Source of the DNA: Leucosporidium creatinivorum
Taxonomy: Eukaryota; Basidiomycota; Microbotryomycetes; Leucosporidiales; Leucosporidiaceae
Length of the DNA: 64,000 nt
Assembly (NCBI GenBank): GCA_001600635.1
Contig: BCKL01000031.1
Coordinates: 98,650-162,649, forward strand
Reading direction: 5' to 3'
How positions within the stretch are numbered: position 1 is the first letter of the stretch; each line of letters opens with the position of its first letter. The notes under the pieces were generated by a model, which worked only from the letters and a program-made list of their open reading frames with translations, ran no database searches and had not been told where the DNA came from. The translations under genes and the position numbers were made by a program. Of the stretch, positions 1-64,000 are shown piece by piece.

Positions 1-51
1 AGGCTCGAAGCGATCGCCGAGCAGCTTCAGACCCAGGATCCAGCACAGTGA
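1..51 (+). CDS. Possible C-terminal end of a gene cut by the window edge
   Basis: Reading frame 1 is open from the first base and gives the short tail RLEAIAEQLQTQDPAQ before a TGA at 49-51. The composition (amphipathic, Glu/Gln rich) is protein-like and AT-richer sequence typical of a 3' UTR follows. Sixteen codons are too few to name a family, and an open frame of this length can arise by chance. Confidence 0.3.
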   Translation, partial: RLEAIAEQLQTQDPAQ

Positions 52-1073
52 GGACCGACTCCCGCCCATTGAGCGGCACACATACCTAATTACTACAGTT
101 CAGATTCTTTTTGACGCCTGTGTGGACCCAAAAGTACAACTTCGCTCGCCCTTCCTCCTCGCTGCTCGCTCCAAATCATCGCCGAGCTCCTCTCCGACGC
201 CTCGCTCGCCTCTGTCACTCAACGTCGAGGCTGCAGAGCGCTAGCTGAGCTCTTCACCGCCCTCTGAGCAAGCTACAACTTCTCTCCGAAAAGCGACTCG
301 GCCCGCAGCAGCAAACGGACGGGAGGAGGAACGACCGTCAGGGGTGGAGAAGGGTCCGAGCGTTCGGCGCCGAGTTCCGAAGTCGCTTCTTCGACGCCTC
401 TCTCGATGCTTGGTCACGTACAGGCCTACAATTATGGGTCATTTTCGAGGCAATCTTCACCACAGCTAGACCCGCTGCCATGGAAGCGCCGAGTCAGGGA
501 GGTCTGAAATCGCTGATCTTTCTCCACCCCGGCCGAGCCACGCGAGCGCCATCGAGCTGAACCGCCGAGCAGACCAGGGAGCTGTATCTTTGCCGACGGG
601 CGAGAATCAGGATAAAACAAACTACGAGCATACGTGCATAAGCATTATCAAAGCATTACAAACGAGCATTAGCTTCCGAGTTTATAAACGAAAGTCTTCG
701 TCGAAGCATTATGCAGTGACTGCAGCCTGCCGCCTTCGAAGCAACTACAGAAAATCCTTTTGAGGTATTCCTCTGGACTCTTCATTGAGTCCTTGAGTTT
801 TTTGCTGCCGCTACTTACCTTTGCTAAGCCCATTGCCGCAAGACTGAAGCGGCCTCGGCGAAGACTGAGACGGCACTGTTATGCTGGCGAGAGGTCGCAG
901 ACGTTCATATAGAGACGTCGCTGCAACTCTACACTTCTCTGCAGTAAGGCGCTCAATCGAGGAGTACACTTCTCTGCAGTAAGGCGCTCAATCGAGGAGC
1001 AGCTTCGGTCCAGGCAGCTCACAGCTCCTCTCACGGTCGACGACTATCCGAACGAAACAGCATACAATACACC
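52..1073. other. Gene-free stretch with no recognised coding sequence
   Basis: About 1 kb between the possible gene tail at the left edge and the 3' end of the Bem46-like gene. Short open frames exist but have no family resemblance or plausible exon structure. It contains a perfect 35-bp tandem duplication near its right end and several ATCGCCGAGC-type words that also fill introns in this window. A short frame around 170-280 looks mildly protein-like but I could not place it. Confidence 0.6.
930..999. repeat. Perfect tandem duplication, two units of 35 bp
   Basis: The unit beginning TACACTTCTCTGCAG and ending ATCGAGGAG occurs at 930-964 and again, unchanged, at 965-999. Identity over 35 bases implies a recent local duplication or an assembly artefact. 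It lies about 75 bases beyond the 3' end of the convergent Bem46-like gene and has no coding role that I can see. Confidence 0.95.
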
Positions 1074-2663
1074 TCACAGCTTCTCCACCGCCTTCTCAAA
1101 CACATTCACACTGCCCGCTCCACCCTCATCCTTGATCTCGCGTCCTTCCTCCGTATCGACCAATTCGAAGCTCTCGGCGTCCGAGCCTGAGACGACCGAG
1201 CTCGGCGGAGAGACTGCTGATGAGGGAGATTGAGAAGATGGGTCGGCGGAGGAGGGAAGGGGTAGATCGGTATGCTTGGAGAGGAAGAGGGCGATGTGCT
1301 GGAAGTAGCCGGGTTGGACGCAGGTGTCGTCTGCGAGGAGCGAGGGAGTCAGCATCGTGGCCGGGCGCAGAGTCCGAGTCAAAAGCTACTCACTATGTGT
1401 TCCATGCGGGAAGGACTTCCATTCCTTCTCGTTACTCGAGCAAGTAGCAAACAGCTCCTTCATGTGCGAAGGAACGACCAATTCATCCTCCTCTCCAGCG
1501 AGGAAGAGGACGGGGAAGGAGGGAGGGAGGGTCTTGACACGCTCCTCTGATGGCCAGATTTGATGGAGGAGGAACATGAAGCGGGAGAGGAAGGGCATGA
1601 TGATGGGGACGAGTTTCGGCTGCGGAGGAGAACGAGGTCAGCTCGGCGATGGCTTGAAAGGCGAGCCGAGACTCACCAGCGACAAGAAGGTGTTCTCAAT
1701 GATAAGACCGTGCGTCTGCGAGTTTGTAAAAGGTCAGCAAGCGGACGAAAGACGGTGCAAAAGCAGCTCGGCGCACCCTGGAAGCGTTCTGCGAAGCGAG
1801 GAAGATGGCGACGGCTCCTCCGATGCTCTGGCCGTACAGGAAGATCTTGGTACTCTCCAGGGTCGGATGTGAGAGGACATAGTCGAGCGCGGTCTGTAGA
1901 GGATGAGCGTGAGCCTTGTGATGGGAAGGGGATGATCGCCGGCGCCGAGCTCACCTGAGCGTCGAGCTTGAGACCCTGCTCGTTGGCCCTGTGGGAGCAG
2001 GAGTCAGCCTTCAAGATGGGGCTCTACGTTCACTTTGCACTCACTTTCCCTCCGACTTGCCGTAGCTGCGAAAGGACGACCGAGTCAGCTACCCCGCCTG
2101 CCCGACCAGGACGCGCGAGCAGCAACTCACCCACGGTACGAGAGCGCCAGGACATTGCAGCGCATCTTCTTGTAGAACACCTTCGCAATCGGTAGACGAT
2201 GACCCTGCTCGGCGAAGTGGGTCAGCTGGTAGTATCAAGCTCGAGCGGCGATAGAACGCACGACGTTGCCAGCGTTGGCGTGGAACAGGACGACAGTAGG
2301 GCGGGCCTCGGGCTTCTCTCCTGGCTGTAGCATGAGATAGGCCTTGATGCGCACCGAGTCTGGTGTAGTGAGCTCGACGTCCTCGAACGGCATGTCGTAT
2401 TCCGCCGGGGTAGCGACTTGGGTGCGAGAACCGCTGGGGACGTTGGCAGGGTATATAAGGTGGCATTGTGCGAGGTACTGGAGGACGGTAGGTGTGGTCA
2501 GCGAGCTCCTTGACTGTTGTACTGCAATGCACCAGGAAGGACAGCGGCAAGAAAGCGATGAGCTCACGAGGATGCCTCCCAATCCGCCTACAGCTACGAG
2601 GGCTGACCCAGCTGTCCACCTGAGCAGCGTGTATGGGTCGGGTAGAATAGATCGCAGTCCCAT
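1074..2663 (-). CDS. bem46: Bem46/ABHD13-type alpha/beta hydrolase, membrane anchored
   Basis: A single-domain alpha/beta hydrolase of the Bem46 family. The N-terminus from 2663 has one hydrophobic anchor (residues about 12-32), followed by the family signature PSGSRTQVATPAEYDM and a VVLFHANAGN strand-turn (oxyanion region). Later exons give GQSIGGAVA, the GxSxG nucleophile elbow (around 1825), LIIENTFLSL, then FLAGEEDELVVPSHM carrying the acid residue (around 1490) and PHGTH with the catalytic His (around 1395). The C-terminal tail of about 60 residues is Ser/Pro and acid rich. Around seven short introns are used; one carries a GCCGAGCTG word before its branch point. In other fungi the family is linked to membranes and cell polarity, but the substrate is unknown. 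All three triad residues are present, so it should be active. Confidence 0.9.
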
Positions 2664-3014
2664 GGTGGTGAAGAGAAGACGAGGTAACGGCGAGAGGGAG
2701 AGCCGCGAGCGCCTCAGTGGAGTTCACTTCGCTCATCGGGCGAGCACGTCTCGCTGTCGTGGCGCTTCAGGTCGGTAGCAAGTTATTCAGAGTAAAGCTG
2801 AGAGGTTTACAGAGAGCTGCCAAGAGCTGTTTGGTCGATCAACTCGACCCGCCCCTTTTCGTCTCATCGCCGAACTCGGGATGGCTCAGATTTCGCGGAC
2901 CGTCTGCAGCAGAAGTCGACGGTGTATGCACAGTACTGCTTTTTGCTATCCACGCTATCCTCCCCCAGCCTCCAAAGCTATCTACAATCTCCTCCACTCC
3001 ATCTCGGCGCTCAC

Positions 3015-5783
3015 TCACTCCGTCTTGCCCTTCCTCCTAATCTCCTCCAATCCCAAATCTCCCCTCTTCCAGAAGCTCCCATTGCCCTCGACAACATCCT
3101 TCAACTTCTCCTTCTCCTCCGCCTCGGCCTTAGCGCCACTCAACTCGCTCAGCTCCTCGGGCCCCTTCTTGAGGTTCATCTCATCCAAATAGCCCTTCTT
3201 CATGTCCAATCGTCCCCTACGGATCGTCCTCTCGGCCTCACAGTCCTTCCACACCATACGGTGGAGGAGGAAACGGACCGATCCGCGGAAGAGGAGGTAG
3301 GCATGCTCGGTCGCGAGAGCAACAAGGAGGGCGGTCCAGAGGGTCGACTTGATGGAAGAGATGGGAGTGGAGGAGTGGGACGCGAGGTGCATGGCCGAGG
3401 TGGCGTAGACGGTGCCGTTGGCGGGGAGGGTGATGTTGTGCTGAGTGAGCTGCGAGAGGTACTCGGCGGTCGGCGAGGGGTGGGCGATGTGAGGGCGGTA
3501 GAGGTAGACGAGGGAGGCGTTCGTGAGGGCTCCGAGCCAGGTAATGAAGCCCTGCGGTAGGAGAGGTCAGATTGGCTCGATAGGAGAGTAGCGAGGCCAT
3601 CACTCACAAGAGCCTCAAGCCAAGGTCCGATGCTCGCCTCGCGAACGGGGACGGGACGCTGGTGCTGGGTGGTAATCTTGAAGGCGTCGGAACGCAGCTC
3701 GAAGAAGTTGTTGATGAAGGACCAGAGAGGTGCGATGGGCCATATGAGGGAGACTGCGAAGGTGAGACGACTTCAGCGATCGCTCGGTGGCTCGACGAAC
3801 GAGAGAGACTTACACATCGTCGCGTAACCAAACTGAGTGCACATCTCGGCGTAGTCGGCAAAGACGGTGTAGACAGGCAAGCTCGCCTCGTTGCGAATGC
3901 GCTCGAGGTAAGCATGCTCGGCCTCGTCGTCCTTCTGCTCGAGGGTAGGTGTGTTGTTGCCGCTCTGCTTGCGCTTCTCCTGCACCTTGGCGACCTCCTT
4001 GTTGAGTAAGCGCATAATCATGGGGACTCCAATCTCGGTGAAGGCGCCGACGATCTGGTTGGTGAGAGTGTAGGCGACGATTTGAGTGTGCAGCTTGGAC
4101 GAGTTGATGCTGAAGTTGAGCTTGTCGGGCGAGGCCGTCGAGAGGCGAGCAGCGTGCTGAGAAGGAAGGAGCTGCAGGATGTGGGGGACGAGGACGCTGC
4201 CGAAGGGGATCTGTTTGCCGTGGAGGCGAGAGGTCAGCTTCGTCGCTCGGCTTGACTTTGACGCTCGGCGACCACTCACGTAGACGTAGCTGGTGAGGAT
4301 GAGGGATCCGTAGGCAACGAAGAAGTTGAGGGCGAACACCTTGAGCGTAAGCGAGTTCTCGTGCTCGGTCTGGTGCTCGTGGTTCTCCCATCCCGTAAGT
4401 TGGCGAGCGGTCTTCTCCCAGCTGAAAAGGGAAACGGTCAGCTGAGGCTCGAGCACGGGAGTAGTGGGAGCCGAACAGTGCGGTGACTTGAGGGACGAGG
4501 CCGACGAAGAGGACGGTAGGGACGAGGGTCTGCGCGGCGGAGGGTTAGTCCTCGACTTGGCACATCGACCATCGCCGAACTCACCAAGTAGCGCTTTCCA
4601 GCTCCATCGTACACCTCGCCGACGAGCGTCTCGATCGAGTAGATGACCGAGATGAGGGTAGCGAGCGCGACCATAAAGACGAGCAAGACGGGGATGGCGG
4701 CGAGCTGGCGAGTGAGAGTCCTGACGAAAGGGAACGACTCCTTCTCAACGCCGGTGACCTGGTCGATAACCCGACTAGCGCCCTTGAACTCGCTCCTCTG
4801 AACCTCGACGTTGTGCACGCCAAACGAGCCCCACTGCACCGACAGCTCGCGCTCCTTGATCCTCCAGCGCTCGACGAAGAAGACGGACCATCCGACAATG
4901 GCGACGGCGTAGACGGGCGAGTAGGCGAGTCCAGCGAGCCAGAAGATGGCGCCGAGTCCAGCGGGGAAGATGAGCGAGGCAAAGTAGTGCTGGAGGAAGG
5001 CAAAGTAGAGAGCGATCTTCTCGCCGTAATGGTCCTTGATCTCGTCGAGCTCCTCGGGAGGGATGCTGAGGAGATGAGAGCGGGACGACCAGTTGTCGAG
5101 CCACTTCTTGTTGAATTGGGGATCGTGGGGAGGGAAGATGGAGGTGACGTGAGGGAACGTCGCCGAGGGAAGGTTGGTGAGCCCGGCGGTTCGGCCTGAC
5201 GAAGCGGCCGAGGTGATGGAGGTCGAGCTGGGTGTGCGGGGGTGCTATAGATAAGCAGGAGGTCAGCTTCGGCGCGCTTTGAACAGCGAAAGATGCCCTC
5301 ACGGTCAAGATCGAGTGAACGAGGCGAAGGCGCTCGGCGGGCGTCAACGGACTCGAGCTAAAGTCTCTGGGGGTCCTCGGCGAAGGCCGGGTCGAAGCGA
5401 CGCCGTGCAGCCAGTCGGAGAGCCTGTTGCAAAAGTGCAGCAAGATCAGCGAGCAACTCGTCGACTTGCTCATGACGCGCGCTTGGGGCTCACCTCTCGC
5501 GATGAATCTCTGCTTGTACCCTAGCCTCATCCGCCCTCACGAAGACGAGAATCTTGCCACTGCTCTTTCCTCCACTCCTTCCCGTCGCCTGTAATCCAGC
5601 GTCGGTGAGGAGGCCGAGCAGGGAGCGGTATTCGTCCTGCAGCTTCTGGCCGGCCTCTGCCTTCGAAGGGGCATGCTCGTCCGTGGCGAGCGTCGGCGTG
5701 ACGGTAGTGTCGAAGACGATGATGTAGTCCGGCTTGGGGTCGTTGACGTTTAACTGCAGCGTCGGCTGCTCCAGAATCGCCAT
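3015..5783 (-). CDS. TMEM16/anoctamin family Ca2+-activated lipid scramblase (Ist2 relative)
   Basis: Closely resembles fungal TMEM16 scramblases such as Nectria nhTMEM16 along its whole length. The start at 5783 gives a cytosolic N-terminal domain (PDYIIVFDTTV, SGKILVFVRAD), then LSDWLHGV, FFVERW and VQWGSFGV before the membrane core. The five acidic Ca2+ ligands known from nhTMEM16 all appear present: Glu in FTEIGVPMIM (around 4035), Asp and Glu in FADYAEMCTQFGYATM (around 3850), Glu and Asp in FINNFFELRSDAFKI (around 3700). The tail after the last helix is charged (KKGYLDEMNLKKGPEEL). About seven introns. Known relatives scramble phospholipids in Ca2+; yeast Ist2 also tethers ER to plasma membrane, but I do not see a long basic C-terminal extension like that of Ist2. 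Scrambling is inferred from the conserved ligands. Confidence 0.95.
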
Positions 5784-6490
5784 GTTGATCTCGCTCGAAG
5801 TGGATGTGGGGGTGACCTGTAGGGGAGTTGTTAGCTACAGGTAAGCAGCGAGAGCACGCTCTAGTACTCACTTGAGTCCTGCAGTCGAAAGCGAAGAGCA
5901 AAACGAGGCGAAGATACGGGGGCAACTCAAGAGCAAAGTGACGTTCGAGTTGAAGCGCCTAGAGAAAGAAGGAGGTCTTCTGTAGTAAAGTGCGAGCTCG
6001 ATGAAGCGGTTGAGAAGCTTCAAGGATTCGATGAAACAGTAAACTGCCTCCTACACCTTCTCACTCTTCATCACTCCCACTTCGGCGCTCCCTCGGTCGC
6101 AGCTCGGCGCAGGGCGGAGTGGCTTGCTTTCCTGGACTCTCACAGCCTCCGCATGAGTTCCGTACAGCTCAAAGCGACTTGTCTTGCAGTAAAGTGGAAT
6201 CGAGTCACCTCCTGCTTCGTCTCAAGGGCTCACGAGAGCTCTCGGCGCTCGGCTCCGACTCTGCTTCGCAGTGCATCCCCCCAGCTCGGCATTCACGGAA
6301 TCCAACAGCACGCCCCACACTTCGGGTCTCGTGCCGCTCGGTACAGAGGCGCCTGCTTGGCACATTGTAAGTGTCTGTCTGTCGGGCTCGAGGGCCGAGA
6401 GGGGTCGGCGGAGCGGGCTGAGGGAGCCTTGTGAAGGAAATCTGCTCTTGTCTTTCTGATTCTCACCTCGCTCGCCTCGTATCATCAGCC
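5784..6490. other. Divergent intergenic region; 5' region of secreted 8-Cys copy 1
   Basis: Lies between the divergent anoctamin and secreted-protein genes. The last 125 bases (about 6366-6490) are strongly similar to the reverse complement of about 21814-21935 in front of copy 4, so promoter and 5' leader were duplicated with the gene. The rest holds short spurious frames only. Confidence 0.6.
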
Positions 6491-7156
6491 ATGAAATTCT
6501 TTCTCGTCGCCCTCGCTGCTCTCACTCTTGCTGGTGAGTGTGGACTTGCCCCTGTGCTCGGCGATGATTCGAGCTGACCCTCTCTCGTTTTTCGCAGCTG
6601 GAGCTCAAGCTCAAATCGACCTCAAAGCCATTGAATCAGCGTGTACTAGCTCGTGCACTCCCTTCGCCACCCTCTACAACGACGTGCGTCTCATCCTCTC
6701 CGCACCTCGGCTCGGCGCCCAAGCTCACCTCTCCCTCTCCAGAAATGCTCTGACCTGATCGCGTCCGAGGCCGAGGCAGAGATCTAAAAAGGCGTAGACT
6801 GTCTCTGCGTCGACTCGAACAAGAAGTCCCTCCTCGACTGCGCGGGATGTGTCTCCAACTCGACTCAAGGTCACATTCTCTATGATGGTGCGCTGGCCTG
6901 AAACCTCGGGAAAGCGACATGCTGACTTGCTTGCGCGCTCGTAGGATGGAACTCGGTCTGCAGCTCGAAATACGCCAACCAGACGGAGCTCACTTACGCC
7001 GCTGGAACCGCTTCGGCGCAAGCGCCGGGCGCTGCCTCCTCCTCGGCCGCCGGCGCAACTTCCACTCCTGCTGCCAAGGGCTCCGGTTCCGCCAAGCAGG
7101 TTGTTGCTGGTGGACTTAGCCTCTTCTTTGCTGGAGGACTGGCCCTTCTTGTCTAG
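6491..7156 (+). pseudogene. Small secreted 8-cysteine GPI-type protein, copy 1, with an in-frame stop
   Basis: Four exons encode a signal peptide (MKFFLVALAALTLA, then AGAQAQ), a cysteine-patterned core (CTSSC, KCSDLI, CLC, CAGC, WNSVC) and a small-residue linker (about 7015-7095) ending in a hydrophobic tail to LALLV, as expected for a GPI-anchor signal. Three paralogs lie at 15.1, 19.8 and 21.1 kb; copy 4 is the closest, including its promoter. In exon 3 the frame that gives both KCSDLIASEAEAEI and the following KGVDCLCVDSNKK meets TAA at 6787-6789, between two regions that align with the paralogs. No better acceptor that skips it is visible. Either this copy is a recent pseudogene, the stop is read through, or the base is a sequencing error. 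Function of the family is unknown; a cell-surface role is inferred. Confidence 0.75.
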
Positions 7157-7853
7157 AGTGGGAGCGGTGGAAGGGCAGCTCGGCGCACGAAGATAGTTTC
7201 TATTCCCTTCTTGCTATCCCTTCTCGACTGTCGGTTTGACGTCTCCTCAAAATGCATCTCTAACTACGAATCCCCCCCTGGCCGTTCCGCTAACGAAAGT
7301 CGCCTTCCAGTTCTCGGAGCCAGCCGAGATCAAGCTTGCGCAGTTGGTGCTGAGGCTCACCGCAAGAGCTACACCCGGAGTAGCAAAAAAGGGAGCTGAA
7401 CCAGTACAAGCCGAGCTTGAGTCGTTGGCCGAAGCCGGTTCCCCGCTGAATCTTCTCGGTAACGAGAAGACGAGGTGTAGATTTGCGCTACTGGTTCGAT
7501 TTGTAGGTGGATAAGATGTCTCGAGCTCAATGCCAAGCAGACAAGGCGCCGAAGAGCGTGGTTGACTCGACTCGCGGACGGCGGACGGACCAAGCGAGCT
7601 CGCCACGTCTTCGCCGAGCCCGTCTCTCTCGCCCATTCGGGTTCAGCACCAGTCCCAAAACAATCCAGCTTTTCATTCCGCTTTTCATCGCCCTTCCGAC
7701 TACGACTCAGCTCAGTGCACGCTTTCGATCCAGCTCCGCTCGTTCATCTGCCAACGCCGAGAAGGTCAGCGAGGCCTTCGACGTCAAGAGAGACCGAGGA
7801 GCTCACCATGCTGTCCCGTAAGCTTCTCCAGGCGACTAGTTTAGCTCGCCAGC
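7157..7853. other. Convergent intergenic region with only an uncertain ORF
   Basis: Between the ends of secreted copy 1 and MYND gene 1. A minus-strand ATG frame at 7247-7636 and a plus frame at about 7236-7514 are both open but neither resembles a known family. About 7690-7790 on the minus strand holds intron-like sequence with a CTGACC branch point, an acceptor and a short exon-like stretch that also appears downstream of other MYND genes here. Confidence 0.5.
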
Positions 7854-8939
7854 TCAGCTCGACGTCGTCTTGCGGTTCTTCTTGCACCTGCAGCGAGCGA
7901 AGGGAGGTCAGCTCGGGAGCTCAGCCCAGGTGGTCAGTACCGATCGAAACAATTCGACTCACCAGCTCTTGTGGAACTCCCAGTCGGCGTTTTGGTGCGC
8001 TTGGCTACAATACGTCTCCCAGTCACATCCTCCACATTTCGAAAGTCCCTCCGCCTTGCTACAAAGAGCGCACCAGCTTCCGGTCGCTGCGAAAAGGCCA
8101 ACGACATGCTTGACCCTCTGCAGCGAGCTCAGCTCTTGGTCCATGATCTGTGCGCCGTGCTTTCGCACCGCGTCCTGGTCCATCGTCGTAAGCCTCGAGA
8201 CCTTGCCGTCCTTCGTTGCGGCGAGTTTGAGTAAAGTGCGAGCAACGTCGGAGAGGGGAGGGATGCGACTCTTGTGTTGGCCGTCGAAGACCATGCAAAG
8301 GGGATTCGCTGCTACATAGTTGAGGTTGACGTAGTGCTGGTATGCTGCTAGCTGGCCAATCGTGGCCCACTTGGGATCGGCGCCGAGCTCGTTGTACTCG
8401 GCCGCCATGTAGAATCGCTGATCCTGTGGGAACTCGAGGAACGTAGTGCGCGCTTCGTTCCTGCTGACCTGTATCGCAATTGCTTTGGGCGAGAGCTCGG
8501 CTCTGGTGATGGAGACGGGAACGCCGCTCGTCGCCGCGACCGAGCCGAGGGTTGCCTCAAGGTGAGGATCGACGAGCTTGCGCTTCTCCATCGGTAGAGC
8601 AGCGACGATGATCTCCACCTCCTTCTTTGAGTCTTTGGTGAGCCATCCGAGCTGCTGATCGTAGAGCGACCAATCCGTGTTGGTGGCGATGGCGTGGCTG
8701 ACCGAGGTTCGCCCCGTCGCCGAGCAGTGTGCGATGATGACCACCGTTTCGTCGTTGATGTCGGAGATGACCCCTTGCAGAGGAGAGTCGGGCTCGAGGA
8801 GGGCGTAGCAGCACATGGTGTTGGGGATGTAGTCGAGGATGGGGCCTTGTCGATGAAAGAAAAGGCTGGCCAGCATGCCAGCGGGCACGGCAAGAGGGTG
8901 AGAAGATTGCAGAAGGGTGTGCTGGATCCTGATCGGCAT
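7854..8939 (-). CDS. MYND-finger protein, family copy 1
   Basis: The start at 8939 (MPIRIQHTLLQ) matches the MPIxI/V start of paralogs; the frame is open further upstream but that part is promoter-like. About 300 residues of unrecognised alpha/beta-looking sequence carry family landmarks (YALLEPDS, IIAHCSATGR, a hydrophobic LGSVAATSGVPVSITRAEL stretch). The C-terminus is a MYND zinc finger: CALC, CGGC, YCSQAHQ, DWEFHKSW and a final Cys. An intron (about 7888-7958) splits the last Trp codon (TG|G), so the last exon supplies the eighth zinc ligand in WCKKNRKTTSS. MYND fingers bind Pro-rich peptides; there is no SET domain, so a methyltransferase role is not supported. The N-terminal domain is shared only with the other copies in this window as far as I can tell. 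Confidence 0.85.
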
Positions 8940-8989
8940 CTTGTGCTGTACGCCACTGGCCGGGTCGAGCTGACGCTCCGAGACGAGAG

Positions 8990-9260
8990 ACCGAGCAAAA
9001 TGTGGCAGGAAGACAAGAGGCGAGATTCGCCTCGCCTCTTTCCCTCCCGCCTCATCGCTTCTCACTCGTCGCTCTCATCTTCCGACTCGTCTACAGGACT
9101 ACAGAAGCACAGCTACAGCTGGCCTACAGCTCTACACCCTCCCACCGCTCACCCAAAGCTCGACGCTTGGGCGCTGAAACACGTCGCTCACGGCGCACGG
9201 TTCGCTTCTCAGGTCAACAAACGAGCTGCAGGTGAGTCGTGAAGGGGGTGTGAGCTTACA
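8990..9260. promoter_or_regulatory. Conserved upstream module of MYND genes, instance 1
   Basis: The plus strand from TGTGGCAGGAAGACAAGAGG (9000) through ACTACAGAAGCACAGCTACA (about 9096-9115) to GGGCGCTGAAACACGTCG (about 9168) and on to GTCAACAA...GAGCTGCAGGTGA is near-identical in order to 17790-18060, to the reverse complement of 53230-53515, and more loosely to 56700-56960. Each lies directly upstream of a MYND gene. Here it separates MYND copy 1 from the exonuclease-like gene at 9371. Conservation outside coding DNA suggests promoter plus 5' leader, perhaps bidirectional. Confidence 0.7.
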
Positions 9261-9370
9261 GACAGCAGCTGATACTTCTGACGTACGGAAGAACCCGTCT
9301 CTGCCACCCAGCAGTAAGCCGAGCTCCTCAAGTCCTTCGCCCTTCAACTCGGCTCGAAGCTCCCTCGAAC

Positions 9371-10188
9371 ATGGCCGAGCAGCCCTCCCCCGTGCTGGTC
9401 GACACCATCCCCCTCCTCGAAAACTGCCTCGAAGAGATCTGCGACGTCGACAGGCTCGCCATCGGCTTCGAAGGACGTGATCTCGGCGCTCGTACAGGCT
9501 CGCTCGCTCTCGTCCAGGTCTACGTGGAAGACTCGGAGATCGTCTGGCTGCTCGACGTTAAGACGATGGGAAGAGAGGTGTTGGAGCATGAGCATTATGG
9601 AGTGTCGATCAAGAGCGTGCTCGAAGATACCGAGGTTCGCAAGGTGAGTTCGAACTCTCGGCGATGGCTTCTATACGGCTCGAGAGCCATCGGGCGACGT
9701 GGAGGAGACGAAAGAGGGTGAACTGACCCCAGTTTTCTCCACAGATGTGGTTCGACGGCCGCAACGGGGCCGCCGCCCTCCACCGTCAGTTCGGCATCCG
9801 TCTCAAGAGCGTCTTTGACATCCAAATCCTCTACTTTGCGTGGTACAACCGCAACGTCGGCCCTACCGACTACGTCACTGGACTCGCCACCATCATGAAC
9901 GAGAGCACACTCTTCATCTACGACCGTCAACTCAAAGCCTCGGCGCTGCAAATCGCTGGGCGCGACTTCGCCGAGTTTGAGAAGAGGCCCTTGAAGGAGG
10001 AGTTGATGCGCTACGCCGCGCAGGATACGAGTTGCCTATTCCAGGTCTATAAGGGCTTCAAGGGTCTCGTGAAGAAGAATGTCGCGGGAAGAGTCTTTGG
10101 CGAGTCGGCGAGGAGGGTTGAGCAGGCCGAGAGCTCGAGCTGGGATCCGCATGCGAGGGGGAACGCCAAAATTTCGGTGTGGTGGTGA
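9371..10188 (+). CDS. RNase D-like 3'-5' exonuclease-fold protein, probably inactive
   Basis: Two exons joined across a 103-base intron (9642-9744) give about 238 residues of DEDD exonuclease fold. Order: LLENCLEEI, LAIGFEGRDLG (Exo I), SLALVQVYVED, MWFDGRNGAAALHRQFGIRL with VFDIQ (Exo II), ASALQIAGRDF, MRYAAQDTSCLFQVY (Exo III, Tyr and Asp present). Family members normally have D-x-E in Exo I and R-N-D in Exo II; here the first Asp is Gly (IGFEG) and the Exo II Asp is Gly (RNGAA), while the Glu, the FDIQ Asp and the Exo III Tyr/Asp remain. Two lost metal ligands argue for a binding rather than nuclease role, as proposed for EXD1-type proteins. It starts at the first ATG after the conserved MYND promoter module. 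Confidence 0.85.
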
Positions 10189-10425
10189 GGGGAGACGCTT
10201 AGGATACGCCTTTACATAGCACGATACAGCCATAGCTTGCCTTCTTGTGTAATTCAGCTCGCTTTCGTCTCGACTCGTCTTCGTCTCGGCTCGGCGATCG
10301 CGTGAGAAGGCAAAGAATGCACAGTGGTTTACAAGGTCACACGCACAAAGAGATGGCGAGCAAGAAGACTGCCTAGTAAGCTACACGAGAACCGCTCTTT
10401 CCCCTTGCTCCTCTCCCCTGCTCCC

Positions 10426-13400
10426 TCACTTGAGCAGCACCCTCAACTCCTCCTCCACCTCGGGCACATCCTTCTCCACCGCGACCTCCAGCACCTCCTT
10501 CTCCAACCCATCCACCGCCTTGCCCTTCCCCTTTGCCGAAGGAGGGTACGCCGCTCCCTCGGGCTCCTTCTCAACGACGACCTTCCTCCTCCTCATTCCT
10601 CCCTTCTCCGGATCGCTCGACGACGCCGCTTCGGCTCGCTGACGATCCGAGGCTTCGACGACCTGACGGAAAGTGACGAAGAGGACCTCGGCGTCGGCTA
10701 TGATGGCTTCGATGTCGAGCGTTTGAGAGAGCTGAGTCGTGTATTTGAGGACCTGTCGTCGTCTCAGTCGTCAGCTAGGGTCACAGCGCGAGGGAGAGAG
10801 CCAAGACTCACCTCGTCAAATTCGCGCAAGTAGCGAATGATGACATCCCGGTGCGCCTCGAGGATGGCGAGGGCGATGAAGAGGTGGAAGTTGGTGCCGA
10901 GGTAGTCGGTCCAGAGGACCTCCCAGAGCTGGAGCGTCTGCTCGAAAGAGAGCTCGCGCTTGAAGCTGCAGAGGAGCCAGCGGAAGCACATGAAGAGGTT
11001 GAGGGAGCCGCACTCCTCTGCGAGGGGAGAAGAGGGTCAGCTCGGCGCTCCGAGATCAAGAAGAGACGACAACGCGCCGAGATGCTTGTACAGCTGCACA
11101 TCCATCGTCCTCAGTAATCCCTGCAACAGCGACAACTGCCCCTTCATCCCACTCTGATCCCTCAAAAAGTTGCCCTTCATCCTCTCCATCAACGTCTCGA
11201 ACGCCCAATACGCCATGACCTGGTCGCCCTCGCAGACGACATATATGGGAGAGAGGAGATCGCTCATCCCCTGGACGTAGTCGCGCGAGTCGGTGGCGAA
11301 GACGTAGGAGAGCAGGATCTCTTGCGTGCAGACGACGTGGGCGTTGGAGGGTGGGTGAGGAGAGTCGGCTTGGTTGAAGTCTTCGTCGTCCGAGGCGAAC
11401 ATGGGGTGGGTGCGGTCGGTACGGCGGCAGTCGATCTCTGCGGGAGGAGAAGCGGAAGGGTCAGCGCCGAGCTCACAAGCAGACAGAGCCGAGACGAGCT
11501 GCAACACACCGACTCTATGTGACTCCTCGACGTAGCGATCGGTCTTCTGAAGCTCCTGGTCGTTGGCCCACTTTGCCTTGAGCGACTCGTAGGCGGCGCT
11601 GAGGTGGAAGCGAGGTCAGCGAAGCCAGAGGCGCGTCGAATCGGGCCCAGCTTACGTCTTCTCCTTCCTCAAAGCTTTCCGCTCCTCGGTGTTCGAGTCC
11701 CACGGGAAGACGTTGAGGAGGAAAGGCCAGACATCTCGGCGAACGTCGTGCGCGAGGCCCTACGGAAGGCAACGAATTAGCTCTTCGAGTCTGAAGGCGG
11801 CCTCAAGCCTCCACTCACGCGCTGGAAGATGCGCTTCTTCGCCTCGTCCTCCGTCAGCATGAGCTTGCCATGGTCGTCGAACCACGCTGCCCACTCGGTA
11901 TCGACGATGGGCGTTGCGGAAGCGCGAGTCGATTTCGGTCGAGTGATCTTGTAGGTTGACTGCGCAGATGGGAGTTCAGCGAGGGCAAGACGAAAGAGCG
12001 GCGAGACGACGTACAGAGAGCACCTCGAACGCCCCAACTTCGGTGTCCTCTGCTCGTCCTCCTGGGCCGCTGATGACGACCTCGGCGCGACGGGCTCGCT
12101 CTCCCTCCTCGGCAACGACCCTCGCCCACTTGGCCAAGTAGACTCGAGCAGCATCGTAGGCCTGTGAGAGAAGTGGAAGATCAGTTTGGAGGCTCGACTG
12201 GAGAGGCTCGAGACTACTCACGCCAACGCCGGCGGTCTCTTGCAGACGAGTGAGCTCTCCTGGTGCGGTAGCGAACTGAGCGATGGGCTCGGGAATGTTC
12301 TTGAGGATGGGCTTGGCGAGAGGGTGAGAGAGGACGGATTGAGCGGCGGTCTGAGCGGCCGTACGAGCTCTGCGAAGGAGAGAAGGTCAGCCTCGCGCTG
12401 GAAGAGTCAGGGTATGAACTCACCCTCGAGTGATGCGACTGAACGAGTTGAGGACGTTGAACGTGAAGTTGTCCATCCCTGGTCCGACCTCATCAGGATA
12501 CTCTTGGTGATCAAGACTCTGATGCAAGATGCTGTTCCTCTTCCCCTCCCTCTGAGTCCGCTGCCTCGCCGTCATCGCCTCAGCCTCCCCGTTCCTCAGC
12601 CTCATCCCCTGCATCGCCTCACTTGGTACCGCCTCATCCTCGTACAGCGCCGTCGAGTGCACCTCGAGATCCGTCCTCGAAGGGTTGACGAGGAAGAGAC
12701 TCGGCTCAATCTGACTTCGCACGATTTGGGCGTACTGCCTCAGCTGACCGAGGAGCGCTTCTCCACCCCAGCTAGGAGGGACCTTGATACCCTCTCCGCT
12801 CCCTGCTCCTCGTCGGTCTGCGCCTAGAGCTCCAAGCGCGGCTGCTCGGCGATCTCGGTCGAGGACGGTGGAGCGCGACTCCTCGTCGTGGAAGTAGAGG
12901 GGAGGGAAGACGTCGCCGCCGTAGAGGGAGAAGGTGACGGATCCGAACCAGGCGGAGAGGGTGGGTGGTTGGATTTGAAGCGAGTAGAGCGTGCGGATGG
13001 GGATGGAGAAGGCGTGAGCCGAGGAAGGTGGGGGAGGAGTGACGAGGGTCGTTTCTGCTAGCGGGGAGAGGTCAATACACATCTAAGCAATGTATCGAGT
13101 TACAACGCACGCTCTGAATCGGTTGACAGCTCGACCAAGACGTAGCTCTCGTAGTCCGGCGTGCCCTCGATAGACGCCTCGGGGATCCAAGCCAAGAGGT
13201 AGTCGGTCGAGGTGCCGAGCTGTACTATCGAGATGAAGCCAGGAATATTGTCGCGAAGGTACGAGGTGGGGTGCTGTTGACGAGCAAGAGCGAGATCAGC
13301 GTGCTTGTTTGAGAGCTCGAGAAGCGCGAGATGAAGCTGACGAGGTACACCTTCGACTTGGAGTACCTGTGAGCAGCGGGAGGGTCAGCCAGATACTACA

Positions 13401-13726
13401 GCGTAGCCTCCGAGCAACTACTTACAGCAATCGCGCTCGTTCGGGCTCGCCAGTCTCCTCGTCGCCGTCATAAGATGAAGCTCGCTCTCCCCAAGTGCTG
13501 CCTCCTTCGTACGCTCGTGCTCCCAGCGGATCCTGCGCTAGTCGTCCCGTAGGCTTGTGCGATACCTCTACAGCATCTTCCGACTGTACCGTGCGAGCGA
13601 TAGCGAATGCAAGAGTCAGTGGCGGCAAGGCGGTGGAGCTCCCAGTAGGGCTTCGAGCTCTTAAAGACCTACAGAGCGGTCGTCGATTGAGTCTACATCA
13701 GAAGGTGTTGCTGGTCCTCCTCCCAT
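10426..13726 (-). CDS. GYP7: GYP7-type TBC-domain Rab GTPase-activating protein
   Basis: About twelve exons. Exon 1 at 13726 gives MGGGPATPSDVDSIDDRS, followed by the GYP7-type N-terminal domain (LLYSKSK, HPTSYLRDNIPGF, DYLLAWIPE, a PH-like region). The TBC domain begins at GLAHDVRRDVWPFLLNVFPW (around 11740) and includes EIDCRRTDRTHPMF with the catalytic Arg finger (around 11430), YVQGMSDLLSPI with the Gln finger (around 11260), and LWEVLWTDYLGTNFHLFIA (around 10900). The C-terminal exon is Lys/Glu rich. GYP7 accelerates GTP hydrolysis by Ypt7/Rab7 at late endosome and vacuole. Both catalytic fingers are present. An insert rich in charged residues lies between the PH-like region and the TBC domain, as in other fungi. 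Confidence 0.93.
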
Positions 13727-14228
13727 CGCTAAGTCGAAGTGAGCAGGCGAGAACGTTGAAGTGCAAGCAGCGGCGCGTCGACTTGCGAAGTGAGGCGGGT
13801 CAGGGGTGTCACAGGGAGGAGGGTGCAGATGGTGTCAGGTCGAGCGTGAGCACTTTCCGAGAGCTTTAGGTCACTGCTCTGGTTTTCTCGAGGCTCGACA
13901 ACCGACTTCGGAGCAGCTTCGGCGTTCGCTTCGCAAGGAAATGGCTCTGCCTGGTCTCGCACTACTTCGGCCGGCTGTAGCAAGGTCGCGTCTGTCTGAA
14001 AGCTACTGCTCCGAGCTTTTACGGTCTTCTGGGACTCCCCCGACTCTGCAGCGTGGCAGCCGACCGCTCCCCATCATCGCCGAGCCCCTCTCGCTGCTCG
14101 GTCGGCTCTGCTGAAGGTATCGGAAGTCTGCTATGGCTTGCTAGGATCTCTCGCTGCTCCTGAGTATCTCCTCCTACGGTTCCCACTTGCCCCCGCCTTG
14201 TTGTCGAGTCACCGCTCTCGGCGCTTAG

Positions 14229-14450
14229 TGCGAGGTCTGTGGAGCGTCCGAAAAGCTTCAGAAGTGTTCAGGATGTGGCTGGAGCTTGTAGTGCTCTACG
14301 GCACACCACGCGAGGACTGGATGACCCACAAGGACTGGTGAGCTTTGAGTTTCGGGCCTCTTGCCTTCGTCTTAGCGTGCGCCGACTCGGAGCTGAACTC
14401 CCTCCGCTCACCAGGTGCAAGAAGAATCGCAAGTCGACCTTGAGCTGAAC
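14229..14450 (+). pseudogene. Relic of a MYND-finger gene (C-terminal finger only)
   Basis: From 14229 the frame reads CEVCGASEKLQKCSGCGWSL, then a TAG where paralogs have Tyr, then CSTAHH; a one-base shift follows, after which REDWMTHKDW is found in another frame. The family intron that splits the last Trp codon is still recognisable, with CKKNRKSTLS after it (about 14413-14442). The N-terminal 250 or so residues are absent: the sequence just upstream (13980-14115) instead matches the far 5' flank of MYND copy 6 in inverted orientation. So this is a deleted, decayed copy of the gene now seen at 55.4-56.7 kb. Confidence 0.85.
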
Positions 14451-15045
14451 TCACAAGTGCCTAGTGCGGACTGACGTGGCTGAGGTAAGTCTTGGAGCCT
14501 CTACTTTTGCAAGCCGGCCTCGCTGTCCTTCTCGGCGTTTGCAGGTGGTCGAGCCGAGCCAGTCGGAAGACGCGTGCTGGGGTGAGTAGCAATCAAACAA
14601 GGTCAAAGAGCTGTAACAATACACTTGAGCAGCGCCGGAGACGCCAAGAGCTCGAGACAGCGGGCAAGAGAGCTTCGGCGAATGACTGGCGAGCTCGGTT
14701 GACATTCAGCGCAGCTCCCCGAGGTTGAGGAGTGGTAGGCTATGCGAAAGCCACCATCCGCGCAACTCAGCCATTCGCATGTACCTTGACTGAGTTCAAC
14801 TCGGTACAGAGGGCATCAACGAAAGCATGAGCACTCTCTCTTTCCGATTTCGGCGCCGAGCTCGGAGGCTGAGAGCAGATGAAATCCTCTCGCCTCGCGC
14901 TTCCGACCGCTCCGGCCCACCCCATCAAGCGTTCGAACTTGGTGTAAATAATGCTATTGCGCGTGGGGGTTGATGAGAAGTGACTAGTGTATAACGATGA
15001 GACATGGAAAGGGAGCGGGCGCTAACGCCGAGACGAGACATCAAA
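14451..15045 (-). repeat. Duplicated gene-free block, copy A (inverted partner at 54836-55440)
   Basis: Read on the minus strand from 15045, this block shares long matches with the plus strand from 54836: CTCGTCTCGGCGTTAGCGCC, TCTCATCGTTATACACTAG, CGGTCGGAAGCGCGAGGCGAGAG, GCATAGCCTACCA and CGCCGAAGCTCTCTTGC, in the same order with similar spacing. Divergence is moderate (substitutions and small gaps), so it is not an assembly echo. No continuous reading frame is shared. It lies between the MYND relic and secreted copy 2; its partner lies between MYND copies 5 and 6. Confidence 0.85.
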
Positions 15046-15080
15046 CGCCGACGACCTTAAGGCCAGCAGCGCCGACGACC

Positions 15081-15859
15081 TTAAACCAGGAGCGCGAGTC
15101 CTCCAGCGAGAAGGAGAGCGAGTCCACCGGCAGCCGCGTTCTTGCCAGCTCCAGCCTTCTTGTCGGTAGGGCTGGCTGCAGCGGCGGAGGAGGAGATGAC
15201 GGTTGCGGCGCCCTTGGCTCCAGCGGCGGAACCCGAGCTGGCCGAAGAGGAGCTGCCCGAGGAGGAGCTGCCCGAGGCAGAGCTGATGGGGGAGGAGGTC
15301 GCCGAAGCCGAGGCCGAGGAGGGAGGGGCAGCGGTTCCCTGGACGTAGGTCAGGTTCGAGTCGGTTCCGTTGGTGACGGTGGGACAGTAGGTGTTCCAGG
15401 CTGCAGAAGTCGAGTTCAGTTACAGAGACTGAGAGACAGCAGAGAGCGAAGAACGAACAGTCGATGAGGTCCATGGCGTTGGTGGTGTTGGACAGGCAGC
15501 CCGTGCAGGCGGTGAGGAGGGAGCCAAGCGAGGGATCACAGAAGCAGTCGAGCGAATCCTCTAATGTAGACGAGTCGTTGAGACCGGAGCATTTCTATTT
15601 CGGCGCCGAAGGATGTCGTCAGCCGAGTCGCCGAGGGAAGCAGACACGGCCTACTCACGTCGCTGTAGCCGTCAGTCCAGGGCTTGCAAGCATCTGCGCA
15701 TGCAGGCTCGATGAGGACGGTAAAGGCGTCGCCGATAGACTGAGCGCGAGAGACGGCTGAGCAAAGTCGAAGCGGTCAGTACTCGCCGAAGCTCGTAGAG
15801 GTCGCCTGAAGCTCACCAGCGAGAGCAAGAGTGGCAAAGGATACGAGAGTGAGCTGCAT
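15081..15859 (-). CDS. Small secreted 8-cysteine GPI-type protein, copy 2
   Basis: Signal peptide MQLTLVSFATLALAAVSRA from 15859, then CADACKPW, KCSGLND, CFC, CTGC and WNTYC (eight cysteines in the family spacing C-x3-C, C, C-x-C, C-x2-C, C), NxS/T sequons, a Ser/Ala-rich stretch of about 45 residues (SSGSSSSASSGS) and a hydrophobic tail GGLALLLAGGLALLV ending at TAA 15081-15083. This architecture predicts secretion and a GPI anchor. Three introns. Just after the stop the 15-base word CGCCGACGACCTTAA is repeated (15046-15060 and 15069-15083), so the stop itself sits in a small tandem duplication. Spacing differs from the CFEM pattern, so I do not call it CFEM. Confidence 0.85.
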
Positions 15860-16642
15860 GGTGATGTCGGCGGCGGAGAGAAGTGAAGAAGAGGAGGAAG
15901 AGAGAAGGAAAAAGGGAAAACGCTCGTTCTTCATTGAGCGAGGGGCGCCCGAGGGTACGGGCTCAGGTGCATTGCCCACGCTGTGCCAAAGTGCAGTAAG
16001 TCCGACCGAAGCACCTGCAAATAGCAGCAGAGGCGGAAGCGGTCGGTTTCCGCCGCCAGAACCGCTTCGGCGGAGGGCAGCGGGAGTGCTAAGAAGGTCA
16101 CGTGATGTACATGTGTCTAGGGCAGTGCAAAGTGCCATTCATTTTCGACCTCGGGCGATGCTCGTTAGCGTGCATGTGGCGATGACATGTCGTTGATGGT
16201 GAGAAGGGAGAAGCAGACACTCGGCGCCGAGCGAGAAGGGCAAAGCGAGCTCTGCAGCGAAGGCGAGGACCAGCAGCAGCTGACCCTGAGTAGTAAGTTG
16301 CAGACCCTAGAATCCGCTTTTGAAGCTGTGTATTCCCCTGCAAGGCTCAACAGAGCAGTGGACGACATGACGAGTCAACGTCGGCGAGAATGGTTGACGA
16401 GGGCGCCGAGTCTCGTTGAGTCTCGTTCCCAAGACTTCGGTCGACAATTTCAGAAGTTGCACAGCTCGCTCAATCCTCTTCCACCATCTCCCGCGCCTAA
16501 CAACAGCAAGCTCATCGTCTCGCCTCTCCGCAGCTCCTCCTCAGCTAGGTCACGATCTGCTCGGCGAGGATGGCGAGAGGTCAGCTTCGGCGTTTCTTGA
16601 CCTGCTTGGGCGTGAGACGCACCGTTGGGGAGACTTCAGAGC
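15860..16642. other. 5' region of secreted copy 2 and 3' flank of MYND copy 2
   Basis: Holds the promoter of the minus-strand secreted gene (with a GTCACGTGAT box) and, at about 16510-16605 on the minus strand, an intron-end and short exon-like segment shared with the 3' flank of MYND copy 5. An ATG frame at 16187-16600 on the plus strand would encode 137 residues without any family match; it crosses that shared segment in antisense and I do not accept it as a gene. Confidence 0.55.
16097..16106. promoter_or_regulatory. GTCACGTGAT box upstream of secreted copy 2
   Basis: A CACGTG core with GT and AT flanks, about 240 bases upstream of the copy 2 start codon. The same GGTCACGTGAT word occurs 272 bases upstream of copy 3 (20783-20793). 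CACGTG boxes with this flank are classic bHLH sites (Cbf1/USF type). Shared position in two paralogous promoters supports function. Confidence 0.5.
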
Positions 16643-17721
16643 TCAAGAAGAGGTGGCAGCCGACTTGGTGTTCTTCTTGCACCTGTGTGGAGGCGAGAGG
16701 GAAGGTCAGCTTCGGCTCGGCGATGAGGAAGAAGATAAAGCGAGGGACGAACCAGCTGCGATGGCCAGCCCAGTCTGCTTTCTGATGCTCGAGACTACAG
16801 TAGTACTCGTACCCACAATCAGCACACTTTGCGAGTCCATTTTTCTTGCCGCAGATGGCGCAGCTCCGAGCTCGGACCGAGCAAGAGAAGAGCGCTGGCC
16901 GTGTCGGACACCTCTACGTCGATCCTGTTCAGGGCCGCCTGGGGCGAGATGTGTGTGACCCACTTAAAGACCTCGGGGCGGTCAAGGAGCTTCCCTCGCT
17001 CGGTCGTCCTGCGATGGGAGAGCAGCGCCGAGCGTGCTTCGTCGCAGAGCGGTGGCAGGATCGCCGTTTCGTGGTCGCCATCGTATTGCTCCCAGAAGGG
17101 CGGCGTGAAGTCTTCAGCTTTGCGTCTAACGAGGGTGTCGAATGTCTTGTAGGAGGTGGTGAGGCCGTAGAAGGAGTGCCGAGACGAAACGATGACGGCG
17201 GAGATGCCGGGAGGACCATGGAGCAGGGTGACTACTCCGGTCATCTTGTCGAGGGTGAGGGCAAGAGGTCCTTTCTTGGCGCTGGGTAGGAAGCGAAGAA
17301 CGCCGGGGCGGAAGAGGGGAGGGATCGCCTGTTCCAAAGCGCTCGGCAACCGCTCGTTCGTAGTCGCGCCCATCAGCACCTGAAGCTCCAAGGTACGGCC
17401 CTGGGACTTCATCGCATGTACTGCACCCTCCAGGAGCACACGCCTCATCTCCGTGCTGTAAGCTGACCACCGCTCACTCGGGAGAAGGGCGAAGGAGTGA
17501 CCCGTTTCGGGGCAGTGCCCTACTATGGCGCACGAGTCGAGGCCGCCGCTCAGACCCGCTACAGGTGTTTCGGGCGAGAGCTTCCCCCAGCAGGCGGGTG
17601 CGATAGGGTAGTAGTTGGGGAGCGAGAGGATCTTGCTTGAGCTGGCGAGAGCTGCAGGCATGCCAGGGAAGGAGGCGAAGGCGCTGCTGGGGAGGTTGTG
17701 GTGCTGGACGGTGAGACCCAT
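16643..17721 (-). pseudogene. MYND-finger protein, family copy 2, frame broken before the finger
   Basis: Starts MGLTVQHHNLPSS at 17721 and runs for about 290 residues with family landmarks (CAIVGHCPETGHS, LLEGAVHAMKSQGR, VVTLLHGPPGISA). A perfect-looking MYND finger follows (CAIC, CADC, YYCSLEHQKADWAGHRSW, then C in WCKKNTKSAATSS), but it is in a different frame from the body: the upstream frame instead runs on to LRHLRQEKWTRKVC and stops at 16819. No usable intron lies at the switch (around 16870). Either one base is gained or lost, which would remove the zinc finger, or the reference has a base error. The last intron has the unusual donor GTTCGT, as in copy 5 (GTTCGC). It is divergent from copy 3, sharing the 480-base region between them. 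Confidence 0.75.
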
Positions 17722-18201
17722 GCTGTTCTCCCTCCTTGAGTGAGGACGAGAGAGTCCAATCGAGCTGTCGAGACGAGGCGGCGAGCAAGATGTGGCAGGA
17801 AGACAAGAGGCGAAATCCAACTCGGCTCGCCTCTTTCCTTCCCACTTCATCTCGCTTCTCTCTTCTCGTCGCTCTCAGCTTTCGACTCTTCCAGGGGACT
17901 ACAGAAGCACAGCTACAGCTCGACTACAGCTCTACACCTTTCCAACCCTTCCAAAGCTCGACGCTCGGGCGCTGAAACACGTCGAGGCGGACGAACGAGT
18001 GCCAGTCGCTGCTGCTGCTACAAGTCAACAAGGAGAGTCCAAGTCGAGCTACAGGTGATCCTCCAGCTCCAGAGAGCAGAGGGTGAGAGCTGTGGGGCAG
18101 TAGCTGACCCCCTCACACGCGCAGACCGAGCCCTCTTCGCGCCCTCTCCCCTCGCCGGTCGCTCGCTGTGCCCTTTCTTCGACCGCCCTCCTACCACCAC
18201 A
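17722..18201. promoter_or_regulatory. Shared upstream region of divergent MYND copies 2 and 3
   Basis: Contains the conserved module (17790-18060) also found at 8990-9260 and, inverted, at 53230-53515: GGCAGGAAGACAAGAGGCGA, GACTACAGAAGCACAGCTAC, AGCTCGACGCTCGGGCGC, AAACACGTCGAGGCGGACGA, CAAGTCAACAAGG. On the copy 3 side it continues to a likely 5'-leader intron ending near AGCTGACCCCCTCACACGCGCAG (about 18110), then a short leader to the ATG at 18202. A single region must drive both genes. Confidence 0.7.
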
Positions 18202-19281
18202 ATGCCCATCCAGATCAACCGTCTCTCGCTCGACTCGCCTAGTGCAGCTTCGGGAGCAACCACGAGCAGTAACATCGCATCGCCAGGCTTGATCGAACTG
18301 GCGCCGTACAGCTACGCCCTCTTCGAGGCCGAGTCCGCCGCTGAGGGAGCAACAGGAAGCACTTCGGAAGGCATCATCGTAGCCCACTGTGAGGCGACCA
18401 AGCGCCACTCCATCTTGCTGCTCGGCAAGGATCAAATCCGCTTCGACTCTTTCGCCGAGCATGTCGAGCACCTTCGCGGCGGTTCCGAGGGACACAGCAT
18501 CGAGGTTTGCTACATCGCCAATCCTCAGCGTCTCAGCAGCTCGTTCCTTCCCACCCTCGGTCCCGTCCTCGTCAACCTCGGCGCTCCCTTCCGCCTCATT
18601 TTCACCTTCCAAACTGTCCCGCTCGAAGGAGCACAGCGCTTCACCGTCGCCAAATCGCCGCCTCAAGTCTCTCTTTTCAAAAGCGCGTCGCCGACCCCTC
18701 TGCCCCTCCTCGAAACCACCGATCCCTTTCAACAGCTCTTTGCGATTCTCGCCGTCCTCGAAGCCAACATGCTCGCCGCCAAGGGTACGTCTATCACGCC
18801 CTTCTGCGCCTACGACGGACAGGATACAACTCGACGACTTCCTGCGCTCTCCCCTCCCGTCCTCTTGCTCATCCACTCGGCTCGCGCTTCCCTCGGCGCC
18901 AATGTCGCTCCTCGCTCGCACAGCAAGAAGAGCTCCCCTTCGCTCAACGACTTGGTCAGCTTGAGCAAGCAGGCGTTTGCTCGAGGCACTGCGTTCCCAG
19001 CGAGTATGCCGCATTCACTGGCGTCGTTGGGGCGCTACTGCAGCGTGTGCGGAGAACAGGCGCTGTCGAAATGCTCGGCGTGCAAGACGGAGAACTACTG
19101 CTCTTCGACGCATCAGCAGGAGGATTGGAATCATCACAAAGCCTGGTGAGTCTGACGGTCTATCACAGGCTCTCGCAAGCGGTGGCGCCTCGCGTTCGCC
19201 GCCTCTCCATCGCCGAGTGACTAACTTGCTTCTTGCTTCAGGTGCAAGCTCGCGCGTGACCCCGAGCCGAGCTCACGCTAA
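18202..19281 (+). CDS. MYND-finger protein, family copy 3
   Basis: Starts MPIQINRLSLDSPSAASG and is very similar to copy 4 (MPIQIDRLSLDLSSATSG) throughout, including GIIVAHCEATKRHSILLLG and HVEHLRGGSEGHSIEVCYIA, so the two are a recent duplicate pair. The finger reads CSVCGEQALSKCSACKTENY then CSSTHQQEDWNHHKAW, and the family intron (about 19149-19241) splits the last Trp codon. The last exon gives CKLARDPEPSSR and stops at 19279-19281. Aligned with copy 4, one base is missing after the DP codons; in copy 4 the frame continues as TRELTKKETVTLVPTWEL. The finger itself is intact, so the change only replaces the tail. Partner and cellular role unknown. Confidence 0.85.
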
Positions 19282-19795
19282 AGGAGGTCGTCTCTTTGAT
19301 TCCTACTTGGGGACAGTACGTATCCTGCTCGCTCTCTTCGCGAGCGAGGCCGGCCGAGCAGCTCGTTGACTCAGCGCTCTTCTTGCGCAGGGAACTCTGA
19401 TCCGGAATACCATCGCTGTAGCTTTGACGAGGCACGATACCTTAGTAGCTCGTTCTGCTTTTGCTTGCTCTGTAGCTTACTAGCCTGTTCTCTGACAAGC
19501 ATCGCCTCGGCGCGAGCGAGAGGACAGACACCTCCGCCGAGCTTCCTGTCCGCGTTCTGCAGACTCGGCTCCACATTCATGTTTCCGTGATTTGCTACCC
19601 ACCGGCTCACTATCGCTCGAACTCGACGAGTAGAGCAAAAAGCTACCGCCGTGGCCCACCTCGTCGTGTCTCGGCGCCGAGCCAGAGAGACCTGTTTCGC
19701 GGTTATGCAGTGGGGCAGCGAGCTTGCGGGAAGCTTTAAGCTGTGTATAAATGCTGATATAAGAAATGGGGTCAAGATAAAGTCCCCCCCCCCGC
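19282..19795. other. Convergent intergenic region
   Basis: The first 130 bases still align with the C-terminal tail and downstream exon of the MYND family (an acceptor at about 19390 follows a GTACGT donor at about 19318). The remainder has no recognisable gene; a run of ten C lies at 19784-19793 next to the stop of secreted copy 3. Confidence 0.5.
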
Positions 19796-20518
19796 TTAAG
19801 CCAACAGCATCAACCCAGCAGCGACGAGAAGAGCGAGCCCTCCCGTCGCGACCTGCTTAACGGCTCCAGAATCCTTGCCGGTGGAGGTAGCTCCAGGCGC
19901 GGAGGTAATTAAGGTGCAGGCGACCGTCTGCGAGGGCGAAGAAGCAGGAGCGGCCGCTCCCTGGACGTAGGTGAGGTTGGTAGTAGTCGAGTTGTCCGAA
20001 GCGAGGGGAATGCAGAAGTCGTTCCAGGCTGTTTGATGGTCCGGTGTCAGTTCCTGAGAAAGAGAGAGTGTCGGTGGCGAACTGACAAGTGACGAGCTCC
20101 TCTCCGAGGGTGTGGTTTGACAAGCAGCCGGTGCAGCCGAGCATGAGCTTCCCGAACGACATGTCGCAGTAGCAGACTATTCCCTCCAGTAGCTTCTCAT
20201 CGTCCTCGTTATCGAGTAAAGGGGTGCATTTCTGTATCGGTGCAAAGCGAGGGTCAGTCAACGCGGTGGACGATGAAGGCCGAACCGAACTCCGAACGTT
20301 GGTGAGGGTGTCGGTAAACGGAGAGCATGCTTGCTTGCATGCGGGCTCGATGAGGTCGGCGATGGAGGTGTTGTGGGTAATAGTTTGCGCCTGAGAGACG
20401 GCTGGGGAGTGAAGGAGGGATCAGTGAGTTGGCATCGCCGCATCGCCGAGCGCCGAGGGAAGGGCGGAAGCTCACCAGCGATGGCAAGAGTAGCAAAGGA
20501 GACAGCAATGAGCCTCAT
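19796..20518 (-). CDS. Small secreted 8-cysteine GPI-type protein, copy 3
   Basis: Signal peptide MRLIAVSFATLAIAAVSQAQ from 20518; core cysteines CKQACSPF, KCTPLL, CYC, CTGC and WNDFC follow the family spacing. The stretch NSTTTNLTYVQG matches the xLTYVxG segment before the linker in copies 2 and 4. The linker is shorter than in copy 2 and contains one extra Cys (TVACTLI). The hydrophobic tail GGLALLVAAGLMLLA ends at TAA 19796-19798. Three introns. Predicted extracellular, GPI-anchored; function unknown. Confidence 0.85.
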
Positions 20519-21125
20519 GATGCGAGTTGGAGAGTGAGTTGTGCGGGAGAAAAGCGAAATGAAGGAGAAAGAAAGAAAGAGAGAGAGCGGAAAGGAAGAA
20601 GCAGAAGCCTGATCTGGCGAAGGGAGTCATGGCTTTGAAGCCCCTGTTGAAGCTCCTGCAGCACGATATTCGTATGTCCGGCGGCTTCTGCTCCACTGAC
20701 ACACTGAGAAGAGAAGATCTACTCCTTACAGCGCTGCAAGTCGGCTCGGCGGGCGCGGACGACACCGCTCGGGGGCGGTGCGGGTCACGTGATTTGTATG
20801 ACGATAGGCAGGGTAGCACAGTACGCCCTCTCATGCGCCCTGCAAGCTGCTAGGGTCTTGTATCGGAGCGAAGCCTGCTCGCAAGCTCAATCAAGCTGGA
20901 AGTCGGCGCCGAACTCAGAGCTGACTCGGAGACTCGAGAGCACGAAAGCTTGAGGCTGCTCCCCGCTCAATGGCTGAGCCATTTTCTCGATACGAGCACA
21001 AAGATGAGGTATAACCAATACAAATGCGACTGGCCAGCTTCCAGCACCGTCTGAAACTCAAGAAGGGGCTATAAATGGAGATAGACGCCATCGCCGAGCG
21101 CCGAGCCAACCCTTCCTGCTGCCTC
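20519..21125. other. 5' region of secreted copy 3
   Basis: Promoter region of copy 3 with a purine-rich leader on the plus strand (about 20550-20600) and a GTCACGTGA box at 20784-20792, 272 bases from the start codon. The right part is the 3' flank of copy 4. No gene recognised. Confidence 0.55.
20784..20792. promoter_or_regulatory. GTCACGTGA box upstream of secreted copy 3
   Basis: Palindromic CACGTG core in the same context as the site upstream of copy 2 (16097-16106). Its spacing from the start codon is about 270 bases compared with about 240 in copy 2. Confidence 0.5.
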
Positions 21126-21813
21126 TCAGACGAGAAGAGCCAGTCCACCCGCGACAAAAAGACCAAGTCCACCAGCAGCAATCTGCTTGGCCGCACCCGA
21201 ACCCTTGGCGGTGGGAGTAGCTCCGGCGGCCGAGGAGTCGGCGACGGCGGTTCCCTTGACGTAGGTAAGGGGGGTCTTTCCGCCGGCCGTGCTGTCCGTG
21301 TACTTGACCGCGCACACGTCGTTCCAAGCTGAAGGTGCGGAAAAGTCAGTACACTCGTTTGCAAGAGGTTGAGATAGAGAAGACGGACACTCGACGAAGA
21401 GCTGACCGCTAGTCGAGTTGGAGAGGCATCCCGAGCAGTCGAGGAGGGCCTTGGAAGCCGAAGGAGCGCAGTAGCAGTTGGCGGCTTTGGTCCCCTCCTC
21501 TGTAGTAAGATCTTGGCCGCTGTAGATGACATCGCAACCCTAGGGAATGTCAAAGGTCAGCCTGATTAGCTCGGGGGCCGAACGCGGCGAGCGCAGAGGG
21601 AGAGGGCGCACGTCGCTGTTTTAAGACCTTGATGATGGGAGCGCACGCAGGTTTACAAGCGTCTTCAATGGCCGTGTCGTTGAAGCCTTGCGCATGAGCT
21701 CCAGCTGCCGACGGCGGAGGAAGGGGTCAGTTCGAATCATCGCCGAGCGGAGGGGCAAGTCCACACTCACCAGCAAGAGTGAGAGCAGCGAGGGCGACGA
21801 GAGAGAACTTCAT
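21126..21813 (-). CDS. Small secreted 8-cysteine GPI-type protein, copy 4
   Basis: Closest relative of broken copy 1, sharing the leader and signal peptide (MKFSLVALAALTLAAGAQAQ from 21813). Core: ACKPACAPI, GCDVIYSGQD, CYC, CSGC, WNDVC, then TPLTYVKG and a short linker to the GPI-type tail AAGGLGLFVAGGLALLV with TGA at 21126-21128. The boundary between exons 2 and 3 is awkward: keeping GCDVIYSG in frame needs a GTCTTA donor or a shift, so that junction should be treated as unsure. Asn sequons (FNDTA, SNSTSG) support secretion. Confidence 0.8.
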
Positions 21814-21935
21814 GGCTGATGATGCGAGGCGAGAGAGATGTGAGAATCAGAAAGACAAGAGCAGATTCTTCCCACAAGGCTCGCTCAGCCCGCTCCGCCG
21901 ACCCCTCTCGGCGCTCGGGTCCCGACAAACGTCCC
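21814..21935 (-). promoter_or_regulatory. Duplicated promoter/leader of secreted copy 4
   Basis: The reverse complement matches 6366-6490 in front of copy 1, including CCGAGAGGGGTCGGCGGAGC, AATCTGCTCTTGTC-type leader sequence, TTTCTGATTCTCAC and CATCAGCC before the ATG. The order and spacing are the same, so the duplication unit reached beyond the coding region. Confidence 0.7.
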
Positions 21936-22129
21936 CCAATGAGGACGAGGCCTCGCAGGGGACACCGATTTCCAAGGATGTACATTCGGACCCCGCATCC
22001 ACGCATGGGAGAAAGCGGCGACCCAAGGGAGCGGGAGCAGGTAGAGCCGAGAGCCGTCGCCGAGCAGCTCACGCACGAGCGAAGAGATGTTACAACATCA
22101 CTACCAGCACTCACATACACACATACAAA

Positions 22130-23868
22130 TCATCGTCTAATGCCCCTAGCTCCACCCCTCGCGACCCTCTCCCTCTCCCTCTCCCTCACGCCCGGCCCAG
22201 CTCCCCCCGGCTCGACTCTCAATCCCTCCAGTCTCCTCCTCCCGCTTTTCTCAAACTCCTCAAACTCGTCATCCTCTATCCTATCCTCCTCGACATGCAG
22301 CTGGACGTGCACCTGAATTCCCTCGATTGCGGAGAGCGAGCCGAGAGGGAGCGGCTCGGTTGAGCGTGAGGGGAGGAGAGAGGGCAGGGAACGGAGGGAG
22401 GTGATGGAGCGGGAGCGGTAGGCTCGTTTGGAGGAGGGGTAGGATGCCTTGGTCTGTACGTCGAATGCTACAGAGCCCATGGACGGTCGACGATCCTCTG
22501 AGCCGTCGTATGCCCCTCCTCCTCCTGCGCCGAGGTCTGCGCCGAGGGTCGATTCTGCGCCGCCGTGGAGGGAGATACGGGTCGGTGCGTGGGTGGATTG
22601 AGGGAAAGACCCAATGACGCCGGAGTTGCGGTGCGATTGGAGCTTGTCGGGCACGGAGAGGGTCGTGAAGAGGGAGAGGGCGTAGCAGGCGGGGAGGGGC
22701 ACTGATTGGGCGTAGCGTCAGCCGCTGCTCGCATTCAGCAAAAGAGGAGGAATGAAAGACGGACGGAAAAAAGCGTAGGCAATGTCACAGGTCATTAGAT
22801 CGTCCCCGTTGTAGACGAGGGAGAGGATGGCTCTGCTCGGCGGGGCGGGGCAGGGTCAGTATCGCCGAGCTTGAGCTCTGAGCTTGAGTGAGAAGAGCTC
22901 ACCCTGGGATGGCAATGACGGTAGTATACGCCGCTGATCGAATGGAGGTGTTGATGATCATCTTTAGCGCCGAGTCGGTGGTGGGATTGAAGCCAGCGAG
23001 GCGAGAGTGCAGTTGGCCGATGTCTGTAGGGAAGTGAGGTCAGCTGCGAGGTATCGGGAGGCAGATGCAAGCGACATACAAGTGATGGTGATGATTGTAT
23101 CTGTACATGCGCTACAGAGCAACCAAATAACGACGCAGTTGTTGAACGTCGGCTTGAAGGGCGAATCGAGCCAGGGGTTTTGGTAGTAGAGCATGCCCCA
23201 GCTGCGAGGGACGGGTTAGCTCGCAGTCGGCATAACATAGGGAGCAAGTCTCTGCCCACTCACATGGTCGTCCCAAGGCTCCCGAGAAAGCTCGTCGCGA
23301 TTAACAGCCCGGCCGAGCAGAGGAGGAGCCATCGGTGATACTCTCTTCGCATGATCTGCAGCCTTCCGGGGTCAGCCGAGGCTTCACAGCTATCCCATGT
23401 TAAACGGACTCACCCTCGAAGCCCTCCAAACCAACACACTCTGCACCAAACCTCCCGCCAGCCCAATCAATACCGGCTCGACCGTCTCAACCTTTGTACC
23501 CCTCAACAGACTGCCTGCATCCCTGCTCTGCAGTGTGCCGAAATGGAGGATATCATTTACTTGCAACCCCGCGATCAAGGTGGTGAGAAGGACGACGAAG
23601 AGGATTAGCCGCTTGAGGCGACGGGAGGTGGACGACCAGGAGGGGCCGGGGGAGGTGAGGTGGTGGGTTAGGGAGCAGAGGAGGATGCCGGTGAGGAGGA
23701 GGGAGGCTGAGCAGCCCAGGAGCACTGGCCCGAGCTGTTTGGGACAGGGAGTGATTAGCGATACGCACTTCGACGGGGGGCAGGCCAGGCTCGGCTCGAC
23801 GATGAAGGGGCAAGCAAGCTCACTAGGGCCATCGACTCGGCGTCTGTAGCTGGTGCTGTATCGCTCAT
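22130..23868 (-). CDS. Seven-helix membrane protein, DUF6534-like
   Basis: Start at 23868 (MSDTAPATDAESMALVS), then hydrophobic helices LGPVLLGCSASLLLTGILLC, RLILFVVLLTTLIAGLQV, PVLIGLAGGLVQSVLVWRAS, HRWLLLCSAGLLIATSFLG, NNCVVIWLLCSACTDTIITI, SAAYTTVIAIPGAILSL and a last one ending in LPACYALSLFTTLSVPD. The tail of about 170 residues is Gly/Ser/Arg rich and cytosolic by the usual topology. About six introns. The pattern (VQ..LVWR, SDxxIT-like CTDTIIT, ..RL, TxxxxxxA) matches basidiomycete seven-helix proteins annotated DUF6534. Such proteins are greatly expanded in basidiomycetes and have no known ligand; a receptor role is only a guess. Confidence 0.8.
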
Positions 23869-24131
23869 CGCTGCTCGTATGTGGCGTGTAGCAGGAGCAC
23901 AAGCAGCAACAGCGAGCGAGCGGCTAAAGTTGTAGATCAACCTTCGTTGGCGAGCCTCGTCCAGCCTTCCCCAGGCCAAAGGCACGACTCAGCCTGATTC
24001 GGCGCTCCCTCCGCCCGTTGAACCTCGTCCTGTAGCTCTATCGCCGACCCTGATACTCTGGGAACCTACCACGCTACAGTCTCGTGGAAGCGCATCTACT
24101 CTTCCTCGCCGCTCTCCTCCAGCACGAGCAG

Positions 24132-26403
24132 ATGCCGCCTGGACCTTCCAACTCGTCGCGGGAGGTGGAGCTCTGGCAGCCTCAGCCGGTGCAGAAGCAG
24201 ATACAGCAGCAGCAGCAGGAGCAGACGCCCGTGTGTATCATGTGGGATTATGAGGTGCGTTTGCTGAGCTGTACGAGACGTGGCAGGAGACAGAAGAGCA
24301 GAAGGCAGGAGCTTGGAGGATGGATCAACAAGCAACAAGGGGGAGCTAGGCGAATGGGCTACGGGACTGGCGTACAGCCGCAGGGCAGGGGAGCACTAGC
24401 TCATTCTGCACCTCATCAACTCTCCTACGCGCCTCCAACGAGCAGCTCTGCACCTCATCTTCGCTCGTCGCTGACCCTCCCCCTCTCGCTCCGCTGCAGA
24501 ACGTCCGCATCCCCTCCGACATGCCCTCAGCCTACACAGCCTGTTCCCTCCTCCGTCAAATAGCCAGCACCTACGGCCCCATCCGCCAATTCCGAGCCTA
24601 CATGGAAACGGAGCTGGAGAGGGGGGATCGCAAGACCCAGAACAGGAGTGCGCTGCAGAGTAGTGGAGTGACTGTTGCAGATACGCCTCACAACGGGGGG
24701 AAGGAAGGTGAGCTCTTTCGGACCGAAAACGAGCAGGAAGGCCGGAGCTGACCCTTCGCCGAACCTGAACAGTCGCCGACAAGCAGCTCATTGTCGACCT
24801 CTTCACCTTCGCCCTGGATCATCCTCACGCGACCTTCGTCCTTATCTCAGGCGACAAAGACTTTGCCTACGCCTGCTCGACCCTCCGCAACAGGCAGTAC
24901 CGGATCGTCCTCGTTTGCCCCGAGGTCGGCGTGAACGAGAGCTTGAGGCAGAGCTGTGATCAGGTCGTTTATTGGAGGACGCAGGTGTTGGGTTTGCCGA
25001 TGAGGAGTGCGGGTGGCGCGTGAGTTGTGGGCGAGGGAGAGGGAGAGGAAGTAGGGAGCCGAGAGCTGATCGCCGAACTCTCGCGCAGGGCTCCGGCAAA
25101 ACGACTGAGGACCAATCAGCAGCCACAGCAACAGCCGCACTATAACCCGCAGTTCTACCAGCAGCAACCGCACCAACAACAGCCAGCGCACTACGTCCCC
25201 TACACCTACGCCCAACCCGCCATCGCCGGTCCCTCCCGTCCCGCTCTCCCTCCACCTCGACCTCCTCCCACCTTCGCAGACCACGCCATCGCCACCGCCG
25301 CTAGGCTGGCTCATCAAAACCTTCCCGCCGCCGGACCCTCCATATCCACCTCCACCGCACCCGCACCCGCACCCTCGTCGAAGGAGAAGGAGAAGAAGCT
25401 CCCTCGCGTTCGGACGGCAGACCAACTCGCCGCGAGCAAACAAAAGAAGGAGAGGAAGAGGGTTGCTCGAGCGACGGCTGCTGCTGCGGAGGAGAAGGCC
25501 AAGGAGGGTAAGGGGAAGAAGAGGAAGATTGAGGTCATTGAGCTTGGGTCATCGTCGGAGGAGGATGAGAGGGAGGACGAGGACGAGGAGGGCTTCATCC
25601 TACCCCCCTCGGTCGTCGCGGCGAGGTTGCCTGCCGCTCTTCCTCCCAAACCCAAGGCGACGGAGAGACCACCGCCGAAACGAGCTCCCATGGCGGGCGA
25701 TCCACTTCCCCTTCCCTCGACTCTCACCACCAACCCGACCGCTTCGACGAGTAAGAGCAAGAGCAAGATCGCTCGCCTTGCCCGACCTCACGACGACGCT
25801 GGGCCGAGCTCGGATCTCATCATTGTCCCTTCCTCGGCTCGGAAACTGCGCCCTTCCACGTCGGCTTCCACCTCAGCAGCAGTAGCACCAACACCCAATC
25901 GTCGATCTTCCCTCCGCTCCTCCACCACCAACACCTCCGCCTCTGCCCTCGCCTCCACCTCAGCGCAGCAAGCCGACTCAGGATCAGACGCCGAGGAAGT
26001 CGTCGTCTCAGCTCCTCAACGTCCGCCACCCTCCTCCGCCTCCAAGCCTCAGTCCAAGAAGGCCTCAACCCAGCAGCAGCAAGCCCACGAGCGCTCTCGC
26101 TCGCAAGCAGCCGCCCCCTCGCCAGCAACTGCACACGACCCCGATTCCGATGGCTACTCCTCGGATAACCATCCCTCGCTTTTAACCTCGGCCGCGTCGC
26201 TCGCCGGGCAAGTAAGGGCCAGAGCAGCGGCGGAGAGGAAGTATCAGCGGATGATGGCCGATCCGGATGGGGAGGGGATGAGCAGCGAGGAGAGTGATGT
26301 TGGATTGGAGGAAGAGGAGAGTGGGAGTGGGAGTGGGAGTGGGAGTGAGGGGGATGAGGATGTGAGCGCTATGCTTGTTAGTCGGGTGAATGGGAGGCGG
26401 TAG
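24132..26403 (+). CDS. NYN-domain (MARF1/Limkain-type) putative RNase
   Basis: Four exons. Residues about 30-190 form a NYN domain: VCIMWDYENVRIPSDMPSA, YGPIRQFRAYME, LQSSGVTVADTPHNGGKEVA, QLIVDLFTFALDHP, FVLISGDKDFAYACSTLR, YRIVLVCPE. The acidic residues of the PIN-like active site (WDYEN, IVDLF, SGDKDF) are all present, so nuclease activity is plausible. The long C-terminal half is low complexity: Gln/Pro-rich, KKRK-type basic nuclear-localisation-like segments, acidic runs and a Gly/Ser repeat near the end. Start at the ATG 24132; a GTG upstream is not needed. The first intron is long for this window (24255-24499). Relatives in animals act on mRNA stability in the germ line; the fungal role is not established. 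Confidence 0.85.
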
Positions 26404-26628
26404 AAGAGGAGCTTGGAGGAAGGCCGGGGGAGGGGGTTCGGCGATGGCAGCTTGGCGCAGGGGACAGGTGGACGAGCTGTAGTGCAGTGCAAAGTCGTTT
26501 GTGTACCCAAATCTTCTCATCTGCGTCACCAGCGAGCTTCCTCCTCGCTCAGCTTGCCCCGAGTCGACCTCGGCCGATCCCCCTCTTCGCCTCTCTGCCT
26601 CTGCCCCTCACCTTCGCTCGACTCCACC

Positions 26629-27062
26629 ATGGCCGGCCGCATCCCCATCGGTTCAGCCCTTCTCTTCACCGGCGCAATCACAGGACTAGGTTACGGAATC
26701 ATGTACCGTTCGTCTTTCCCCCTCCTTCCTGCTGTCTTACACCCGCCCTCGAGAGCTGACCAGAGAATGAGCCCACAGTGACCACCCCAACAGACCAACA
26801 ATTCTACGACGCCCTCGCTCCCGACTTGAAGCGGAAAGTAGATGAGAACAGGGCGATGCAGGCTAGGAGGTTGCAGCAGAGGGAGGGGATCGAGAGGATT
26901 CAGGTGAGTGAGGGTTGCGTCTCTCTTGGTTTCGCTGCTCGCTGGGAGCGGTTGGGAGGGAGCTGGAGCTGTAGGGGTAAATGCTGATGCAAGGGTGATA
27001 TGGTGCAGAAAGCGGCGGAGGAGGATAAGCCCGTTTGGGCGACTGAAGGCAAGAAGGTCTGA
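26629..27062 (+). CDS. CBP4: CBP4-type mitochondrial complex III assembly factor
   Basis: Three exons code for a protein of roughly 85-90 residues: MAGRIPIGSALLFTGAITGLG (one inner-membrane helix), then YLTTPTDQQFYDALAPDLKR and a charged helix, ending KAAEEDKPVWATEGKKV. The TPTxxxFxxxxxPDLxRK motif just after the helix and the DKPxW near the end are the marks of fungal Cbp4, which helps cytochrome b enter the bc1 complex (UQCC3 in animals). Introns at about 26706-26779 and 26904-27008 use CTGAC-like branch points. Length fits the family. Confidence 0.85.
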
Positions 27063-28600
27063 TGCGTTCAGCGAGGAGGAGGAGGAGCAGGTGAGTTCGC
27101 TGTAGTCTTTGCGCAAGGAGGGAAGAAGCTGACGGGTCTCACTACAGAAAGAGTGTATCATTGTACTACTAGCAAGCTGTAGCAATTTCGACTTCACCAG
27201 CATTCGCCATTCCAAGCCGAAGCGATTTCAGGTCGGCGCCGACGAGGATCGCGAGCTTCCACTTGCTCGACGAACGGCTGCTACACTGGAGCAGAATCAT
27301 ACCATATCGTCGCCTTCGTCCTTGCTCTCGGACCTCCCGCTGTCCTCGAATACACCGCCGCCGAACTGGGTCGCAGCTTCAAGCCGAGCATCGAGCGCCT
27401 CAGCTGCCACCTTCAGGCCGCATACACTCGCCGACATCATCGTATGAGCTTGTCTGGTCCTCTGGCCTTTCTGTCGACTCGCAACGCTCGCCAACAGCTC
27501 GCCAGCGCCGGCGCCGACTCGGCTCGCCTCAAGCCAAGGATCGAAGGCAGCAGGCTGGTCAGCATCAGCTCGTACGAACTTCCAACATGAGCAGCACGAT
27601 ACCTTCACTCGTCTCTCCGCTACTCGCCTTCTGCACCCCTCGGCTCTGGGGGAGATGGTCGCAACAGGTCATTCGCCGAACCCCCTCGCTCACTCGCCGC
27701 TGTCGCTGGACCTCTTCAACTGCCGTACAGCACAACAACATCTGCACAACTAGCTTCCACACCGCACGGCACAAAGTCGCTGCGTCGAGCCACCCCTTTT
27801 TCTCGCCAGCACCACTCGAATCGTCCGCTCGAAGCTCATCTCCCGCTCGCAGCTCTACTCGCTTGGCTCATCCATCTCCTCTCACATCTACTTGCTCCTC
27901 TCGCAATCAAACCCCCCTCCACTTGCCTCTACCGCACCGCCCCAGCGTCGCCCACCCGCCCGCCGCCCTTCGCGCGCCGAACTGAGCGCCGAGCCCGCCG
28001 AGCCCGCAAAAACGGCAGCAGCACCGTCCGGCCACCTCGACGTTTTCCCCCACTCACTCGTTCGCCAACGAGCTGGCCTCCCCCATCCCCATCCCCATCC
28101 CAAAATCAGCTCTCCTCGGCCCTCGCCGTCCCGTCGGTCGGCGCCGCTCCCCCTTGCATTTTTCGCCGCGAGGGCGGGAAAGGGGTCATAGTGAGCGGAG
28201 AGCTGATAGGAAGGGGGTCTAGGAGTATTGGAGAGAAGAGGGGGGTTAGGTAGGGGCGCTGAACGGGCGGAGGTAGGGGATGCGGAGCGGCGTTCGGCGC
28301 TGCGCTGGCTTCTCGGTTGGGTTGTGCTCTTAGCTGAGCTGAGCGGGTGGAGAGACGACGGGGATGCTTGTAGCAGAGTGAGAACGATACGATGGAACGA
28401 GATTTTTGTGAATCGATCGCAAAGTGCTCCCCCGACCTCCTCGAAGCCAATGGACGGGTAGAGAGCGAGCGCCGAACCCTCTCTCTCCGCTCTCACGCTC
28501 ATCTGCGCGACACAACGTACTCACAGCACTGCGATATCAAAGTAAAACTACACTTCATCCCTCTCGCCCTCTCCCCTCTCCCCTCCTCCCACCGGAGCGC
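27063..28600. other. 1.5 kb without a recognised gene
   Basis: Between CBP4 and the lipocalin-like gene (convergent). An ATG-less 240-codon plus frame (27263-27985) is Arg/Ser/Pro rich and looks like a shadow of composition. Another frame across 27265-27590 reads AFVLALGPPAVLEYTAAELG and is more protein-like, but it has no start, domain or intron logic I could support. A decayed gene is possible. The right half is C-rich and intron/UTR-like. Confidence 0.5.
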
Positions 28601-29286
28601 TCAAGCGACCCTACTCTTCTTCCTCTCCAACTCGCTCCTCGCCGGGTCCTCGTCGTGGGGGATACGGAACATGCCCTCTCCCTTCCCCAAACACTCCTTC
28701 AACTCCTGTACCGTTCCGAGCTCGGTGACGAGATTTGCGATAAAGTCGTCCGTCAGCACGGTGCCCGACTTGCGCTGGTAAATGTCCAAGCCGGCGGGAG
28801 TGAAGAGGGTCGCGGAGAAGAAGGTGATTACGTATTCGGGGGCTGTAGGAGGCGCGGAGGCGGAGGCTGCTAGTGAGGATGGTGGCAACAACCTGTACCC
28901 GAGAATCTCCCAGTGCGAGGTGGCAATCATGAGGAGACCTCGGCCTCGCCTGCGCGGTTTCGGAGGTCAGCTCGGCGATCCTTCTCCACCTCAACAGCAA
29001 GAACTCACCACTTCCACCTCGCTCCATTCCCCTCGCTCGTCTCCAATCTGTCCACCCCTTTGACCGTACTCGGCGCCTTCCCTACAGGGTCGGAGCGCTT
29101 GTTGTAGAAAACGACATCATCGAAGGTCGTGTTCGGCTGGCCCGGGATGGTCGAGTAGGTGATGACGACGTTCTTCTTGTCCTTCCATAATGGGAGGGTG
29201 CTCGCGACTCTGTATTGTTCACCGAGAGATGGTGTTAGCGAGGAGAAGAGATGGGAGATGAGAGAGGGGAGACGCACACTTGCCAT
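28601..29286 (-). CDS. Lipocalin/calycin-like small fungal protein
   Basis: Start at 29286 with a very short first exon (ATG GCA A), intron to about 29216, giving MAIASTLPLWKDKKNVVITY. Then IPGQPNTTFDDVVFYNKR, GNGARWKWRGRGLLMIATSHWEILGY, PEYVITFFSATLFTPAGLDIY and a helical C-terminus ending ERKKSRVA. Alternating hydrophobic strands with W-x-W-R-G-x-G-L resemble fungal proteins predicted to have a calycin barrel. Length about 180 residues. No signal peptide, so a cytosolic role in binding a small ligand is a guess. The fold call rests on recollection of the motif, not a search. Confidence 0.65.
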
Positions 29287-29563
29287 GAGCCTAAGAGGGA
29301 TTGATAAGGTACAGCTGTAGGAGCGAGGTCTGGTGCAGAAGAATTTGGCGGGTGAATTTGTAGTGAATGAGGCATCTTCTGAGAGCGAGCGATGAGGAGG
29401 AGGGAGAGAGGCAACGACGAGGGTTGGACTCGTACGTCGTTCCGGCGAGCTGAGCGATTCTCGAGACGGCTCTGTAGCGCTTTATATCGGCGCCGAGCAG
29501 GCAGCAGGGTAACAGAACCTTATAGTGGTGCTACTTCTACAGCCCTACAGCCCCAAAGCAAGC

Positions 29564-30042
29564 ATGTCGACCGCCGCCTCCTCCGCCCCCTCCCCGACAG
29601 ACTCGCCCTCACCAGAATACAGCAAAGCCGCCGCGTCCGTCCTGTTCCCCTTCCCTCAACCAATTACACCCTGCTAATACGGCCTCTGTACCGCAGCGTC
29701 GACCTCTCCGAAGATCGACACGGCTCCTCGCTCATCATCGGCGCCTCGACCGTCGTCGGCTTCCTCGTCCTCGCGCTCAGTGGGTTGGTCCTGGCGGTCA
29801 AAGTGGCAAGATGGACGAGAGAGAGGAGGGAGAGGAAGAGGGGGAGGGAGGTGTTGATGAGGGAGGGGGTGGTCCGGTGAGTGATGAGCCTGCGAACGAA
29901 CCGGGAATGAATGAAGGCCTGCGGGGGAGAGGGAGGGAGAGTGCTGATGCGTTGTATACACTGCTACAGGAACGAAAAGAGGCGAGGCAAGAGGGGCATG
30001 AACGCTTTCGAGAGGCAGGAATGGGAGGGAGTGCCCGCTTGA
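29564..30042 (+). CDS. Small single-pass membrane protein, paralog a
   Basis: Three exons. MSTAASSAPSPTDSPSPEYS, then VDLSEDRHGSSLIIGASTVV leading into one helix (about GFLVLALSGLVLAVKVARW), a strongly basic cytosolic segment (TRERRERKRGREVLMREG, NEKRRGKRG) and the end FERQEWEGVPA. The paralog at 33288-33909 has the same layout and ends WERGEWEGVPA, with its last intron near or inside that motif. No known domain. Single helix with positive cytosolic side suggests N-out, C-in. It lies 700 bases from the DUF6533-like gene, as does the paralog. Confidence 0.7.
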
Positions 30043-30737
30043 GGGTCTTGGAGCGCTGAAAACTAGGGCCGAGGTGCGCTCTATGGGGGGTCGGGAAGAG
30101 TGTCCATGCTGGGCCATGTACTATGTGAGTCTCCGGTCCTTTCGAGCGGGCTTGCAAGGCCTTTCGAGAGGGGGAAAGCTGACCCCTCGGCGTTGAGCAG
30201 ATCGCCCAACTGATTGTACGAGAGCTGTAGACGAGGCGTTGTTGTTCCCTTACTGTCATTCAGAAGAGGTTGTTGTATACCTGTACGTCACCCGCCTCTT
30301 CTTCTTCTATTTCTCCTTCTCCGCCTTCTCTCCCTCACTCGATCGATCGGATCCAAGTCGGCCGAGCACGAGCACAAAAGCTGACCATCCTTTCGCGCAG
30401 ATCTCCCTTCCTCTGTCGTAGAGCAGAGCTGCCAGCTGCCATTGCATCCAGCATTACCCCATCCCTAACCCCAATCCCACGACCCTTGTCTACCGGTCCG
30501 CCTACTCACTCCCCTTCTCGGCTCTCGGCCCTCGACTCTCGCCTCCAATCCAGTGGAGTGGAGCATAACAAAAACAAACCCGCTTGGCAAAATCAACCCC
30601 ACCCAGCTTCTCTGAACTCACCTCCCCACATGCGCAAACTTTCTCGTCTAGCTACTACATACTGGGCCCTCCTCCTTCTCCGCTCGACTCGACTCGGCTC
30701 GGCTCGGCTCGGCGCCTCGCCTCCATCTCAACGGCTC
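30043..30737. other. Intergenic, convergent, no gene seen
   Basis: 3' flanks of the single-pass protein gene and the seven-helix gene. Contains pyrimidine-rich stretches and a repeated GCTCG/GGCTC run at about 30690-30715, but no supported coding sequence. Confidence 0.5.
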
Positions 30738-33178
30738 TCACAATCCCCCGGAGGCCGCCAGCTCCAATGCTCTTGGGACGTCCTCCGGTGTCTCTGACGG
30801 CGCTGCCGCTGCTGCTGAGGTTCCGTCTGCTGCTGGGGCTGAGGTGGTGGAGGGTCCGGCTGGGAGGGATGCTGCTGCTCCCGAGCAAGACGAAGAGGGG
30901 AAGGCAAGGAAAGAAGGGTCGCGACTCGGCTGCGGCGAGAAGGGAGGAGGAGGAGGAGGAGGAGGAGGGAGAGGAGCCTGGTGAAGCTTAGGCGACAGCG
31001 GCTCCTCGCGAGGGGAAGGTCGTAACTCCTCCTGCCCCAGCTTGAGCTCGACGAAAGGGTCCCACTGCTGCACTGGAGGTGGTGGCGGAGTAGTCGTCCT
31101 CCTCTTCGGCGGTGGTAGTGGTGACTGCGGGTGAGGACGAGGAGGGAAAGGGAAAGGGAGAGTGAGGGAAGAAGGCGAGGGGGAGGTGGTGATGGAGAAG
31201 GGTCGGCGCTGGGGAGGCTCGGTGTTGGCGGTGGCGGGAGCGCTGGTGCTGGCGCTGCTGGCGAGAGGTAGAGCAGGCGCGAGGGGGAGGGGAGGAGGAG
31301 CGAGGTGCTTTGGCGATATCGGCTCGTGCTCGTGCTCGGCGGGCGAGGAAGATGAGGGGAGGATTTGGATCGCTGGCGGCGGCGGCGGTGGCGCGGGGTA
31401 GGAGTGTGATAACGAAAGTTGGAGCGGAGGAGGGGGAGGAGCCTGCCTCCTCATTGTCGCCGAGGCCGAACTTGAAGCGTGCGATACGAGCGAGGAGCGA
31501 GCGGAGGGGGAGAGGGAGAGGAAGGACTGCTGCTGCTGTTGCTGGGGTGGTGGCGAGGTCGGGTCGATCGGAAAGGTTCGTCTTCTGCCCATCATCCTGC
31601 TCTGCTCCTCCCCTAATGCGAGAGAGAGTGGCCCGGGCGAGTCCAACGGCAGTTCGGCGTACCCTCCTTCTTCCTCCTCGCCCATCTCGTCTCGCCCTGC
31701 CCCACCCCCGAGCTCGATCAGCTCATTCCGCATCTTACTCCTCCTCCCGCTCATCTCAAACTCCCCGTTCTCCCCCCTTCCACCTCCTGCTCCCCCGCCA
31801 AGCACCGAGAGCGACAAACCCGACCCTCTCCTACCTCCTGCCCCCAATCCAAGTCGCTTGCTACCCCTCCTCTTGTCTAGATCTCGTAGCTGACCATCCA
31901 ACGCAAACTCCTCCGGCCGCGGAGCCTCGAGGAAAGAGTGCAAAGCGAAGTAGATGCGGCCGAGAAAGATTTGAGTGAGGGTGAGGGAGGGGAGGAGGTT
32001 GATCAGACTGTTCGTTTGCAGTGAACCGAGTTAATGGTGGAGTGAAGAAAAGTCGGTAAGAGGGAGAGCGTGAGAGAGAAGATGGGAGAGAAAAAGACGG
32101 ACCGATAGCCCTCCTCGGCGCGCTGCAGCACGAGCACGAGATTGAGGAAAGTGACGAGGCAGATACCCTGCTCCTCTCTCCTCTGATCAGCTCTTGCCTC
32201 TCCCACACACTATCTCTCGTCCAAAGCACGAGCGACACTCACCAAAGTCCAGCCCCCCTGCTCTCTCCTCAGCACGCGCATCACGCTTGCGCCGAGCAGT
32301 CGCTCCGATGGGGCGTGCTTCCACGATGCGAAGAGGGTGAGAGCGAGGATGAAGTGGTGGTAGAGCGTTGGGGAGAGGAAGGTGAGAGTGAAGAGTGGCG
32401 AGGAGGGAGTGAGGAGGCAGAGGTGCTGCTCGGCGGAGGGGGAGGTGAGGGGGAGGAAGGCGGCTGTTCGCGCTTTCGGTGTTAGCTGAGACTGAGAGTA
32501 GAGGAATAGGATAGAGAGAGAGAAACGCACGCTGTACGAATAAGTTACCGAAGCACTGCACCCCTGCATCGACCACACTCCAAAGGCCGAGCACCCCGAG
32601 CAGCCGAGTTGACCGGTTGAACAGGCGGTAGATCCGGAGGGCCATGACGAAGTGTACGATGAATGAGACGGCAGTAAACCTGTTGTTTACATCCTGTCAG
32701 CCTGTGAGCGGCAGAGGAGGGAGAGAGAGCGAACCCGTAAGGAAGGAAACGAGCGGCGTTGCAGGCGGAGCGCGAACGGCGGGAGATGGTGAAAAGGAGG
32801 ACGGTGAGGATCGCTTGAAGGATTGCCGTATATCTGCTCTGCATCTCGTCAGCTCGCCCACTCCCCAGCTGCTGCTGCCCTCCCACCCGCCGCGCTTTGA
32901 AGCTGAGCCCAAACTCACCGACTAGCGAGGAAGACGACCCTCATAGCCCTACTACCGGGTATCCACCTTGCTCTCCCTTGCAGTCTACCTCTGCTCCCCC
33001 TCCCCCCAGCCCAACTGCGCCATAAGATCCGCCTCTCGAGGGCGAGATGGCAGACCCAATCCCAGAGGATGAGCACGAGGGAGCAGTAGAGGGTGATGAG
33101 GTACAAGTCTGAGACAGTGAGAAGGGCTGTTGGCGATAGTCGAGTGTTGATGAGCAACGGCGGGAGAGGACCTGCCAT
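30738..33178 (-). CDS. Seven-helix membrane protein, DUF6533-like, with long Pro/Ser tail
   Basis: I choose the ATG at 33178 (MAGPLPPLLINTRLSPTALL); an earlier in-frame ATG at 33364 would overlap the divergent gene. The N-terminal DLYLITLYCSLVLILWDWVC, then ERRILWRSW is the DUF6533 signature (helix, D-W/Y, E-R-x-x-W). Further helices include YTAILQAILTVLLFTI, FTAVSFIVHFVMALRIYRLF, LGVLGLWSVVDAGVQCFG, FTLTFLSPTLYHHFILALTL and GICLVTFLNLVLVL. A tail of about 400 residues is very rich in Pro, Ser and charged runs, with a Gln run (SPPPQQQQQQSF). About nine exons. The family is basidiomycete-specific and without known function. Confidence 0.75.
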
Positions 33179-33287
33179 TCGATTCGAGATGAGCGGAAGG
33201 GAGGAGAAAGAGAGACGAGCAGCTGCTTGGCTTTCGACCACTCTCTTGAGCCGAAACTCGGCGATCGGACAGCTACAGCACAGCAAT

Positions 33288-33909
33288 ATGTTCGGCGATG
33301 GGAAGGAAGCGGATGAGACTGATAGTTGGAAGCCTTTGAGCCCGGAGGAGAGCGAGGAAGCCATGTAAGTTGGGTGTGAGGGGACGGTGCTCGGCGTTGA
33401 GGCGCTTGGGGAGGGCGTTATGGACCTGCAGGAGAGTGCGCCAGAGTCTCATGCGCTTTCAGGACTGTCAAACCGTCCAACGCAGCTCTAAGCGGTCTTC
33501 TATCGCCTTGCAAACCCGCTACATCCCATCGCCGAGCTGAGCCCCCTCTCCTCTTTGTCCCTCTCCAGCACCGGCATCCACGCCGACACCTCTTACCTAA
33601 TCTCGGCCTCCATCATCCTCACTCTCCTCCTCTTTGCTCTCTCCGCCCTCACCCTCAGTATCACCCTCCTACGCTATCTGAAGCATCGCCGAGAGAGGAG
33701 GAGAAAGCAAGAGGCGCTGAGGAGGGTCAGGGAGTTGCATCCCGGGGCTAAGGAGAGTGCGGTGAGGAGGGAGGAAGGTGGGAAGGGGAGGAGCGTGTGG
33801 GAGAGAGGAGAGTGGGAGGGGGTGCCGGTGAGTTCGGAGCGGAGGAGGGAGGCTCGGCGATGATGGAAGGACCACCTGGGCTGATCTGTCGCTCGCTGTG
33901 CAGGCCTGA
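33288..33909 (+). CDS. Small single-pass membrane protein, paralog b
   Basis: Starts MFGDGKEADETDSWKPLSPE at 33288; a 204-base intron (about 33366-33569) joins in frame to ITGIHADTSYLISASIILTL, one helix (LLLFALSALTLSITLLRYL), a basic stretch (KHRRERRRKQEALRRVR) and WERGEWEGVP, with the last intron placed before the final Ala codon (GCC TGA at 33904-33909). The acidic N-terminus and basic post-helix segment mirror paralog a. It is divergent from the DUF6533-like gene with about 110 bases between start codons, so a shared promoter is likely. Confidence 0.7.
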
Positions 33910-34220
33910 GGGATCGCAGAGTTGTACAAGATGTACGAATATGAATTGGGCCTGAGATACGGGACTACAGCTCCAACCAAAGCTTCCCTTTAGCCTTTCG
34001 GCGAGCGAGAAGTACCCCTTGCGAAGCTCGGTCGAGGTCTGTAGCTCGTCACTCTTCGGTCTCGCTGTTCGACTTAGAAACACACCGAAGCGCTCGTAAC
34101 AGCGTTGCTGTAGGTGAGTATATGCACCGGCTTCTTCACTCCCTCGCCGACTCGGGAAGTCGAAAGCGCACACGGCCAAGTCGCTTTCACTCCCGCCTTT
34201 CGCTGCTCAACATCATCGGC

Positions 34221-37200
34221 ATGTCAAACGAAGTGAGTTTCGAGCTCACTTTGCTGGTTCACACACTCGGCTGCTGCTTCTCGACCATCCTGGCATCCTT
34301 CTGCACCTCTCCAGCCCAGCGATTTAACGAGGCAGGACGCTGTGGGGTAGGCAGGGAGGAACATGTCGCTGCTCTGCAGGCGGGCTTCCCAGGAGCGGTA
34401 GACTACCGAGCTACAGACAGTAAAGCTGTACCGCTGTAGGCCCGACGGGGTAGCTGAGCACCCGACTCAAGCGGTTGGCGCTGAAACCCGTCATTGAGCG
34501 GCGGAGTTCGGCGTCTCTGCTGGGTCCCTCAGCAGTCCTGTTGGCTACAACAAGCTACAGGAGGATCTCTGCACCCTTCTAGACGACTCAGCGCTATACC
34601 GGTGTATCCGGCTTGCTCAGAACGGTCGCTGACCCTTCCGCTCTGTCCTCGCTCCTCCAACTCGAACAGCTCTCCTTCAAGAACAAGATCGTCGTCGTCA
34701 CCGGCGCTGGCGGTGGTCTCGGCAAAGCCTATTCCACCTTCTTCGGCTCGCGCGGCGCCAAAGTCCTTGTCAACGACTTCAGCAAAGAGGCGGCCGACAA
34801 GGTCGTCAAAGAGATCAACGACCAAGGCGTTGGAGAGGCGGTGGCCAACTACTCGGATGTTACCAAGGGTGGGGAGATTATTGAGCAGGTGATGCAGAAG
34901 TGGGGGAGGGTCGACGTGCTCATCAACAAGTGAGTTACTCGCTCAGAGCGGGAGGGATGAGAGCTGACGAGCCCCACTTGTGACTGAGCAGCGCCGGCAT
35001 CCTGCGTGACAAGTCGTTTGCTGCTATGAGTGAGAAGGAGTGGGATCAGATCCATGCGGTTCATGTCAAGGGATCGTACGCTTGCTCCAAGGCGGCTTGG
35101 CCCATCATGCGCAAGCAGAAGTACGGCCGGATCATCATGGTGAGGTCTCGCCTGTCTTGTTGCCTTCGGCGCGAGAGCAGAGCTGATGGAATCGTATACA
35201 CGACAGACCGCTTCCGCCGCTGGCATCTACGGCAACTTTGGCCAGGCCAACTACTCTTCGGCGAAGATGGGACTCGTCTCTTTCGCCAAGACTCTTGCTC
35301 GCGAGGGAGCCAAGGTACCTACCCTCCCCCGTTTCTCTCTTCTCCCCGCTAACCCTCGCCTGAACCCACAGTACAACATCCACGCCAACGCCATCGCGCC
35401 CGTGGCCGCCTCTCCCATGACCGAGACGATCATGCCTCCCGAGATGCTCAAGTCGCTGTCGCCCGACATGATTGTCCCCATCGTCGCCTACCTCTGCCAC
35501 GACTCGACCGAGGAGAATGGGCAGCTGTTCGAGGGAGGAGCGGGATGGTACGGCAAGCTTAGGTGGGAGAGGAGTAAGGGAGTCGTGTTCAAGACGGATG
35601 ACTCGTTCACGCCTGCTGCTGTACGTTCTCTCGCTTTCGCTACTCGCTACTCGATTCCGAGATATCAAGAGCTACAGCTGACCTCCCCTTCGCTTCGTCG
35701 TCGAAACAGGTCAAGGCCCGCTGGGAGGAGATCAACGACTTCACCGACCCGACCCACCCCGCCAACATCACCGACGCGGACTACCTCTCCTACCTCGAGC
35801 AAGCCAAGACGCTCTCGACCAACAAGCAGCCCGAGCCCGTCCGGTTCGACAACAAGACGGTCGTCGTCACTGGCGCCGGAGGAGGACTCGGACGCGCTTA
35901 CGCGCTCATGTACGCTAAGCTTGGCGCTAATGTCGTTGTCAATGACTTCAGTGGTGAGGCGGCGGAGAAGGTTGTCAAGGAGGTTAAGGATTTGGGAGCG
36001 AGGGCGATTGCGGCGGTCTGCTCGGCCGAGGAGGGAGAGAAGATTATCAAGATTGCCGTCGACATGTTCGGCAGCGTTCACGGTTCGTCCCCCCTCTCAT
36101 CTCTCCTCTCATCTCCTTCCCATCGCTGACCTCCCGCACTCTCACCCACAGCCGTCGTCTGCAACGCCGGCATCCTCCGCGACAAGTCCTTCGCCGCCAT
36201 GACGGACAAGGAGTGGGACGATTGCTACAACATTCACGTCAAGGGTACTTACGCCGTCTGCAAGGCTGCGTGGCCCATCTTCCGCAAGCAGAAGTATGGA
36301 AGGATCGTCAACACCGCTTCCTCCGTTGGAGTGCACGGCAACTTTGGGCAGGCCAATTACTCGACGGCCAAGAGTGCGATTATTGGGTTGACCAAGACGT
36401 TGGCTATTGAGGGAAAGAAGTGAGTTGCATGTGCTGGCTGGAGGAGAGTGGGTGAAGGAGCTGAGGCTGACTCTTCTCGGCGCTCGTCTAGGTACGGCAT
36501 TCTCGCCAACTGCCTCGTCCCCAACGCTGGAACCAACATGACTCGCACCGTTGTACGTTCTCTCCTTCAATACACTCTTCCTGACCCCACTGACGCTCTT
36601 CAATTCGCACAGTGGCCCGAGGAGATGGTCCAAGCCTTCTCGCCCTCCTTTGTCGCTCCCATCGTCGGCTACCTCACCTCCGAGGCCAACGAGACGACGC
36701 AAGGACTGTACGAAGTCTCGGCGGGATGGTGCGCCTCGTACCGCTGGCAGAGGAGCTATGGAGTCGCCTTCCCTGTCAACTCCAAGGTCTCGCCCGAGCA
36801 GATCAAGGGCAAGTGGGAGGAGATTACCAGGTTCGATGAGAAGGCTACGAACCCTAGCTCGACTTCCGACAGTCTGCAGTCGGTGAGTCCGGCTTCCTTC
36901 CTTTTCGCCACTGCCGAGCGACAGCTGACCGCGCTCCTCTCAATCTCGCCGCAGATCATGGAGAACTTCTCCAACGAGGCCGACTCTTCCTCCGCCTCTT
37001 CATCGGGCTCTTCCAACCCCTACGCCGACTCGTCCGACCCCGAGATCGTCGCCAAGGCCAAGGCCGAAGCCGTCGAGACGGGCGAGTACACCTACTCGGA
37101 GCGCGACGTCGCTCTCTACAACCTCGGCATCGGAGCGACCGAGAAGGACATGGACCTCATCTTTGAGGGCGACAACGACTTCCAGGCGGTCCCTACTTTT

Positions 37201-38159
37201 GGTGTGATCCCTCAGTTTGCTGTCAGCAGTGGATTGCCTCGTGAGTTCTCCTGCTCTTCCCTGGCTCTCGGCGCCGAGCTGACTTTGCAACGATCTTCTA
37301 CAGTCGACTGGCTCCCCAACTTCTCGCCCATGATGCTCCTCCACGGCGAGCAGTTCCTCTCCATTAAGGCGCCCATCCCCGTCTCCGGTACCCTCGTCTC
37401 GGACGCTCGCTTTTCCGAGGTTCTCGACAAGGGCAAGGCCGCTGCTGTTACCTCGGTCACTACGACTAGGAACAAGGAGACCGGAGAGGTCGTCTTTGAG
37501 AACCAGAGCACGGTGTTCATCCGTGGGGCTGGTGGATTTGGAGGCAAGAAGACGGGAGGAGGTGAGTCTGCGAGGCTGATTAGACGAGTGGGGCGTGTTC
37601 TGACCTTGCTTTGATCTCGAATACAGACCGCGGCGCCGCTACTGCCGTCAACAAGCCTCCTTCGCGCAAGCCCGACCACGTCGTTGAGGAGAAGACGGTT
37701 CCCACTCAGGCTGCCATCTACCGCCTCTCGGGAGACTACAACCCTCTTCACGTGAGCTTCCCTTCTCTCCCCTCATCTCTCCCTCCATCTCTGACCCTCG
37801 TCCTCTCCTCTCTCTCGCTCGGCGCTCATCAGGTCGACCCCAACTTTGCCAAAGTCGGTGGGTTCGACCAGCCGATCCTCCACGGCCTCTGCTTCTTCGG
37901 CATCTCGGGCAAGCACATCTTCCGCAAGTACGGCGCCTTCAAGGACATCAAGGTTCGTTTCGTCGGCTCCGTCTACCCGGGCGAGACGGTCGTCACGGAA
38001 ATGTGGAAGGAGGGCAACAAGGTCATCTTTGGTGAATTGCTTTGAGCTCCGAATGTTTTGGGAGATGAAGTGCTAACGACTGTACTTGCGCCCACAGTCA
38101 CCAAGTGCAAGGAGAGGGGAACGACCGTGCTTGGCGCGGCTGCTGCTACGCTCGCGTGA
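34221..38159 (+). CDS. FOX2: Peroxisomal multifunctional beta-oxidation enzyme (MFE-2)
   Basis: About 900 residues from roughly 14 exons. Two SDR (3R)-hydroxyacyl-CoA dehydrogenase domains: [14 protein letters not shown] with [19 protein letters not shown] (first) and [14 protein letters not shown] with [19 protein letters not shown] (second), each keeping the Ser and YxxxK catalytic residues. A linker with many Ser precedes the 2-enoyl-CoA hydratase 2 domain with the MaoC motif [33 protein letters not shown]. This is the fungal Fox2 layout, carrying out hydration and dehydrogenation of peroxisomal beta-oxidation. The start codon (MSNE) is followed by a long first intron (about 34233-34667). 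The end I read is AAAATLA, which is not a usual PTS1; the last codons overlap a GTGAGT, so a further exon is possible. Confidence 0.93.
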
Positions 38160-38429
38160 GTTGGGAAAGAGGGAAAGAATACGTCTGAAGTCTGAATGTG
38201 ATCAATACTAGTCTTTGAAGTGCCCTATCCGTCCTCGAGCTGCCTACGAAAAGACAGAGCTCACTCGGAAAGTTCTCGCTCGCTCCGGATCCCTTCTCGT
38301 AGGCCTTCGCTCGCCGAAGTCCTCGCCAACTTTCTGCCTCTCCAACCGCTCTCAGTCTTCTCCTCCTAATGTACTTCACAGACCCTCGCGAATTGGTCTC
38401 TTGACGCCCCTCAAGCTCTCTCTTGGCTG
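38160..38429. other. 3' flank of FOX2
   Basis: No gene recognised. It runs into the 11-bp repeat-bearing element that begins at about 38430. Confidence 0.4.
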
Positions 38430-38700
38430 GCCTTGCACAGGCCTTGCTCAAGCATTGTGCAAGCCTTGCAGGCATTGCGGAGGGGTTGCGGAGGCGTGGA
38501 GGCCATTGTCGATGTCAGGAAACAAGTTGGAGGTGCGCCAGAAAGTGGTGCAGGGCGCTCGAGAAGCGTCGGAGAGATTTCAAACAGTGCAGAGATTGCT
38601 TGAGCGAGAGGTGGCTGCGGGAGAAGGCGCCGATCGAGTTCCAGAGCCGAAGCGAGCAGGGGAAGCTGAGTGGCCGAGAGGGGGAGGATACAGCTTGCGA
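38430..38700 (+). repeat. Dispersed element with degenerate 11-bp repeats, copy 1
   Basis: Begins with about seven imperfect 11-base units (CCTTGCACAGG, CCTTGCTCAAG, CATTGTGCAAG, CCTTGCAGGCA, TTGCGGAGGGG, TTGCGGAGGCG) at 38430-38500, followed by TTGTCGATGTCAGGAAACAA and GGTGCGCCAGAAAGTGGTGC. The reverse complement of 43205-43537 has the same order: 11-base units, then TTGTCGATGTCAGGAAAGAA and GGTGCGCTAAGAAGTGGTGC. The similarity fades after roughly 200-250 bases. No shared reading frame; perhaps a non-autonomous element or structured RNA. Confidence 0.75.
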
Positions 38701-38865
38701 CGGCGGGAAACGGCGTAGGGTTGGGTAGAAGCTTTTGTCAAGCACATCAAAGTACGTCGTTCGGGGGGCAGCGACCTTTTCGCCTCGTCCAAGCCTGCGC
38801 CGTCGAGTTCGGGCGAGTCGTCAGTTCGCTCGTCTCCCGTCATAAAACGAGGCAGAACTCACCTC

Positions 38866-40901
38866 TCACCAATCCTCCTGCTCAGCCTTCGTCCTACAAC
38901 TGATCGCAATCGCCGACAACCTGACCAACAACTCATACCACCCCGTCTCCTCACTCGCATCCCTCCCCTCCTCCATCGCTCCCGTCGGCCACTCGACCAT
39001 ACTCTCCCCACTTCCCTCCTCACCACCATCCACACTCAGTCCAAACACCTCGCATCCCCTCTCACAAAGATCGAGCACCTCCTGCCTGCTCTTCCAGAGA
39101 CAGACGGTCACGGCGAGGCCTTTGAGGCCGTCGGTGGTGCGGTAGGCGGGATTGTGAGGAGGGAGGATGTGCAGGGCAAGGTAGACGATGGGTGAGGCGG
39201 AAGGGGAGAGGGAGTGCGGGAGGAAGGAAGGGGTGATGAAGTCGGAGCGGAGCTCGAGGCGGAGGAGGTTCGGGAGGTTCTGAGGGAGAGGCGCGGGTCA
39301 GCTGTCGGCTCTGAGCGCGAAGAGAGGATGCAACTCACTAAGAGGATGGTGTCGAGGTTTCCCGTGAAGCGGATCGTGTCGCCGAAGAGAGGCGCGAAAG
39401 TGAGCTCGACGAGGTTGGCAAGGAAGGGCGTGAAGTCTGGCAGGGAGAAGAGCTTTGTGTTGGGCTGATAGAAGGGCGACTCGGCGGGTGAAGGAGTGAG
39501 ATAGGTGAAGATGTCGAGGTGAAGGCTGGTCGTGCGCAGAAGATCAGCCAGAGCCGCTCGAGCGAGATTGAAACAACTCACCACCTCAGCTTCGGCAAAC
39601 ACTCCAGCACCTCCCTCAATACCCCCACGCCCACCACCGAGTTCTCCCAAATCAACAAGCTCTCCAACCCTCCTCCTTCTTCGCCGTCCGGCCCGAACGC
39701 GACTCCCAGCTTGAGCATTCGAAGCCATCTCTCGGCGACGCTGTCGGCCGGCCTCCACTCGCCCGTCTCGTCCTCCGTCAATAACGTCCTACTCGACTGC
39801 TGCAGCCCATAGTTTTCCTCCAGCAGGTTGATCCCACTGAGCGAGAGCCTCTTGAGAGCAGGGCAGCGCGCCATGAGTGAGAGGGAAGGGGCCTGCTGCT
39901 CGGCGAGGGGACCGGACGAGTCGATGTAGAGAGACCCGTAGTGGTCGAGTTGGTCGAGCGAGGTGATACGGTTGTCGAGGGGGATGTAAGAGGCGATTCG
40001 GTCCATGGAAAGGTGGAGGGTGAGGATGCCTGGGACGAACGAGTCGAGCGAGGTGAGTCGAGGGAGGATGGTCGGGAGGTAGCGCTTCCAGGCTTTGACC
40101 CATTCGTCGGTGGGGTGCGCTGATCCGGGGTGGAGAACGAGCGTCTTGACGAGGGCGCCGAGGGTCGGGGCGTGAAGGATGGGCTGAGTCGAGCACTGCT
40201 CGGCGAAGAGAGCGAGGGCTTGGACGTTGACGAAGACGGGTTGCGCGTACAGGCGAGGGAGGAGGTAAATGTTGAACAGTCGGCAAACCAGGAGCAGCGA
40301 GAGCATGTCCTTGTGGTAGGCCTTGGTGTAGCTGTAGCTTCTGCTGTCAGCTTCCTCTCCGCGGTCGGCTTACCTTTGCGCCGGAGGAAGCTCACTCGCT
40401 CAGCGTCTCCATTGTTACCACGTCCCACCACCCTACATCTCTAGGATCGTACATCACCGCCTTGTCGTTGACTACATTCTCGGGGTGATGATCCGTCGCG
40501 TCGTCGAGAATGCGATGCAAGAGCTCGAGCGGGAGAGCGAGCAGCGGGGACTTGGGAGCTGGCTTGGCGGGAGCTGGTACAGGACAGGGTGAAGAGCTGC
40601 GCTGCTGCTTCGCTGGGCGGTTTGGGTGCCGGGGCGAGGTCGAGGCGTCCTTCATTGCTGCTCGACGCGACTTGCTGCTGTGTAGAGAGCTCGCGGGGGC
40701 TTGGCAGGGTGTAGAAGGTGTAGTGTGGGGGTGCAAAGCTCTGCTGAGTCCGCTGCTGCTGCTGCACAGCGCCGTAAGCCGAGTCGAGCCTGTTCGAGCG
40801 GTTCGAGAGGATGAAGAGCCTGTAGCCAGCTTCGACTTGCCCTCTTGGCTCTCTCGACGTTCGCTTCGGCTGTTCATCTTCTGCTGCTCCACAGAGGGCA
40901 T
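38866..40901 (-). CDS. F-box protein with LRR-like C-terminal region
   Basis: Start at 40901 (MPSVEQQKMNSRSER); about 115 residues of low complexity precede an F-box, SPLLALPLELLHRILDDATD. After VMYDPRDVGWWDVVTMETLSE an intron leads to MLSLLLVCRLFNIYLLPRLY (end of the F-box region), then repeating leucine-rich segments (LTSLDSFVPGILTLHLSMDR, CPALKRLSLSGINLLEENYG, LESLLIWENSVVGVGVLREV, LRWTSLHLDIFTYL, LPNLLRLELRSDF). This is the usual layout of substrate-receptor subunits of SCF ubiquitin ligases. Target unknown. The stop I use is TGA at 38866-38868, but a GTGAGA overlaps it, so one more exon is possible. The upstream promoter region (40902-41674) is shared with the CAP gene. Confidence 0.8.
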
Positions 40902-41674
40902 CTGTCGATGCGCACATCTCTATGCCGCCTTCTGCTCGTTCTGACCTCCCCTCCTTGTCACGTGTTTCTCGCCACTCGGCGCTCGGGTTTCTTCTCTCAT
41001 CTCGCTGGCTCTCGCTGGGCTTCCAAGTAGCTAAGCTACGTTCTCGAGCTCGACTTGACATTTGACTGCGATGTTTAAGTACCGGCAAATGACTGCAAGT
41101 CGCCTCTATTACCCAGCAACTCGTTCCGCGCGGTCAGGCTGCCTCGACCGAGCTATCCCTAAAGCGACGAATCATCAGTAACGCTCGGCTTTCGGCTACG
41201 CAAGCACACTCGATCAGTAACAAATGCAGGCTTCTATCGCGTCCGAGCTTCGGACGCTGTTCGGTCGTCTGCAGCAGAGTGGCAAGCCATCTCGGCGATG
41301 GTTGAAGAGAGGTCGAATGCTCTGCGCTGGCTGAGGCGAGCTTCCTGCACCTTCTGCTCTATCAGTAACCTACGACACAGACTGTAAGTGCTCTTACCAC
41401 CCTTTCGAACGTCCTCAGTTCGCGGTCGACCCCTTCCACTCCCCAGGCACCTGCGCCGAATCGACATCGGCCAGCCTCTCCTCGGCCGCTCTTGGAGTTG
41501 CCTTCCTCTTGCGCCGAGCCAGCGCCATGCTTTCCTTGTCCTCATCATAAAAGGTTCTATTCCATCACCACGCCTCGCTATTCCCCTGCCGCGCCACTGT
41601 CCTCATTGCGATGGCCAAAACCCGACTTGAAGGGTCTGCTCGCCTCTCTTCCTCCTACCACTCTCGAGCCTATC
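40902..41674. other. Divergent intergenic region between F-box and CAP genes
   Basis: No supported coding sequence. A frame that runs upstream of the CAP start (41492-41674) would add 60 residues before the signal peptide and is rejected. The region carries several TCGGCG words and a pyrimidine-rich stretch before 41675 typical of a fungal leader. Confidence 0.5.
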
Positions 41675-43105
41675 ATGCTTCCCTCTACCGCCGCTTTCCT
41701 TCTCTCTCTGCTGGCCAGTACGGTTGTCGCTGTCCCTAAGCCCGACACCTCCGTCTCGCGCGTCGGCTCGGCGATTGAAGCTTCCGAAAACGTCGCTCGT
41801 TCGCTCGACCAGGAGACCCACACCTTCGACAAGCGGCAGACATGCAAGGCCAACGTCGACTGTCGCTACATGCCTTCCATGGCCTTCGGTCGATCCATTT
41901 GCCGGAGCGGAGTCTGCGCTTACGGTGAGTTACTCCTGCGCCGAGAGCTCGATGGACGAAAGCTGATCTTCTGTCTCGTCGCAGCATGCAACACCGGCTA
42001 TACCTACAGTACCTACACCCAAAAGTGCCAAGTCAACACTTCTACACCCCGTCAAGCCGCCGCCTCGGCTTCGGCTTCGTCGGCGACGACCTCCAAGGCG
42101 CCCGTCACCACCGCCGCTCCTGCTCCCGTCACGACCACCACTCGCGCTGCAGTAACAACAACAACCACCCCGGCCGCGACGTCCACCCCTCTCACCACTT
42201 CGGAGCAGCAAGCCCTCAACGAGCATAATCGATTCCGAGCGCTTCATGGCGCCGTCGCGCTCAAGTGGGATCCCAAGCTTGCTGCTGCTGCTAAGACGTG
42301 GGGAGATAGGTGTGTGTTCGAGCACTCGCGTGGTGCTGTAGGACCGTACGGCGAGAACTTGTCGGTGAGTTTTGAGCTTGTTCTTCGCCGAGCTTTGCGC
42401 CGAAGAGCCGACTCGTTGGGCATTCCACACGAGTTGGACGCTGATGCTCTTGCTTCTCGTTGATAGGCTACCGCTGGTGGAGGGGCAACCATCTTGAACC
42501 GCATCAAGTTCTGGGAGGATGAGGCGCCCGATTGTGAGTGTTCGGCTCGGCTTCGGCGACGGTCTCACCACCTCAAAGACTGACTCTGCATTCTCCTCCT
42601 CTCCTCTTTACCTCTTCAGACACTCCCGCTACGCCCAACTACAGCCACTTCACTCAGATGGTTTGGAAGTGAGTTTGATCTTGTCCGCCGAGCGCCGAGC
42701 CGAGCTCCCGCCCTTTATGAGCATCTCCGCATCTGCTTTTGAGCTTTGCTGACCTTCTAACCTACAGAGCAACAACTACTATCGGCTGCGCTGATGTTGT
42801 GTGCCCGGCTGGTACCATTTTCGACGCCAAATACGGCCCTGCGATGTATCTTGTCTGCGAGTACTACGTGCCGGGTAATTCTGGTAACGCTGATGTGAGT
42901 TTTCGCTGTCTGCTGAGATGAATCATGCTTGGGGGTACCGGGAGAAAGGCGGAGAGGCCGAACTATGAGCGCCGAGCTGACCTTCGCCTTGCTTTTCTCC
43001 TCGCGACTCAATTCTAGAACTACCGTTCGTCCCTCACTACTTTTGAACACGCTTCTTGAGCTTTTGCTGACCCCCTTCTATACAGGCCTCAACGTCCAGC
43101 CCTAA
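41675..43105 (+). CDS. Secreted CAP/PR-1 superfamily protein
   Basis: Signal peptide MLPSTAAFLLSLLASTVVA from 41675, a short propeptide ending in the Kex2-type site FDKRQTC, a Cys-rich segment (CKANVDCRYMP, CRSGVCAY, CNTGYTYSTYTQKC), a Thr/Ala/Pro-rich linker, then a CAP domain: LNEHNRFRALHGAVALKWDP, CVFEHSRGAVGPYGENLS, NYSHFTQMVWK, TIGCADVVC, YLVCEYYVPGN. Family landmarks (GENL, HFTQMVW, CEYxxxGN) are intact. Seven exons; one near the end is only seven bases (AACTACC, 43018-43024) and the last gives LNVQP before TAA 43103-43105. Fungal CAP proteins (Pry type) bind sterols or act at the cell surface; this is inferred here. The Cys-rich N-terminal part is unlike yeast Pry1. Confidence 0.9.
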
Positions 43106-43204
43106 GCCGCTCGCCCACCATCGCCGAATGCGCTTCGTTTCGGCGCTTGAGCGCTACCTGTACCTACTACCACCTTTGACTCACTTGCATGCAAATCACA
43201 TGTT

Positions 43205-43537
43205 CAGCGTTCACTTCTTGAAGTTGAGAGACGGGGGAAGTACCTAAAGCAGCTCCTTCTCGGCTGCTCGGCTCGGTTCCTGCTCGGCTCGGCTCCTCAG
43301 CTCCTCCAAGGTCATCTTGCGACCTTCAGCTCTTACCCAGCTGCTTTCCATCTTCTGCTTTACTACTTCACTGAAGCGCGACCTGGCTGCACCACTTCTT
43401 AGCGCACCTCAATTTCTTTCCTGACATCGACAACGGGCTGCAATGGCCTCGCAACGCTCTCGCAATGCTCCCGCAATGCTCCCGCCATGCTCCCGCAAGG
43501 CTCTCGCAAGGTGGTCACAAGGTGGTCATAAGGTGGT
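43205..43537 (-). repeat. Dispersed element with 11-bp minisatellite, copy 2
   Basis: On the plus strand 43440-43537 is nine consecutive 11-base units: CGCAACGCTCT, CGCAATGCTCC twice, CGCCATGCTCC, CGCAAGGCTCT, CGCAAGGTGGT, CACAAGGTGGT, CATAAGGTGGT, with a slightly short first unit. The block to its left (43205-43439), read on the minus strand, matches copy 1 at 38500-38700. The two copies are in inverted orientation 4.7 kb apart, flanking the F-box and CAP genes. Confidence 0.85.
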
Positions 43538-44754
43538 TTTGAAAGGGTCGGAAGAGACCTGTAGTGAAGTAGGTATGTGGACCTCAGCAGCCTGATGAGA
43601 AGGGATCAAGACTGCTCGAAAATGGAGGAGAGAGCGAGCGAGCGAGCGCCGAGCTGCGAACGAGCGGAGAAGGAGAAGAGGGGAGATGTACAGGACCAGG
43701 GGAGCAAGCAATACCGCTCTATAGCCTTTCAAGTTTCAGTTGTAGGTCTCTGCAGGCCAACTTGACTGCCCTAAGCTTCTCGAGCGGTCGGGACAGAGCG
43801 CCGAGCTTTCGTCGAACTCGCTTCTGCCCGCTCTGATTCCGATAGAGGCGCCTCTGCTTTGTGAGCGGTAGCCTATGCATTAGTAACACACTGTAGGTAT
43901 CTTCGCTGGTGCACAAGCCACCAGATCCGGCTCGCAGCTTTGCTTCGCAGCGCTCGGTCTAAAAGCAAGCTCGGTGTTGGCGGTTGACGAGAGGTATTGA
44001 AAGGGCCAAGATGCTACCAGATCAGCTTGGCAGAGTACATAATATCCGGTGCTACACTTCACAGTACTACAGAGATGCACAGTGCACTACAGCAGCCCTC
44101 CGAACTCGAACCCACCTCGCCCGCCGGCCCCTCGGCGCTGGCCTGTGATCGTGGTGAAGACGTGCTCAGAACAACAACGAGGACTTGGGAGGGGAGGAGG
44201 CAAAGCATGAATGTAGACGTACAGCCTCACCGGCCAATCTGGCAGCTCTGCCCACTCTGCTCAGCTCAGCCGAGCTGAAGAGATTTTGGCCGAGGCAAGG
44301 CCGCGGCCTTGTTGTCACCCTCCACTACAGATGCGGCTGTGTGCGGGAGGAGCAAGGACTACAGGGGCAGCTACAACTCTTGAACTCAAGGAAGATCTAG
44401 CTTATCAAGGCATCGAGTGCGAACGCCGAATCCTACCTCTCTGCACATCTCGACGAGTCGGCTTCTAAGGTGATCGAGATATCGAGGTTCGCATTCGCCA
44501 TCCTGGCCCCGGACTCGCCTTGCTGCATCAGCGGAGTTCGACCTTCCACGCTCGCCATTTCTCGGGCTTCCTTTCTCTTCCTTCCACATCTTTCGCCTCG
44601 CGCCGAGCCAGCTCTTCCCCACACCTGTATCACATTTTAGGACTTGCACACGCACGCACAACTCGGACGTGCTCAAGCCCTTGGTCTTTCTTTCCTTCAA
44701 CGCCCACATCGCACACGACTCCGCCCGCTCGCCTCTCGCTCTCGTCGCAGCACG
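43538..44754. other. 1.2 kb gene-free region before the TauD-like gene
   Basis: Short frames on both strands only, none with domain signals. Contains a GAGCGAGCGAGCG run at about 43630 and leader-like pyrimidine-rich DNA just before 44755. A decayed gene cannot be excluded at 44090-44400. Confidence 0.5.
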
Positions 44755-46213
44755 ATGCAGACCGTCACTACGACTAGCACCACCTACTCGCTCCCCTTGA
44801 CGGGAGCGATGACCCCTCCCAAGCTCGCCCAACTCGCTCAACAACCACTGCAGCCCAGCGGTGCCCTCAAGACGCCCCGGGAGCACCTCACCCCCGCTAT
44901 CGGGGTCCAGTTCGACAAGGGCTTGCAGTTCAAGGAGCTGCTCAACATGGAGGACAAGGAGCAGCAGGCCCTGCTGTTCAAGGATCTGGCGTACGAGAGT
45001 GAGTTCGCCCTTCACGCGACTTGGGCTGTTTCAAAACGGCCGGGTTCGAGATGCCGACGAGAAAGGCTTGGACGCTGACTTTTTCTTGTGTGCTCCTCTC
45101 TCGCTGTGCTGTACCAACAGTCTCGCTGCACGGAGTTGGATTCTTCCCGGCACAGGACCTCGACGCTCAGGACTTGGCCCGAATCGCGCTTCTGCTCGGC
45201 GAGGCTGCTGGGAAGCCCGAGGACTCGACCAACCACATCCACCCCACCCAGGAGTTGGGCGAGAACGGATTGCCCGTGGGACAGATCACCAACGTCGCCG
45301 ACAAGGATGGCAGGCAGATTTCGTTCGCCGACGAGCGTTCGACCCTCGCTTCGTCCGGATGGCACAGCGGTGAGTTCGAGCCTCACTCTCGGGCATGCTC
45401 TGTGCTGACTCTTTCTCACCACAGACATCACCTTTGAGCCCCGTCCCGCCAACTACTCGCTCCTCCGCATGGTGAGTTCGGCTCGGGACCTCCGCTCGGT
45501 CGAAGCTGGAACGCTGACCTCTCTCGCGCACAACAGACCACGCTCCCTCCCACCGGCGGCGACACCCTCTTCTCCTCCGCCTACGCTCACTACGACGCCC
45601 TCTCCCCCGCCATGCGCTCCTTCCTCTCGACCCTCACCGCGACCCACCACGCCGAGATGTTCCGCGAGCAATCCCGCCGCCACGGCTTCAAGCTGCGCAC
45701 CGAACCTCGTGGATCGCCTCACAATGTCGGCGACGAGTTCCGCACTTCCCACCCCGTCATTCGCACGAACCCGACCACCGGACTTCAAGGCCTCTTCGTC
45801 AACCAGTGCTTCACGTCGAGGATTGATCAGCTCAATTTTGACGAGAGCGATGCTCTGTTGAAGTATCTGTTCACTCTTCAGGCTCAGTCGCATGGTGAGT
45901 CGTGTTCGGAGCCGCCTTTCGAACGCCGAGCTCGGGCTGACCCTCCTTCCTCTGGCAGACGCCCAAGTCCGATACCGATGGGGCGTCAACGATCTCGCCA
46001 TCTGGGACAACCGCTCGACGAACCACAGTACGTCTTCTCCCTCGTCTCGCTGTTCTTCGGCTCTGGCTGACTCCGCTCGTTCCAACAGCCGCCACCTTCG
46101 ACTACTCGGCCCTCCGCAAGGGCGACCGCGCCGTCTGCTGCGGCGAGCAACCCTACTACGACCAGAATGGCCTCAGTCGCAAGGCCTTCATGCAGCAGCA
46201 GGTTCGCGCTTGA
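44755..46213 (+). CDS. TauD/TfdA-family Fe(II)/2-oxoglutarate dioxygenase
   Basis: Six exons; from 44755 MQTVTTTSTTYSLPLTGAMT, then KTPREHLTPAIGVQFDKGLQ and ISLHGVGFFPAQDLDAQDLA. The iron site is SSGWHSDITFEPRPANYSLL (His and Asp of H-x-D, around 45360-45440) plus the distal His in WDNRSTNHTATFDY (around 46015). TNPTTGLQGLFVNQCFTSRI is the conserved 2-oxoglutarate-side segment and the C-terminal LRKGDRAVCCGE carries the Arg expected for cofactor binding. Length of about 380 residues fits fungal sulfonate/taurine dioxygenases such as yeast Jlp1. These oxidise C-H next to sulfonate, releasing sulfite, but related enzymes act on other acids; the substrate is not determined from sequence. No targeting signal is obvious. 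Confidence 0.88.
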
Positions 46214-46596
46214 GCGCCTACACTTCAAAACACGCTTCCCCTTCCCCTTCCTTCCTTCCTTCGTTCAACCCGTCACCCCCACCCATCAGTATGTTGTGTA
46301 TACCTTTCTCAAACTCGTTACTTCCCCCTCGCTTTTCAACAACCTTCGTAGCTGTGCCCCTCGCCTTTGCCCCCCCTTTATTAGTTCAACCTATTGCGCT
46401 GCAAGCAGCTGCTTCTCTGGATCACGTTGCGGCAGGGCGAGAGAGAGAAAGTCGGTGAGCAGCGAGGGATCATCGATGAGACGATTGAGCAGGCTCGAAG
46501 GCGCAGCGAACCAGCTCGCCAGTCTCGCCGAGCTTGTCAAGCCCAAGGTCGCCGCCGAGGTTCCAAGCAAACAACATTACACTATTCAAAGCCTCC
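46214..46596. other. Convergent intergenic region
   Basis: 3' flanks of the TauD-like gene and the MYND protein. Pyrimidine-rich with CCTTCCTTCC repeats (about 46238-46262). No gene. Confidence 0.5.
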
Positions 46597-48058
46597 TCAA
46601 TCCTGCTCCTCGAGCTCTGCATCCCTCATTGGCATCATACCCGCCGCGCGAAAGCACTTGTCGAAAGCTCGGCTCTTGGTCGCCTCGTCCGAGTTGGGGC
46701 TACGACCGCGAGCAAGGGTCAGAATGGCCCGGCAGGCGGAGGAGGGAGGAAATTGTGCACGCACCTGCCGAGCTCGGGAGACATGACCATGCTGCAGAAG
46801 AGCTTGAGGAAGTCGTTCTCGGTCTTGGTCGCCGCTTCATCTTCGTTGAACATGCGGTAGACCTCGAAAGGGCTGCGAAGGGGAGGCGGTCAGCTAGTAG
46901 AAGTATGAGCAGGAACGCTACTCACGCTCGACGGTTGAGCGCATCCTGCTCGCGAGCCTTGGCTTGGCTGTGGAGAGCGAGACGAAGTCAGCGCTCCAGC
47001 TGGACAACGCCGAGAGCGGGATGCAACGGCTCACATCTGCTCCACGGTAGCAGAATGAAGCTCTTTAGCCCACTCGGGCATCTCAACAGCAGCGACCTGC
47101 ATCGTCTCCTCCAGTTCCTCTTCCGAAAGCTCGAACTCGCGCTCCAACTGCTTCCTTGCCATGCCCTCTCCCTCTCGATCTCACGCCTGTCCTCCTCCGC
47201 TCCCTCCTCGGTCCTCACTCTCGGTTCGCGCTCGATACCGATCCCGTCCAGCACGATGAGAGCAATGGTGCCGATGGCGACCTTGTCTCGGCGCTTGAGA
47301 GCGAGATATCCAAGCTCGGCTTCTCCCTTCAAAATCTTCTTGGCCTCTTCCGACGACGACTTCTTCTTGTCGAACTTGCGATGGATGTCGAGCACCCTCT
47401 CATTGTCGAAGATGACCCACAAGGTTTCGGGGTGACGTTGAAGGATGCTGAGTTGGCGGATGAGGAAGCGATTCGAGCCCGTCGCCGTCTCGAGGTAGGA
47501 GGAAGTGAGGAGGGGGATGCCCTGCACGTCTTCGAGAGGCTTGCCGCAGACAGCTTTGTGGCGGAACTTGTAATCTAGCTTCTGGCACTCGCTGAGAACG
47601 GCGTTAGGTCAGCGCCGAGCGGGATCGAAAGAAATCGGATGGGCGCACCGGGAGCAGTAGGGTACGCAACGACCGAGAGCCTCGCAGCTACTGCAAAGAC
47701 TGAGTGTACGACCTTCGGGGGTAGGTGGGAATGTTGCAAAGCATCAGCTGTCTCATCCTCTGCGGTCAAGGGGGAAGCGGGACCCACTCCTTCGCTTGCA
47801 GAGCATCGCGGAGCAGCGGGGGGTGGTGGTAGAGGGAGGGGCAATATTAATCTTCTTCCCTTTGACGACGCGACTGGTAAGACGTGCCGTCTCGTCCATG
47901 GCGGAGGCGTGACGAGCGTCGCCGAAGCTGATTCGCTTGGGGAGAGCTTGACCGTCCTGTGGCCAGAGCGATTTGGGCTTGGTGGAGGGAATGTAGGGTG
48001 GTGGGGGCGTAGGCTGCAGCTTGAAGGATTTCGTAGGCTTCTTCTTGGCCGGCGCCAT
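46597..48058 (-). CDS. MYND-type zinc finger protein of a second, conserved type
   Basis: MAPAKKKPTKSFKLQPTPPP from 48058, then RISFGDARHASAMDETARLT. An 80-odd-base intron (around 47710-47800) restores a finger reading CSAMLCKRRS, then TLSLCSSCEALGRCVPYCSR, and across another intron ECQKLDYKFRHKAVC. The first pair is C-x4-C rather than C-x2-C, so the finger is atypical. Next comes RQLSILQRHPETLWVIFDNE, a Glu/Lys coiled region whose exon border near 47160-47230 is uncertain, AKELHSATVEQM, FEVYRMFNEDEAATKTENDF, LKLFCSMVMSPELG and a final exon ending AELEEQD. It does not share the N-terminal domain of the clustered MYND family and appears single copy. Confidence 0.75.
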
Positions 48059-48328
48059 GTCGAAGTGAAGACGAGGTGAGCGTAGGAGGGAGAGAAGCGA
48101 AAAGCCGTTCTCGTCCTCTCATCTCGCTCGAGGCAGAGTTTCGATTCCGACTTCGCAGTCTCTCGCATCTCTCGTCTGAGACGTCAAGCGTGAAACTTAT
48201 AGCGAGAAAACTAGAGCACTACTGCAAACCTTGAGAACCTGCGCCAACCTCGCCCCTTCAGTGGGGGCTGCGCCTCCGAGCATGTCTCCTCCTCTCTCTG
48301 CACCGACCTGCAGCGAACCGACACCACC

Positions 48329-51173
48329 TCACTTCTTGACGGTACCGATGATGATGTGCGAAGCGTACTTCTCGAGGGTCTGCAAGCGCAGGAAAGGGGA
48401 GAAGCAAGGTCAGCGATGCTCGGCCGAAGGAAGCGAAATGTACATACTCCTGGAGAGTGAACCATCTCGAACTCGTCTGTAGCGTCCTTGCCCGCGTAGA
48501 GGACGATAGCCCTTTTGCCTCCGGGGTCTATTGCGATGCTACTGAGGTCAGCGAGGCAAAAGGCGAAGAGATCCGAAGTCTGTCGAGAGAAGCGTCGACC
48601 TACGGTCGGCAAGGAAAGGAGTAGTGTTGAGGACCTTGCCGTTGATGACGACCTATCAGGAGTAGACCACGAGTCAGTACAGCTCTACGAACGCGAGCCG
48701 AGCCGTCGCCGAAGAGCGCCAAACTCACCCAGCAGTCATCCTCGGTGTTGTGCTTAGCCACCTCCTCCATGGTGTACTCCTTCTGCTCCTGCTGCTTCGG
48801 CTCCTCCTTAGCAGGCTTAGCGGGCGTAGCAGCCTTCGTCTCCTCGGTCCTGACCTGACCTCCCTCGCCACCAGAAGAGGACGACCCATCAGCCCACGAG
48901 AACTCGAGGTGAACCTTCTGCGATCCAGGGTCGATGCGAATGGTGGTCGCCATGCCGAGGTGGCCTCCGACTTGTCCGAGACGCGAAGCGGCGGTTTGGG
49001 AGGAGACGTTCTGGAGGAGGTAAGAGGCGGCCGAGTCACCGGCGACGCGACCGAAGACGACGCAGCCGAGGAGGGAGGAGCCGCCGAGACGGTTGGCGCC
49101 GTGGACACTGGAGAGGAGGGTTAGCGAGGCTAAGAAAAGCGAGAAGGAAAAAGCTCACCCTCCGACAATCTCTCCCGAGGCGAAGAGTCCGGGGATGGGC
49201 TTGAGAGCGGTGTCGAGGACTTGAGCGTGAGGGTTGGTCTCGATTCCTCCCATGGTGTCTGTGAGGAGTAGGTCAGCTTCGGTAGTCGAAGCGAGAAGCG
49301 AAAGCCACCCACAGTGAAGGACGGGGGTCATGAGGGCGACGTTAAAGGGGCCCGACTTGAGCGACCAGTCAGTGTTGGAGAAGCTATAGGGTATCAACGT
49401 CGTCAGCTTGCAGAGCGAGAGCCAAGACACGCGCTTCGAAACGCACAACTTCTTGCCGAAAGGATCCGTCTTGGGATCCTTGACGACCTTGACGTAGTCG
49501 GCAAAGACCTGCTCGAGCTTGGAGGCGGGGAGTCCCATCTCCTTGGCGAGCTCCTCTCCCGTCTCGAAGCGCTTCATGAGGCCACGGCCGACGTAGTGCT
49601 GTTCGGCGAGGTCGAGATCAGCGCCGAACCCGAAGACGAGAGCGGGATATCAACGCACCTTGCAGTGCCACTCGATCTCCTTGGTAGCTTCGCCGTTGAG
49701 GATGAGACGGACGGGGAACTTGTCGTTGTCCCACATGCGTTGCTAGTGAGGCGGGGAGGAGAGCCGAGGTCAGCTCCTAGTCGACGAGGAGAGAGTCTGC
49801 GAGACCACTACTCACAGTAACGTAGTCACGGTGACCGAGCTCATCGGCGAAACGGTTGCCCTCGGCGTCGAGCAAGAGACCTCCAACACCACGAAGCGCC
49901 TCAGCGGCGAGGAACTTGACCTTGGCATCCGGCTCCTGGGGGTCGACCAGTCCCGTAGGGTGCACCTGAACCTTCTCCAAATCAATCCCGTTCCCTCCGA
50001 TATCAATCACCATCTTCTGACCATCTCCCGTGCAGTGATCGCCGTTGGTCGTAGGGAGATGAACGAGCTCGGGGCGGTACTTCTGAAGAAGACCCTTCTT
50101 GTCAAAATCGGCGGCGTAGCCTCCGGTGGCAAGAACGACGGGACCGTAGGCCTTGTGCGAGGAGCCGTCGTGCGTGTACTCGACACCGACGACGGTGTCA
50201 CCCTCCTTGATGAGCTTGGTCGCGGCAGCCTTCTTGAGGATCTGAACCCGCTCGGGCTGCTTCTCGGCAATCTCCTCGAGGGCCTCCATTTGGGCGTACT
50301 GTGGAGGAGGGGAGTAGACGGTCAGCAAAGACTTCGAGACGGCCGAGCAGCGATGTGGGGGCAACGCCGAGAAGCACGGAAGCTCACGGTGATGGTCATT
50401 CCGGGGAACTGTGCACCTCCACGGTGAGTGCGTTCGAACGAGTGGCCACCGAGGCGGGAGACCTTGGAGAGGTCGAGGCTGTAGAGTAAGAAGGGTCAGC
50501 CTCCAGCAGCGACACGCCGAGCACAGGCGAGCGTACCCAAACTTGTCGGTGAGCCAGTTGACGGCATCTCCCGAGCGTCCAGTGAGCACCTCGATGAGGT
50601 CGTCGCGGGCGAGTTCGCGAGCCTGTAGCGCAGAAGAGATCAGCTTCACGAAAGCGGCAGACGCGCTCCGGCTGCTCCGCCTTGAGCTGGTGTCGCTCCG
50701 CAGCAGAGCGGGACTTCGAGGCAAACCTCAAGGATACACGAGAACACGTACCGACTTCTTGGTGTCGTCAAAGAAGGCCTTGACGCTGTCCTTGATCCCG
50801 AGGTTGGCTTGCTGAGAAGCGCGAAGGTCTGAGTGAGCTGAGAACCTCGCCGGCTCGACCACCAAGTACGTACAGCCTTGGTACCAGCTCCGTTGATTCC
50901 CGAAGTAGCCTTGGTAGAGTTGCCGCCGAAGAAGGGGTTCTTGTCGAGGACCTGAGAGCGGGCGAGCGGCGGTCAGCGAACAGCGCTACCGCAGTCGACT
51001 ACAGAGCTCTACTCACGAGCACGTTGGCTCCACGCTCGACGAGGGTGTGTGCAGCAGAGAGTCCTGTACAGTGAAGACGAGCCGATGGTCAGCACTAGCC
51101 CTCACTTAGCGGCTGCACGCGCCAACTTCTCACCTGAAAGACCTCCTCCTACGACGATGACCTGAGGTGCCAT
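48329..51173 (-). CDS. OSM1: Soluble FAD fumarate reductase with C-terminal cytochrome b5 domain
   Basis: Many exons. N-terminal FAD fold MAPQVIVVGGGLSGLSAAHT, VLDKNPFFGGNSTKATSGIN; then RELARDDLIEVLTGRSGDAV, WLTDKFG, YAQMEALEEIAEKQPERVQI, VVLATGGYAADFDKKGLL, PTGLVDPQEP, the active-site region EALRGVGGLLLDAEGNRFAD-ELGHRD, and TMGGIETNPHAQVLD, FASGEIVGGVHGANRLGGSS. A linker leads to a cytochrome b5 domain: EYTMEEVAKHNTEDDCWVV, FLADHPGGKRAIVLYAGKDA, FEMVHSPG with both heme His. The HPGG motif is split by an intron (acceptor at GCAATAG). Family members reduce fumarate to succinate with FADH2, supporting redox balance and disulfide formation. No strong targeting signal at the start I chose. Expected length for b5-fused forms. 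Confidence 0.93.
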
Positions 51174-51978
51174 GTGTGTAGCTGTAGTGTGATGGATGTG
51201 CTGGAGAAGTTGGGGCTGCTGTAGCGAAGCAGGAGGAGCAAGAATCGGTCAACTTGGAGCCCTTCAAGCTGGAGCGAGCCTCCCTCGAGCGGGGAAGCGG
51301 GGGGCCAGCGAATAGCAGGGCAGAGAGATGTAGGAGAGTAGGGCAGGGGTGCTGCTGCAGCGCGATACTCACTTGTAGTGGGACGTCGACGAGCAGAGAC
51401 TTGTCGGACGAGTGAGTGGTCGGAGGCAGCCCTCGAACTTGGGAAAGCTCTCGGTGGCAGGTGGGGCTCTGCCAGTCGGCGAGCGCCAAAAGCCGAGCTC
51501 CCCTTTCACAGCCAACCCCGTGCTTCTCAATACATCCCAAGTGTTCTGTTGGCTATCTAGCTTCTTGTAGGTCTTCTTCGACGACAGCATCCCTCAGCCA
51601 ATTCCACCATCTCTCTCTCCCTTCATTGGCTCGCGATTTCGGCCCCTTCGCGGGAAGGAGACGCCGAGCGGAGGAGCAAAATGAAGTTGTAGCAAAGCAG
51701 ACGAAAGCTGAGGCTGAAGCTCGAGTGTGAAGAGAAGTCTCGCAGGGTGGAACGAAAGCTCAGCGAAGGTCTCCTTTCGACGCTCGCTCTCGCCGAGGAG
51801 AAACTGAGCGCGAGACTAGAGTATCGCAGTGCAGAGGAAAGCAAGCACACCGAACCAGCTTCGATTCCTTGCGACCACATCAATTTCGAGTGTAGGACTC
51901 AGAGCTCCCTGCGGGCAAGAGCGCCGAGTCAGTAAACTGCTCGGTTGATCTCGCCGCGCGCGGAACTAGGCGAGATGC
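51174..51978. other. Intergenic region between fumarate reductase and MYND copy 4
   Basis: 5' flank of the fumarate reductase gene, including a possible 5'-leader intron (an acceptor-like stretch near 51180 and a donor-like GTGAGT at about 51368 on the minus strand). No other gene seen. Confidence 0.5.
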
Positions 51979-53105
51979 TCACAGTTCCCAGGTAGGCACA
52001 AGGGTGACCGTTTCCTTTTTGGTAAGCTCGCGCGTGGGATCACGAGCGAGCTTGCACCTGAGCGCGAAAGCGAGAAGGAGTCAGTCGCTCGGCGATAGAG
52101 AGAGCGCCGACCGAGACACTGCGCCCCAAGATGAGACCAGTCATCAGAAACTGAAGCTTACCACGTCTTGTGCTGGTTCCAATCCTCCTGCTGATGCGCC
52201 GAGGAGCAGTAATACTCCGTCTTGCAACCCGAGCACTTGCAGGCCGCCTCCCCTCCGCAAACGCTGCAGTAACGCCGCATGGCTGCCAATTTCTGCGGCA
52301 GCCCGTGACCCCAGACATCGCCTTCGTCCAACGCCTCCCTACTGACGCGAAGGAGAGCTTCAAGGGAAGGGAAGGTGTGCTCCTTGTCGCTCGGACTGGG
52401 ACCGAAGCGGGTGCCGGTGGGGAGACGAGCCGACTCGACGAGGAGGCGGACAGGAGGGGAGAGAGAGGGGAGTCGACGAATGGCGTTCGTGCTGTCGTAA
52501 CTGCACCACGGCTTGATGGCGAGACCTCTGCCGGAGAGGCAGAGAGCCTCGAGAGCCGTGAAGATGCCAAACGCTCGGTCGAACTGATCATCGCTGTTTG
52601 TGGAGGGAGGAACGGAGGACGAGGTGCTTTTGTAGAGGTTGTTGTGGATCGGGTTGAGTACGGCGAAGCGCTGTGCTCCCTCGAGCAGGACAGTTTGAAA
52701 GGTGAAGGTCAGGCCGAAGGGAGCGCCGAGGTTGACGAGGACGGGACCGAGGGTAGGGAGGAAGGAGCTGTTGAGTCTCTGAGGATAGGCGATGTAGCAC
52801 ACCTCGATGCTGTGTCCCTCGGAACCACCGCGAAGGTGCTCGACATGCTCGGCGAAAGAGTCGAAGCGGATTTGATCCTCGCCGAGCAGCAAGATCGAGT
52901 GGCGCTTGGTCGCCTCGCAGTGGGCGACAATGATGCCTTCCGATGTGCTTCCTGACACTCCCTTGACGGCGGAGTCGGCCTTGAAGAGGCCGTAGCTGTA
53001 CGGCGCGAGTTCGATCAAGCCCGGCGATACGACGAGGGTGCTCGTGGTTGCTCCCGAAGTTGCACTAGACAGGTCGAGCGAGAGACGGTCGATCTGGATG
53101 GGCAT
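51979..53105 (-). CDS. MYND-finger protein, family copy 4
   Basis: Starts MPIQIDRLSLDLSSATSG at 53105 and is the near twin of copy 3. Body landmarks: LIELAPYSYGLFKADSAV, GIIVAHCEATKRHSILLLG, LPTLGPVLVNLGAPFGL. Finger: CSVCGGEAACKCSGCKTEYY, CSSAHQQEDWNQHKTW, then across the family intron (about 52057-52158, splitting the Trp codon) CKLARDPTRELTKKETVTLV and PTWEL before TGA at 51979-51981. All eight zinc ligands are present. It is divergent from copy 5, mirroring the copy 2/copy 3 pair in inverted orientation. Confidence 0.88.
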
Positions 53106-53556
53106 TTTGGTGGTAGGAGGCGGTCGAGGGAAGTGTAAAGCGAGCGACCGGCGAGGGGAGAGGGCGCGAAGAGGGCTCGGTCTGCGCGTGTGAGGGGGTC
53201 AGCTACTGCCCCACAGCTCTCACCCTCTGCTCTCTGGAGCTGGAGGATCACCTGTAGCTCGATTCGACCTCGCCTTGTTGACTTCTCAGCAGCAGCAGCG
53301 TTTCGAGTCGTTCGTCCGCCTCGACGTGTTTCAGCGCCCGAGCGTCGAGCTTCGGGAGGGTGTTGAGAGGGTGTAGAGTTGAGGAGGAGCTGTAGCTGTG
53401 CTTCTGTAGTCCTTTACGAGAGTCGAAAGCTGAGAGCGACGAGATGAGAGAGCGCGATGAAGCGGGAGGGAAAGAGGCGAGCCGAGTCCAATTTCTTTTG
53501 TCTTCCTGCCTCATCTTGCTCGTCTCAGAGGGTGGACTCAACTCGCTCGCCTACAG
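53106..53556. promoter_or_regulatory. Shared upstream region of divergent MYND copies 4 and 5
   Basis: Read on the minus strand it repeats the module of 17790-18150: GGCAGGAAGACAAA, ACTACAGAAGCACAGCTACA, AGCTCGACGCTCGGGCGCTG, AAACACGTCGAGGCGGACGA, CAAGTCAACAAGG, and then the same leader (CTCCAGCTCCAGAGAGCAGA, GCTGACCCCCTCACACGCGC). This is the closest pair of the four modules, agreeing with the closeness of copies 3 and 4. Confidence 0.75.
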
Positions 53557-54659
53557 ATGGCGATCACGATCGAGCACTACTACGTACAAGAAGGCGACCC
53601 TATGTTGCAACCAGCGCCTACCTTCGTCCCGCCAGAAGTAGCCCGCTTCAGCCTCGACCCTCCCAACAGCCTCGTCCTCGCCTCCTACTGCTACGCCTTC
53701 CTCCTGCCGACGTCCCCCATCTCTAGCTTTATCTCTCTCTTCCAATCGGCCCCCCTCATTGCCTACTGCGAGGCAACTCGGCGCACCAGCGTCTCTCTTC
53801 TCGGCGTGGACCAAGTGTTGAACCAGCAATACGCGGAGCAGCTCGAATTCCTCGTGGACGGTCAGAAGGACCTCAAGATTGAGTTGATGATGCTTGACGA
53901 GAGCGGAGCTCCCTTCCCGGCCCTCGAAGCCGACCTGCCCATCCTCGGCGCTTCTCGTCGCCTCTCCTTCACCTACCGCTACGAGAAAATGGGCAAAGCC
54001 AAGCTCTTCGCGGTACAGCCCGGCGGCAAAGTCATTCTCTACTACCCCACCACCCAAGTCCCGACCTTCGTNCCCCTCGGCGACACGCGCACCCTGGCGC
54101 TGAGGGCGGTCGTCAACGTCGAAGCGGTCGCCACGGCTTCGAGGGAGACCGGCAAGATCACGAGGACCTGGTGCCAGTACGANGGTACTCAAANGATCGG
54201 GCGCCTCCCCNTTCTCTCCGACATGGCGAGAGACGGCATCAAAGCCGCCTTGGTGCAGCAAGCCAAGCCCGCCCATTCCAAGTCGCTGCTGGCGGACACG
54301 ACGTCGAATTCGAATCAGAGGATCAAGGAATCTCAGTCGCAGAGGCGCGCTTTGGAGGAGGGTGGGAAGCTGGAGGACAAGGTGCTGTTCGCAGCGGGCA
54401 TTCTTTGCCGCACGGGAGCTCACTGCTCCGTGTGTGGTGAGAGGAAGCAATTACTGCAGTGCGCGGGCTGCAAGGTCGACTACTATTGCTCGACGGCGCA
54501 TCAGAAGGAGGACTGGCCCCACCACCGCAGCTGGTTCGCTTCGCGCGAACCTTCCTCCTCATCGCCGAGCCGACGCTGACCTTTCTTCCCGCCTCCTCCT
54601 TGCTATACAGGTGCAAGAAGAACCTCAAGTCGACGACCAGTTCTTCTTGTGATTTCTAG
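53557..54659 (+). CDS. MYND-finger protein, family copy 5
   Basis: MAITIEHYYVQEGDPMLQPA from 53557, then LVLASYCYAFLLPTSPIS, LIAYCEATRRTSVSLLGVDQ, ADLPILGASRRLSFTYRYEK. Finger: CSVCGERKQLLQCAGCKVDY, YCSTAHQKEDWPHHRSW, and across an intron with donor GTTCGC the final CKKNLKSTTSSSCDF to TAG 54657-54659. Four ambiguous bases (54072, 54183, 54194, 54211) fall within the body and hide at least two residues, so this copy may have been hard to assemble. Frame is otherwise intact. Divergent from copy 4. Confidence 0.85.
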
Positions 54660-54835
54660 CTAGTTGAAGGTGGGTCTCTCTCTGAAGCAGACCGAGTAAC
54701 ACAGAAGCTGACCTCCCGCCGTTCTCGCCGAGCAGGTAGTCGACCGAGCTGAGGAGGAACGACTAGAGGCGAGGCGATGAGCTTGCTGGAGGGAGGCGCT
54801 GGGGTCGGACAGGAAGGGCTCGCGAGTGTTGCCTA

Positions 54836-55440
54836 AAGTGGTCTCGTCTCGGCGTTAGCGCCCTCTCCCTTCTCCCTGTCTCATCGTTATACACTAGCTA
54901 CTTTTCGTCACCCTGACACACAATACCATTCCTTACACCACGTTCGATCGTTTGATGGCGTGGGCGGAACGGTCGGAAGCGCGAGGCGAGAGAATGGCAT
55001 CTGCTCCGAGAGGAGGAGTGCTCTCGCTCTCTCCGATACCGTCTGCACGGAGTTGGGCTTGGTCGAGGTACAGAAAAAAGCTTCATTACCGCTCATCCGA
55101 GCCTTAGCATAGCCTACCAAGCCTTCGAGAGCGGCGCTGAATCTCGAGCCAGCTCGCTTGCCTTCCGCCGAAGCTCTCTTGCTCGCTCCTCATGGTACGT
55201 CGCGAGGCCGAAAGCAGTCCCAGCGTCGTTGCAGCTTCAACACTCTCTGTAGCGTTATTTACAGCAGCTCATGAAAGCAAGTCGTTCAACTTCCTTCGTC
55301 GAGCCTGCGAAGCCGAGGTGGTCAGCGCTGAAAGTTTACCTTGGACGAGCGCACGCGCTCACCTGTTAGCTGCTCAGAAGTCAACAAACCTGTGGCCAAA
55401 GTTGACAAGAAGACATTCCAGCTCAGGTGCGGAGAGAGAA
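54836..55440 (+). repeat. Duplicated gene-free block, copy B
   Basis: Inverted partner of 14451-15045. It fills the convergent gap between MYND copies 5 and 6. Matches are strongest in the first 300 bases (to about 55141), then again at CGCCGAAGCTCTCTTGC (about 55166-55182) and around TTATTTACAGCAGCTC (about 55256). It contains the perfect palindrome GGCGTTAGCGCC-like segment near 54853. No coding frame is shared between the two copies. Confidence 0.85.
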
Positions 55441-55447
55441 CGCCTCC

Positions 55448-56654
55448 TCACTCGCCAGCGCCACCTGTAGAGCGATAGGGCGAGGGTCAGCTGTTATGTC
55501 TTTTCGGCTCGAGAGAGCTGCACCTACGTGTCCTCGCCTGAAAGCCAGAAAAGTCCAACATATGCTCATCCGACAGCGGCTCTTCCTGCCTTTGGAGCAA
55601 GAGGCACCTGTGTGGGCGAGAGCGAGCGGTCAGCTCGAATTCGGCGAAGAGACTCGGCTTCGTTTATCGCTGGCGTCGTGAGGACAGGAGCGAGCTGATA
55701 GAGAAAACCGTGCACGCACCAGCTCTTATGATGCTTCCAGTCCTCACGCTGAGGCTCAGCCCCGCAGTAGAACTCCTTCTTGCATCCGGCGCACCTGAAC
55801 AGCGACTCCTCTCGCCCGCACACGCAACAGTACGGCGCAAGCACTCCAGCAACTTCATCCCGGCCGATGCTCATCTCATCGGACGCCAGCGTGTGCCTCC
55901 ACACTCTCATGATGTCTGTGAGCGAGACTGTGGCTTGACGAGCGGGCAGGGTGGGAATCGTCTCGGCGGGCATGCGAGCCGCCTCGAGGACCACTCGGAG
56001 GTTGGCTGAGAGGACAGGGAGTCGTTGAGGCCCACCAGTCCCACGGTAGATGCACTGAAGCTCGGCGGTGTCTCCCATAGCTATCTTCATGCCGCCCTCG
56101 AGAGTGGTGAGTAGGCCGAAAAGCTCCTCGAAGCGGTTCTTCTCGAATCGGACCGGGGGAGAGGACGGCGAGCGCGACTTGTAGATAGAAGCTCCCATCG
56201 GAGATCCTTTCCTTACGGCGAACGCCTGCGAGTCGTGGGACTGAACCGTCGCGAAGTCGAAGCTGAGGTCGAGAGGAGCGCCGAGGTCGTGAAGAACGGG
56301 TTTGAGGGCCGCTAGCAGGACGTCGTTCTCGTCCTGAGCGATATGAACGACGTTGATCGCCTGTCCTGTCGCTCCCGCCCGGAGGTAGTCCAGCTGCTCA
56401 GCGAATGATCTGAACCCTAGCTCGTCGGCCCAAACCGTGATGGCGCTGCGGCCTGTCTCCTCGCAGTGAGCTAGTATGAGGCCGTTCTCAGCTGCTCCTA
56501 CCACTCCATGGATTGATGAGTCGGGCTGCAGGAGCGCGTAAGTCCCAGAGCTCATCGTGAGGGTCGAAGGATGAAAGAGTTGGATGTAAGGTGGCAGAGG
56601 AGTGGGAGGATTGGCCGGTGGGTCGAGGATGGTGCGTACGACGTTGATGGGCAT
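55448..56654 (-). CDS. MYND-finger protein, family copy 6
   Basis: Starts MPINVVRTILDPPANPPT at 56654. Landmarks: SSGTYALLQPDSSIHGVV, LILAHCEETGRSAITVWADE, LKPVLHDLGAPLDLSFDF. Finger: CCVCGREESLFRCAGCKKEF, YCGAEPQREDWKHHKSW with C after the family intron, in CLLLQRQEEPLSDEHM. The second half of the finger has EPQRE where others have AHQxE, so the His in that position is replaced by Pro while the ligand His of KHHKSW is kept. The last exon may end at 55487 or, with one more intron (GTAGGT donor), at 55448. It is the intact counterpart of the relic at 14229-14450. Confidence 0.8.
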
Positions 56655-57380
56655 CCTGCTTTCCTGTAGCGACGAGGTCGAGCGAGCTTTCGAGACGAGG
56701 TGATGGCAGGAGCACAAGAGGCGATCCGACTCAGCTCGTCGCTTCTCTCGCTTCGCTTCCTCCGCTCGACTCTTCTCGACCTCGCTGAGCACTCTGTACA
56801 GCTCTATATACATCTCCATCTCTTCAAGAGCAGGCCAACCTCTTATACACCCTCAACACCTCGACGCACGGACGCTCAAACACGTCGGCTTCGAGGCGGG
56901 AGGCTCAAGCGCGCTGCAGGACGGTCAACAAGGCAGGGAAGGCTGCAAGCTACAGGCGAGGACTTGGCGTAGCTCTGAGAGAGCTGGCAAGACATGACAG
57001 CCGTTCAAGGCTTGCAGCAGCGCCGACCGAGCAGAGAGGGGCTCGGCGATGATTAAGAGCGGTTGTGTGTGGTCGCTGGAGGGTCGAGGAAGCAGCAGAT
57101 GAACCCAGAGGCTCTGAAAGATAGCCTTCAGACAACCAAATACCTGCAGTAGCTGCTGAACGCTGTACAAGGACAGCGAGAGCTGACGCGAAGCAGAAGC
57201 GAGCGCCGAGCTCATCTCGACTGGCTCTCAGCGAGGGTGCAAAGCAAGATAAGGCTTCAATACTCACTAAAAGCTTCACCAGCCTGCTGTACACCACTCA
57301 ACACCCCTTAAACACCCGCTCGAGCCCCCCTTCCCCCGTCTCAAAAGGACGCGCCGCTCGCTTTCCCTCCCGCCACGACG
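56655..57380. promoter_or_regulatory. Upstream region of MYND copy 6 and of the pseudokinase gene
   Basis: 56700-56960 is a diverged version of the MYND upstream module (GGCAGGAGCACAAGAGGCGA, TATACACCCTCAACACCTCG, ACGCTCAAACACGTCGGCTT). 57000-57200, read on the minus strand, matches 13980-14130 on the plus strand (TCATCGCCGAGCCCCTCTC with neighbours), which marks the outer limit of the inverted duplication. No coding gene seen. Confidence 0.6.
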
Positions 57381-59071
57381 ATGGCTTCTCCAACACCTCC
57401 CGAATCGCCAACGACACCAACACAGCTACACTCCTTCCCTTCGCTCTGTATCTCAGAGCCTACAGATCCCGTCGCTGCTTTCGGAGTCGAACCGACGACG
57501 CACGATCCTCTGAGCTTGTCGTCGCTCGCCTTCGCCCAGGACAGCGATTCGGACGATGGAAGCAGCGAGGATGAAGATGAAAGAGCCGCAGCGAGGAGGA
57601 CCAACGCCCTCCCACCGCAACTCGGCGCCCTCGAGCTCCCCTCGCCCGTCTTCGGGAGGTCGTTGGTCGATTTGCTCGACTTCAGCTCCTCCTCCTCCTC
57701 CCCTTCCACCACTACACCAGCCAGCACAGGTCTAATCCCCGGCCCCCGTCCACCCCGCCAGCGCACCGCTTCCACCCTCAGCTCGATGCGCAGCTCGGTG
57801 TATGCCCTCTCCTCCTCCTCTGGGCACGCCAGGGAACCGACTCTCAATTTCAGCGCGCCCCGTACGCTGAAGGATGAGAGAAGGCGAAGGGAGGGAAGGG
57901 AGGAGGAGGTCTGGGTCGGCGTGTTCCCGAGTGAGGAGGAGATGTGCCAGCTCGGCGATGGTGTTGAGCCTAATTTATGGGGCGCGAGGGAGTGGGAGCA
58001 GCTGCGAGCGTTTGTAGGGGAGAGGGGGTACGCCGTGGACGATGGGAGTAGCTGGGTTCGTCCCCACTTTCCTCTCCCCTCAACCTGCTCGGCGGCGGCG
58101 CTCACCTCGCCGCCCTCCCTCGCATCTACAGCCCAATCTAACAGCCCACCGCACCTCCGACTCCCTCCCCCTGTCTCTCCTCCTCCTCCCCACCGACTCG
58201 GAAACGTCCTACGAACTCGACATCCTCGAGCACCTCTCTTCTGCGGGTCTGAGGTCCAAAGCTCGGGCCAAGGGGGTGGTCGCTTGCGTGCCGCTGGTGG
58301 GGATCGTACCGATTGATGAAAATTGGACGGCCGTGCTGTGCGAGAGGTGGTGTGTCGTTGATGTTGCTGCTCTAGGGGCGGCCGAGCTGAGGGGGGCGGT
58401 GGAAGATCTCGTCGGCGTGAGTCCTGCTCGGCGGGCGGCGGGCGCTGCTTCCCTCCCTCCCCTCTTTCATTCGAGCTGCGCACTCACTCGGCTTCCGACA
58501 CTGAAACAGGCGGTAGCTTTCCTCCACTCTCAGCAAATCTCGCACCTTTCGCTCTCCCCTTCCTCGCTCGTGCGCGCTCCATCTCCCTCTCCCTCTTCCT
58601 TCTCCTCTCACTCCCCGGCAACGCCAAGGTACCGCTACTCGCTCTACTCCTTCCATCAATCGCATCAGGGCGACCTGCTTCTCGCCGCCAAGGGAAAGAA
58701 GGACTGGGTTGAGGCCCAGGAGATCCAGGCGGCGGAGGGGCGGAGAGCGCCCGAGCTGGAGAGGGGAGGGAGGGTCGATCCGATCAAGGTGGACTCGTGG
58801 TGCTTAGGGAAGCTGATCGATCATCTAGCAAAGGTGAGCCGCGCCCGCTCATCCCTTCTTCCTCTCCTCTCCTCCTGCACACCTCTCGACGAGCGACGGC
58901 TGACCAGGCTCGAGTCCCCTCGCTTCTCGGCGCTCCCAGATCTCCCACACACCCTCGACCGAGCTGGACGACCTCGTCACCACCTTAACGCACCGCGAGC
59001 CGGAGAAGAGGATGACCGCGGCGGAGGCGGTGGAGGTGGTTAGGGGGATCAAGCTCAGACGAGGCGAGTGA
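57381..59071 (+). CDS. Protein-kinase-like protein, probable pseudokinase
   Basis: MASPTPPESPTTPTQLHSFP from 57381, then about 190 residues of Ser/Pro-rich and acidic sequence (DSDSDDGSSEDEDE). After introns the kinase-like part reads LSLLLLPTDSETSYELDILE, RAKGVVACVPLVGIVPIDEN, AVAFLHSQQISHLSLSPSSLV, VDSWCLGKLIDHLAK and DDLVTTLTHREPEKRMTAAE, ending IKLRRGE at 59069-59071. These fit helix C, the hinge side, the catalytic-loop region, helix F (DVWSLG-like) and the end of the C-lobe. In the catalytic loop the HRD Asp is missing (SHLSLSPSS) and I see neither a glycine loop nor a DFG, so phosphotransfer is unlikely. The exact exon border near 58031-58132 is unsure. Role unknown. Confidence 0.65.
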
Positions 59072-59417
59072 GGTGAGGGTAGGGATAGTAGGGAATTGAA
59101 TAGATTTGCTAAGAGCTTAGTTTCATCGACCTCTGAGCGCGCGAGATCGAGCGCACGAGCGAGCGAACGACAACGCCGAGCTGCTCAAGCGGCGCCGATC
59201 TCGCTGCTCTGCTCTGCTCTCCTGTGCGCTGCTCTCGCCTCGACGCCAAGTAGACGACATCAACTACAGTTCTGTTACATCATTTTTTTGAACTCGAACT
59301 CGTGTTTGCTTGCTTCCTCTCCCCCTCCCCATCTCCTCCCTCCTCGCCCTTCCCCTCCCCTTCTCTTCTCCCTCCCGCTCCCTCATCACATCTCCCCATC
59401 TACTCTTCCAACCCGAC

Positions 59418-59712
59418 TCAGAGCTTCTTCACCTTCTTCCCTCCCTTCTTCCCCCCGCCGACACCCCAAACGGCGCGCTCCACCCTCGCCTTATTAGCGA
59501 AGGGGTTGACCGCGAGCCACAGGCCTTTGACGGTGGTGAGAGGGGGCCAAAACATCGAGACGCGGGATTGGTACTGGGCGTACATGCTGTGGTGGGAGAG
59601 GGAGAGGGAGGGGGGTTAGCGAGGCGCGCGGGAGGGAGGAGGCGAGGCGAGGAGAGGAGGCAGGACGTGGTCGAAGAGGAGGGGAGGAGGAGGGGAGAAG
59701 GAAAGGAAAGGG

Positions 59713-59793
<81 letters not shown>

Positions 59794-61610
59794 AGAAGAA
59801 GAAGAAAGAAGCTCAAAACGCACGGGTATTTCCTCCCCGAGATCCACTCGGTCAACATCGTACTACTATAGAACAACAGACTCATGGCAATAGCGCCCCA
59901 GAGGGAGTAGTTCCAGTAGACTCCCTCATCTTCGCGCAGGACGGCGTACGCTTCTTGGGCCGCGAGGGTCATGGTGGAGCGGGTGGGGAGGGCGTGCTGG
60001 GGCAGGGTGGTGAGGTGCAAGGTGAGGGCCTTCAGCGAGGGGAGGTGTTGGGAGAGGGTGGAGGAGGAGGTGCCGAAGAAGGGAGATGGAGAGCCAGAGT
60101 GCGACGAGTACGAGGCGTAGGCGAAAGGAAGGAGGGTGAACAAGTAGAGGATGTACCAGGTCGATTGTTCGCAGGCAAAGTTCTGTCGGAGCGAGCGAGG
60201 GGAGGGGCGAGCGGGCAGCGGGAGCGGGAGCGAAGGGGGAGCGAGCGTTAGCCATCACCTCGGCTCGGCGGCGTCTCGAGAAAGACAAACGTACCGGGTG
60301 CCGACTGTAACTCCACAAGCCCCCCGTCACGAATCCCCTCCCAACAGCCGCCATTTCCTTCTCACTCAACTTCTCCCCTTTGACTCCCTTCTCCACAGCC
60401 CTAGCCTTGAGCGCCTGATAGCGCTGCTGCTCGTTATCCGACTGCATTTCGATCGCTAGGATCGCTACAAACACGGCCGCCAACGCCCAATCGGCGGCGT
60501 TGAGAGGGGGGTTGGAGAAGGAGGGCGTAGAGTGAGCGCCGAGCGCTGAGGCGATTTTAGAGGCTGTTGAGGAGGGCGCGGCGGGAGAGGTGGAGAGGTG
60601 GAGGGTGAGGAGGAGGTATTGCGGCAGTTCGACGGCGAGGAGGAGCAGGTTTTGAATGATGGCGATGAAGGTGAGGTTGAGGATCTTGAAGGCCCAGGTG
60701 GGGATCAGATCGCGGACAATGAGCCAGCGGTAGTCCTCTGATTTGCTGTGTGCGTTGCGTTGGACATTGGGTTAGGAAAAAGGAAGTAGCAGGGGAGGAA
60801 GAAGGAGGACGAACGGGTTGAAGAAGCCGCGCCTGTAGGTGTTGGTGTTTAACCTCAAAGACCAGAGGATTTGGAGACCGAAGATGAGGAGCATCCTCTT
60901 GTCGATGATACCCGACGCTGCGCCGGTGAGGGAGGGCCAGAAGGTGAAGTGGGCAGAGTAGAGGAGGGGGAGGATCGCCCAGAGGCGGTCGACTTGGGAG
61001 ACTGTTGGGAGGGAGAGGGAGAGAGAGGAGGGTTAGCGCCGAGAAGGGGGAGGGGAAGGGTGGGAAGAAGCGCACCATTGCCTGTGGAGAAAGAAGAGGG
61101 TTAGCGAGTGATCCTGTAGCTTGTGCACTGTAGCCCTGCAGCGTTCGATTTCGACACGACACGTCCCCAGCAGGCTGAACGCGCTCTGATGTCACCGGCC
61201 CGCCTTGTCGCTTTCCAGCCTCGAGAAGGAGGGCTACTGCTTCCCTACAGCAGCAGGCAGCTTCTCGACATCTGTAACTACTCTCTTAAGGACTCTGCTA
61301 TCCTCTTACATCCCTCCAAACAGCTCCAGATGGCGCTCGTCGATCGCCTGACGCCTCGACACCTGGGCCGGCCCTTCGCTCGCTGAAAGGAATGTAGCTC
61401 ACCAGAGACTTCGCCGACGACCCACACCAACGCCGAGAGAACAGCACAGGCCACGAGAGCGGGATGAAGAGGGTCTGTAGTGTGGTTGAGCCACCAGAGT
61501 TTGAAAGCGGTGGGGTCGTTGAAAGCGGGGAGGGAAGAGGTGAAGGAGGAGAGGGAAGGGAGGAGGGAATGAGAGGGGAAGAAGGGGGTTAACGAAGGCG
61601 CTGGGGCCAT
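59418..61610 (-). CDS. DUF1295 / steroid 5-alpha-reductase-like membrane protein
   Basis: MAPAPSLTPFFPSHSLLPSL from 61610, several helices (ALVACAVLSALVWVVGEVS, RLWAILPLLYSAHFTFWPS), MLLIFGLQILWSLRLNTNTYRR then GFFNPKSEDYRWLIVRDLIP, a further helical block and the signature GLWSYSRHPNFACEQSTWYI with EWISGRKYP and YAQYQSRVSMFWP near the end. This is the DUF1295 family, related to NADPH-dependent steroid and sterol reductases; the RHPNF and KYPEY-like motifs are the cofactor-side marks. Substrate unknown. About seven introns, one carrying a long GA/CT microsatellite. Ends in a basic tail GGKKVKKL (TGA 59418-59420). It sits convergent with the pseudokinase gene. Confidence 0.85.
59717..59790. 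repeat. GA microsatellite of 37 units inside an intron
   Basis: Uninterrupted GA dinucleotides over 74 bases, followed by AGAAGAAGAAG. On the coding (minus) strand it is a CT tract within the intron between the EWISGRKYP exon and the upstream one. Frames through it that read Arg-Glu or Leu-Ser repeats are artefacts. Confidence 0.95.
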
Positions 61611-61897
61611 GGTTGCTGAGTTGTAGGACGGTAGAGGCAGGTGGTAGAAGCGAAAGCCTCGTTCGATTCGACTTGGTGTCGACTTGGGGGCGAATTGAAG
61701 CCTGGGCTTAGTCGCTGGTTGCCTCTTAGCCTCTTACTTGATTTTACTCGCTTTTGTACCATCGCAGCAGGGGATCGTTTGAAGAGCTACATCTACTCCC
61801 TTCCTTGCCCCCTCGGAATCGACTACAGCCAGCGTAGGAGCGGCAACAGGGCCCACTCGCTCCCCCTCGCCCTCTCCCGCTCTCTCTCGACGCCAAC
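61611..61897. other. Divergent intergenic region
   Basis: Short region between divergent start codons at 61610 and 61898. No gene or repeated module recognised; a pyrimidine-rich leader precedes 61898. Confidence 0.4.
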
Positions 61898-64000
61898 ATG
61901 GCAGGGATGGAACCTCCTCCACCTTTACCTCGAGGATTAATCGACTTTTTATCCAATTACCCTCNCCCTTGTTTCGCCTTACCAGCCTCCCCTCTACACG
62001 CCGCTCTCACCACTCGTCAGACTCTAGGCTACTCTACCGCTTCAAGAGATCAACGTCGACGCAACAAGGCTCCGACAATCCCTCCCGGCAGAGATGCTGG
62101 ATCAGGCTCACAATCGACTGGCAGTCTCAACACTGCTTCACTCAATAATACCCCTTCCACTCGCTCCAAACACTCCAACCCCGACGAGATCCTCTCGACC
62201 GCTTTCGGTCAACAGGGCCAAGGAGGCTCAGCAGGTCAACTAGGAGGAGGCAACGAACCCACCCACTCTCCCACTCATTCCTCCCTCCTCGAAGGAGGCT
62301 CGCAACAAGCTCATCATCCATCTCGCACCGCCGAAGGAGCCGTCGCGGCTATGTACGAGCAGCGCGCCATTCGCAAGGCCGCCAACAACCAGGAGCAAGC
62401 GACCGAGGCTACTTTGGATGCGGATAAGCGGGTGACGAGGGAGAAGAAGGAGGAAGTTGAGAGGAAGGGGGGCGATAAATGGGGAGGGACTGCCAGGAAT
62501 ATGGCGGATGGCCAAGGAGGGGATCGAGGGCGCGATGGCATGGGGATGAATTTGGAGGGGCTGTTGAAGCCCGTGTGGGCGAATGAGCGGTGGGAGCAAT
62601 TGGTCGAGCATAAGAAGATCAAGGAGGGCCAGGATCGAGGGCCAGAGATCAACCTCGTGACCCTCTGCGGTAGGGACGACGTCCAAAAGCTCCTGGCCCT
62701 CCTCGTCCAAATCATCGACCCATCAGAACAAGTCGACGCCTCGTCCACCGCTCGCTCCGATAACACCATCTCCCTCACGCTCAAATTCCCCCACTACTCG
62801 GCCAACTACCGTTCCTCGCGCCGAAGGAATCGCATCCCCGTGCCCATGCGAGCCAACTCGACGACCATCAACCCCGACACTCGAGCCAACGCCTACAACT
62901 CGACTGCTACCTCCAAATCCGTCTCGTCGGGATCGACGGGCGCGAGCAGCGCCGATAGCTCCATGCAGGTCGACCCAGAGTATAACCTCCAGATGGTCGC
63001 TACGTGGATGGAGGAGCAGGATTTGGTCGTCATCACTACTGTGGCGACTAATATTTTCCCGAGCTCCGCTTCGAGTAGGAGGAGGGCGAGTACCAAGGCT
63101 TCCACTACGACGGCTTCCTCGGCGCCTCATCCTCCTCCGCCCTCGAGACCGAAACTTACGGTCCACCAGCCTTCGGCCAAGGGGAGCAGCGCGAGGCCTC
63201 TCTCCTCGCCTACCGCCGAGACCCCCTCCTCCTCCTCGAGCGGTAAACCACCCACCGCGCCCTCTCCACGACATCCCACCTCGTCCTCCTCTGCTCCCTC
63301 GGCTCTAGCCCCAATCTCCGAACACGCCTCCGTCTCTACCTCCTCCCACACCTCTCCCTCCTCCTCCGAGCAGGGCTCTCGCCCCCCGCTTGCTCGACAG
63401 GCTTCGAGGGATTCCGCCTCCTCAGCTACCACGGTCCAACCTCTCGACTCCACCGGTTCTTCAGCTCCCACGCCGACGCCTTCCCACCCTGGCACTCGAG
63501 CGCCCTCTTCTCTCCCCTACATCAACTCCACCTCCACTTCCTCAAACAATTCCCCGCCCCTCCCTTCGCCGAGCATCACCGGCCTCTCCTCCACCTCGAC
63601 TCTCCGCCCTCCTCCCCCCGCTCCTGCACCCGCTCTCTCCCCCTCCCTTCCCACCGACCTAACGCCCACCCCTCTCCCCGATTATACCGGTCGCCCGACC
63701 TACGCCGAGGCCGACGCGGAAGCTGCTCGAGCCGCCGCGTTGCTGTTAGGGAGGGATGCGGAGGCGGTGGATGTTAGGAAGGCGTTTTTGGTGGAGAGGA
63801 AGAAGAGGAGGAGGGCGAGGAGGGACAGGGAGAAGAAGGATCGCGTCGAGAAGGACAAGCTCGGCGCTGGTGGAGGAGGAGCGGGAGGGCGGGGACTTGC
63901 TGGTGTGGTTGAGAGTGGGAGCGAGGGGCGGGCGGGGGTGGAGAGAGAGTTGACGTTGGAGGAGGAGAAGAATGAGGGAAAGAGGGAGAGGGAGGCGAGG
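61898..64000 (+). CDS. Large low-complexity protein, 5' part only (runs off the window)
   Basis: The frame from MAGMEPPPPLPRGLIDFLSN is open without interruption for about 700 codons to the window end, with one ambiguous base (61965). No intron is seen, unlike almost all neighbours. Segments: TTRQTLGYSTASRDQRRRNK, an acidic/Gln region, MYEQRAIRKAANNQ coiled region, GLLKPVWANERWEQLVEHKK, a more ordered stretch EINLVTLCGRDDVQKLLALL and LKFPHYSANYRSSRRRNRIP, NLQMVATWMEEQDLVVITTV, then Ser/Pro/Thr-rich sequence and RKAFLVERKKRRRARRDREK. The ordered stretch hints at a sensor or regulatory domain, but I do not recognise the family. The missing 3' part probably holds the diagnostic domain. Confidence 0.75.
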   Translation, partial: MAGMEPPPPLPRGLIDFLSNYPXPCFALPASPLHAALTTRQTLGYSTASRDQRRRNKAPTIPPGRDAGSGSQSTGSLNTASLNNTPSTRSKHSNPDEILSTAFGQQGQGGSAGQLGGGNEPTHSPTHSSLLEGGSQQAHHPSRTAEGAVAAMYEQRAIRKAANNQEQATEATLDADKRVTREKKEEVERKGGDKWGGTARNMADGQGGDRGRDGMGMNLEGLLKPVWANERWEQLVEHKKIKEGQDRGPEINLVTLCGRDDVQKLLALLVQIIDPSEQVDASSTARSDNTISLTLKFPHYSANYRSSRRRNRIPVPMRANSTTINPDTRANAYNSTATSKSVSSGSTGASSADSSMQVDPEYNLQMVATWMEEQDLVVITTVATNIFPSSASSRRRASTKASTTTASSAPHPPPPSRPKLTVHQPSAKGSSARPLSSPTAETPSSSSSGKPPTAPSPRHPTSSSSAPSALAPISEHASVSTSSHTSPSSSEQGSRPPLARQASRDSASSATTVQPLDSTGSSAPTPTPSHPGTRAPSSLPYINSTSTSSNNSPPLPSPSITGLSSTSTLRPPPPAPAPALSPSLPTDLTPTPLPDYTGRPTYAEADAEAARAAALLLGRDAEAVDVRKAFLVERKKRRRARRDREKKDRVEKDKLGAGGGGAGGRGLAGVVESGSEGRAGVERELTLEEEKNEGKREREAR

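Follow-up and report, generated by a model that had tools for sequence, protein, structure and literature searches.

Results

The window, a stretch of 64,000 nucleotides of Leucosporidium creatinivorum DNA, carries two blocks of genes whose proteins end in a MYND finger (Table 1), and the Pfam model PF01753 was found above its curated cut-off in 5/5 of the open window copies scanned. Each block is built round a head-to-head pair, and the two are members of a set of eight complete pairs which, together with two half pairs, lie on one 283-kb contig, where MYND fingers exceed the same cut-off at 21 places; in the last 83 kb of this contig three stretches were covered through searches only. The pairs occur in both orientations and kilobases apart, those beyond the window including pairs at C31:184-187, 201-204, 209-213, 233-236 and 243-246 kb; further MYND clusters are present on C11, C6 and C29. 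All of them surround a conserved intergenic core, about 330 bp long if complete, which a search of the contig located, in whole or in part, at 10 places including the query. The shared promoter of the earlier note is accordingly present in both blocks, but it is not peculiar to them. Judged from the sequence, the core is probably a bidirectional promoter for both partners; a search of it for a strong palindrome returned only imperfect short inverted repeats.

Table 1. Features of the two blocks and of the neighboring half pair (positions in the window).
Feature	Position	Strand	Remarks
MYND copy 1, left gene of half pair P107	7962..8939	-	sequence and profile search
Half core adjoining copy 1	8979..9186	none	83% to 17769-17984 (self-BLAST)
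Left outer flank	13760..14203	none	matches 57368-56926, upstream of copy 6
MYND relic	14229..14450	+	closest to copy 1, not copy 6
Left non-coding block	14659..15039	none	matches 55187-54841, 72%, E 6e-54
Left-only segment with secreted-protein-like gene	15040..16489	-	38 bases there in the right block
MYND copy 2, left gene of P116	16643..17721	-	class c-like; end points from sequence
Shared intergenic core of P116, putative two-way promoter	17782..18131	none	sequence; promoter role inferred
High-identity tract of copies 3 and 4 (core and 5' half of gene)	17782..18642	none	shuffle test, dS
MYND copy 3, right gene of P116	18202..19281	+	class alpha; end points from sequence
MYND copy 4, right gene of P151	51979..53105	-	class alpha; end points from sequence
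Shared intergenic core of P151	53175..53522	none	sequence comparison
MYND copy 5, left gene of P151	53557..54652	+	class a; end points from sequence
Right non-coding block copy	54841..55187	none	self-BLAST and genome search
MYND copy 6	55566..56654	-	groups with copies 3 and 4; tree support 100/98
Right outer flank copy	56926..57368	none	matches left flank

Self-BLAST returned four matches between the blocks, all on opposite strands and in mirrored order: 17782-19400 with 53522-51899 (78%, 1645 columns), 16490-16788 with 54802-54498 (75%), the non-coding block (Table 1), and the outer flank, 13993-14152 with 57134-56977 (71%, E 3e-13), which under gentler scoring reaches the limits given in Table 1 (64%, E 7e-25). 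The inverted collinear homology of 13.9-19.3 and 52.0-57.3 kb that the earlier note had read from the letters is thus borne out, matching outer flanks included, and it is not confined to the MYND coding parts. In fact, the non-coding block and the outer flank lie outside the shared parts of the MYND family, and a search of the 27.7-Mb genome found each of them, among the best candidates scored, only at itself and in the opposite block. The gene-free block had been drawn wider, at 14451-15045, and the part of it outside the limits of Table 1 has no match. No conserved ORF was found in the non-coding block, every frame of both copies holding at least two stops, and Rfam and ARAGORN gave no match to a known RNA in the window. 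The 1.4-kb segment with the secreted-protein-like gene is confined to the left block, as had been noted, and has a sharp edge at 15039. Because the non-coding matches were found nowhere else among the best candidates scored and the order is collinear, we conclude from the sequence that a block is duplicated in inverted orientation. The blocks might instead be two dispersed members of the family that share promoters and MYND ends with no segmental duplication behind them, in line with the occurrence of the core and the MYND ends across the whole array; given two mirrored non-coding matches beyond those parts, with none elsewhere in the genome among the best candidates scored, such an origin is extremely improbable.

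Collinear homology therefore reaches past the genes into non-coding flanks, but the counterparts are mutually closest only for copies 3 and 4, copy 5 and the relic having closer relatives elsewhere. Copies 3 and 4, which are 75% identical at the DNA level, carry a younger high-identity tract over the core and the 5' half of the gene, with 90% identity inside the tract against 63% outside (shuffle test) and dS of about 0.2 against 0.55-0.96. Copies 2 and 5 had been taken as counterparts, a pairing which does not hold: their bodies share 43.9% DNA identity, the background of the family, and the MYND/3' end alone matches (75%), as it also does with the left-side genes of P185, P211 and P245 (70-76%). 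The frame of copy 2 is broken just ahead of the MYND finger. Copy 5 has a twin at C31:184544-185521, about 31 kb away and outside the window, with 97% DNA identity, and its class, that of the left gene in one window block, is thus also represented in a third pair. Near relatives on the same contig were found for copy 5 (96% protein identity), copy 3 (65%) and the left gene of P234 (96%). In the alignment of P151 with P185, nine 100-column windows, which together span most of the coding exon, reach 96-99% identity; the values are 56-82% towards the core and 64-74% in the 3' portion. Selection on the protein was considered as the cause of this near-identical copy, but a dS of 0.07 in the exon, together with differences of 18-44% in the flanking windows, led to its rejection. 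The third gene is not of the same kind in the two blocks; the relic, formerly regarded as the left counterpart of copy 6, is nearer to copy 1 (84% identity in a 64-bp and 86% in a 44-bp stretch; tblastx E 3e-16, against 1.5e-5 for copy 6).

These relationships bear on the proposal of the earlier note that one block was duplicated and subsequently altered by insertion, deletion and decay. If nothing else had happened, copy 2 would be the counterpart of copy 5 that diverged fast, and the relic would be what is left of a left copy 6. The collinear, inverted order with its non-coding matches speaks for it, and the inverted duplication stands; what the proposal lacks is the main process, the exchange of partners. 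Copies 2 and 5 at background identity, the 97% twin of copy 5 elsewhere (barring an error of assembly there), a relic nearest to copy 1 and two clearly different levels of divergence within one gene in copies 3 and 4 all contradict it. Likewise, the grouping of copies 2 and 5 suggested by their alpha partners was rejected in an AU test (p 2e-6). Duplication and decay without exchange are therefore very unlikely to account for the locus.

Across the array, the seven classed pairs show seven distinct combinations of left and right class. The cross-groupings implied by the partner genes, picked for testing after the identities had been seen, were rejected in 8/8 AU tests (p 3e-4 or less), for which the DNA trees of left and right genes held all 10 and all 8 genes, respectively. 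The protein tree was built without the pieces of P116L and P211R and without P211L and P185R, whose translated stretches held a stop, and P76L, P202R and P271L are absent from the protein alignment. Some classes are loose (c' at 58% identity, gamma at 56%, P271 within beta at 50-55%) and could reflect old kinship without exchange. The left and right genes were also considered as two ancient lineages, and this was not supported, the left genes needing three changes on the tree and a single clade being rejected (p 0.025).

High-identity tracts with sharp edges among the paralogues beat all shuffles by a margin in 4/7 comparisons, P211 against P245 giving 97% inside and 64% outside the tract. P185 against P234 barely passed (578 against 576), P185 against P211 and the non-coding block did not pass, and the gamma segment comprises the core only. 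Change-points fell at 17988, 17993 and 18039 in three core comparisons, and the half core by copy 1, aligned with the other half core, shows 77% identity up to the equivalent of 17988 and 22% beyond it. A sharp mid-core step is absent in 2/7 core comparisons (P151/P185 and P202/P245); for these two, as for P116/P151 and P185/P234, the change-point routine took the outer edge, and the inner steps near 18045 (P116/P151) and 18077 (P185/P234) were read by eye. The steps in identity that these alignments show, both at the edges of genes and within the core, fit gene conversion or crossover. In P202/P234 and P211/P245 the shared sequence continues past the left gene, and these may consequently be plain duplications ending in the core.

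The junctions rest on one assembly, in which N occurs at matching places in near-identical copies. Similar cores and near-identical genes could have caused mismatched halves to be joined during assembly, in which case the changes of partner would be chimeric; the join regions are indeed alike across pairs, and the Ns at matching positions in P151L/P185L and P202/P234 show ambiguous placement of reads. Nevertheless, near copies differ by about 3% and cores by about 10-30%, which are distinct marks for long reads, and the window blocks retain matching non-coding flanks on the side of the left gene. We consequently attach little probability to an assembly artefact.

Discussion

The locus is most likely an old inverted segmental duplication that was afterwards overwritten as pairs of the surrounding head-to-head MYND array recombined with one another. 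Each pair would then be a patchwork rather than a simple copy, since the halves of pairs have changed partners. Unlike pairs resemble each other at the DNA level mainly in the core and in the MYND/3' ends, which leads us to propose that ectopic homologous recombination substitutes single genes within pairs, through gene conversion and sometimes through a crossover or a duplication ending in the core. If the core is a two-way promoter, such swaps would create new combinations of co-expressed partners. Within the window, one block would have lost its original left gene to a replacement of class a (now copy 5) or of the c-like class (now copy 2), copies 3 and 4 would have been homogenised over the core and the 5' half, and the secreted-gene segment would have been gained by the left block or lost from the right.

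The N-terminal domain of these proteins has no sequence match in Pfam or among PDB chains besides the MYND part and sub-threshold entries, and the CNF1/YfiH-like family is not among them. Two models, made from different window proteins, gave NTAN1 and CheD or YfiH as best PDB matches (E 8e-5 and 4e-5), with mean pLDDT of 51 and 48 and TM-scores of at most 0.59, and suggest with low confidence a CheD/NTAN1-like domain. A candidate cysteine, whose structural equivalence is putative, is present in 7/7 left-side and 0/6 right-side sequences read, the right-side proteins having serine or alanine at this position, and a putative candidate histidine is present in 12/16 sequences and missing from class a, copy 5 included. 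One may imagine the array as a generator of diversity, in which the shared promoter serves as the joint for whole-gene exchange and yields new co-expressed pairs of MYND proteins with a CheD/NTAN1 fold, for instance in self/non-self recognition or defence; this picture as a whole we regard as unlikely. Left members with cysteine and right members with serine or alanine might then be active and inactive partners. The lack of the candidate histidine in class a counts against this idea for that class.

High numbers of MYND fingers are on record for Microbotryomycete yeasts: R. glutinis has 26, S. roseus 11 and M. lychnidis-dioicae 7, whereas the remaining three Pucciniomycotina in the published table have 3, 7 and 4 (PMC4469406, PMC10662464). 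The passages concerned give counts only, with no pair layout, arrays or exchange, and do not state the origin of the high numbers. The present locus suggests a route for the growth of the family, namely the exchange of one gene or the other between pairs at the intergenic joint they have in common, and the CheD/NTAN1-like domain, although derived from low-confidence models, offers a testable biochemical idea. It also advises caution, as gene order alone should not be used to pair or date duplicated blocks in such arrays. In a member of the CNF1/YfiH-like cysteine hydrolases, which include NTAN1 and CheD (PMC7022378), strictly conserved catalytic cysteine and histidine residues would be expected. 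The likeness of the MYND proteins to them consists in the best match of two models; they differ in showing no sequence match, in having the candidate cysteine on the left side only, among the sequences read, and in carrying an appended MYND finger.

No description of head-to-head MYND pairs in a fungus was found in the open-licence literature searched, but arrays of comparable build are known elsewhere. The silkmoth chorion genes HcA and HcB form an array of strictly head-to-head pairs with 330 nt of intergenic sequence, pseudogenes and a high rate of gene conversion (PMC4639761), and resemble the MYND array in the paired layout, the short intergenic region, the occurrence of pseudogenes and gene conversion. 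Unlike the chorion genes, which fall into two named classes, the left and right MYND genes do not form two clean lineages; their pairs stand in both orientations with kilobases between them, the class of the partner varies from pair to pair, and proteins and organism are different. The ves1 genes of Babesia bovis comprise about 33 divergent pairs round bidirectional promoters and are mosaics formed by segmental gene conversion (PMC7485966), a likeness in both respects. They encode surface antigens with demonstrated ongoing variation, whereas the MYND array points to past exchange in one genome and has only imperfect short inverted repeats in its core. The mating-type genes MTA and MTB of Tetrahymena likewise form a tandem array of head-to-head pairs, variable inside and with shared outer ends (PMC3608545), and combine variable with shared parts as the MYND pairs do; they undergo programmed somatic joining and deletion, of which the MYND array, in one assembly, bears no sign. 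On the evidence of its sequence, the array thus appears to belong to a known kind, the head-to-head families evolving by gene conversion.

An array of divergent MYND pairs

Contig C31 (BCKL01000031.1; 282,684 bases in a searched genome of 27.7 Mb and 63 contigs) contains eight complete divergent MYND gene pairs and two half pairs, P76 and P107, named by their kb position, with L and R denoting the left and right genes. The window covers C31:98650-162649. The two pairs described in the earlier note are P116 (copies 2 and 3) and P151 (copies 5 and 4), and their promoter is shared beyond these two blocks, since a genome search with 17782-19400 matched ten places on C31, query included, and gave one weak match outside it, on C25. 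In P76 and P107 the core, the intergenic stretch between both genes of a pair, is reduced to roughly its left 200 bp, and no MYND match was found on their right side. Five complete pairs are oriented one way and three the other, and therefore the inverted orientation of P116 relative to P151 is not special. The DNA resemblance between unlike pairs is found mainly in the core and the MYND/3' ends; its position and conservation suggest that the core may be a two-way promoter and that pair partners may be co-expressed.

C6 is a second, subtelomeric MYND cluster with a different layout, because it holds 20 of the genome's 88 MYND matches, several of them some 160-250 bp from a close neighbour on the other strand, together with a telomere-like repeat. 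The same C-terminal MYND family is found on C11 (7 PF01753 matches), C10 (3) and C44 (2), some members being divergent neighbours, and the 17782-19400 query had no match in these three clusters.

Features and gene classes (positions within the window unless a contig is named)
Feature	Position or members	DNA identity or remark
Core of P116	17782-18131	
MYND relic	14229-14450	
Gene-free stretch, left block	14640-15045	
Flank, left block	13860-14230	
Flank match, gentler scoring	13760-14203 vs 57368-56926	
Left-only segment	15040-16489	
Secreted-protein-like stretches	6377-7203, 15080-15860, 19790-20600, 21081-21930	
Direct local repeat	34988-35137 vs 36161-36310	75%
Inverted local repeat	38441-38553 vs 43501-43387	76%
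Inverted repeat, 5.3 kb	C31:202255-207497 vs 234968-229712	96%; outside window
MYND cluster, C6	C6:957-1208 kb	outside window
Telomere-like repeat	C6:1242234	
MYND genes elsewhere	C11:58-198 kb, C10:282-305 kb, C44:8-39 kb	
Left class a	P151, P185	97%
Left class b	P202, P234	97%
Left class c	P211, P245	97%
Left class c'	P116	58% to c
Left, unclassed	P271, P107, P76	each alone
Right class alpha	P116, P151	75%
Right class beta	P185, P234	88%; P211 72-73%; P271 50-55%
Right class gamma	P202, P245	56%
Left-right make-up	P116 c'-alpha; P151 a-alpha; P185 a-beta; P234 b-beta; P202 b-gamma; P245 c-gamma; P211 c-beta	

Gene classes with conflicting partners

With all pairs turned to the same core reading direction, left and right genes were defined and classed from the DNA identity of their bodies; the remaining same-side comparisons gave about 39-48%. 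Taking c' as c, seven of the nine possible combinations are seen in seven pairs, all different, and the left gene of the eighth pair, P271, is unclassed. AU tests forcing together genes with like partners, in groupings picked after the identities had been seen, led to rejection in 8/8 cases (p 3e-4 to 6e-44). Four family proteins were searched against the genome. For copy 5 (96%), copy 3 (65%) and P234L (96%) this gave near relatives on C31, where the best match of P271R (39-40%) also lies; matches along the body on other contigs were about 24-39% identical, and higher identity occurred only over the short MYND part.

Frame breaks or stops are present in the assembly in P116L (copy 2), P185R, P202R, P211L, P211R, P234R, P76L and P271L, and reading frames are open in P151L, P185L, P202L, P234L, P245L, P116R, P151R, P245R, P271R, P107L and copy 6, the third MYND gene of the right block. 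Because dN/dS was 0.26 and 0.29 in the two near-copy pairs measured, these near-copy genes look functional.

The inverted block duplication

The proposed inverted, collinear duplication of a left block (13.9-19.3 kb) and a right block (52.0-57.3 kb) is real, since self-BLAST of the window gave four mirror-image matches, collinear and inverted, and in a whole-genome search with the best candidates scored the gene-free stretch and the flank each had, besides themselves, a single match, in the opposite block. Under gentler scoring the flank match widens in the region upstream of copy 6. A conserved ORF was looked for in the non-coding block and none was found; the block ends sharply at 15039, at the start of the left-only segment.

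Of the genes set against each other as counterparts in the two blocks, copies 3 and 4 alone are truly matched. A search with copy 5 reaches its supposed counterpart, copy 2, through the MYND part only; copy 5 shares 96% protein identity with C31:184544-185521, and copy 2 resembles the c genes (58%). The relic, assigned to copy 6, is nearest to copy 1 (P107L) instead, and copy 6 is grouped with copies 3 and 4 in the protein tree (support 100/98). Around the left block lie four related stretches encoding small, apparently secreted proteins, none being seen beside the right block. The self-BLAST also returned two further local repeats.

Identity tracts and probable exchange

Between P151 and P185, each of nine adjoining 100-column windows, which together take in most of the coding exon, shows 96-99% identity; the values are 56-82% towards the core and 64-74% within the 3' part. 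Selection on the protein does not account for this contrast, because the exon tract has a dS of 0.07 and a dN/dS of 0.26. P211 and P245 are 84-100% identical in windows over 209.96-211.46 kb (best segment 97% inside, 64% outside). Between copies 3 and 4, identity is 90% across the core and 5' half and 63% further on; their dS is about 0.2 for the first 120 codons and 0.55-0.96 for those that follow. P202 and P234 are 96% identical over 5.3 kb. The 5.3-kb inverted repeat of C31 includes a class-b gene, and both copies carry N at matching places. Coinciding Ns of this sort in near-identical copies suggest ambiguous read placement there.

Among seven comparisons with 2000 shuffles each, four lay above all shuffles by a margin (a, 876 vs 752; c, 1307 vs 568; alpha, 435 vs 116; gamma, 129 vs 34, its best segment being the core itself), P185 with P234 was barely above (578 vs 576), and P185 with P211 (50 vs 99) and the non-coding block (61 vs 68) did not exceed them. 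Change-points fall within the core at 17993 (P202/P234), 18039 (P211/P245) and 17988 (P107/P76), and steps near 18045 and 18077 in two further pairs were judged by eye; change-point analysis gave no step inside the core for P151/P185 and P202/P245. Since unlike pairs share DNA mainly in the core and the MYND/3' ends, these parts would be the expected anchors of homologous exchange, and there is no need to assume a special recombination site.

Proteins and known systems

All five open window copies have a C-terminal MYND finger above the Pfam cut-off, and no other domain was found in them by sequence at that cut-off. AlphaFold was run twice on the same set of five window proteins, starting once from copy 3 and once from copy 1. 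Mean confidence is low in both models (51 and 48) and better in the N-terminal part. The nearest Foldseek matches of both are NTAN1 and CheD or YfiH; the best E-values are 8e-5 and 4e-5, and TM-scores are low. The NTAN1/CheD fold is described as having a strictly conserved Cys-His pair (PMC7022378). In the family alignment a candidate active-site column was read for 7 of the 10 left genes, all of which have Cys, and for 6 of the 8 right genes, all of which have Ser or Ala; a candidate His is present in 12/16 sequences and missing from class a, copy 5 included; these Cys and His columns may be equivalent to that pair. Despite the Cys versus Ser/Ala split, left and right genes as two clean lineages were rejected (p 0.025).

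High MYND counts have been tabulated in Microbotryomycetes (PMC4469406; PMC10662464), and a search limited to open-licence papers found none on head-to-head MYND arrays. The kind of evolution is already known; the family involved, the way its domains are paired and the combinatorial choice of partners look like a new version of it. As described in the respective reports, silkmoth chorion pairs (PMC4639761) and Babesia ves pairs (PMC7485966) have both the head-to-head layout and conversion in common with the C31 array, and Tetrahymena mating-type pairs (PMC3608545) the head-to-head layout.
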